A stretch of 64,000 nucleotides of DNA from Urechis unicinctus. Its lineage: Eukaryota > Annelida > Polychaeta > Xenopneusta > Urechidae. Positions 1 to 64,000 of the stretch are shown here, one piece after another. The stretch spans positions 37,825,646 to 37,889,645 of the forward strand of contig CM067354.1 of NCBI GenBank assembly GCA_034190875.2, in the 5' to 3' direction. The position numbers and the translations under genes are program-made. The notes below the pieces were generated by a model. The model had not been told where the DNA came from and did no database searches. It saw only the letters and a list, made by a program, of their open reading frames with translations. Position 1 is the stretch's first letter, and each line of letters begins with the position of its first letter.

Positions 1-279
1 ATTAACGACCCTCTTACCTGTGTTAATAATGACGTTAACGGTTAAGACGCTTTTTGTGACATTTACTCGTCTTAATCTCTTCCAACGACTTAACTATAGC
101 GGCCAAACTGCCGAAAATGACTTGATGACGTCATCCCTAGTTCAAAATCGCAAGATGCTGCGTTAACCGAGCTCGGCATCAGTTTCTTTATAAAATCCGG
201 TTTCTATCGGTTACCTGTCGTGGGCGACATCGTATGAACATGAATCGCGGACGCTGTGACTGACTGTGCTGTGTACCAG

Positions 280-3150
280 TTGGATGAGGAATTCACTTTG
301 GTTTTACGGAGCTTCGGGGAGAGGGAAGCTGCCATCGGGCCGCGCAGTTCCACTAACATCACGGTGCTCGCCAACGACGATCCTTATGGATTCTTACAGT
401 TCCCACAAGCGAATTTCACAGCTACTATTGGTAAAGTATATGATGTCTGACTTAATGCAACGCCCTTTGTAACAGATATTGTTATCACACCATGTGTTTA
501 TAAATTAGTATATTATAGCGTATGCCAGTTATTTCATAGAGAATTATTTACTGATGTCATGAAACAACTGTTTTTATTTCATAACCATATGACATACTTC
601 GTTGTGCTTGATTACTATTTTGTTGACATCAACAGACGAAAGCAAAGGTGCAAACATATTCATGGCAAGGTTACCAGTACAGAGATCTAAAGGACGTTTT
701 GATTCATCATCAGTAGCTTGGGTCATACCTGATAATTCAGATCTCTATCCCACTTCTGGTGAACTGCGCTTTGACCCCGGCGTCGGGGAAGTGGTGTTAG
801 AGGTGCAGTCAGTCCCGGATGAGGTATGTATTTGAATTACGACTACTGTCCGCTATGAGATGTCTTTCACCTAGCAATCGGTTCGCGACGGTCATATTGT
901 TAATCTCCGTATAATGTCTTATCAATCGTCTGGACAGTTACCAGAAGGTGAAGAAACGTTCACAGTGACCTTGACAGAGGTTACAGGTGACGCAAAACTT
1001 GGTGCAAACGTCACAGCAAGTATCATTATCAGAAAGAATGATGACGCAATCTACTTCAAAGGTGACAAATGAATCTCCATAGCCGTGATTTATTCACATC
1101 TTGTCCATGTGACTAAATGAATATGTAATCTTACTCTGGCGTAACCTTCCCAGAGCCGTCTTTGATCTACGCCGTCGAACCGAGCACATTGACCTTGACC
1201 GTGGTGAGGGACGGGCCCACTGACGTCATCGCCACTGTCCGCTATAAGACAATGGATGATGTAGCAACAGAAGGTAAACGTTGGTCCCCTTCTCCGATGC
1301 ACCAGTCAATACAGAGGCTACTCACTGACTCAATCGTGATGTTTAATGATAGGACATGGTTGATCTTAGTCCTGCGCAGACGTATCATTTCATTCGCCCT
1401 CTAGGGCTAGGTTCATCTGATCGATGGAGTGAATGCTGAAAAAACGTATTCGCTATTTGTCGTGAGCAGGTGGCCGGGACTATGTCGTCATAACGGAGTC
1501 GCAAATTCTGTTCGACCTCGGTGAAGCGGAGAAGACAGTTGACGTGAGGGTACTGGATGACGTCAGCGCTGAGCCGGACGAGTCGTTCTATGTCGTGCTC
1601 TACGAGCCAGAAGGTGGGGGTGTTGGATAAGGATGGTCGGGGTGCCTATTCTCAGACGTCTTGAGTAAAGGAGCGTTCATTATTTATCTGCTAGTGTGGG
1701 TCGGGGAAATCCGAATCCTCTTTGTGGAGAGGGTCATGCAGTAGGGAGAAGGGCCAAAGTACGTTATTAAAGCATGTACGCAAACTTTTTGTAACTAACA
1801 CCAGCAAAAGAACAGAAAACCAAAATGAAATATTCGGCGGGAGGGTGAGACGCTTCTAGACGCTTTTTCGGAAGGGTTGGGTTGGAGTGAGAGGTCAACG
1901 AAAATCCGATCCCTCAAACTCCAAGTAATCCAGTCTCCCACGGCAGATAAATGATAAACGTTTCGTTATTCATTCCCCTGGTTTCATGTATGTTATAAAC
2001 AACAATCATTACGACGGGGTAGGGGGGGATTAACATAAGTATATTTGTTGGGTTGACCTCGTAAGTGGTTGATTGCAGTTTCTCATCGTATAACATGTCG
2101 CTATTCACAGGTGACGTGGTCGTGTATGGTACGCCGAATGCCACTATAATCATTATTGCTAACGACGACGCAAACGGGGTGTTCAGCTTCGCCCCGCCCA
2201 TGATGCTACAAACCCAGGAAGGAAATGCTGTCCAGTTTGAGTAAGCACTGACAAATCCGAGCCTCATTCGCCAGAATTCTGATAAACATTGTTCGCTTGT
2301 GACAGTGCTGACCCTGTGGTAGTGTATTTACTCTTACTTGTCATCAGGGTCAGAAGATCGATCGGTAAATACTACGACGCCTTCGTGTTTTACGAGATCT
2401 TGGATCTTTCGACCAGACAGCTCGTTCCGAACAATACAGACTTTGTCAGCAACGTCGGCTCGGTCCACTTCAAAGATCTGCAGGAGCTGGGTTACCTGAG
2501 CGTCGTAGCTGCAGAAGATGGGCTGCCTGAGTTCAACGAGTCCTTCTTGCTACGCCTACAGCATGTAACAGGTAGTCAACTCGGCGTACAATAGCGTCAG
2601 CCCGGAGTCCTCGATTTTAGCTATTCAAATGATACAAGTGGTTAGTAATTGATGCTGTATGTAGGATAAACCCCCACTCTTAGTCTTACATATATTCCAT
2701 TTACGTGCGACTAACGTTCGCTTCCACGAGTTTGCCATTTTATTGCATGTGAGTAAAACCTCTTTCCTTGGCACCATTGGTGAGGCGACACCACAGAAGA
2801 TAAATGCTACGCATATCACACATGCTAGAGATTTTGCTTATTTTCAGAGCGTAATTGTGGGTGTGTCTTTGTTATGTATCGCCAACATTGCATTATGAAG
2901 TAGGCATGGGACATATATTGGTTTCGATGCTTCAGTGACCAAGTCCTACCTCCTCCCGGGGCGGATCAGTGCCTCTGATCGGGAGGTCCAGTTGGAGGTA
3001 GAGGCTAGTGATGACCCTCATGGCGTGTTCCTCTTCCCTGTGTCCTCCTCGGAGGTGGTTATAGCGGAGGACGCGCTTGTGGGGGAGGAAGATCTGACGA
3101 GAGTCACTCTACCTGTAAAGAGGGACCGCGGCAACTCCACCCTGGTTCAG
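280..3150 (+). CDS. ADGRV1: ADGRV1 exons 1-8 of window: Calx-beta repeats before the LamG domain
   Basis: Exons 280-430, 636-823, 938-1061, 1154-1273, 1470-1613, 2111-2240, 2348-2571 and 2936-3150. Phases chain without a break (for example ATT G + AC at 430/636). Calx-beta signatures are visible: [30 protein letters not shown] and [12 protein letters not shown] at the acidic calcium-binding turn, and [20 protein letters not shown] and [10 protein letters not shown] at the domain borders. These extracellular beta-sandwich repeats form the stalk of the receptor. The exon upstream of 280 is outside the window or in its first 279 bases unseen; I found no acceptable exon there. Confidence 0.9.
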
Positions 3151-5802
3151 GTAGGCACCAATCAGCAATGGTTGGTACTAGCAACAGCCGTATATAGCGG
3201 CCTAATATAACAAGCACATACAACAGCCTTATACTGCGGCCTAATATAGCAACTACATACAGCAGCCCTATACTGCGCCCTTATATAACAACTACATACA
3301 ACAGCCCTATACTGCGGCCTAATATAGCAACTACATACAACAGCCCTATACTGCGGCCTTATATAACAACTACATACAACAGCCTTATACTGCGGCCTAA
3401 TATAGCAACAACTACATACAACATACTGCCCTTATATAACAACCACATACAACAGCCCTATACTGCGGCCTATATAATACAACTACATACAGCAGCCTTA
3501 TACTGCGGCCTTATATAACAACCACATACAACAGCCTTATACTGCGGCCTTAACAGCCTTATACTGCGGCCTTATATAACAACTACATACAACAGCCCTA
3601 TACTGCGGCCTTATATAACAACTACATACAGCAGCCTTATACTGCGGCCTTATATAACAACCACATACAACAGCCTTATACTGCGGCCTTATATAACAAC
3701 TACATACAACAGCCTTATACTGCGGCCTTATATAACAACTACATACAACAGCCTTATACTGCGGCCTTATATAACAACCACATACAACAGCCCCTATACT
3801 GCGGCCTTATATATACACAACCACATACAACAGCCCTATACTGCGGCCTTATATAACAACTACATACAACAGCCTTATACTGCGGCCTTATATAACAACT
3901 TCATACAGCAGCCTTATACTGCGGCCTTATATAACAACTACATACAACAGCCTTATACTGCGGCCTTATATAACAGCTGCCTTGTAAGGAACCAGTTTGC
4001 CCATCTATGACATTAGTCACTGATGTGATCATTGATGTGGTGTATGTTTCCTTCACCAGGTGGCGTGGGAGGCCTTCTCCTACCAGATAGCGGGGGCCGG
4101 AAGTCTACCTCAGCTCATAGACCTCTTGTTCGTCGCCGACGTGCCACAGGAGGTTGCCGAGTCGCCTACAATTAGACGCCCTGGTACGGGCACCAAAGTG
4201 CTCCTCTTCACTGGATGTGATGGTGAGTGGAGCACCAGCACGGTCAACTTCTCCCTCATCATATACCTTTCTGTCATGATATGCCTCTGATTCCATATAC
4301 CCTCCTGTCGTGATATGCCTCTGATTCCATATACCCTCCTGTCATGATATGCCTCTGATTCCATATACCCTTCTGTCATGATGTGCCTCTGATTCCATAT
4401 ACCCTTCTGTCATGATATGCCTCTGATTCCATATACCCTCCTGTCATGATATGCCTCTGATTCCATATACCCTTCTGCAATGATATGCCTCTGATTCCAT
4501 ATACCCTTCTGTCATGATATGCCTCTGATTCCATATACCCTCCTGTCATGATATGCCCCTGATTCCATATACCCTCAAGTCATGATATGCCTCTGATTCC
4601 ATATACCCTTTTGTCATGAAATGCCTACTACTTCTTATTCCTTTAGTTATGACGTGACCCCTCCATATATGCCTTACCTAATGTTATCTCATCATCTCCA
4701 CCACGAGTCCCCCGTCATGATATACCCTCACCCTCCTTCATAATATACCATCCGTCATGATATACCATCCGTCATGATATTCCATCCGTCGTGATATACC
4801 ATCCGCGATGACAAACTCTCCGTCATGATATTCCCTCGTCATATGATATGCCTTCGTCATGATATGCCTTCGTCATGATATTCGCATGTCATGATATTCC
4901 CTTGTCATGATATACCCTCGTCATGATATTCCTTCGTCATGACTCTAGAGCTGGACACGTTGATGCTATAATTTGTCCTACACATGCGTCTACAAGATAC
5001 GGTAACCCCACAGTAGCTGTATATTTGCCCCTATGACCACGGCCCCTGCTGCAGGATGTCTGCTGAGTGTGGACGCTATGTACCAGCCCAGTCCGGCCGT
5101 CATCACCAGCGGCTTCAGCATTGCCGTGTGGATCCAGCCCCGGCCCAATTCAGCCGGCTACATCATGGCCAAGTCCAGCCCCGACCTCACCAAAGTCTAC
5201 TACGGGCTGCGTGTGGCGCTTGTCAACAGCCAAGCCTTCAGCAGCGTCAGTCTGGAGCTCACCTACACCGTGAATAGCGCGACGGTAAGTCTGAAACTCA
5301 CCTACGTAGTGAATAGCGCGGCGGTAAGTCTGAAACTCACCTACGCAGTGAATAGCGCGGCGGTAAGTCTGGAACTCACCTACACCTTGAATAGCGCGGC
5401 GGTAAGTCTGGAACTCACCTACACCTTGAATAGCGCAACGGTATCTGTCTGAAACTCACCTACACGGTGAATAGCGCGGCGGTAAGTCTGGAACTCACCT
5501 ACACGGTGAATAGCGCGGCGGTAAGTCTGGAACTCACCTACGTAGTGAATAGCGCGGAGGTATGATATAGAGATGCTTCCCTTACGCTGGCAACGAACAC
5601 CACATTGACGGTAATGATGATAACGACGATAGTTATTATAATACTGACAAATTTTATTAACAACGTTCATGGCAATTATATGAAGCTGCGGTATATTGTG
5701 TCGATCGCTGCTGGGATGACGTTGATGATGACGCTAAAGATGACGATCAAGTTGACAGTGACCATGATAAAGATGCAGACGATAGTGTTGATGATAATTA
5801 GA

Positions 5803-5874
<72 letters not shown>

Positions 5875-8800
5875 CAGGCTAGCCTGGCGGCTGCTCGATC
5901 CATCAACGATGACCTGGTTGATGACGCCTGGCATCATCTCGTGGTTACCATTGACGACGGGGAGGCTGCGTTCTATGTGGATGGTACCAGTATAGGTGTC
6001 AGGTAGGCTTCTGAGTGTAACACTGCCTCTTCCCTGACCCACCAATAGCTACGCGTGATACGTCATAGTGCCCAGCTTATTGTGAACACAGCAGTATGCT
6101 GTACACCTAGAAGGTCTCGGCTGATGGAGCTGTGTTTGTGTTGACAGTCAGTTGGCAGCCACGTCAGTGCATGACGGACCCGGTCCACTGACGGTGGGCG
6201 GACTGGCACCTGGCATGGGGCTGTATGAAGGAGCCATGCAAGACCTGCGACTCTTCTACTCCAAGCTCGACATGGGGTATGTCTCCACATCCGCTAGCTC
6301 AACCAAACATCTAGTTTAAACATTAAGGAAGACAAATTTTGATTAAATTCTACCATGTTCAGTTTTAGTTCTAATTTATTGATATTGTAATGTGTTTGGT
6401 GATTTGTTGATATTGGAACGTGTATAGTGATTTGTTGATATTGTAACGTGTATGGTGATTTGTTGATATCGCAATGTTTATGGTGATATATTGATATCGG
6501 AATGTTTATGGTGATGCAAAAATGTGTGTTCTCGTGTAATTGTTGATTGGTCCTTGTTGATTCATTACGGAGGTTCATTGGGAATAATATTAATGGAATA
6601 ACACCCTATCCACCATGTGCTTTCTGTGCGTTCGTCAGAGAGTTGCTGGAGTTATACCACACACCATCCCGTGAAGATATCAGTCCTATATCAGGCTACG
6701 TGACATTCAGTGAAGGCGAGACGACCAGTTACATCAGCATCTCTTCACTGCAGGACAATGAGGAAGAAGCTAACGAAGTGTTCAGCATCAAGCTGATCTC
6801 GGCGCGAGGTGGCGCTAGAGTGGACGATGCTGCCTACGCGGCAACGCTAACAGGTAAGGCTGTCTACGATTATAACTCCGGAACGAGGTTATTCCCCTGG
6901 TGTCCCTCTATAACAATCTGTTAAGGCATTCCTGATCAGAGCTGACCGTAAAATGGGACTCAAACTACGATTGTGGATTAGTAACTATTATGGATGCGAT
7001 TTTGTTTATATAACTGAAGTTTTTCAGCACAACTTCCACCAGACACAAATTAAGATACCATTCGTGGATATGACTATTTGTCTCCTGTGTTGCAGTTTTG
7101 AAGAGCGACAATGCCAACGGCCTGTTTGGCTTCAGTTCGCCCTGCACGACATCGACCCCACTTAACGAGTCGGCCGTCTTCACGTGCCCCATCACACGGC
7201 GGCGCGGGGATGCTGACAGCGTGTTGCTTACGTGGGAGGTCATGCGCAGTGTCGGCATGGGACAGGTGCTCGCCACTGACGACTTCGTCAACGCTACGGG
7301 CCAGTTACAGTTCATCTCCGGCCAGCGAGACCAGGTAGGTCATGGTATAACTACGACCATATAACCACACCACACGTGGTTATATGGTCGAGGTATAACC
7401 ACGACCATATAACCACATCACACGTGGTAATATGTGACGTTGTTATAAGCAATGCAATTTTCACCTCAGTCATTACGATGGCTTTTACAATCAAGTGACT
7501 ATGTGGTGTGACGTGTGATGATTGTGGCTAGCTGCTGACGATAGAGGTGCTCGATGATGACTTGCCGGAGTTGAGTGAGGTCTTTGTGGTTCACATCGTG
7601 AGCGTGGTGTCATCGGACGGGGAGCCAGGCTCCACACCGACCAGCGGTGCTAGTATCGACCCTCTCGCTAACTCACAAAACATCACCGTACCCGAGAGCG
7701 ATCATCCCTACGGTCTCCTCCAGTTCAGTACCTCCGCAGAGCCTCCTGGTCCCGGCGACCCTATGGTACCTCCTGCAGATCGTCCTCCACAGGTAGTTAC
7801 CACCTATTCGCAGAGAACGACTTATGCAGCTGATGTCCAGTTGAATACCTGTTAATACAGCTGCAACATTTGTAACTGTCTATCTTCTTATATGTCGGAC
7901 ATAAGAATTGGGACATTCTAAAGACTCTTTGTATAGGGGTTTGAGCTGAGGTGGTCATCTGAAGGTCACGTGTCAGATGTGGTCCTTAACTAAAACTTCC
8001 AATAAGTCACTCATGGAAGATTAATTGGGTTTCCTCTACAAATTCATGTTATATTTAATGTTATAAAATAACTCAACAGCGGCCTCCAAACGCTTAGCAC
8101 CAAAGTTTAAAATGTGTTTCCTTTGTATAAGGACTTCTCAATAAATAGCGGGTCGCCCTGTGGACGTTTACACCTGTAGTCCTGGGTCCATGCCTCTTAA
8201 CGTGTTACAGGGTGTATATATCGCGACGATTACACTAAGGATAGCTTTGACGTCACATGTATGGATATGTTACAGGTGGAGGTGGAGGAGGAAGTAGGAC
8301 TGGTGAGGCTGAATGTGGTGAGGGCACAGGGCCTCCTTGGAGAGGTCAGCGTCGAGTGGAGGACGTCTGATGACACCGCCAAAAGTGCGGGCAAGGTACC
8401 TGCCGACTATCAGGTGAGTGAGTCGTACTCGAATGTGTGTAAAGCGGCTTCATGGTCTGTGAAGCTCTGTGAAGCTGAGGGGACTCGGCGATGACGTCTC
8501 TCACCAGTTTGTCTTTTTCATGGCGAGGCCCTTTAAGCAATGGACAGTGGTGGATCTTTTGGAGTGTCCTCTACGCTGTTGATCTTTGTGACGGATCTGA
8601 GAGAGTGACACTGTCTTCTCCTTCTTTGATCTTTGTGACGGATCTGAGAGAGTGACACTATATTCTCCTCCCTTGATTATTGTGAATGATCTGAGAGAGT
8701 GACACTGTCTACTCTTCCCTTGATCTTTGTGATGGATCTGAGAGAGTGACACTGTCTTCTCCTCCATTGATCATTGCGATAGATCTGAGAGAGTGACACT

Positions 8801-11800
8801 GTTTACTCCCCCCTTGATCATTGTGATGGATCTGAGAGAGTTACACTCTATTCTCCTCCCTTGATCATTGCGATGGATCTGAGAGTGACCCTGTCTACTC
8901 TACCCTTGATCACTGTGATGGATCTGAGAGAGAAGTACGCTGTCTATTCTTTCCTAGATCATTGTGATGGATCTGAGAGAGTGACACTGTCTTCTCCTCC
9001 CTTGATCATTGTGATGCATCTGAGAGAGTGACACTGTCTACTCCTCCCTTGATACTGTGGTGGATCTGAGAGAGTGACCCTGTCTATTATGCTCCCTTGA
9101 TCACTGTGATACATGAGAGATCTGAGTCACTGTCTCAATACTGTGATATGATCTGAGAGAGTGACACTGTCTATTCTTTCCTAGATCATTGTGACGGATC
9201 GATGACATTGTTTTTCCTTAGATTAGAGTGATGAATTATAGAGTGACACTGTAATCCATCATTATACGTGTGGAATTACTGAGAGAGGGACAAATTGTCA
9301 TTTCTACAACGTTTGCGCGATTCATCTGTGAGAGTGCGATCAACACACCCAATCTGTATCGAGTAGAGTGACATGCTCCCTTGATCAACAAAATAGATCT
9401 GAGTAATCTCAATGCACCTGAGCGGCATATAGATTAGAGGGGGGGCCACGGGGCTGCATCCATCATTAACGTGCTTAACGCTTACCAATCATAGAGCCTG
9501 CTCAGTAAGGCTCCTGCACCGGGTCCTAACATGTAACATCTCCAAAATGGTATAATTGTCGATATGCAATGTTGACAACATGGTTCAGTTTATGATCAGC
9601 AGCATGTATCTATCCCTAACTCAGTTATTGCTATGCGACATATACACCAATTTACTAGCTGTAGATATCCGACACAGCCAATTATGACTCAATCACGACC
9701 CAGTTGGAGGTATATGACATTTGCTAGCCGTGGCTTTCTTGTGGATATTCAGTATTTGCAATCATGGTCTTGTTCTATACATCCTAGTAGAAAAGTATGA
9801 CACGACTGCGGACACAAAACTTCCACAACAACTGTGTAAGGACCGTGGTCATCTTTGATGGACGTGTTGGTCAGGTTCATTAGATCAATGCGTGATGGCC
9901 CAGTTGGGACTTTTCAATATTTATCTACTGTGGTTTTGTCTTGTTAGTAAAATATGACGTTGTTTGACGTTCAGTCCTTTTGTCGAGCATGTTATTCATC
10001 ATCGTCTATTATCGACTTACTCTCCCCTAATAATCCTCTGCGTCAAGCAATGTTTTTATTCAGAAAACCACTTATAAGAATGATTGTATACAGATCGTTT
10101 GCAACCACTGTATATTTGGCAGATCGAGGAAAGTTGCGAATGCAAACCAAAGTGTTGCCTATATGTGTTTGGCTTGCCGGAGCATAACAAGCCGCTCAGA
10201 AAGTGCTTCATCACTCAGAAAGGACGATTTCTCACAGCCATCTACGTCTCTATATCCTCACCCATTCCACACCAATCTGTTTGCGTTTCGTAATGAACAG
10301 ATGCTCACCAGAGCGGCTCTCTGCAGCGGAAGGTTTTTCTTGGCGGTGCTGTTTGAAGGAGAGCGCTGCTGTCGAGGGGAAGCATCATTGTTTAATGCTT
10401 GTTGACGGGGAACATCATTGTTTAATTAAAGGGTTACGGTAGCAATTATCGCGCATTGTATTGTTACGGGGCGTTCATCCAATCAAAGCTTGCCATGTAA
10501 AGAGCGCCCTCTGCATGTCTGCCACGATGGAATATTAACTGGCGAATGCGTGTGTGGTCGGCTGAGCGCATGGCCTCGATTAGCGGCACAAAACACACAG
10601 CTATTTGTTGTTGCGCTGGTTTTCATTGGAGGACGGCTGTACCTTAAATCCTCGTGCGCCCAAAACATGAATCTGAACATTATATGATTCGAGCAGAATT
10701 GATCGAGTTCAATTCCCGCTATCCTCTCTCAGCTGAGAGGTTGCGCCATCTGGAGAGTGTATCGATTGTAATTTGAAGCTACCACTGTCGGGACAAATGG
10801 CATGTGTGAGTCTGTCAGATCGTCTTTCCTGGCCCCTGTGCCATGAAACATGAATTAATTTCGTGTTGTACTCAACTCGTCAGCAGCTCGCGACGGTAGA
10901 CGCGGTCACGTTTCGCCGACGTGATTAACTATCAACTCTCAATTAGTACAGGCCAAATGAGCATCGGGTTGCCATGGAGCCAGTGTACACGTGGTATGAC
11001 AATAGCAGTTGTAGAGTGTACATGAAACAGAGGGGTTGGAAAAAAACAAACTTTTTTTCTTCAAATAAAAGTGTATTTAAGCAAGAAAACTGGTAATGGT
11101 AACGTGTTAGTCAAGAAAAGTGTTTCGACTGACAGGCCGATACGCAGTATACGGCAAAGTAATGAAGGTACCAGCTCACAGTACTATCTCCACAGTACAT
11201 CTACAATCATCCAGCGAATAGGAACTCTACAGAAAGCACTTCTGTTGGGATACGCAGAAGAATTTGGGTACTTTTCAAACATTATACGGGGACGTTAAGC
11301 AATGTTTTATGTGATGCCTACAAATCAGTATTTGGCAGAATAAGAGAGGTTACGTGGCGTCGGCCTCATGCAACAATTATTACAACTGAACGTGCACGAA
11401 GAGCATGTTAAATAGCTCTTCAAATTCAGTTAATGATCAACCTCACACATCAAAGATAATCGGCACATTCCGTTCGTTTTTGGCAACTAAGCTTACTGAG
11501 TTTCATTATGATGAAGTAATTGCGAACATCGTAAGCAGCCGTACGTACACCGCCTCCAGCGCTGGTCACTCGACTCAAACATGCACGACGCGATGAGTTG
11601 AGGATGACGTCATCGCTCCCGGTGCCGAGCACGCTAGAGAAGCTCCATTTCGCAGATGAAGTTATGGTCGTCGGAACACATGGCATCGTGCCAGTGGTAG
11701 TCGGCAGGTCTATAGAGCATCATGCAATGCATGGAAGAGCGGGAGTCCGGCTGGTTGGGGGCCCAGCGAGTGTACTGCATGGGACGCAGATGATGCTTGC

Positions 11801-14800
11801 TTGTCCACATCCACTTCCGGCTGCGCACGATGTAGTTTCCGCTCGTCCACCAGCCCTTAGGATGCTGGTATACTGCAAAGAGACAAGAAAGATTGAGAGG
11901 GAAACTCAACGGAATTCAGTCATTAAACTACTTCCGTGCATTTGACGAAGTTTATTCGCGTTTCAAAATCTGATTAATCAAAGTAGTGTTTGGAGCACTT
12001 GTTGGGCGTTAGTAGGGTGTATGAACAAGGAATAGCGAGTTATAGCAGGGGAAAAAACATACATCGTGCAGAGAAAGTCATTTAGGACCGAGAAAAATAT
12101 GTTGAGAAGAGAGAAGAGTATTTATACATCATTGATTCTGGCCCTCTTTGATTGCGCTATCAGTAGGTCGGACAGCCGGAAGTGGGCAGGCATCAAGCCG
12201 ACTCATTCACGCCGTACATGCGCGCGTCCCCCGTACCAACCTGTGTGGTAGACGCCCTGACGACATTAAAACGTCCGTTGTTACCGTGAAGCTGAATGTT
12301 TTTTTCCTCATCCACCAGGTACGATGCCGCTTTTATTACTGCTTCGTGTGGCCCAATGTGCCATGCTCCCAGGCTCCCGGGACAACCCACCAACTCACTA
12401 ACCACTCTCCCGAACATTCCACCCACTTACTTCCCATATTTCATATCTATCAGTTCCCCAGGCACACAGCAGAGATAAAGGAAACACTTGCGGATGATTA
12501 TGTGGGGATACCATTAATAACATGTACATCAACCGAATGATACGTTCAACACTGAAACCCTTACTCTGGTCGCAGAAAAATGTTGTCAGATTTTGTATCA
12601 ACAGCGCGAGAATTTGACGCCTTCCCTCCTGGGGCGGGGATGTAGCTAACCGGGGGAATTGCCGTATCCAGCTGTGTGGTGGCCGCTTATTTGGTGGTTA
12701 GTGTGGGGTGAGGGGACGTGGGTGAGTGGGGGGCAGAATTCCTGGATATTCATTGATATCATCACTATACGTTTTAGTCATTATTTTTCGCCTTGACTAG
12801 CGCTTGTGCACAGCCAATTCAATATTCAATGTTTGAACAATGGTAACTCTATATTAATTCACGTCTTAAGATAAGGGATACCAGTGAATGATTTGGCCGA
12901 AAAGACAACCACACACGCTGTGCTATAAAATGCCAGCTTCTAGCTGGAGTCCGGCCTAGTACAGAGCATATGTCTACTTCCGCACAACTCAACCGAAGTT
13001 GATCGAAAGATCAGTGAGTGCCAGCTTTTGATACTTCACGCATGCGCCTCATTCGAACTAGCAAACAGGAAGTTCAGAAAATAGTGGCGGGTATTAAATG
13101 AAGACTGACAGAACGCACGTAGGGGTCGCTCCTTGGTACCTGAGCGGTCCGCGCTGCGTTGTGCATCCATCAACGACGCGCGGCAGACTCACTGACTTCA
13201 TGAGGAACGGCTTCCCATCAATCTCAATAACGCATCGTGCAACATCACTCTGCTTACATACACCTTACAAATTGCCTTTCGGGTTTTCTGTCAAAACTCA
13301 TTTTTGTAAACGCCTCTATTTCAGAAACCACGAACATTTCGCCGTGAAATACAGACACCCTTAAGCTTCTGGGTCTTCCCATTTGTCATTCTGACATCCT
13401 TTGTAAACAAACAATATTGATTACTAATGTGAAAGAGAAGAAACTGATAAAAGGGAGGCATATCCTTGCTCCATGAAGAGCGAATCCGCTATTAACATTT
13501 ATGGGTATACGGAAATTTCACATTTACGAGGATATGTGGCAATTTGAACAATATGATATATGGTAGGGTTGTGAGTGTCAGAACTACGGAATTTAAAAAA
13601 AGCACTTTCTTAAAGACTTATCATGCCTTGGAACAACTTGCCAAGTGGTTGCTTATTAAACAATATAACGGGTGCATTCTATCCTTATTAGCATCTGATT
13701 GGGTAGCTTGGTGCTAGTAACTTAGCGTGATATGAACATCCCATTGGATTCAGCTGTATGAAGACTAGTGTGACTGGTAAGCTGTCCACCGTGTCTACTC
13801 ATGACCAGTCAGTCCTGGGTGGGGATCTTTGTTAAAGCCTTGGCAGATCACCCTAACAAATCTTTCGCATAATCTGAGCTATACTGCCTACTACAAGACG
13901 TGATGAAACCCCCTCCCCCTCTGCACCCCTATAAAGCCCGCTCGGTAGCTGCTACGCGATTGCTGAACGGTGTTACAAAACGTATGTCTCATAAATACTG
14001 AGGCTGTTCTTTAATAAAAAGCCTCAGGAGAGGCGGTCGCTGTGGCTTCACCATGCCACCGGACCTGTTTTTTCACTGCTGATATTGACACGACATCGCG
14101 TACGGTGATCCCTTTGAATCTGTCGCGAGCTGATCCCATGAACTAGCCCTGCCACCGACCTAATGACAAGTCACACTTTCCGTACCTACCCCTGTTTCCT
14201 TAACACAACCAAATAGATGCATGAACTGGGAATAAAAGGCGGACTCTGAGTAGCTCTAGTCGGCCAATCCATGGGAATGACACCCGCCCTACGCATCTTC
14301 TCCCTCCATTCCATCCCTTCAGAGACCGGGCTATGAAAGATCAAAGAGGAGACGGGGGAATGGTGTGACTGATTCACGGAGGGAACGGGCCTCAAGGAGT
14401 CATTTCATACATCTCTCTCTTTAAAAGCGATGGCGTCACAGGCGGGGTAGTGGTGGTGCTGGTAGTTAAGATGGGGGTAGTGAGGTTATTGTTGCTGATG
14501 ATGCAGTCAAATATGATGCGGCTGGTATAAGCGTTGATGGTGATGATGGTATGTTCAGTTGTGATTTTACTGGGTAAAATACAGTCCGTGATGATACAAC
14601 TAGTGATGATGATGCTAGTTGATGCTAGTTATGATGAAGATAGTGATGATGAAACTTGTGACAACGATGCTAGTTATACAATGAGTGATGATGATGCTAG
14701 TTATGGTTTAGCTAGTGATGAATACACTTGTTATGATGTAATTGTGGATGATGATGCTAGTTATGATGTTACTAGTAATGATGATGCTAGTTATGATATA

Positions 14801-17800
14801 GCGTGTGATGATGATGCTAGTTATGATGTAGCTTGTGATGATGATGCTAGTTATGATGTCAGTAGTTGGTACGTGATATTTGAAAAGCATTTGATGATGT
14901 TTATCTTTACACTTATTATTAGTGTGTTTGGGCTTGTGTATCAGTGTATCAGTGTATAAGCCAATGGGTGAGTTTGTGTTAAATACAATAAGAGTATCAG
15001 TGTATAAGCCAATGGGTGAGTTTGTGTTTAATACAATAAGAGTATCAGTGTATAAGCCAATGGGTGAGTTTGTGTTAAAGTCAATAAGAGTATCAGTGTA
15101 TAAGCCAATGGGTGAGTTTGTGTTTAATACAATAAGAGTATCAGTGTATAAGCCAATGGGTGAGTTTGTGTTAAAGCTAATAAGTGTATCAGTGTATAAG
15201 CCAATGGGTGAGATAGTGTTACAGCTAATGAGAGTATCAGTGTATAAGTCAATGAGTGAGTTAGTGTTAAAGCTAACGAGAGTATCAGTGTATAAGCCAA
15301 TGGGTGAGTTAGTGTTAAAGCCAATAAGAGTATCAGTGTATAAGCCAATGGGTGAGTTAGTGTTAAAGCTAATGCGATTATCAGTGTATAAGCCAATGAG
15401 TGAGTTAGTGTTGAAGCTAATGCGAGTATCAGTGTATAAGCCAATGAGTGAGTTAGTGTTAAAGCTAATGAGAGTATCAGTGTATAAGCCAATGAGTGAG
15501 TTAATGTTAAAGCCAATAAGAGTATCAGCGTCAATGTATAGGTCAATGGGTGAATTAGTGTTAAAACCTATGAGTGTATAGTCTTGGTGTTCGTACGTTC
15601 TTACTCATTGCTTGATGATAACACCAGTCCGACCGTGACGTCTGCAGATTCACCCTTATATACCTGTATTGTATTGATATATCTTCGTGTAATTTGTCAG
15701 GCAACATATGGATTTAAGTTCCACTTGATGAGCTGTTGAGAATAAGGTCATTCGTGCCACCAAAGCTTCCGTCATCTTCATTGGCCGATGATGTTACGTT
15801 CTGCTGCTGCCAGGCACGCAATACCAGGCGGCAATCCTGCCACTGGCGGCTCGCTGGCGTCTAAACTCGATTTAATCCCTGGCCTTGGTACATACTCACT
15901 TTAATGGGCGTAAATTTTAATAGGACCATTTGATGTAAGCAAACATTCACGCTACTAATGGCGTCTTGAGAAACGCTTGCGGTACTTGCCTCCCAACTCC
16001 TCCTCATAGCGCCAGCTGCGCGCGCACTCCTTGTCTGAAGTATCATAATAAGCAACATAGTTTGGGAACATGCTGCCCGCAGGTATTGTCATTCTGAGAC
16101 TGCTCGGGGTCATCAAGGCCAATTGACATAGGATTTCAGGGCCTTTTGCTTTCACACTGACATGAATGAGCATCTTCCAGTTGTCCTATACCACGTATAG
16201 CGCATACTGTCTGTTAGTGCATTCTGAATGCCCATATCTGGCGGGGTGTAAGGCTGCCTTTGGTGATGACACATTTCATCTGGGGCTCCTGATAGCTTAA
16301 GTGCTGGTGGAGAGTACGCTCTAGGTAGTGGTATTGGTCAGAAAAAGGAGGAATACAAAATATCCCGATGGACATAAGCGGTAAGTGCCATCCTTTCAGC
16401 GTAATCAATATATGTCACTTTCACTAACACAATAAAACTTCAAAGCCTCGATTCCGACATCTGAGGAATAAAAATATTTTATTAAAGGTGATTACTGATG
16501 TGAGCGCTGAGGAAAAGGAACAGCCACCATGATCCAATCTCTGAATGTAGAACATCTATGATTTCAAGGCGCAACTGAACACCTGCACGCGTAAACTTAC
16601 TAACACCCATGACAGTGACGCACCTACAAGTGACGCGCCACACCAAACCAACCCGTGTGTCAGTGACGCAACGCCCCAACCGCTCGGAAAACGATGAATG
16701 CCGAAGCAACATGGATTTACTGAATGCCTTTCTGTCAATGGAGGATGAGGATGCCGGTGTGGAGTTCTCTATGGCGTGCCCACGTGTCTGAATGATGCTG
16801 GTGACGCGTGGTGCTCTGCCAATGGCGTAGAATATATTTATTTAAGAGACAAAGGGTTTATTATAAAAACTCTATTTTTTTTCTAACGAAACTCTTAACT
16901 TTCGCCTTTGGCCTTGGCCAACATAACAGAAGCTACAGAAGCATTAAAACTTGGCCTAAGGTCAAGTCAATTGGAGAACCTTGTGGCGTGTGGTCTGATG
17001 CTGAGAGATAGTTGTAGGGGGAGAACAAAATGAATTCCTTCGGAACAGCGCACCATGACAATGCAGGGCGTGGAGTTGCGTGAGCGCAAAGATGTAATCA
17101 TCAATACAGGGTGAGAGATGAGATCTGACTGGCTGTCGGGATTCAGTACATAATCAGGCAAAGGCCCCGCAACTTTCCGTGAGATTTAATGCTATCGAAT
17201 TTCTACTAGCTCATCAATAGCGTTCATAGTTAAGCACTAATCCAATCACAATGCATCCTATATCGTTAAGTGAAAGGCGTTTGCTAGCGCTGCAGTTGCC
17301 ACCTCATTCATCATAGGGTGAGTGTTGGCCATTACAAATCGTTGATATGTTTAGAGACATGCCCAAATGCGTTAAAGTAATTTATTTGTTTGAAATTTTG
17401 CAATTATGGACTTGTTACTCACCTGGATTCGATTTGATGATGTAGTCTAGTATGTAGGCTTCCTTCAATGACTCTAGCGCCACTAGGTTCGAGCCGAACG
17501 CTGAACAATACTCCCGCGCGTCGTGCCACGAGGTGTTGAAGTTTGAAAAGCGATAACAGGACGACCACGTGCCGACCCCGACGAACTCTGGGGGACACTG
17601 GATGGGGGCGCTGTCGTAGCCCAAGCCACGCCCACTGCGCGACTTCATCTTCAGTAGATTCATGGACGCCGTCATCTCGCGCAGGTCAGATTTGATCTGC
17701 CGGATGTGACGAAGGGATCGAATTGAGAGGCCCTCCATCATCCGCACCAGTTTTCGTTCTAAAACTTCAAGTTTTTTTATTTGATCTTCTGCGGGTTCGG

Positions 17801-20800
17801 ATTCGGCGGGCGCTTTGGAGACGGTTGGGATCTGTGTGGAGTACGTACCATAAGTGGGTTCATCTTGTGACATAGTACAGCTGGAGCGCGCCAGAATCAT
17901 GTGGTAGCGGCAGCCACCCTGATAGAGGGTACACTGGTTACTGGTGACCAGCGGGTCCGTGCTCTGGCTCCTGCCGGCCACAATAAGGCTGGCTAGTGCA
18001 CAATATATTACCATTGACATCCACATGGTTCTCAAGCTATATGCCTTAACTCGAATCTATTCCACAATATATCCTCCTGCTTAGGTTAGAACCGTTGTTG
18101 CGATCTCTAGGTTGCTGTTATCCCTGCATGGCGGGTTTTCGTTCGGTCAGCAGAGAATGTAGCCACCAAGTGGCGACGTGGATATGTATATATCATATAG
18201 TCAAAAACCACTACTATTCGGGTTCTTCTTTGTGTCAAGCCAAGTCGAGAGGAACGAACAATTGAGACACTGTGTTTAAATGCGCTCCCTCACCTGTGTT
18301 TGACCAGCTGGCCGTACGACCTTATCAATGCTTCTGACTATAATCCCACAACGTTAAATTAGTTAAATCGTCTGGTTTTGTCAAGCAAACAGCCTTCTAT
18401 ATTTTTACACACCTTACCGAATTGTTGGCAAATTCCGTTTCCAATATCGTGTTTATTGCAGCTGACTGAGCGCTCGTGTGATGCTAATGCAGCTGTGATG
18501 CCAGCAGCTTTTAAACTTTCACCACCTCCCAGAAGTGTTAATAGGGAGATACTGAGGCAGAATTAGAGAAGATCTCGCCAATATCTACTGATGAGGCGCT
18601 CGGGGTGTGCGCATGCGTGGAGGGCAAGAGGCAGCCTCCTTGATCCGACAGGTCGTCGATGTTGTCAGTGGCTACCTTTCCCACAACATCCGTCCAATAG
18701 AGGGCGCTGATCGAGGAGAAGGCTGGTCTTGCCTTATAGGAGAGAACGCGCCAACAGACGCGTGGTTTTACGCGTCTTGTCTACAGAAGGCCTATCTAGC
18801 CGCTTTGACACACACGTACATATGAGATGGTTCAATCTGTAAACGTTCCTTTCTGGAAAGGACAATAGAGTGGAATAGGTCGAAAGTTATTTTTCTCCTC
18901 TCCAGCAGGTTCAAGAGGGCGTAAGGTCAACTAGCAAGCTTGCACCAAACAAATGTGTACCAGGATTCGAAATGCTGCCTCTATAAGGGACGCTTAAGTG
19001 ATATTTTACTCTAATTTAATATGGGAGAGAGTTACAGAAGTGCTACTATCGTTTGGCCGCGGATGTGATCTTTTCATGATTCTGGGAAGTGTGGTGTGGA
19101 GATGGGGCGGAAAGCTAATTAACCTATAAAAAACCCCTGCAGGCCAGCCAGTTTCCATCATGTCCGACATGACCGTATGTCATTCATATGTATAAGGATT
19201 GCTTTTTAGTTTCCGTCGGGGATTATGATACAGTGATTGGCTGTGCAACGCGTATTGAAGATGCAAACGATAGTGCCAATGTTGACCCCATGAAACCAAA
19301 GATGTGCACACAATTGACGCCAATGATTTATTGATTTATTGTTTGGTGAATATCGTATGCTTAGTGGGTATGGTTTGCCGTGTAAATGCTTCTCGTATTG
19401 TACAAGACGTGCATTTATAGGGTCGCAGAATGGTGTACAACTAGAGTAAGTAACACATTACTGTTAGAAACTTCTCTCCGACTTCATGAGATCCAAATCA
19501 TGACATCCATGACATTGTTTTCACCCCCCCCCCCCCCCCCCCCCCCCCCCCACCCAATGTAACGTAAAGGCCATGAGGCCGCCTGGAGCGGATACATAGA
19601 AGCCTGAACAAAATACTACTGTTGGTCCACTTCAAGTGATTGAATTCTCCGGTATTTGTCTATTTCAAGTTGCTATCGATGAGCTGAGCAGTAAGATCCG
19701 AGGTTTCCATCGGCCTCGGCCGCACCGCCGCCAGCGTTCCTCTCTATCCTGCTGTCGATTAACGATGCCACACAGATTAATGCACTGCTAAGCAAACAAC
19801 ACTTGCAAATTCACGCTTGATTAAGGGTGTCTGTTCAGCATTTTCACAACATGAATGAGTGGCAGCGCTGGCTCGAAACTTCGCTTTTGCACAGCTGTGG
19901 AGATATAGCGCTATGTGTTGACTTGGTCTCCGTGTTTATGGGACGTCGAGCCATCAACGTCGACGCGTGGCCACATTCCGTTCATTACATTCAGCTTACA
20001 AAGGACTGCCTGTAATGTCTGTCATTCCTAGAGTATATACTCACACACCCAGGCACTAGAGTCTAAAAACGGCACTTTCTGGCCGCTTACATATATAAAG
20101 ATTTATATATTAGAATCCAGGGTGGAGGGGCGTTTCAAGACACGAGTGCCTGTGTTCACCCCATGCGAATGACTGAAGTCAATAACTAGGTTTTGCGATG
20201 AAATAATAAGCATTCTACGGCTGTGCTGTCCTGTATAAGAGGAATCTCACTTTGTAAATGTGTCAATTTCTCCGGCAATGTTTGCTTCCATTGTACAACA
20301 CCACAACGTAACAATAACGGTTAGTGATTTGATCGTGGCTATTTAGCTGCTGATTATGACTTTTCAGGTAATCATGGTATTTGATGTGATCGTGATGATT
20401 AATGCGACTATGTTAATTTATGTGATCATGGTTATTTTTTTATCAAGGTTATTTTCGTAATCAATGTTATTTATGTGACCACGGTTATGTACGTGACTAT
20501 GTTATCAATGCGACTACGGTTATTTGTGTGATCATGATTATTTAGCCGATTGTGACTTTCAGTGTAATCATGATTATTTCTGCGATCATGGTTAATTGGC
20601 TGACTACATCCATTAATCTCGACATAAACATGGTTATGCAGCTGATCATGGTTATGTAGCTGATCATGGTTATGTAACTAATCATGGTTATGTAGCTGAT
20701 CATGGTTATGTAACTAATCATGGTTATGTAGCTAATCATGGTTATGTAGGTAATCATGGTTATGCAGCTAATCAAGGTTATGTAGCTGATCATGGTTATG

Positions 20801-21830
20801 CAGCTAATCATGGTTATGTAGCAGATCATGGTCATGCAGCTGATCATGGTTATGTAGCTAATCATGGTTATGTACCGATCGCCGTTATATCAACATATCA
20901 TGGTCATTTAAGTGATCCTGGCAATTAGTCATATCATTTCGGGTGATGAGACTCGATAACTTTCTAAATATACATCGCAAAGAATTTGTTTTGGGGTATG
21001 TTCCAAGTATCTCCAACGAACAATACATCGCAATTAAATCTTACTCATTCAGTCGAACACCTACCATATAGGTATATCACCTAGACAACAGATGTGCGTT
21101 CAGTTCCCAACCAATTGTTCACTGCTGTCATGTCTCTGCCCCAGACAGAGATGGACCGTTTGGCACCAGATCTCACGATCTAGAGAAATGCATGTCTTGC
21201 AATGCTGACAATGGCAAAACAACGTGAGCGACGAGAAAGCTTCATTAGCTACATAGCACTGGCATCGTCGGCGCTTGTTGAGGGTGACGTAAGCGCATGT
21301 GCGTCAATGGAATCGTCACTGGCATACCTTAGTGTAACTCATGCTTAAACGCTGTATATTCGAGCGGTTGCTTGTCGGTAGCAGTCGAGCTGCAAACTCC
21401 CAGCCCTACAAATCGTGGATAGAATGACCAGGTAGCATTAAATGCTAGTCTAATCCTGTTTACCTATTGCTTCGGTATGCTCAGTTTGACATAGTTGCTA
21501 CTTTGAAAAATTTATTTAATCAAACGGAATGAGTTCCATTAACCCGTTAATGTGAAATGGATTGGCACCGCTGTTTAAGGATGAATTGTTCCCAACACAC
21601 AGACTCACGCGTGTACCTCTGACCTGGTGGTGACCCAAGCTGATGAAGCTGTAATGTTAGCTAGGGTGGTAAATAGGTTTCTAAAGCCCAGCGGGCATTG
21701 ATTCATTTGACATGATACTTAGTAACTGTACTATTGAAGGGAATGTTCACCATTCATTGGCCGGGGTGGGTCGGAGGAGGGGGTGTGGGGGTGCGTCCTC
21801 GCACCTCCCGTGCATGGGGTAGGGACTGAT

Positions 21831-21892
<62 letters not shown>

Positions 21893-24800
21893 CTGAAGCA
21901 ATAGCAGAAGAATCAATACTAACGACTAACGCCCGTCGTCATTGCTGTCATCAAATGCGCCGTTATGATCATCTTAGTGAAATTTAAACTAGGTGTAAGT
22001 ATCATTGTTGGGCACAACCCCATATCTTAATTAACACTAAACGCAGACGAAATCAGAAGACACCCTCTGTGTGACAGGCCCAGGTGGGACGACTCGTGTT
22101 CTCCCCGGGTCAACGCGCCGCAGATATCAGTATCCGTATTCTGGACAACATAATCCCAGAGAGCGAGAAAAGTTTCCGCGTCGAGTTACTGAATCCCAGT
22201 GGCGGCGCCGCGGTCGGCGTTGGATCGGTCATAACGGTCACGATACAGCACTCGGATCAAGCGTACGGCGCCTTCCAGTTTGCACAAGATGCCTTGTTCA
22301 TGCAAGTGGAGGAGTTGGGCTTGTTGTCGGAGGCTGGCGTACTCTACAGCCAGCTGCCACTTACGGTAAGCTGCCAACTGAGTGTTCAGTGATCAGTTTA
22401 CATGGTGCAATAAACTGTTATCATCAAACTATAGCAGATACTCGAATGTAACGTGATGGCTCATAATGTTTTCTGTAAAAAATAGTTATCTGGATACTCT
22501 TGGTTATAGATACTCTTCAACAAGACGAACTGAGTGATGGACATAGTTGAGTGTATATTAAAAATAATAATTTTATTTGCTATTGTCTGATAGTAATCAC
22601 ACCTTTTTCACAGGTTGTGCGTGATGGTGGCAGCATAGGACAGGTAAATGTCTCGTGGAGAATCCAGGATGATCGGGAGCAGGACTTCCTGCAGGACACA
22701 GGTGTGGTTGCGTTTGATGACGGCGAGCAGAGAGGGGAGTTGATGTTAATGGTTCGCGATGACAACGTACCTGAGCTGGATGAAACCTACATCGTGGTGC
22801 TCACAAGTGCCACAAAGGTGAGACAATACCTGATTAATCAACCAACAGGTGACTCAGTTTAGCAGCCAAACAGGTTAGACAAAACTTGATCAATCAACTG
22901 ACAGATAACTCACAGGTAAGACGATAGCTGTTAATTAACTGACAGATGACTCCACTACAAGGGGCCACACAGGTGACACAATACCTGGTTAATCAACTGA
23001 TAGAAAGCTCATTCACAGGTGTTATACTCAGCCTCTCTCCATCAGTATGGGTTTTGGTTATAGAAACAATGGTAACTTGACACTTCATATCTACTTACAA
23101 ATTTATTAATTGTGGTTCATTCCTTTAAATTGTTTTGTAAAGCATTTTAAAAGATGGCATTGTCTTATCTACAAAACATGATTACCCTTATTGACTGCCA
23201 TATCAGGGATCTCTGGGGGAATCCAGCAAACTGCGATCTAGTGTCACCATTGTTGCCAATGACAACCCTTATGGGACGTTTGTCATCTCCCCGAGCAACC
23301 GACCAATCAGACTGGATGAGCAGCATACAGGTACCTCGCTACAGTGTAATCATCTCATCATAGTACACATAGTTCCTGTCATGTTATGACAAGCAATTTT
23401 ATACTATCATGATATTTTCATGACATGATCTGAATATGTTTTAGAAGAATTGTTCTTAAACGCTGTCTGGTGTCAGTTGTTATTGCTCACCCTGCTGTGC
23501 CATGTGTGTGTAGACGTGGTGATCAGTGTGATAAGACAGGCCCAGTCAGGTACGTTTGGCACGGTGCGTGTGGACTACGCCACCCTACAGCCCTGGGAAA
23601 CCTACCCCTACCTGCCAGGGGGTGTGGCGCGGGCAGACATGCAGGACTTTGTGAACAGTTCGGGTTCTGTGGTGTTCGAGGCTGGGCAGATGGAGCAGAG
23701 GTTTAATATCACCATTCGGGAGGATGATGAGGCAGAAGTGGATGAGGCAGTGTATGTGAGGCTCATTCGCAGTGTCCTCCTGCAGCCGGGCGACCTCACC
23801 AGCACAGGTCAGATGCACTCAGTGATGGGTGAAGATAACTGTCACGTCAGTCAATGATGGGTGGAGATAACTTTCACATCACTCAATGATGGGTGGAGAT
23901 AACTGTCACGTAACTCAATGATGGGTGGAGATAACCGTCACGTCACTCAATGATGGGTGGAGATAACTTTCACGTCACTCAATGATGGGTGGAGATAACT
24001 GTCACATCACTCAATGATGGGTGGAGATAACTCACATCACTCAATGATGGGTGGAGATAACTGTCAAATTATTTTGATGATAAACTATATTCTATATTTT
24101 TTATATTACAGATTTGACTAGTTGTTATAGGTGAGGTGAATGTGTGTTTTTTGTGTGTGATGTAGTGACAGGTTCGCCGAGTGTGGGAGAGGCAGTGGAC
24201 ACTATAGCCCAAATCATCATCAATCAGAACGATAATCCTAATGGCATCCTGGAGTTGTCACAGGATGACGTGAGGGTCGATGAGGATTTCACAGGCACCC
24301 TCGTCTCGGTCATACGTTCAGGAGGCACGTTTGGCTCAGTGAGTGTCTGCTTCACTCTCTAATGCTTGGTTTATTCCTCGTGTAGTTCAGATTTACCATG
24401 CTGCTGTTTTATTATGATTAATAATTAATTAATTTCATGGTTTTAGCATTATGGTGCATTATCTTGATACTATTTCTAACATGATGGTAAATATACTCTA
24501 CTTATACACAAACAATGTTCAGGCTTGATAAGCTACTCTTCCATGTATATTTGATTTCCTGTTGCTAATCACAGTCTATGTGTATGTCAGGTGACCGTTG
24601 GGTTTGAGGTGTCCCATATTGTTAATCACAGTCTATGTGTATGTCAGGTGACCGTTGGGTTTGAGGTGTCCCATATTGTTAATCACAGTCTATGTGTATG
24701 TCAGGTGACCGTTGGGTTTGAGGTGTCCCATATTGTTAATCTTAGTCTATGTGTATGTCAGGTGAATATTGGGTTTGAGGTGTCCCATATTGTTAATCAC

Positions 24801-27800
24801 AGTCTATGTGTATGTCAGGTGAACATTGGGTTGAGGTGTCCCATATTGTTAATCACAGTCTATGTGTATGTCAGGTGACTGTTGGGTTTGAAGCGTCAGC
24901 GGACTCAGCCACTGCTGGTCTCGACTACAGCGTGTCCTCTAGCACTGTCACATTGCTGACGGGCGAGACATCTAAACCCTTGCCTGTCGAGATCATTAAT
25001 GACCGCGTTCCTGAGCTAGAGGAGGGCTTTGTGATTAGACTGCTGCCTCAGGTAACAGGTGGTGCTGTACTGGGAGAGAGGACGCAGGTGGCTGTTACCA
25101 TAGCTGAGTCTGATGATCCTTATGGAGCGTTTGGTGAGTCAAGCAATCACTAACATACTACATACAGGCAGGTGTCAATGGTAGCAGCATTAATTGTGTG
25201 TGCTGGTGTGTTTTCAGGGTTTGAGTCAGTGCTACTCAGTGTGGCTGAACCAGAGGGCACTACTGACAGTGGTGAGGTGGAAATACCTGTCATTCGTACT
25301 GGCGGAACAAGAGGTGTGGTGTCCGTACAGTGGGAGGCTACCCTCCGAGGTCTGTATACAGAATGGTTATGAAATTAAGTATGATGCACTGTGAAATGTT
25401 ATCCATGACAACATCTAATATGACCTTGGATATACTCTGAATTTACCTGTACACATTTTATGATATTGATTGAAACTTCAACATTGTCTTTATCATCAGA
25501 TATTACCTCGTCTGAAATGACCTCTTTTATAGTCTGGAATGACCTCTGACATTGGTTGACCTTTGACATTGTCTTTTTCATCCTCTGTGTGACTGTAGGG
25601 GAAGCAGCTTCATCTGACATAAGCCCCAGTTCTGGTATTGTGTATTTTGTGAGCAACCAGGCACGCCATGTCATAAAATTGTCTGTTCTGCGCGATGATG
25701 CACCTGAGGGAATTGAGGTAGGTCAGATTGTAGATCTGTTACAGCTTATTCCATATGCTAATCTATAGTATTGTCTGTTTAGTCACCATTTATGTACATT
25801 TCCTATCCATATCATGTTATCGGTTGCACTTGCTCCTTACTGATAATGACCAGCTTTGATCCGATCACGGGTAGAAAGTTGTCATCAAAACCACAGTTTA
25901 TATCGTATAACTAAATCCTAAATTATCCACATTGTATTTGCTACTTTGTGACAGCTGATTGAGGTAATATTGAGGTCAGCCAGTGGTGGAGGTCGAATCA
26001 TGGCGGATAAGTCACGATTCACCCTACAAATCCTGCCCAATGATAACCCTCATGGTACTGTGGAGTTCAGTCAGCAGCACTATGTTGTCAGAGAGAAAGA
26101 GAATAATGGAACTCAGGGAATAGCTGTGGCACGCATGTAAGTTGATGTTAACCCTACAGAAAGTGTGAGTGGTGTATGGATGAGCATGTACTGACCTCAT
26201 CAGCTAACTGTGGTTTAGTTGTGAGAATCAACAATCATTGTTCTACAGACAGTGCTCTCGGGTGAGTTGTAATGGGAACGCTCATCATGCTGGGATAGTG
26301 TGTCCTGTAATCCCTCCTTATGCTATGTGTGTTATCAGAGGGGGTAACTACGGTCGGTTACGAGTAACGTGTAGCGTGGAGGAACTAGACATCCTCTCAC
26401 TGGCTCTGTCAGCTGGCCGCACTGTGTACACATTCTACCAGGATGCCATGCCCAACATGGCACTCCCCATGGCTGGCACCAACTGGGATGTCAGCACTGA
26501 GGCTGATCCACTTACTGTAAGTACCATTGGTATAATGGCTCACCCACATAAGGCAGTTTTATTGACTCACCCACATAAGGCTGTTATAATGATTCACCCA
26601 CATAAGGCTGTTATAATGACTCACCCACATAAGGATGTTATAATGACTCACCCACATAAGGCTGTTATAATGACTCACCCACATAAGGCTGTTATAATGA
26701 CTCACCCACATAAGGCTGTTATAATGACTCACCCACATAAGGATGTTATAATGACTCACCCACATAAGGCCGTTATAGTGACTCTTACATAAGACTGTTA
26801 TAATGACTCACCCACATAAGGCTGTTATAATGACTCACCCACATAAGGATGTTATAATGACTCACCCACATAAGGCTGTTATATTGACTCTTACATAAGA
26901 CTGTTATAATGACTCACCCACATAAGGCTGTTATAATGACTCACCCACATAAGGCTCGGACATAATGCTGTTAGGATGATTTTTTGACATAAGGCTCTTA
27001 TAATTGCCCTTACTCCTATTGCTGTTACAAAGGCTCTCTCATATAAGATATGTATTGGGCTTGAAGTGCAAGCCATGAATTCACAATATGAGTTGTGTTA
27101 TGTTAAGTGGTTTGTGCCTATTTGATCACAATAGATATACTTAACTAATAATACTATTTCTGTATCCACTAGATAAAATCACCAATATCTGTGGAGTTTG
27201 ATATAGGCCTTATTGTCTCTATACAACATGTGCATGCTTGCAGGCCTGTGCCACATTCTGCCTCATCACAGAGGCCTGCATGTCGTTTGACTATAGCAGT
27301 GACCTGGTTGACTGTAACTGGTTCACCACGGGGGACTACCAGTTCCTCAATGCAAGGCAGGGATACATATTCTATGCCAAGGACCAAACGCTGGTAAGAT
27401 CCTTATCCTGAAACTCATGGGTTCTATTCATTATTTCACATAGAGCAAAGTGTGAAATAATAGCATGGTTTTGTGGATGATAGCTCATCATGATTCTCTC
27501 TTGTTCCACTCAGACCGGGCCTCTGTATGACGGCCGTGCCCTCGCTAGCTTGGACTTCATTGCTGAGCAGAGGACACTTGTCATTGATGACGGTGACACG
27601 GAGGGTCAGCTCCGAGTGACCATACTGACTGATGACCTGCCAGAGTTAGAGGAGGCTTTCACTGTAAAGCTACTGGGGGTAGAGCTTGTAGACCTCACCC
27701 CGCTCAATCCGCTCAACGTGCCTCGCCTTGGCAACCAACTGACTAGTACAGTTGCCATAGCAACCAATGATGATGCTAATGGTGTGTTCCGTATCTATAG

Positions 27801-30800
27801 CAACGACCCCAGGGCATTGTTGGGAGGTCAGCAAGTGATCGTGGAAGAGAGAGATCAGTTTTCTGTGGAGCTCATCATTGAACGAGCAGGTTTGTTGCTC
27901 ACCATGTAGATTGTTAATTCTCAAAGTGTCTGTTATGGTCAAATTCGGTCTTAATTCAAGGCAACCTCATCTCTCAGGTATGTAATGATTGCTTGTAACA
28001 GGAGGGGGTATAGGCGAGGTGTCTGTGAGGTGGGATGTTGACCTGTCCAGAACCAACGCGTCACAGGGAGCTGATTTCATTGCTGATGGTGCCACTGTTG
28101 TGTTCCAGCCTGGAGACAGACAGCATAGTGAGTAGCAAGCTGACCCAGATCTATACACTCACTACCTTTCTTACATGATATCTCACATGACAAAGATGCT
28201 ACAGTGCACTTTTTAATTGACTTGCAGTTGTGAAAATCAGGGTTGCAAGACGAATAATTCATGCACCAAGTGATGGTAACGCTCCATGGTGGCGGTCCCT
28301 CTGTATCATAGTCAACTTACCCCAGTACATTCCATATTGGATACAGAGAATTAGACATTAAATTAGTGCCCGTCTATGTATTCTCCCTACTCTCTCTGGG
28401 TCATTTTGGTATTGTATGGGGATTTAGAGATAATGTAGTTGTATAAAGAGTAAGAATCATTAAAATTGTGAATTGTTTGCATTTGAGCTTTAATCAACAG
28501 AAGCATTATCTTAGAAAAGCAAAGAGTTTCTGGTCATGTTTATGTTTATCTTAATTACATGCATACTTGATCATTTATATGTTAACTTGTGGGTTAAAAA
28601 GACAGCTTGCACATTGGTACATATTTGTTGCCACATGACCTCTACCACCCAAACCAACCCCACTGTTACTTCTTAACCTGCACCTATGTGCTCTTCTCAT
28701 TTGTCTGTTTATCACCCACATACTATCATTGAAACATTATGATAGTGTGTGGGTGATAAGCAGACACTCTCTGACCATATCAGATACTCTCCTCATCATC
28801 TCACTGTGGCACCCCCCCCCCCTTAATATTAACTTCTAGAACCATTGTTATTCACTCTTTGAGCCATCATCTCCCTCTGTTATTACCTCCTTTGAACCAT
28901 CACCTCCCTCTGTTATTTACTCCTTGAGCCATTATCTCCCTCTGTTATTTACTCCTTGAGCCATCATCTTCCTCTGTTATTTACTCCTTGAGCCATCACC
29001 TTCCTCTGTTATTTACTCCTTGAGCCATTTCCTCCCTCTGTTATTTACTCCTTGAGGCATCATCTCCCTCTGTTATTTACTCCTTGAGGCATCATCTCCC
29101 TCTGTTATTTACTCCTTGAGCCATCAGCTCCCTCTGTTATTTACGCCTTGAGGCACCACCTTCCTCTCTTAATTTCTCCTTGAGCCATCACCTTCCTCTG
29201 TTATTTACTCCTTGAGCCATCATCTCCTCTGTTATTTACTCCTTGAGCCATCATCTCCTCTGTTATTTACTCCTTGAGGCATCACCTTCCTCTGTTATTT
29301 ACTCCTTGAGCCATCATCTCCTCTGTTATTTACTCCTTTGGCCATCATCTCCCTCTGTTTTTTACTCCTTGAGCCATCATCTCAGTCTGTTATTAACTCC
29401 TTGAGCCATCACCTCAGTCTGTTATTTACTCCTTGAGCCATCACATCAGTCTGTTATTTACTCCTTGAGCCATTACCTCCCTCTGTTATTTACTCCTTTG
29501 GCCATCATCTCCCTCTGTTTTTTACTCCTTGAGCCATCATCTCAGTCTGTTATTAACTCCTTGAGCCATCACCTCAGTCTGTTATTTACTCCTTGAGCCA
29601 TCACATCAGTCTGTTATTTACTCCTTGAGCCATTACCTCCCTCTGTTATTTACTCATTGAGCCATCACCTCCCTATGTTATTTACTCCTTTGGCCATCAT
29701 CTACCTCTGTTATTTCCTCCTTGAGCCATCATCTCCCTCTGTTATTTCCTCCTTGAGCTATCACATCCCTCTTTTTTTTACCTCCTTGAGCCATCATCTC
29801 CCTCTGTTATTTCCTCCTTGAGCTATCACATCCCTCTTTTTTTACCTCCTTGAGCCATCATCTCCCTCTGTTATTTCCTGCTTGAGCCATCACCTTCCTC
29901 TGTTATTTACTCCTTGAGGCATCACCTCCCTCTGTTATTTACTCCTTTGGCCATCATCTCCCTCTGTTTTTTACTCCTTGAGCCATCACCTCAGTCTGTT
30001 ATTTACTCCTTGAGCCATCACCTCAGTCTGTTATTTACTCCTTGAGCCATCACCTCAGTCTGTTATTGACTCCTTGAGCCATCACCTCCCTCTGTTATTT
30101 ACTCCTTGAGCCATCACCTCAGTCTGTTATTTACTCCTTGAGCCATCAGCTCAGTCTGTTATTTACTCCTTGAGCCATCATCTCCCTCCCTTATGGCATG
30201 GGAAGTAGGTGAACTGTTTGAGCCATGTTTTGTGTCCAGACATTATCTCTTCACTTAATGGCATGATTTGACAGAAATAATCTGGTTAATCTGTGAACAA
30301 TAACCAAATTATAACATATATCTTGCAACTTACTTTAGATTTGCATACACATTTAATCCACGTTGAACTGTGATTGGTTGCGCCTGCAGCTCTTACCATT
30401 GGTGTGGAGGATGACAATGTGCCTGAAAATGACGAGATCATTTTGGTTGAACTGATGGACCCTCAAGGAGGCGCTGTTCTGGGATCACAGAGTACTGTTT
30501 CCATGGTGATTGCTGCAAATGATTATGTTGCCGGTCTCTTAAGCTTCCAGAAGAAATCACTACTGGTTCCAAGAGGTCAGTGGCAGCATGATGTCTGCTC
30601 AGATAAAGTCCTATCTCTATAGTAATTGAGTATTTGGGCTCATGGTATGCACCTACATTTTGTACAGGTTGGATCTTGTGTTGTGTGTTGCAGGTGGTAG
30701 TGACCCACTGGGTATAGTGGTTCGCAGATCTCAGCCGGCTCTGGGACAGGTGACTACCAGCTGGAATATCACAGCTGTCAACAGCATCCCTGCAGCTGAC

Positions 30801-33800
30801 AAGTTTTTAGTGACTTCAGGAAACCTGTTTTTTGCCCAGGTATCCCTAACGATTCCTTTTGTCCACACCTGTGATAATGATGTACAGATGGATGAATGTT
30901 TATGTGTTTTGTTGGGCTGTTAAATTCAGGGTGAGGTGGAGAAGACCATAGTCATCCCCATCATTGTTGACAACGCTCCTCAGCTCCACCAAGAATACCG
31001 GGTGTACATGATGAATGTACGCACAGCGGGGGTGCGCTCTACTGGCGGAGCAGCTGTTGACCCAGATAACTCGGTGGTCGTGGTAACGCTGTCCGGTGGG
31101 AACGAGCCACATGGCGTGTTCAGCTTCACTCCCACAAGCCTAGAGAAACAAGTCCCAGAGGAGAACGCGCAGGTGGAGCTGGCTGTCATCAGGAACTTTG
31201 GTGCCATTGGTGAGATAATTGCATAGATTATAAATAAAATAAATACAAATACTTTAAGAAAGTGTTAAAAATACATCCGTTTTTGAACATTAAAAATTGA
31301 AATTTCATCTCGATGCATTATTGATATGTGAAATTCAAGCTGTCTAGAACCGTAAATCACCCCTAATAACCTTATGTATTTGTATTATCACCCAGCTCTC
31401 ACTGTCATCTTCCAGGTGCTGTAAGACTTCACTTTGACATCAAAGTTGGGTCATTGAACCCTTTGACGGAGACCAGAGTGCTAGCCTACCCTGAGCAGGA
31501 CTTTCACGGAGTTGTGGGTGGCAGCATCACGCTGAACAATGGGGAGAGCTCAGGTGTGATTACCGTACAGGTTAACGATGATGACACACCTGAAGTGGAT
31601 GAGGTGTTTATTGTTAACCTGACAAGAGTGGAGCTTGTGGATTCAAGTTCCAGTTCATTTCAACCAAGACTTGGTATGTCACTTCACCTGTGTCTACAAA
31701 ATTCATGGACTGATAAATTCCTGATTCCATCAGTGATATTAAAATGTTGCAGGGTTAATGGATGCTGAATGTTGTCCTTTAAACTCTGTGTGATAGCATC
31801 AACTTATACCCTGGCTGAGGTGGTGATTGGTGCTAATGATGGGACACAGGGCGCTGTCAGCTTCTCTCCCCAGACTGACGGGTAAGCATACTGACCTGTT
31901 TGTCTTGGCCGTTGAAGTAGATGAGGGAACAATGTGATGCTGTAATGTTGCCATTGTGTCCCATGTGATAGACAGGATCATTAATGATTGATTGTTAGGA
32001 TCATGAATGATTGTATTCTATGATATTAAATCATTGTGTTCCAACATCTTAAGATTGTTTGATTCGATCATTAATGATTGATTGTTAGGATCATGATTGT
32101 TAGATAAGTATCATGACTGATAGGTTTACATAAAGGATCAATTCAAGCTGTAACTTGTGTATTCAGCCTCCGAATCCAGGAAGGAGCCACAGATGTCACC
32201 GTGACCGTTCAACGTACACAGGGCACCTTTGGCCGTGTAGCCGTCCTGTGCTTTGCTCAGTCACCACCAGGTGGAGCTGCTGCTGGAGAGGATTTCATCT
32301 TTGAACATAGGGTAACTTCTTTACACTTCTTCTGTTCAATTATTGCATTTGGCCTATGAAATCAGATTAACATGTAGACTTTCCCTGCTGGTCAAATCAC
32401 AATGTCTACTTTAATGTGTACCAGACTCTGGTGTTTGGTGCGGGGATTGCGGAGCTCTCAGTGACTATACAGATTCTAGAGGACAATGTACCTGAGCCGG
32501 ATGAAGCCTTTGAACTCATCTTAGCCAGCCCTACTAATGGACTTACACTAGGCACTCCCTACAGAAGTACACTGCCTTAGTTCCCATCATCTTGCAATGT
32601 TATTGAATCGTAGTTGACTCACAGTCCATTAGTATCTTTCCTATGTGATACATGCAATGTGTACTTCCTTGCCCCGTGCAGTCAGCCTGTCTATCCTGGC
32701 CAGTGACCAGGCAAGCGGAGTCATCAGCTTTGATTCAGACACCAATGTGACAATCCATGAGCCAAGTAGCCTGGACCCCTCTGGCGGTAGCACAGTGGCC
32801 AGGCTGCGTGTGGAGCGAGGACCAGGGGTGTATGGGCTTGTCTCATTGCCGTACCAGGTGAGGCGGGAGACTGGGGCAGAACCTGGCGATGACATACAGC
32901 CAGTCAGTGGCATCGTCACCTTCCAGGACAGACAGGTGAGTCATACTTATCAGTGATGAATGTTTCTCTACAACTACAACATTCACTTCCATTTATAGGC
33001 GTTCAATAAGTTGTATGATGCCTGGTTGAACATCACAATGTTGAGGCTGTCTCTGTTTTGTGCTTGTTAAGGCTACGACCACAATTGAGTTGTCTGCAGT
33101 AGACGATGATCTGCCGGAGGAAGCGGAGGTGTTCATCGTGGTGCTTGGAGCACCACAGAATGGAGCTCTGCTGGGGGTCATCACCCAAAGAGTTGTGGTG
33201 ATCGAAAGAAACGATGCTCCATATGGTCTGCTGCAGATCTACCCGCATAGCACTCGGTAGTTTTAGCGTGTTTCTACGGTTTAATGAATATAGAACAACA
33301 GGTTTAATTAGAGTGTTCCCAGACCTTCTATTTAGATATTGCATTTCAAGTAGACAATCATCTACTGGCAATATAACACTTTAATCTCTATTCTTATGTT
33401 AATATGCTTACTGTGCATCAGAAACAGCAGCGTGTCGGTGGATGAGGATGCTGGCATTGTATACCTGGATGTGGTACGGAGTCAGGGGTCTCAGGACTGG
33501 GTCAGTGTGGACCTTGTTACTCGCCCAGACACAGCTATAGCTCGGACAGGACCCAACTTCTACCTGTCCTCAGTTCAACAGGTACGCTGTCCAGGCTTTA
33601 GTCATTAAAAGGCCTTTGTTTGGTATGTGATGAAAGAATGAAATATTGTACTTTTTGTGGGCCAGTCTCTTCAATAATGTACTTTATAAAAAATGCCATG
33701 GGTATATCACTATTGGAGTATCTAATGATAACAGCATGAACCTCTCCCTCTTGCAGTTTGACAATACAGTTGCCAGCCGTTGGTACAGTTTTGAGGCCCA

Positions 33801-36800
33801 TGGCTTTACCTATGTGGTGTTACTTAACAAGCGTTGGACAGGAGAACTTGTGTCGACAGTGGGCAGTGATGGGTCTGTCCATGAAGATGTCATTGGCAGC
33901 ACAACGCCCTCTATGCTGTATCGCTGGCAGGGACAACTTCTACCTGTCCAGGTAACAAATGTTTTGATTGATCACAACAGGCATTGGCCCAAGAATTGGG
34001 TTTTTCCAGTAATGTATGCCTCTGGTTCAGGAACTCTGTTCATGTTAATTATTGCCAGGGAAAGTGGGTTCAATTAATTAATCATTTATATGAGGGGCAT
34101 CTACCTGACCAGTTAAGTACCTAGTCAATAATATGAGTGGCATCTACCTGACCAGGTAGGTACTTAGTCATTGATATGAGGGGCATATACCTGACCAGGT
34201 AACTACCTAGTCAGTAATATGAAGGCATCTAGCTGACCGCCTCATCAATACCAGCCACTCATTTGGCTTTAATACATTTATAGGACTCAAAGTAATGGCT
34301 CATTACCTCTGATGGACCCCTCCCATCACCCGCACGTGCTGTTTGTTTCAGAGTATAGAGACAGATGGAGCTAGTGATGCAGTGTCATTTGTCATTGATG
34401 GGCAGACATACCTGTCCGTCAGTAATGCAGGTGGCGCTACTCGACGTGGCACACGTTCCCGTGTCTACCGAGTGGCACTTTATGGCAGACTTACTGTAGT
34501 CAGTAGATTACCCTGTCTTCATTTGATAATTTATTAATTGAAGATTGCTGAAATAACTGTTGTTATGAGCCATATCATCTGCCTCATGGCACTATCACAC
34601 ACATTCATGACAGGCTGAAATGTTGATTTGAGTATCTGCCCCCACATATCTAATCAAAGTTACTGATGATAGGTCATTTTTATTGAGTTATGTTGCCATG
34701 GTTTTAGATACAAGACCTGGCTACAGAAGGGGCTAGTGGTGTGGAATATTTCTATCACAACCAGCGTCATTTCCTCCTCATAACTCACTCTGTCAATGAC
34801 CTTCTGGTTACGAGTCTCAACTCGGGTGTGTACATATGGGAGGATGTCAACACCAAGTTCAGCAGCAGACCTAGTCAGTATTTATCTACTAGTGGGGCCT
34901 CTGCTGTCATCACTATGAAGATTGTAGATCTGACACTGGTGGCCATGGCTAATAACTACAATTCCGGAAGCAGGTCATATGAAGTCAAGTAAGTACGAGG
35001 TCATGTGAGGTCATGTATATATGAGGTCATGTGATGTCAATTATGAGGGTATATATTGTCAAGTACAAATTGGGTCATGTATGATGAAAAAGTAATTAAG
35101 TAATATGAAGTCAATTGAATTCAAGATCAAATGTAACCAAGGAAAATTTGCTCCTGTGGTTTATGTTGGAAGGAAGTTGCCAACAAGTCATTTTGAGTCA
35201 TAAATTTAGATCAACAATCAGTATCCATTTATATTTGAAATTGCATGACTACAAAACTGTCTTATCTTTATAAACATATCCATCCAAATGATCTAAATGT
35301 ATATGGGGCACCTGTTCCAGATCTGTCCTGTACAAGATGGACGTTAACAACCAGCTCACTATTCACCAGCAACTGGACACACAGGGAGCTGTCACCATGG
35401 CAACATTCACAGTTGACTCGGTGACCTATTTGGTGATTGGCAACAGACAGGACAACTCTGGCAGCACACAACAAATGTGCCGTGTGTATGGCTGGAACCT
35501 GGTCAATCAGCTGTTTGAGACTGTCCAGGAGATCCCTGTCCACTATGTCAACAATATTAACACCTTCACAATGGGGAATGGCATAGGTAGGTAACATTGT
35601 AAAGAGGTTGGTTGTGTTTGATGTTATTGCAACATTTGCAATCAGAAACTAAATTAGGTTACATTTTGCCATAAGTTGATTGATACAACTCGTCAGTACT
35701 GTTTTTTTGTGGAGAATTTTTGTCATAACATTTAACACCTATACTATCCTGATAAACAATCTTGCTAAACGTCGCTGGTAGCTGATGCTATTATTAGTGC
35801 CTGACTTTGTAAGCCATGTTGTTTTCAGTTCACCTTGTAATCTCCAATCAAGAACAGCCAACATCAATCTATATTTGGGACACCAGTGTTGGCCAGTTCA
35901 ATAGGGTTTGGTCAGGCCCACCTTCAGTTGACCTTTACCCTATAGTGATTTCACAGAGGTCAAGTGAGCTGACTTTGATGGTGGAGGCACCACTGTTAAA
36001 CACATCTGTTATTAATTGCCCTGTTCTTCAAGTGAACAGACTGGATGTGGCCAACTCAGATGTTGTTCCCAGGTGACGTACTGTATTATGTCAACTGACT
36101 ATTTAGCAGCCGTTGTTTTGAGGGCAAAACTAGTTGAAATAATTTCAGATATATCATCCTGATTAGATAATTAATGGTGAATGAAGCTTAGATAAACTGG
36201 TTGGTAGCATACTCTTGTACTATACTAAGTTAAAGTTCCTGCTAACAATTTGTATGACTGAGTCTCTAGCTTATTTGCAGCTGAAGTGTATTTCTGCTGT
36301 AGGATGGTTACGCTTCACTTTGCTCCGGGTGAGACATTACTCTCACCTTCTGTCTACATAATTGATGATGACCTGCCAGAAACAACGGAATCATTTAGGG
36401 TTGCATTGACTGAGCCGCGGGGAGGGGCGGAGCTAGGTGCTAGTCGTGAGCTGGAAGTGAACATCCTCTCCAACGATGATGGTCACGGCAGGATAGAGTT
36501 TGCCGAGGTCAGATATGAGCTGTCACCTTCATATGAACTTGACATTCATATTATGTATTTAATAGATATTCTGTCACTAAATCAACTCACTTATAATACA
36601 GGATCTAAGGATATTATTGTATTTGTGTGTATATCAGGACTCGCTGGAGTTGTACAAGGAGGAGGTGTCAGGTCAGGAGAATGTGGTTCAGCTGAACGTG
36701 GTACGAGAGGCGGGGACCAGTGGACGTGTGTCAGTCAGATGGAGGGCTACTGGGGTGCTGCAGCCCGTCACTGATATAGGGCCCGTCACAGGCACTGTGA

Positions 36801-39800
36801 GTACTGGGCTATATCAATGGTACAAGCACTGTGAGTACTGGGCCGTATCAATAGCAGAGGCACTGGGCTATATCAATGGCACATGTACTGAGTGCAGGGT
36901 TATATCAATGGTACAGGTACAGAGTACTGGGCTATATCAATGGTACAGGCACTTGAGTTATACTGTAATGTTTACCTCTCTAAATGTCTCTGTTCTGCAT
37001 CATGTGTGAGCAGGTAGAGTTTGCTGATGGTCAGTCCGTGGCTACCATCAGTATCACCATCATGGATGACTCTCTGCCTGAAGGAGATGAAACCACCCTT
37101 ATCTCACTGGTAGAGGTGCTGCAAACTGGCACCAGTCTACCTGGCAGAGGGGCTGTTATAGGTGAGTTACACAATCACGAGGAAGAGATCAAGCCAATGT
37201 TGAATCCTACTGATAACCCTGCTCCCTTGCAATTATGTGGTGACATGTGGGTGTGTTCAACATTTGTGTTTTCTTGTTGATTGTTCTCCACTATTCTGTA
37301 TCATTTGTTTCCAGGAGCGCGAAGCACAGCTCGGCTGACTGTACTCGCCAATGACTCCCCCCATGGTGTAGTGTTATGGGAACAGACAAGTTATACAACC
37401 AGTGAACCTGAGGGCAGTGATTCCAATGTGGCACTTAATATCGTCCGGCGACAAGGCGGCTTGGGCCATATACGAGTCACTTACACGTAAGTCATCATTT
37501 GCACTGCTTTCATGCATATTGCTTACTGCAATCACTACACAGCTAGGGATGGAGATACAAAGCACACAGATGATTGATCTGAACTCAATCAAATGATAGC
37601 TATCTGACAACAGCCTTTATATTGTCTAGTAGAGAATTATGCATCATCTAGTCAAGGTTGATATTTCCTGCTAATTATTTTGCCGTATTTTGTACATCAT
37701 GAACTGTGACTCGTCTGCAACTAAATCAACCCTATTCTAGCGCCACCTACTGTTTGTGTGATAGTACATCACGAGCATGGAGTGTTCCTGCAGACTCACA
37801 GGCCGTTTCAGGGCAGGACTACCTGGCCCTCGAGGGAACCGTTGACATGCTTGATAGCGTTTATACTGCCTCTGTGCTCATACCGGTACTACAGGTAATC
37901 ACTCATTAACTCTACCTCAGGTGATCAGTAATTACTTTACTTCAGGAAATAATTGATTAACAATATTACTCTGATGATCACTGATTGTCTACACTCCAGG
38001 TTATCACTGCTGATCCCAACCTCTAATGATCAAAACTCCCAAGTAATCACTAATCAACATCACCCAGTAATCTCTGATTTACAATACCAGTTAATTGCTA
38101 ATTAACAACACCATGTAATAACTAATTGACAACATCAGGTATTCTCTGATTTACTGAACTGAAATTTTTCAAATAAAGTCAGTATACTAATTTACTTGAT
38201 ATCGACATATTCACTAAGAATAAAGCAGCTACTCCGCTTATTATAAGTTACCCGTGATAACGGATAGTCACCTTAAACTCTTGCATCTGCATACGTCAGC
38301 TTATGGTTGGTATATTGATGTCATGTAATCCTGCCTGGAATGAGGCAATATAGGAAGCTCACTCTGCACCCTGTCTGTATGTAGGACACTACACCAGAGG
38401 TCAATGAGGTGTTCTGGGTGAACCTGACCTCAGTACAGCTGGTGTCTGGCAGTGCAGTGCAGGGGGCACAGCCCAGTGTGCGTCGTCCCGGCAACGTTGC
38501 ATCTGTAACCATACTGGAGAATGATGATGCTCAAGGGGTCATCCAGTTCAGCGTCAATAGGGTGGGTGTGATTTGCTGTGAAGATGTACACCCAGCTGGG
38601 ATTAATGCATATGTTACTGCATGCAAAACAATTCAACAGTCTCCTGTATTTCTGTTAATTGTAATTTCATGGTAGTTGCTTTGCTGTGGTTATAAACTAA
38701 CGTCATCTTTTGAGGATCGGTATAATGTTCTCACCTACGATGTTTGGTTATCAATTCCAGTATAACCATTATGACTTGTATATTTTCAGAACCAGTATAA
38801 TCGTTATGACGTATACGAAGGCATTGGAATGTTTCAACTCGTAGTGGAACGAACACTGGGCAGTTTCTCAGCAGCTGAGGTTTCCTGGCAGGCACTTCCT
38901 CGTGAGGCAGACACAGATGACTTCCAGCCCTCTGGTGGCCGCGTTCTGCTTGCTGGGGGGCAAACCCGTGGCGTCATCGAGATAAGTGTCGTCGACGACG
39001 CTATCCCAGAGAACCTCGAGACGTTTGACGTGCAGCTGATGCGTGTCACGTCGGGCAGCGCCAGTATCGGGTCAGACCGTTCTGTCATGGTTGGCATTAT
39101 CAGGAATGACTTGCCCAACGGAGTCTTCTCCTTCCTCGAAACACTGGTGGGTATCAGTTGTTGGAAATGGTTGATTTTTTGGTGAAAACTATGATGGATT
39201 CAAACAAACACAACAATGTCTGTATGATTGATCTATTTACTGCACTCGTTGCAGGGACAGAGAGAGGTATGAATTTATTGTATCGTCATTTTGATGTTTA
39301 AAGTTCTTTTATTGATATTATTATATTAGCCCCAAATCTATCCCATCACATAATGCATTCAATGACATTATACTCACAATCCACCGGCCCTATGCTACTA
39401 TGCCTTTAATTTAAGTTGTTAAGCTGGATGTATTGTTGTTAAATGTTGTTTGTCAACTGCTAAGCAAACCACTTGATGTGCACTGTGTGATAACTGAATT
39501 ATTGACTGTAATTCCGATCTACACCTTGAAATATCAAATGCGCATGACTTATTGTTAGATCTATGCATTACATACAAATTACATACATCCCACTGAATCC
39601 TTCTTTGTTTGGCTTTGTATGTGTTCCATTTCAAACTCTTTGAATGTGAAAAATAAGAAACATGGGAAGTTATTCATTTATCTGTATGACTGTTGTTTTA
39701 ATACAATAACCCATTATGCAACTGATGATCAGAAATCCGTACGGGAATCCCAGTTTGCCGAAGATCCAGCCGGAAGAGTTCATTTTGACATCGTCCGACA

Positions 39801-42800
39801 ACAAGGATCCGATGGGGATGTCAATATCCACTGGTCTCTAGAACCTCGAGCTGTCAGTGACTTCTTTCCTCCACTCTCTGGAGTGGTTTTCTTCAAATCC
39901 GTAAGTGGTGTTTGATCAATGTTTTGAAATTGACATTTGTACTTATTTTATTGACAACCACAGCTTGTATTTTTGTCATTCTATTGATCTTGACAGGGTG
40001 AAACGAGACAAACCATCAGCCTTCAAACCAAACCAGATGACATTTTAGAAGGAAACGAGGAATTCACCTTATCTCTTGTATCAGCCGATAATAATGGCAT
40101 CATTGCACATGATGAAGCTGCTACAGCAACAGTGATCATCCTAGCTGACCCCGGGGCTAGCGGGTCATTGCCATAGCTTCCTCACACAGACATGTTTATG
40201 TAGGGGAGCCTAGTGATGGTTATGATGGCAGTGTTGAAGTGCAACTGACGCGCACATCTGGGCTGTTTGGGGAAGTGTCCATTTCATGGCAGATTGTACC
40301 ACGTGTTTTGTCTGCCTTCACACAGTATCAAGGACTTGTTACATTTGTCGATCAACAAGGCACAGCTAGTATCATATTACAGGTAAGTTTCCCATGCAGC
40401 AATGGCTTTTCCTTGACCATTATGTAAGAGAAGCATTTGATCCATTCATATGTATTCTCTGGCTGCTAGGCCGTGGATGACAGTGACCCTGAGCCTCGAC
40501 GAATGTTCACGCTGGAGATTTCGCCGCCTACAGGGGGCGCCACCCTGGATACTTCGGCTAGAACAGCACAGATCACAGTAGTGGCAAGTGACTACCCACA
40601 TGGCCTATTTGAGTTCATGCACCCCTCTCTCATCACAGTGGCAGAGGATTCCGGTCAGGTAAACTTACACGATGGATAAAGCTAATAAATAGACGTATGT
40701 TGGCGCGTTCAATAGGATACACATACCAATAGCCTTACAACTTACCTCCGGCTCTAGTTTGTTTATTCCAAGTGTATTACTGCATGCTACCTGCTGGATA
40801 CTGTCTTGTTTGTGTAAGTTCATGTTCACTGTTGCACCAGGTTGCTGTGATGGTGACTCGTAGTGTGCCATCTGGGTCAGAGGGCCAGGTCAGGGTGTAT
40901 TACACCACATGGGACCACACTGCCTCATCTGTAGCTGGTAGCAGACAGGATTACCGACCGGCCTCTGGCTCTCTCATGTTCAATACAGGTGTCAGGAACA
41001 AAACTCTGACAGTCAGCATAATAAATGACGACTTTGCTGAGCCACCAGAATCATTCTTTGTTAACCTGACCAGAATTGAGCTTCTTTATCCATTGTAAGT
41101 TTCTGTGGTTATTCTCTCAATCATAGGTCATCAATGCCTTATTATTACATATCAATTTTTTTATCCAAATGGCTTTAAGTTCTTTATCTTTAGTATATTA
41201 TAACATTTATGTTCCAGGAACAACAATTACAGTCAAGTGAATGGCCTGCAGTTAGACATGGCTCCAAGTATAGGCCCCCTAAGCTCCAAACAGATAGTCA
41301 TAGACAGCAATGACAATGCTGAAGGCTTCATTCAGTTTGCTGGCACTGGTTTCACTGGTATGTGATCTAATCTTAAACTAATGCATCCGGTTATGTGAGC
41401 TCATACAGATGTCATTATTTAATAATGATGTGTAGTTATACAAACGGCTTGTGAAATAGGGCTCTGCCTGCAAGTCACATGTATACATCGTTCATGCTGT
41501 GTGTGTTTGAAGCATTTGAAGATGATGGTGTGGCACGCATACCCCTGGTACGAGGTCCGGGGGTTTATGGCGATGTCACAGTGAGTTACACAGCTACCGA
41601 CATCTCTGCCCAGGCTGGCCTTGATTACCTGGTGCCCCCTAGTGGTGAGATCACCATCATCAGTGGTGCCTCGACTGCCACTATCAACATCACCATAGTA
41701 GACGACAAACTGCGCGAGTTTGAGGAGCAGTTTGGTTTGACCTTAATGACCCCTACAGGTGCTTTTTCATGTGATTCCTGAACTTACTCATCCTATATCA
41801 GCTTTGCTTACCTGTAGATCTATGATGTGATAGACATATAACTTTATTATATTAAGCTTAGATTGACATGTAGCTTTGAGTGACATGAAGCTTTGATTGA
41901 CATGAAGCTTTGAGTGACATGAAGCTTTGATTGACATGAAGCTTTGATTAGCATGTAACTTTGATTGGCATGTAACTTTGAGTGCCATGCAACCTTGATT
42001 GGCATGTAACATTTACATGTATCTGATTAACATTTAACCTTGAATTTTGTATTGGTCTAAATGCAGTTTTGATTGAAACATTTAATTGGCATGTATTAGG
42101 GGGAGCCCAGCTAGGATCCAGGTTTGACCTGATTGTCACTATAGCCAAGTCAGACTTCCCCAATGGCAAGTTCATGTTTGAAGGGGCCAGCATGGTGAAG
42201 CTGGCCAACCCCGATCGCATGGTGTCATTCCCTGTAACGATCTCACGAACAGAGGGATTGCTGGGTAGACAGACGGTTAGTGTTCATGTCCTCATGTTGT
42301 CAACATTAGCTGAACTGATGCACAAATTAAAGATTCAAGAGACAATGAGACCCCAGGGTCAAGTTCTTTCTAATCATTACTCAGTCTCTGTCCCAATATG
42401 ACCCACATACATCACTGTCACTCTTGAAATGATGAAATTGAGTAGTGTTATTACTGTACACATATATATATATGTATATATTTTATATGTCAGCTCCAAT
42501 GGAGAATCATGGGTCCCAATAACCCCAACCAAATCTTACAAGAAACCAACGACATCTCAGTCTTCACTCCTGAGGGACGGGAGGTTACCAACGGCAACCT
42601 GATATGGACAGCAGATGAAGGCGGGAACAAGACGATATCAGTTAATATCAAGCCATATGTGACAGAGGAAATCGCAAAGACATTCCTCTTCATGATCTTT
42701 GATATAGCGGGCTTCCCGGCTACCACAGGCAGTGGTGAAGTGGGCCAGCAATCTCCCAACCTCACACTCATTGTTAGTGTGTCACATCTATATTCATTTT

Positions 42801-45800
42801 GTTGAATAGCTATTCATTACTCAACCTGAATAGACAGAGGAATATAAAAGCTCTGTATGTTTTGTTAAGATTGGCAAGCATGGTGATCCAAATGGAATAG
42901 TAAGGTTTGACACAGAGGCACAGCTACCTAAGACAGTTGAGGAACCAGTGGTTGGTATGAGGACCATGAGGTTTCCTCTTTACCGGAGGGAGGGCACCAA
43001 CGGTACACTCACGGTAGGTCACAGTAACAGCAAAGCTTTAATAAAACAAAGTTTCATTGTCCACTGCACCATGCTCATACGGTGGTGTTTGACAAGGAGC
43101 AATCCAATTCTCTATACTCTTTAAATAGAGTGGCATGTCTTGTAGCTTTCTTGATTGTATTACCCACCAATCTATTCCTCTTGTGTGTCTCAAGGTGTAT
43201 TGGTCAGTGGTTGGACCACTTGACCAGCCACCAGATGTCACCCCTGCCTCAGGTCAGGCTGTGATTGCTGCTAATAGCCGCAGTGGCCAGGTAATCTTTG
43301 ACCTCCTGTCAGATGACGTTCCTGAACTTAACGAAAAGTTCACAGTGGTGTTGACTCAGGTAGAGGGAGGAGCCGAGATTGACACTCAGTTCAATACCTC
43401 AGTGTTCACAGTGCAGTAAGTACATATGTTGTATTTTTATGGTTATATTTTATATCTGCAGTTTAAAATTACCCAGAACGCATATGTCAATTGTGCCCAA
43501 GGATAACTCTCAGATGACTTTTTATAATGATCAATATTTAGGAAGGAATTCCATCACCATGACCTCACTTCCATCACCATGACCTCACTGTGTATGTTAC
43601 AGATATAATGACAACCCCCATGGTAGGTTTGCTATCCACTCCGACTACCAGACGGTTGTAGTACAACCCACCACACTCAACAGACAGCTTCTCCTCAACA
43701 TCTCCAGAGACGACGGGGCCTTTGGCAGAGTCAGAATCAACTTCGCCACTTCTTATGATGAGGTCACTTGATGTCTACTACTCATTGTGTTCTTCAGCAT
43801 TATATTAATGTTAATTTACAAATTTCTGTAAATATGTTCCCTATGGTATTATAAAACCGTTCTACAGCACAGGTCATTGAATATGATAGAGTGATTGATA
43901 TCTTTGTGTTTTCTTCTTTGATGTTTGTTGGATATTGTTTGGTCCTGTGATCTACTTTCATTTCATTACCAAACTACTGACTAAGTGTTTCATACAGGGA
44001 GACATCAAAGCATCTAATATTATCAGCAATCATTATTCCCATGATTTGGATTTGATTATGATTTTCATCATTGGTGGTGTGATTTGACTATGATTTTCAT
44101 CATTGGTGGTGTGATTTGACTATGATTTTCATCATTGGTGGTGTGATTTGACTATGATTTTCATCATTGGTGGTGTGATTTGACTATGATTTTCATCATT
44201 GGTGGTGTGATTTGACTATGATTTTCATCATTGGTGGTGTGATTTGACTATGATTTTCATCATTGGTGGTGTGATTTGACTATGATTTTCATCATTGGTG
44301 GTGTGATTTGACTATGATTTTCATCTTTGGTGGTGTGATTTGCTTGTGGGCTGATGCTGTAGCCGTCACGCGAGCTCTACGACCGGTGGTGGAGTAGCCA
44401 TTTCAGATGGGACAAGTACCAATACGTCCACGTAATGCTTGGCTAGTCACTACCAATCTCTATAAGTTGCTTCATTTATCTCTTAACTTCTTTTGATTTC
44501 TTCATTATATTGCTACTGGTTAGTCATATGCACGAGTCAACTCATCAGTGGCTTCATTGATCTCTTTAAGTTTTCTTGATGCATTCTTACTCAAGATAAC
44601 CTGGATGTATGGTGCCCTCTTCGTGATAACCTAGCTGTATGGTGCCCTCCCACATGATAACCTGGCTGTATAGTGCCCTCCCACATGATAACCTGGCTGT
44701 ATGGTGCCCTCCCCCATGATAACCTGTTTGTATGGTGCCCTCCCCCATGATAACCTGGCTGTATGGTGCCCCCCCCCCTGATAACCTGGCTGTATAGTGC
44801 CCTCCCCCATGATAACCTGGCTGTATAGTGCCCTCCCCCATGATAACCTGGCTGATGCCACCCCCCACATGAGCACCTTTATAGTATGGCGCCCTCCCTT
44901 GATGTTAATTTGTTGTACTACAGGCCCAGCCAGGCATGTCCTACGTACCTCACTCAGGCTCGGTGCTGTTTGAAGATGGCCAATCTGAAGCTCTCATCTA
45001 TGTGGACATTGAGAGCCCGGTTTTTCTGGCTATTGACTCGACCTTTTCAGTCAGCCTGACAGAGATACGCTACATTGGGGTGGGAGGTGTGTGTCATCTT
45101 GAACCATACTTATTATAAATTATCACTAACAATAAAACTGCAATTACCAGCATTTTTTTCCAAAGTATATCATTAACCATAGATTGTGGAATTTGATATT
45201 CTATGTTATGTTGTACCTGTTTCGTACAAATGTTTAGAGAGATTTTACCTGCCCTATGTCTGTGCCTTTCAGTGACAATACCTCCCCAACTTGACTCTGA
45301 ACACTCCCAGGCCAAGGTCACAGTGCCTGCTGAGGCTGCCAACAGTGAGGTCGGCTTCGAGGCCACTGTTTTGGCTGTGGGTGATGGTAGGTGTCTAGTT
45401 CTGACAGGCTGTCAATGTCCGTGTGGCTGATAACCAATTGAATGACTTACAACATAAAAGAAATAGATTTGCAGTTGCATATCTAATGTGTGTGATGTGG
45501 ATAGGCAATGGTGAGGTAGAAGTGACAATGAAGCGATGGGGTACATATGGTATTGTGGATATAGACTGGCAAGGCAGTGTTCCGTTAGTTAATCTGCCCC
45601 GATGGCTTCAACACAGGGGCTGTTGTGCCAGACACAGGGACCATACGCATGGTACAGGCACAGGAAACAGAGAAGAGATCTCCGTACAGGTACGTATTCT
45701 ATCAAGGTACACTGTGCATCAGGTGATGTTGATTTCAGCTTGCTATCTTACAGAGAATACTTCTGTTACATGTACAATGAACAACATCATACTATCGTGA

Positions 45801-48800
45801 TAATCAGTTCCACGAAAGACCTTTCTTGAATATACCCGTTGTTGATATGTTTCCACTAAGCGATAAATTCGAAGATAATATAAACCAAGAAATATAGACT
45901 TTAAATGATTTTACCTTCTATGTCAGGTGTTGGCCCAGACGAGGCGTGCCGAGCTCTTCCATCTTTACATCCCTCGTCTCCCAGCAGCCTCTGTACCAGG
46001 AGGGGCTCGTCTTCGTCCTGGAAGCACCGTGTGTCGTTTAGATCCTCATGGGCTGGTACGGATTGATGAGGCATCCCGGCAGATACTTGTCAATGAAAAC
46101 ACTGACCGTGAGGTTGAGGTGGGTTTCATGATGTGAGATCATATTGAGGTCAGCACTCTTCATCCTCCTCATCAAGCAGAATATTGTTTTGCTGCTGACA
46201 AAATTGTAAATATGATGCAGCCAGATGGAATTATTCTCCCCATATTCAGTACCCAACACTCCCCACATCCCACCACATGCACCTACACCATGCAATGATT
46301 GCAGCTTATTGATCCCATACCTCTCCTTAATTGATAGGTATGTAGCACCTGTAATTAATGAGACATTACTGTTCATGTGTCAGGTGAGTGTAGGTGTTGA
46401 GCGGCTTTATGGATCAGAAGACAGTATACAGGTACGCTATACCACAGTCAGTGGCACAGCCCTGGCTGATGTGGATTACAGGGCCGTGGAAAATGGGGCT
46501 ATCACACTTGCTCCGGCACAGACAGCCGCCACCATCTACATACAGGTGTAGTGTTACATAAAGAACCTGTCAACCAAACATACATGTTCCTTGATTAAGA
46601 AAAATAAACAACAGATTCTGTTGACCACAACCATTAAATATTGGACTTCTGGGATTCTGATAGCGAGACATTATTTTGCAGGTGTTATGGGATGATGAGC
46701 CTGAGGAGGATGAATACTTTCTCGTGAACCTGACCTCCGTCACCCGCTTACCTACTGACCTCACACAATGTAAGATGTACTTTTATATAGTTGTTGCCCA
46801 AGAGAGTTGGACATTAGCGATTGATTCTATGGAGAATTGTGGCCATCTACCCTATGAATGGCATGCAAACAAAATCAATCATTCCCACACTGATGTTGAT
46901 AACTGTTCTGTTGGTTAAAAATATCTTCATATGGAAGAGTAAAGTAAATTTCGGGACACTTGCCACTATATTTATTGATATAACCCCTCTGGCCTGGATG
47001 ATCTGTCTTTTTAATTGTTTGTTTAAGAATGGAAACCAGTATATTTGCATCAGCCAACAAGAGAGGTCCATTTTTATATATATTTTGAGTGACACCCATT
47101 CATGAGATAATTCAGGTTGTACTGACCCTGTGTAACAGCTGTGTCACCGCGACTCAGAGAGCTCTATTCGTCTGCAGTTGTGACCATTCACCATAACAGT
47201 GACCCGTATGGTGTGGTCAGTATCACGGCCAGTCCGACACGAGCTGACGAGCCATCCAGTGTAACACTGACTGTCATCAGAACAGGTGAAGTCACCAAGC
47301 TTAGCATTATCATCCTCTTTACTGCTGCATTGATTATCTTTTATGAATTATGTTATGGTATATACAGGTACAATCACTTTGCCACCTAAAACACAGATTT
47401 TAAATCAATTTATAAATACCTGTTGTTATCTGCTGTCAGGTGGCAGCTTTGGCAGCATTCGTATCCAGGTGCGTACAGTTGGGGGCGGGGAGGCATGGGA
47501 TCGCTTCATCGACAGCACACCTGGAGGAGCTAATGAGACAATCGGACAGGTGCTTGGAAACAGAGACCCCGACCGTCAAGCCCGGCTTGGTGAAGATTAC
47601 AGTGGTGTTGATGTCAACCTAGACTTCCTTGTAAGTGGTTGTCATAGAACTAACTTGATGCCTAGGCTAGGATGTGATTTCCTTAATGCTCATGGTCACC
47701 CAGTGTTTGCATGGTTCTAATTTCCTACATCTGTGTGATTAGGATTCAGAGACTGAGAAGGATGTGGTACTCTATATCACAGATGACCTTCACCCTGAGG
47801 ATGATGAGTTTGTGTTTGTCTTCATCACGGCACTAACTGATGGTGTCCGTGTGGCACAGCCCAGTACTGACCTGGGTCTCCAGGTAAACACTGAGCCACA
47901 GCTTCTGGCAGCACTGATCATCAAACACTTGGTGATGTGATTTTGAACACTGCTGTGTTGCTATGTGACTGATGGCATCAGAAATCCCTGTTATCCATTT
48001 TAACTCATCATATCCCAACAACATACATGGCCATGATACTTCACATGGGGACAGATGCACAATGCCAAAGACATAGCTGTATATAGTAATGGTTGACTAC
48101 ATGTTAACCGTTGGTTATGGATATGTGTTTGTAACCAGGGTTACGCTGTGGTTACCATAGCTAAGAATGACTACTGGAATGGTAACCTAGGTTTCTACCC
48201 AGTCAACAGCTCCAGTGTGACAGTGGATGAGGATACTGGCTCTCCTGCAGTTCTCACCATACAGCGACAAGATGCCTCATTCGGCATTATAGAGGTCACT
48301 ACCACCACCCTTTATTGGCCTTTTTTTGTGACCTATATATCGTCTGAAAAATTTTACATAATAAGAAATTCATTGTTGAAAGAGCATTATTAATCGCTTT
48401 ACAGAACATAATTTGTGGGTAGATTAATTTTGAATATACCTGGCAGGTGTTGTGGAGGGCTGTAGTGGAGATGGACTCTGAGGCAGCTCGCTCGGACAGG
48501 ATTGATCTCTTCACCGAGCTTCCGACCACCACGGGCAAGGTGTCATGTGCTACTGGTGTCACGTTCTGCACATTTCAAGTGCACACTGTGCAGGACCAGG
48601 TGAGATAATTCTGCTGTCACACATGACATGAACCTAGTACATTCTTTTGAGCTCATAATGGTTGTTTTTTTATCACAAATAAAGTCTGTTTGTGGCACTT
48701 ATTTGTCGTAAACAGAGGCCGGAAAATGCAACATGGTTCTTGATTGAGCTGTTCCTTTCTGCCGCGGGAAGCAGCCAGGGGGCTCAGATCGATCGTAATC

Positions 48801-51800
48801 GGAGGTTTGCCAATGTGACCATGTTAGCCAGCGATTATCCTAATGGACGCCTACAGTTCGCAGCTGAAGCCAGGTCAATACTACACACTGTAGATATTGA
48901 TTCATGAATAATTAATTGATTCATTGATTTATTAATACATACGATAAGGAGTAATTTTTATATCCAATTCTACAAGTTTGATGCATTGTAATATAGTCTA
49001 GCACTCAGCTCCAGGGAAAACTCCTAGCCACTGCTTGGCACTTTATCCTGTACTTTGTGCTGTGCCAGGCTGGTGTACGTCGACGAGTCGTCCACACGAG
49101 TAAGCCTGCAGGTGGAGAGGCTAGGTTATCTAGACAAGCGTGTATTGGTGGAGTACACTACCACGCAGCTTGACACCCCCGAGACAGTGGCTGGTGTCAA
49201 GATCTACCCAGCCCTGGAGGGGGCTGATTACATGGGGGCAGGCGGGCAACTTGAGTTCCCTCCTGGGGTGGTGTGTATATATCTTAAAAAGATGGCTCCC
49301 TGTCGTGCTCATTGATAGGGTCAATAAATGCTGACTCGCATCGTATTAACTTGCGTGTTTGTCGTCGTGCAGGCTGTGAGGGTGATTGATATCAGTATGG
49401 ATCCCTTCACCGCATCGGACAACCCGTTCCCTAAAGCCTTCTATGTCCATCTCAACCTGCCCTCCTCTAATGCCGAGTAAGTCCATCATCGTCTTCTGAT
49501 ATTGTACCACACAAGGAATGCTGCTGATGAGACAGTACATTGACTATCATGAAGATGTCTGAGGATGCTTGAATTAAAAGATTTAAGGGGTATTCCCATA
49601 TATTGTTGTTGTTCTATCAATATGCAGACTTGGAGAAGCTGATGCCATGGTGACCATTGTAGATGACCAGGATATAGATGTGTGGGCCGCATGGCCGCTG
49701 ATACAAGGATCAATGAACAATGAGTCCATACACAGGTGAGTATCTGTGATTACTGCCTTCCACATGCCATGTATCACGATGAGAAACCTCTTGTATTGTT
49801 TGTTGTTGCCGTTGACAGTACATTTGACACGTTGAAGAGAGCCATCCCGGGTTACATGAGCCATGATCAGCTGACTGTGACGGAGACCATTTTGACGAGG
49901 GTACTGCAGCAGGCAAGGACTACACCGTGAGTCGAACATGGTCACACATAAGCTCTTATGTCTGTTGTGATGCAAAAACAGGTGTATTTGGCCGGAGGTG
50001 CTGTAGTCAACTTTGATACAGTTAAACAGCGTGTTATTTTGGCTGAACATGTTGTTAGCTATCGGTTCCCCCACGGTACTTCTCTGACCTACTTATGACT
50101 TCACTAACCACCTTCTCCAGATTAAATGCTGCTGCCAGTGCTGGTATACTGAGTGTCTTCTGTCGCCTGCTGGACGCTGAGCATGCTGAGGATGCCGTCA
50201 GGGGGCGCTGGGAGCTGTCCCGTCAGGTGGAGGAGTATGCTTATAGCCTGGTGCAGCACAGAGACTGTGTGGACAGGTGAGGTTGGTGAACTGCATAAAT
50301 GTCTTGACATGTGAGGCTCATTAATAATTGGTGTCACTACAGGTGAGGCTTGTTAACAATAGGTGTCAGGACAGGTAAAACTTGTTATAAATAGTTTATG
50401 TATGAGTAAGATCGAGATTATGTAAGGCATGTAAGAACATGTAAACAATACTTATCTGGTCATATGAAATCAAGATGAATAGACATTTGTTTCACTTAAA
50501 TTATCATGAATCAAATGATATTTGGAAAAAATCATGCAAATGGAAAACTTTGCTGACCATATTTTTCCCTATGATTTAAGTCCGCATTATTTCACTTCTG
50601 GAGAGTGCCCCCTCCTCCACATTGAGGTTGTTAAAGACTACCCTGAAGGTGTGAATGGCTACCAGTACAGCACCAGGTAGGTACTCTCTGTCATACTGCT
50701 ATAGGTGGGTGATACCATGAGGGGTTTAGTGGGGTGGATACCATGGATATTGACATGGAACTTGATTGCATTGCATCAGACGCTATATGTAACTCATCAA
50801 CGTGGTGTTTGTATAACAGTCAGGATGACAACCTGCGCCTGCCGTCCAACATTATGCGAGTCCAGGAACATGGACGTGACTCAAGCAACCCCAGGGTATG
50901 TCACCACGCAAATATCTGATCTAGGACAATTGAATTTCTGCTCATAGAAGCCGTATTACAAAAACCATATTTAATGTAACTATCTCTCTGTTTTCTATGT
51001 ACTTGGTAGACACAGATGTTGTTTTCATATTGATGATGATGGTCCCTATTTTTTTAAGTGTAAGTTAATGCATCATAACGTAACAGTGTTACAGCCTGGC
51101 CATCATAGAGTACAGCAGTGATCATTGGTTCACAAGACAAGACACAAAGCTACTGAACAATAAGGTCTCTTCACCTCACGTCTCCTTGCGCTAATCCACC
51201 AATTATTCCTAATATTTGCTTAGCCTAAAGACTTGTGCATGTGATTATAGGTGCCTTGATTACAGGTGTTGTGTATGTGATTACAGGTACTGTCATCAAG
51301 CCTCCAGGATCAAGAAGCTCGTTTCCTTGATGAACCTGTCAGGTTCCGCATCTACACCCCTGACAAGAATCTGGCTGCTAGAAGAGCGAGGTGATTTTCT
51401 GAAACTCATCGACTGAATTACGCTGTTCTTAACCCAGACTATAACATGACAAGTTGTCTCGTGATTTTGCTAATTGCTTGATCTTCAGTTGCCAGTACTT
51501 CAGTGAGGACCTGGAACTCTGGACGACGGGGAATGACGTCTGCAGTGTAGTGAATAACCTGGCCCTGGCGTTGGACACGCATGTGGACTGTGCCTGTAAA
51601 CACATGAGCCTCTACACGGTGGTGTCTGACGTGGCCAGACCGGATCTTATTGGTTACCCTCTCTGGTTCCACATTGCCTGCTTCATCTGTATCGTAAGTC
51701 ATATCGTAGTGGTCTGGCAACAGATTGAGGTCATTGGATGGTGTCACATCCTGTGATCATGTTAACAACCGCATTAATTACCTGTATGTCGATCATCTTA

Positions 51801-54604
51801 CTGTGTTTGTGTGTGGTTGTGTGTAGGCGGGGTTAGCTCTGATGACCTGTGTTTGTGTGTGGCTGTGTATAGGCGGGGTTAGTTCTGATGACCTGTGTTT
51901 GTGTGTGGTTGTGTGTAGGCGGGGTTAGTTCTGATGACCTGTGTTTGTGTGTGGTTGTGTGTAGGCGGGGTTAGCTCTAGCCATCATCGCTCACCATATT
52001 TGTCTCATGTACTCGGCTATGTTCTCTGCTAATCTCCTCATGCACCTCTGCTTCGCCATCCTAGCCACGCAGGTGTGTACTCAACCGTTATCACTTATGA
52101 AACAATGCCAAGCTTTAAAAAAGGCAAATTTTTGTTCTATCAACTGCTGGATATATCACCTATCAGTATGCAGTGTGATTTTACATACCTGTGTGTTACC
52201 TGTCAGGTGTGCTACGTGATTGATGCCTTCCTGAGTCCTACTCACATCCTGGCTAGTACACTTGATGAGAACAATTACAGGTGTATTGTTATGTCTCTCT
52301 TTCCTTCATTACTTCTTCTTGGCCCAGTTCACCTGGATGATGACACAGGTAAACATCATTTACCTGATATTAAGGTGGTTGATCGAAATAAATCCACTCA
52401 AAATGAATTTCATAAATCTAAATCTGGAATTTTTATTTGTTTTTACAGGCAATCAATTTTTATAAAACATTAGTACTGAACGACGAGCACACAGAGAGGA
52501 AGTATGTGTTGTATTTCTTCATTGGATGGGGTGAGTTTTGTTTCTGTGTGGCAGCCTCCTAATTGAGTATCATACTGCTGTGTAGCAGCTGTTGTTGTAC
52601 ACCACGTGAATGTTTGACAGGGTTGCCCATCTGCATCCTGGCTGTGTTCTACATCGCCACGTACGTCATCTACCGCTACACAACTGACCTGCCTGCTGAT
52701 CACATCTACGGCGACGTCACCGGCAACCTTGACGTGTGCGTGTCTCCACAATTACAATTTTTTTTTTCTCATTGTGTTTGTTTATTGAAGTAATATGATA
52801 TACCAATACAAGAAATTTGCAGTGGATTATGCTTCCCTCTAATATATGGGAGACTACTGCTTCCGGGAGGCCAGGACAAGCAGTGAGCAGGATTAGTACA
52901 TGGTACTCTGACATTGGCCATATGATTCATGGGCTGCAGGTGTGTATTTCAGGTGTTTCCTGACACATCCGTATGCTGGTCTGGCAGGTGTGGTGTTACC
53001 TGTATTGGTCTGCCTCATGGTGGTGGCTGTTGTCTTTATACAGGCCTTCCAGGTCACCCCTCAATGGCAGGCTTATGATGACGTGTACAAGGGCAGGTAC
53101 AACATTAATGGTGAGCTCCAAGCAGCCAGCCAATGGCATTCCTCGTGGAAATTAGTTTTATGACTATGCATTAATCATAATCTAGTGGTGAGTTTTCTCT
53201 TTGTATGATTGTACAGATAGGACAAATGCATGCTTACCTGTGATGTTAATGAAACATATGTATGTTTAACTGTGATGTTAATGAGTCTATCTTTGTGTAC
53301 GTGTGATGTTAATCAACCTGTGTTTACATCTGATATTTAACAAGTCTACCTGTATTTACCTGTAATGTTAAATGTTTACCTGTGTTTACCTGTGACTTTT
53401 AATGAGTCTATCTGAATGTGGCTATAGAGGTGCGTCTGATGCTGTTCTTCTGGGCTCTGCTCGTTATGACCTGGCTCTGGGGAGGACTACACATGGTTTA
53501 CAGTCAGCTCTGGATGCTTATTCTCTTCTGCATATTCAACGTCATAATGGTGTGTTAATGCTGTCATAACGTATCATAATTTACCCTGTTAATGTTATCA
53601 TAACGTCAAACTTTTCAACGTTGGTCCTTCTCACAATGTTTCACCGATATTGTTCAGACACACATTTAATACCTCCAGCACTTCTTGGGGTGCAACTTCA
53701 ATCTTAACCCAACAAATCCTGTTGCACCTGGATGCTCGTACAGTCCTTCACTGTTTTTGTTTCAGGGGCTGTATGCGTTTGTTGTGTATGGTGCTCTGAG
53801 GAACCCTTGTTTCCCTTGCTTCCGCCCTCAAAAAGCTGCCTACTCTATCAACGCCACGATGAGTGAGGGGTCTGTACAAGTCCACTACCCCCACCCTCAC
53901 CCGCGACCTCCTTCCTCATCCACTGGTAGTAAGGACTCGCAAGCATCTGAGGTGAGATCAGCTTGTATGGATGCTCCATTGGTTAAGTTATTAAGTATGG
54001 TGTTACAGTCTTGTGTATATTATGCCTGCCTTTGCAAATGGACGATTTCATCACCTTGGCGATACATTATTATCTTCTTCATGATTCTTTTCACCACCTC
54101 GGGGATATCTTCAATATGATTCACTTCATCACCATCATCTATTCGTGATTGAATATTCATGATAATTTTCCATTCAAATTAGCTAAATGTCTATTGCTGT
54201 AATCATATTCACAACAGGGAGGTGTTGTGAATCTAAATGTTAACAGTTTTCGCAAGTATGCAGTTATGATACAATTCCGCATTATTCACCCAAATTGTGT
54301 ACAGCACTGGGAGAGGGATTCAATCTCGCGGCAGAGTTTGCTTCATGTGAAGCGTACTATGGGTCCTAGTGGCGTGTACACCATTCCTCACCCGTCCATC
54401 CCACCCTCACATCCCACCGACGACTCACGAGACTTTGATGACCTCATCTACGCATTGAAGTCCAACAGGGGGTATGACTCCAGTGACATCAGCCACCCTA
54501 TTGATCATGAGATTGACGAGGTTCATATTCATGGCATCCCTCCCTCTGCTTCTAATGGCACATATGAACGGAAACGTATACCCATCGCAGACACGCATTT
54601 ATAA
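280..54604 (+). CDS. ADGRV1: Adhesion G-protein-coupled receptor V1 orthologue (5'-partial, about 92 exons)
   Basis: Very large cell-surface receptor. In vertebrates it forms ankle links of hair-cell stereocilia and periciliary fibres of photoreceptors, and binds the Usher-2 scaffold proteins through its C-terminal PDZ ligand. Exons were chained by hand by checking AG/GT borders and codon phase across each intron. The order of domains is Calx-beta, LamG, Calx-beta, Cys-rich insert, Calx-beta, EAR repeats, Calx-beta, GAIN/GPS, 7TM and a DTHL tail, which is the human order. I count about 33 Calx-beta units by their acidic DDxxPE-type turn (human has about 35). The signal peptide and several Calx-beta repeats must lie upstream of the window, since the first exon starts mid-domain in phase 0. 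Four exons show one-base frame breaks, probably assembly errors. The family is certain; individual exon ends are well supported but unconfirmed by transcripts. Confidence 0.96.
3190..3975. repeat. Minisatellite, about 39-bp unit, about 20 copies
   Basis: Unit core is CTACATACAACAGCCTTATA then CTGCGGCCTTATATAACAA. It lies in the intron after exon 8. Copies are 85-100% alike, with a few partial units. Confidence 0.95.
4060..6276 (+). CDS. ADGRV1: ADGRV1 exons 9-12: laminin-G / pentraxin-like domain
   Basis: Exons 4060-4222, 5055-5284, 5878-6002 and 6148-6276. The segment contains [29 protein letters not shown] with FYVDG, and ends [12 protein letters not shown]. This is the concanavalin/LamG pattern that human ADGRV1 carries inside its Calx-beta array. 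Two oddities affect its introns. The 3' end of exon 10 (5246-5284) is the founder of a minisatellite that copies the splice donor. The acceptor of exon 11 is preceded directly by 24 ATG triplets instead of a pyrimidine tract. Splice phases are 1, 0, 2 and 2, and all join cleanly. Confidence 0.9.
4262..4640. repeat. Minisatellite, 34-bp unit, about 11 copies
   Basis: Unit core is TGTCATGATATGCCTCTGAT then TCCATATACCCTCC. Intronic, after exon 9. Confidence 0.95.
4735..4945. repeat. Degenerate short tandem repeat, about 16-bp unit
   Basis: Repeated GTCATGATATACCCTC variants, clearly derived from the left part of the neighbouring 34-bp unit. Confidence 0.85.
5246..5559 (+). repeat. 39-bp minisatellite spanning the exon 10 donor
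   Basis: The last 39 bases of exon 10 (5246-5284) are followed by seven copies at 5285, 5324, 5363, 5402, 5441, 5482 and 5521. Each copy except the fifth (GTATCT) begins with GTAAGT. See findings. Confidence 0.95.
5803..5874. repeat. (ATG)24 microsatellite touching a splice acceptor
   Basis: Seventy-two bases of pure ATG directly before CAG at 5875-5877, the acceptor of ADGRV1 exon 11. Confidence 0.97.
6639..8413 (+). CDS. ADGRV1: ADGRV1 exons 13-16: Calx-beta repeats after LamG
   Basis: Exons 6639-6853, 7096-7334, 7532-7792 and 8276-8413. The motifs are [13 protein letters not shown], then [35 protein letters not shown] and [17 protein letters not shown]. Exon 14 carries two extra cysteines, in SSPCTTS and FTCPITR. 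Exon 16 ends in phase 0 at ADYQ. Its Calx-beta partner strand ([11 protein letters not shown]) resumes only at 22084, so this one domain is split by the 13.7 kb intron that houses the lectin gene. Confidence 0.9.
7355..7389. repeat. Perfect 14-bp inverted repeat with 7-base loop
   Basis: GACCATATAACCAC at 7355-7368 faces GTGGTTATATGGTC at 7376-7389, just inside the intron after exon 14. A direct partial copy follows to about 7435. Confidence 0.85.
8560..9200. repeat. Minisatellite, about 47-bp unit, about 13 copies
   Basis: Unit contains GATGGATCTGAGAGAGTGAC then ACTGTCTACTCCTCCCTTGA. Copies become more diverged towards the right end. Confidence 0.92.
11634..18026 (-). CDS. Secreted C-type lectin nested in the ADGRV1 intron (2 exons)
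   Basis: Exon 1 is 18026-17423 and exon 2 is 11872-11634. The join is AATCCAG/GTGAGT to CTTTGCAG/TATACC, phase 1, giving 280 residues ending MELL. Residues 1-18 form a signal peptide ([18 protein letters not shown]). Next comes a short region with three Cys ([14 protein letters not shown]) and a helical stretch at about residues 90-140 that could trimerise. The lectin domain follows from CPPEF: six cysteines (CPPEF, SSCYRF, EYCSAF, MHCMM, AMCSD, FICEM), a WTSGN in place of WIGG, APNQPD and HWHDAMC. QPD at the sugar site usually means galactose-type preference. WHD replaces the usual WND, so calcium binding may be altered. The ligand is unknown. The start was chosen at the first ATG before the signal peptide; an upstream in-frame TTG is not used. 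Confidence 0.88.
14580..14870. repeat. GAT-rich tandem repeat
   Basis: Repeats of GATGATGATGCTAGTTATGA with 30-36-bp spacing, preceded by simple GAT/GGT-rich DNA from about 14440. The long open frame here is a by-product. Confidence 0.85.
14935..15580. repeat. Minisatellite, 48-bp unit, about 13 copies
   Basis: Unit core is AGTATCAGTGTATAAGCCAA then TGGGTGAGTTTGTGTTAAA. It is open on both strands because 48 is a multiple of three. Confidence 0.95.
15955..16034 (-). CDS. Candidate alternative last exon of the nested lectin
   Basis: A phase-1 acceptor (TACTTCAG at 16040-16035) joined to lectin exon 1 would add about 25 residues, [20 protein letters not shown] and onward, ending at TAG, with a basic end. 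The result would be a truncated lectin lacking the sugar site. The open frame extends upstream to 16173, so it could instead be part of another exon or chance. The pyrimidine tract is poor. Low confidence. Confidence 0.25.
19524..19551. repeat. Homopolymer C(28)
   Basis: Uninterrupted run of 28 C in the giant intron; its exact length is likely unreliable. Confidence 0.95.
20630..20870. repeat. 18-bp tandem repeat, about 13 copies
   Basis: Unit ATGTAGCTGATCATGGTT with small changes. It is flanked on the left (20340-20630) by more diverged relatives. Confidence 0.92.
21832..21891. repeat. (ATC)20 microsatellite
   Basis: Pure ATC triplets in the giant intron, about 200 bp before ADGRV1 exon 17. 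Confidence 0.95.
22084..26516 (+). CDS. ADGRV1: ADGRV1 exons 17-26: Calx-beta repeats
   Basis: Exons 22084-22365, 22614-22817, 23207-23330, 23514-23807, 24166-24338, 24875-25133, 25218-25349, 25599-25717, 25955-26136 and 26339-26516. Motifs include [79 protein letters not shown] and [10 protein letters not shown]. The donor at 25349 (GTCTGT) is weak but the only one giving a clean phase. Exon 25 has no Met and is open only in the spliced frame. Exon 26 opens with [12 protein letters not shown] and leads into the Cys-rich insert. Confidence 0.9.
22810..23025 (+). repeat. Diverged tandem repeat including the exon 18 donor
   Basis: About four units, each with a CACAG/GT(G/A/T)-type donor followed by ACAATACCTGATTAATCAAC. 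Donor-like sites lie at 22818 (real), 22874, 22916 and 22973. Confidence 0.75.
23815..24065. repeat. Minisatellite, 32-bp unit, about 8 copies
   Basis: Unit core TCAATGATGGGTGGAGATAA then CTGTCACGTCAC. It begins within 10 bases of the exon 20 donor but does not include exon sequence. Confidence 0.93.
24560..24900 (+). repeat. 57-bp minisatellite spanning the exon 22 acceptor
   Basis: Six copies with TATGTCAG/GTGA(C/A)...TTGGG at 24591, 24648, 24705, 24762, 24819 and the true exon start 24875. See findings. Confidence 0.95.
26530..26975. repeat. Minisatellite, 27-bp unit, about 15 copies
   Basis: Unit TATAATGACTCACCCACATA then AGGCTGT. It lies in the intron before the Cys-rich exon. Confidence 0.95.
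27244..27393 (+). CDS. ADGRV1: ADGRV1 exon 27: cysteine-rich insert inside a Calx-beta unit
   Basis: Phase-0 exon coding 50 residues with four cysteines: [15 protein letters not shown], then VDCNWFT. The same type of insert (CATLCLKEKACSAF ... CFWM, from memory) interrupts the Calx-beta array at the corresponding point of human ADGRV1. The spacing CxxxCxxxxxC resembles a PAN/Apple-like loop, but the segment is too short to call a full PAN domain. Conservation between this animal and human suggests a structural or ligand role. Confidence 0.85.
27514..33581 (+). CDS. ADGRV1: ADGRV1 exons 28-39: Calx-beta repeats up to the EAR block
   Basis: Exons 27514-27889, 28002-28127, 30390-30575, 30694-30839, 30930-31209, 31416-31673, 31797-31881, 32167-32311, 32425-32566, 32682-32935, 33072-33256 and 33422-33581. 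Motifs include [104 protein letters not shown] and [10 protein letters not shown]. The largest intron here (28128-30389) is filled by a long 32-bp minisatellite and a hairpin. Confidence 0.9.
28702..28766 (+). ncRNA. Pre-miRNA-like hairpin in an ADGRV1 intron (candidate)
   Basis: Arms 28702-28729 and 28739-28766 pair over all 28 positions as plus-strand RNA, with two G-U wobbles and a 9-base loop. It may be a structured RNA or the remnant of a small inverted-repeat element. There is no evidence of expression. Confidence 0.35.
28850..30190. repeat. Long minisatellite, about 32-bp unit, about 42 copies
   Basis: Unit core TCTGTTATTTACTCCTTGAG then CCATCATCTCCC, with 31-32-bp periods and higher-order duplications (29335-29470 resembles 29490-29640). 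It fills most of the intron between exons 29 and 30. Confidence 0.95.
33757..36072 (+). CDS. ADGRV1: ADGRV1 exons 40-44: EAR/EPTP repeat block (beta-propeller)
   Basis: Exons 33757-33951, 34352-34495, 34708-34988, 35321-35586 and 35829-36072. The repeated pattern is a hydrophobic strand such as [31 protein letters not shown] or VHLVISN, followed by W-containing strands: [24 protein letters not shown] and SIYIWDTS. This is the epilepsy-associated repeat also found in LGI proteins, expected to fold as a propeller that binds extracellular partners. About six blades are visible. The block sits between Calx-beta units exactly as in the human receptor. Confidence 0.9.
34090..34245 (+). repeat. 43-bp tandem repeat resembling the exon 40 donor
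   Basis: Three to four units containing CTACCTGACCAGGTA. The end of exon 40 with its donor reads CTACCTGTCCAGGTA. Confidence 0.75.
36303..43762 (+). CDS. ADGRV1: ADGRV1 exons 45-62: Calx-beta repeats after the EAR block
   Basis: Exons 36303-36507, 36638-36796, 37014-37161, 37315-37486, 37741-37894, 38385-38561, 38790-39146, 39733-39900, 39997-40382, 40470-40658, 40841-41094, 41218-41357, 41513-41758, 42100-42275, 42494-42772, 42870-43013, 43195-43415 and 43603-43762. Signatures include [35 protein letters not shown] (identical in human from memory), [34 protein letters not shown] and [10 protein letters not shown]. Two introns use the GTTAGT donor (42276, 42773). Exon 53 (39997-40382) has a one-base frame break near 40162. 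Confidence 0.9.
36788..36965 (+). repeat. 34-bp diverged repeat including the exon 46 donor
   Basis: GCACTGTGAGTACTGGGC recurs 34 bases later (donors at 36797 and 36831). More decayed units with TATATCAATGGTACA follow. Confidence 0.8.
37900..38160. repeat. Degenerate short repeat
   Basis: Irregular TAATCACTAATTAACAACAC-like units with weak periodicity in the intron after exon 49. Confidence 0.5.
41860..42035. repeat. 17-18-bp tandem repeat
   Basis: TTGACATGAAGCTTTGA repeated about nine times with drift, just before exon 58. Confidence 0.85.
44036..44340. repeat. Minisatellite, 32-bp unit, about 9 copies
   Basis: Near-identical units GATTTTCATCATTGGTGGTG then TGATTTGACTAT, implying recent expansion. 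Confidence 0.96.
44590..44880. repeat. Minisatellite, 31-bp unit, about 9 copies
   Basis: Unit CCTGGCTGTATGGTGCCCTC then CCCCATGATAA, ending about 45 bases before the exon 63 acceptor. Confidence 0.95.
44924..49735 (+). CDS. ADGRV1: ADGRV1 exons 63-77: membrane-proximal Calx-beta repeats
   Basis: Exons 44924-45086, 45273-45386, 45505-45689, 45927-46118, 46384-46545, 46682-46769, 47139-47285, 47440-47630, 47743-47883, 48139-48294, 48447-48599, 48716-48873, 49069-49270, 49373-49476 and 49628-49735. Motifs include [54 protein letters not shown] and [13 protein letters not shown], plus a conserved cysteine pair in [14 protein letters not shown]. Exon 65 seems to contain two compensating one-base errors. 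The last exon drifts from Calx-beta into the GAIN region ([11 protein letters not shown]). Confidence 0.88.
49819..51639 (+). CDS. ADGRV1: ADGRV1 exons 78-84: GAIN domain with GPS autoproteolysis site
   Basis: Exons 49819-49926, 50121-50276, 50581-50676, 50820-50895, 51095-51164, 51287-51390 and 51489-51693 (the last runs into helix 1). The helical subdomain A ([33 protein letters not shown]) is followed by beta strands. The GPS has a cysteine at ASCQYF, then DVCSVV, and the terminal [12 protein letters not shown]. Cleavage would fall in HM/S, the same triplet as in human ADGRV1, leaving the Stachel-like start SLYTVV. The exon ending at 50895 does not join the next one in frame as written (see findings). 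Confidence 0.88.
51640..53830 (+). CDS. ADGRV1: ADGRV1 exons 84-91: seven-transmembrane region
   Basis: Exons 51489-51693 (end), 51965-52072, 52207-52348, 52449-52530, 52621-52735, 52953-53110, 53428-53549 and 53766-53951. Helix 1 is [13 protein letters not shown] plus [12 protein letters not shown]; helix 2 is [14 protein letters not shown]; helix 3 is [14 protein letters not shown]. The second intracellular loop [12 protein letters not shown] matches human MNDEHTERRY. Helix 4 is [16 protein letters not shown], helix 5 [17 protein letters not shown], then [13 protein letters not shown], as in human. Helices 6 and 7 are [17 protein letters not shown] and [10 protein letters not shown] with [11 protein letters not shown]. 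Between helices 2 and 3 the frame slips by one base near 52300. In mammals this receptor can signal through G-alpha-i after cleavage. Confidence 0.93.
51801..51978 (+). repeat. 46-bp tandem repeat multiplying the helix-1/2 exon acceptor
   Basis: Four copies of GTGT(A)TAG/GCGGGGTTAG at 51827, 51873, 51919 and 51965. The last is the true acceptor. See findings. Confidence 0.95.
53230..53425. repeat. Diverged 40-bp-scale repeat
   Basis: Units containing TACCTGTGATGTTAATGA with strong drift, in the intron before exon 90. Confidence 0.6.
53831..54604 (+). CDS. ADGRV1: ADGRV1 cytoplasmic tail with Usher PDZ ligand DTHL
   Basis: The tail runs from exon 91 (to 53951) into the last exon 54305-54604. 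It contains the conserved acidic patch [12 protein letters not shown] (human QEFDDLIFALKT) and ends [10 protein letters not shown], then TAA. Human ends [10 protein letters not shown] (memory). DTHL is a class I PDZ ligand used to bind harmonin, whirlin and PDZD7. The unchanged last nine residues imply that the Usher-scaffold link predates vertebrates. Confidence 0.95.
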
Positions 54605-55017
54605 TATCTGTATTGGGCTATTGAGTTCCAAGATCCATTTTGTATATTTTTATGAAAACACCACCTTTACAATTTTTTTGTACTAAATTATTGACATGGA
54701 GTAGTTTTTATGGTTTGATAACAAGACATCTGTCAGTTCACTGATTTGATGTGCACAATATTAAGGCAATGATCTTTTTTACATGTCTACATTAGTCATA
54801 TATAAGTGTTTTAATGTCAACAGTTAGTGTACATTGGTGTCTGAGGTAGAACCAAAATAGTCTTCATTATATCCCAGGTTACCATATCATTGCATTGTTC
54901 TTTACATTGTGTTCATGATTCACTAGCTAACAGCAAAGTTGAGAATGTATAATATTTAATAAGCCATATTCACATCTATAATATTTAACCTAGAATAACC
55001 AGTGAAAGTTCAATAAA
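54605..55017 (+). terminator. ADGRV1 3' UTR with poly(A) signal
   Basis: AT-rich stretch after the stop codon; AATAAA lies at 55012-55017. No open frame or repeat is evident. Cleavage is expected about 10-30 bases further on. Confidence 0.7.
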
Positions 55018-55210
55018 CAACCTCAATTTATACATGTTATGAATGGAAACAAACAAATGAAAAACCTGGCATGGTGGTGTATAATTTGATATACCTTTGT
55101 AATTGGGTGTAAGAAGAGTAGATGCATGCACGGGACTAATTCTGATGCGACTGCATTAATGAACTCAAAAACAATATCACAAAGAAAACACCAACTACTG
55201 ACATAGATAC

Positions 55211-55216
55211 TTTATT
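55211..55216 (-). terminator. Poly(A) signal of the CCDC88 gene
   Basis: TTTATT on the plus strand reads AATAAA on the minus strand. This gives CCDC88 a 3' UTR of about 0.95 kb (56141 down to about 55195). The convergent ADGRV1 signal is only about 195 bp away. Confidence 0.65.
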
Positions 55217-56141
55217 GGTTTTCTGATGCTTGCCATCTTGACATTATGATCAGAGGCAAGACTAGATGAAGGTCATGGTGACTTTGCTCAGAGGTCATTA
55301 CGATTCTCTCCAAGGTCACACTACATACACAACTCGGCACTTTACACACTAACATACATCAATCGGGAAGATTATCACAGTCATGAAACAACCGACTTAC
55401 ACAGCTTAATTTACCGCACTATTTAAATAATATAACATGAATACAAGAAAGTGAAAAATATGTCATGAAGATTATATAACATTCAAAAGTGTTAGTGAGT
55501 AAGGCTTAAAAGGCCAGTGATAGCTTGGTCTGGAAGATTATCAGCAATGCATTGTGGGAAGTATTATATCAACAGCCTTAGTAATATGAAGGTGAATGAT
55601 ACCCGGCTAACAAGCACTAAATACTCCACTTATGCATCTGCACAAGTCAAATGCTGTTGAACAAAAAGCCTATTGTAGTGGTGCCTGCATCAGATGTAAT
55701 ACAATAATGTTATATCCCTATGCTGCCTACTTATTGGACAATTGATGTCCAATGTCAAAAGACTCGATCGCTGTCATTCACTTTGACAAATTCAATTGTT
55801 TTCATCATAATACTTGGAAAACAGCTCGAGTGCGCTACAGTAAACTCCACACACAAAAAAAGCTAACAACCAAAATTGTTAACCATAGCAAAATGTTACT
55901 CTAGGTCAAAGGATAGATACATGATATCTTCTGATATGATGTACAAGATATAAATAGAGTCTGTGTAGAAACAAACAGAACACATCCTATAAACAGGCTT
56001 ACAATCAAAGTCAGCACGCTGACAGAGGGATAAACGTTATCACAGTCTGTGTATGGAGCAAGTCAAAATAACACAACAGGAAGGAAGTAAACGATGATGG
56101 GAGGATATGAGGTGTGAGTGAAGCATTACAGGAAGCAGATG

Positions 56142-62815
<6,674 letters not shown>

Positions 62816-62952
62816 CTGCACAGGTAGTGGCAAGCAATCAGTAACCCAGTACATGATTCACACCGTCAAGAGATACAGGCCATCAAATTACCAGGAAATA
62901 ATCATCAAGTCATTACAATAATCGTATGCTATAGTTATAAAAGTTACCATGC

Positions 62953-63294
62953 CTAAATAATATTGATGATGACATAGCGATCGTCAAAACTAATGGATAT
63001 TTCCTCAGGCTTTGATTGGCCGATACTGACAGTCATGGTAACAGCCAAGTCCTTTTTCACCCAGAGTCTAACTCTGAATTTCTCACAGTCAGTGATGGAC
63101 AAAACATAGTGCTGATGCAAGTGAAACTTGTCATGGATGTGTAAACGAATAGTCGAGGAATCTGTGGTACTATTGACTGATTCCAAACACTCAACTTGGA
63201 GATAATCTGACTTATTAAGATGCTGTTCCATATCTTGATCCATATTGGGTCTTGGAAGGTATAAACAGTCCCCAATGGCCTGGCTCGCCATCAT
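62953..63294 (-). CDS. Small single-exon ORF of unknown function, 113 residues
   Basis: Starts ATGATGGCG and ends TAG. The codon mix looks plausibly coding, and predicted strands alternate (TIRLHIHD, YVLSITD, FRVRLWV, VTMTVSI). It has no signal peptide or membrane helix. It lies on the same strand, just upstream of the first visible CCDC88 exon, presumably inside a CCDC88 intron. It has no obvious splice donor before its stop. It could be an alternative 5' exon, a retrocopied fragment or chance. I do not recognise it. Confidence 0.3.
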   Translation of the reverse strand: MMASQAIGDCLYLPRPNMDQDMEQHLNKSDYLQVECLESVNSTTDSSTIRLHIHDKFHLHQHYVLSITDCEKFRVRLWVKKDLAVTMTVSIGQSKPEEISISFDDRYVIINII

Positions 63295-63299
63295 TTAAA

Positions 63300-64000
63300 A
63301 CAGTATCCAAGTGACACACTTCTCTTTCCCTCCTTACACAAAGTTTTAACCTTGTTCAAAATTATTTATTGAACATTGCCACGTCCAGTAGAATAGTTTT
63401 TCAACCAGATCTGGCCCTTCCATACTAGTGAAGAAACCAGTACTACTTCCCATGAGCTGGGTTAACAGCTGACTCAGCATAAATGGAGCATGCCTATCCC
63501 AGGCAGTCCCCACCTGTTCTTATCAATCTGTCCACAAGCTGTGCCATATGAGGTTAGGGAGTAACATATTTACACTTGCTATCACCCCTTCCTATCTAAA
63601 TACATGGGTCAATATCACCATGACCATGCTGGTCAATGATGTTAATTACTGCTCACCATAACTGTGGTTTTATCAATTACAAGGCCATAAATGGCTGTAT
63701 ATATCAAGCTAATTGAGTCATTCCAAGTCAAATCAACCAGAGCCTCCCGCGAAGGATTTTTGATTTTCTTCTAGCTTCTCACAGTGAAAGTTCCATATAT
63801 CTGATGGACTTTGGTCAAATAATTAAGCCCAAATATGATTACTTCTTCAGATTCAGCCTATTTTATGATAGGGGGGTCATTTTTTATATTAAGGCCTTCA
63901 TTTTGGAGCATATTGAGGCCCCTGGAAAAGGCATTTTAAGAACAACCAGGCTCATAGCTTTCATTTTCCCTTCAGAAAAGTAAAAATATATTTGTATTGT
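63300..64000. other. Presumed CCDC88 intron, no gene seen
   Basis: AT-rich with no convincing exon in either strand. The upstream HOOK-domain exons must lie beyond the window. The 63720-63960 part looks like generic intronic or dispersed repeat DNA, but I could not assign it. Confidence 0.5.

Follow-up and report, generated by a model that had tools for sequence, protein, structure and literature searches.

What places tandem repeats over so many exon-intron borders of a single gene: an affinity of duplication for exon ends, a role in splicing, or the ordinary turnover of minisatellites? The question was raised by an ADGRV1-like gene of the annelid Urechis unicinctus, contained in a stretch of 64,000 nucleotides that was analysed as a whole (hereafter the window; assembly GCA_034190875.2, contig CM067354.1, positions 37,825,646 to 37,889,645 of the forward strand).

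Gene model and support for its borders

The ADGRV1-like gene occupied positions 280 to 54604 of the plus strand and displayed 92 predicted exons and 91 introns (median intron length 197 bp; 182 predicted junctions), with a stop codon at 54602–54604, while its 5′ end probably lay outside the window. The exon chain was modelled from coding statistics together with splice-site matrices learned from the window and was then curated by eye, so that every junction was a prediction from sequence and no border was derived from RNA. The automatic model contained 119 exons, 27 of which were dropped, and the ends of 13 exons were shifted by eye, giving the final 92. The dropped exons were (i) 22 between 8,475 and 21,668, in a large intron holding an antisense lectin gene, and (ii) those at 3557, 5434, 22946, and 24591, located within or beside arrays, plus one at 52870. 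Sites placed by the automatic model within six arrays (3182, 5249, 22811, 24562, 26531, and 36788) were overridden in curation.

Curated exons 1 to 85 formed a single stop-free frame of 5,045 residues. The carried frame broke after exon 86 (52207–52348), presumably located between transmembrane segments, and this break would represent either a frameshift or polymorphism, pseudogenisation, or a model or assembly error. Exon 66 (45505–45689) was open; judged by eye, its middle resembled Calx-beta better in a different frame, as though a pair of indels offset each other. Pfam identified Calx-beta, LamG_3, and EPTP domains on the tested pieces, a domain set that agrees with the predicted identity as ADGRV1, and we take the last residues of the predicted product to match the human ADGRV1 protein. 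A PDB search with the LamG region returned weak LamG matches only (7 sequences, best E 0.005).

That the exon borders were wrong, the arrays being ordinary coding repeats or wholly intronic sequence, was regarded as highly improbable. This reading draws on the predicted nature of the borders, on the automatic model having read some arrays as exons, on an open alternative at donor 34988 (see below), and on the six of eleven copied junctions (see below) that had no domain running through them: Pfam gave no domain across 34988, 50276, 51287, or 51965, and its matches at 22817 and 33951 ended or began two residues off the junction. An EPTP domain was also tried with Pfam as support for the 34988 border and was not found. 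Against it stood the stop-free frame over 85 curated exons and the Pfam domains continuous over the remaining five copied junctions, 5284/5878 (LamG_3) and 24338/24875, 36796/37014, 37894/38385, and 38561/38790 (Calx-beta).

The antisense gene in the 13.7-kb intron was a C-type lectin gene (11580–18030, minus strand; Lectin_C 1.9e-16 with two joined exons), and its presumed intron contained two minisatellites (14600–15528). A long coiled-coil gene (56164–62815, minus strand), which we assume to be Girdin/Daple (CCDC88)-like, had three exons whose Pfam matches were either weak and below the cut-offs or lacking. Another array (28846–30188; 42 copies of 32 bp, pyrimidine-rich on the sense strand) filled more than half of a 2.3-kb intron. 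Scans of the window for Rfam families (gathering cut-offs) and for tRNAs were empty, and the CpG observed/expected ratio was 0.57, a value not diagnostic of cephalochordate origin.

Junction copies and decoy splice sites

For each of the 182 junctions, the surrounding 40 bases were aligned to the adjoining 160 intron-side bases. A score of at least 13 was reached by 14 junctions, compared with 0.4% in a set of 3,000 local base shuffles, or about 0.7 junctions expected; 5878, 42100, and 53549 were removed because the matched part excluded the junction. The remaining 11 of 182 were copied into neighbouring intron DNA, far in excess of shuffled sequence: seven donors (5284, 22817, 33951, 34988, 36796, 37894, and 50276; that at 33951 as a displaced copy only) and four acceptors (24875, 38790, 51287, and 51965). 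Six of them (5284, 24875, 34988, 36796, 37894, and 51965) were crossed by arrays under default Tandem Repeats Finder (TRF) settings, and low-scoring crossings at 37486, 39900, and 47139 under loose settings were left uncounted since their junction alignments scored below 13. A preliminary description of this DNA had listed at least eight junctions whose border was covered by the repeat unit; alignment recovered all eight and added three that had been missed, but at 33951 the copy was not tandem at the border and 38790 proved a marginal single duplication. Nor was the phenomenon limited to the ADGRV1-like gene, as had been stated: the neighbouring coiled-coil gene carried a two-copy duplication of 40 bp (59339–59426, minus strand) over its predicted acceptor 59358.

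Self-similarity scores of at least 16 were found at 0.1% of positions in exon interiors, 4.4% of junctions (8 of 182), and 29.9% of 2,505 positions in intron interiors (largest intron excluded), a gradient expected if exons are under purifying selection. Junction units measured 15–57 bp by TRF and 42–58 bp at 22817, the array at 5249 being also reported with a 119-bp unit; among the eleven junctions, the only TRF units divisible by 3 were 39, 57, 24, and 15.

Three of the donor arrays reported by default TRF, the first two of them clear, contained (i) at 5284, eight copies of a 39-bp unit (5249–5563) with seven repeat-phased decoy donors, in frame from +39 to +156 and frameshifted from +197 to +275; (ii) at 36796, 5.4 copies of a 32-bp unit (36788–36958); and (iii) at 37894, a 25-bp unit (37892–37961) extending to about 38154 under looser settings. 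The array at 34988 (34972–35040; 26-bp unit, 2.7 copies, default TRF) had, like that at 37894, been missed in the preliminary description, and its border was less sure because an in-frame alternative donor 15 bases upstream stayed open. Donor 50276 was covered by four degenerate but clear copies of a 32-bp unit (50272–50394); default TRF reported this array from 50306, and the crossing appeared only with looser settings. Donor 22817 was covered by four degenerate copies of 42–58 bp (22811–23014), each with a donor-like aGGT, which were clear both in the junction alignment (score 25) and when aligned to one another but crossed the junction in no TRF setting, the copies differing by insertions and deletions. 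The exon end of 33951 (–13 to +4) recurred within an intronic array of 43-bp units (34088–34238) starting 136 bp downstream. By eye, the 16-mer CAACTTCTACCTGTCC recurred close to the end of each of two adjacent exons (33500–33951), in different frames, with a variant in the 34088 array.

On the acceptor side two arrays were clear: that at 24875 (24562–24891; 57-bp unit, 5.8 copies, default TRF) displayed five decoy acceptors equal in score to the true site, each frameshifted with a stop, and that at 51965 (51801–51978; 46-bp unit, default TRF) had 3.9 copies with 95% matches. Acceptor 51287 (51235–51296), the third junction missed earlier, was covered under loose TRF only, by short, degenerate repeats that included three TAGGT/CAGGT sites. 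The duplication at 38790 (38757–38810; two copies, period about 35 bp, score 13) had a 19-base core that started two bases into the exon and was 17/19 identical as counted by eye, the acceptor AG falling outside this clean core.

Comparison of donor-side flanks among the seven donors, as a probe for a shared origin of the units, gave scores of 15 for 22817/37894, 12 for 22817/33951, and 11 for 34988/50276 (99th percentile of background, 10); the other pairs scored at most 8. By eye, the intron sides of 22817 and 37894 shared a CAGGTRA...TTAATTAAC flavour.

Candidate sites were scored with matrices from the other junctions and counted as decoys when they reached at least the 5th percentile of true sites; 52 were listed at the eleven junctions, and many array copies scored as high as the true site. 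The rows of competing splice sites described earlier were thus borne out by matrix scores as rows of donor-like or acceptor-like sites at several donors and acceptors. The further suggestion that they might drive variable exon ends fared worse as a general function, since 45 of the 52 decoys introduced a stop codon once the two exons were joined, as did 31 of 36 hand-picked as repeat-phased. Of the seven decoys that stayed open and in frame, four belonged to 5284; the others were single sites, one lying 15 bases upstream of 34988, one at 36796, and one 6 bases into the exon at 38790.

Functional arrays, in which competing sites would give regulated and graded exon ends, were accordingly judged very unlikely. 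Their best case was 5284, where 39 bp equal 13 codons, five decoy donors outscored the true donor, the four in-frame copies from +39 to +156 stayed open, and LamG_3 kept 60.0 bits with one extra copy. The same domain scored 65.0 bits with donor 5284 itself and 59.7 with two extra copies, so that extra copies reduced the score, and the stop counts and the scarcity of units that are multiples of 3 also told against function; published mirages, moreover, are said to leave regular splicing undisturbed (PMC3087553, PMC3902484). At 36796, Calx-beta likewise scored 31.9 bits across the junction and 25.0 bits, C-terminal part only, with the copy at +120. Together with the stop counts, these drops in predicted domain score favour splicing at the exon-proximal copy and weigh against variable exon ends as a general function. 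Domain matches do not settle the copy used at 50276, 51287, 51965, 34988, 22817, and 33951, where we infer the exon-proximal choice.

Array positions and random seeding

The preliminary description had proposed exon ends as preferred seeds of duplication. Such a preference, which might stem from breakage or slippage where AGGT proto-splice sites lie, would put junction arrays in excess. The test set comprised 23 merged default-TRF arrays with a period of at least 10 outside the largest intron (overlapping rows merged by hand), none of which was wholly exonic. Under the null applied, a unit of the observed length could be seeded at any position of the gene; each array was collapsed to a single unit, and wholly exonic seeds were removed. 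Six of the 23 arrays crossed a junction against 5.0 expected (P = 0.38; 4.0 expected and P = 0.20 uncollapsed), and adding the six arrays of the 13.7-kb intron gave 6 of 29 against 4.0 (P = 0.21). Across five TRF settings, crossings numbered 6, 11, 10, 10, and 6 against 6.3, 8.4, 8.0, 7.6, and 6.8 expected, these expectations being raised by taking the unit of the 5249 array as 119 bp (39 in the 23-array test); crossings exceeded expectation in all but two settings, none significantly (P = 0.18–0.73). The proposed preference was therefore not upheld by the counts, nor by position, junctions being self-similar much more rarely than the interiors of introns (4.4% against 29.9%).

Preferred seeding was considered unlikely, though less so than a splicing function. 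Two comparisons that appear to favour it were rejected or set aside. A null placing arrays strictly inside introns predicted 0.24 overlaps among 29 against 6 seen (P = 8e-8), but it was rejected because it excludes by construction the very crossing event being counted, whereas the fair null gave no significant excess. An extended set of degenerate arrays gave 11 of 26 crossings against 5.7 expected (P = 0.014) and was set aside as biased, because only junctions had been combed and intron interiors had not been combed alike. Some lean towards donors was present among wholly intronic arrays (largest intron included), 6 of 23 of which started within 40 bp of a donor against 3.0 expected (P = 0.059); there was no such lean of array ends towards acceptors, with 2 of 23 within 40 bp against 3.0 expected. 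The arrays at 23816 and 26531 did begin close to a donor, as noted earlier, at distances of 8 and 14 bases, but 2 of 23 starts within 15 bases lay within chance (1.2 expected, P = 0.33). In this one gene the power to detect a twofold odds bias is 42%, and under a fourfold bias a count of at most six crossings would have P = 0.011; a fourfold junction bias is hence unlikely, and a twofold one stays compatible with the counts. A combined reading, in which a modest bias of up to about threefold acted at junctions and the in-frame donor row of exon 10 was used, giving LamG variants with differing numbers of a 13-residue insert, was deemed rather less probable than preferred seeding by itself.

Amphioxus mirages and the origin of the arrays

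Splice-junction minisatellites had been thought to form no described class, but one was already in print: the amphioxus "mirages", tandem repeats spanning exon-intron boundaries, are reported from Adh3, globins BflGb6/BflGb9, troponin C, and PGBD5 (PMC3087553, PMC3902484). The founding report on Adh3 (NAR 2002), and cases in retinol dehydrogenase and presenilin, are given here through the papers citing them. According to PMC3087553, the globin mirages affect 5′ and 3′ boundaries alike and are unstable in length; many of their copies carry splice signals, and splicing is apparently regular. PMC3902484 describes imperfect copies in the PGBD5 mirage and cites that of troponin C. Reported units are 10–72 bp in Adh3 and 150–160 bp in the globins (PMC3087553, PMC3902484). 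The arrays of the ADGRV1-like gene shared all four structural features compared: the repeat spans the exon-intron boundary (33951 failing and 38790 being marginal), donor and acceptor sides are both affected (seven and four, respectively), the unit length of 15–58 bp lies within the reported range, and AG/GT splice signals are kept in many, not all, copies. This likeness is drawn from one sequence with predicted junctions, and the present case differed from those in amphioxus in that a single very long gene carried 11 such junctions among its 182, many with degenerate copies.

Two further systems resembled these arrays in part. Human genes in segmental duplications are described as having variable internal tandem repeats where exons meet introns (PMC2812944); their units are minisatellite-sized and lie at the borders, as here, and can alter splicing. 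The human cases, as presented in that source, come from recent paralogues and are backed by transcripts, and roughly half of the repeats are coding, whereas none of the 23 arrays here was wholly exonic. In potato RdRp, a tandem duplication across an intron-exon border duplicated the splice signals, as do the present arrays, and gave a new intron (PMC4974935); no sign of a new intron was seen here, and most arrays had more than two copies.

The potato case and the proposal of mirages as a source of new introns (PMC3087553) would favour a reading of the arrays as marks of introns that arose by tandem duplication, as in the AGGT duplication model. The donor and acceptor flanks within one intron were, however, not more similar than flanks taken from different introns: among the 91 introns, one reached a score of 12 or more against 0.56 expected, with no excess pointing to a common origin of the two ends. 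Intron birth was accordingly held to be as improbable as wrong exon borders.

The best explanation, to which we assign a probability of about 80%, is that these mirage-type minisatellites are by-products of tandem duplication, tolerated in a gene dense in introns and rich in minisatellites, with the exon-proximal copy spliced and the intronic copies serving as decoys. A tandem duplication of roughly 15–58 bp would arise whose first unit happens to straddle a splice junction, and the straddling unit would later spread on the intron side through the usual turnover of minisatellites, while wholly exonic duplications would be purged by selection. Splicing would most likely keep to the exon-proximal copy, leaving the intronic decoys mostly harmless or lightly costly. 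Junction arrays are common here because 182 junctions, short introns, and many minisatellites occur together and exonic duplications are removed; their number in one gene is notable, and junction count and repeat load explain it.

Since the fair null already predicts many crossing arrays in short-intron genes, their presence alone is no argument for a special mechanism. With about a dozen junction duplications, this locus would offer a good natural setting in which to study how the spliceosome passes over strong decoys close by, and it may likewise serve to gauge how often junction duplications could seed new introns.
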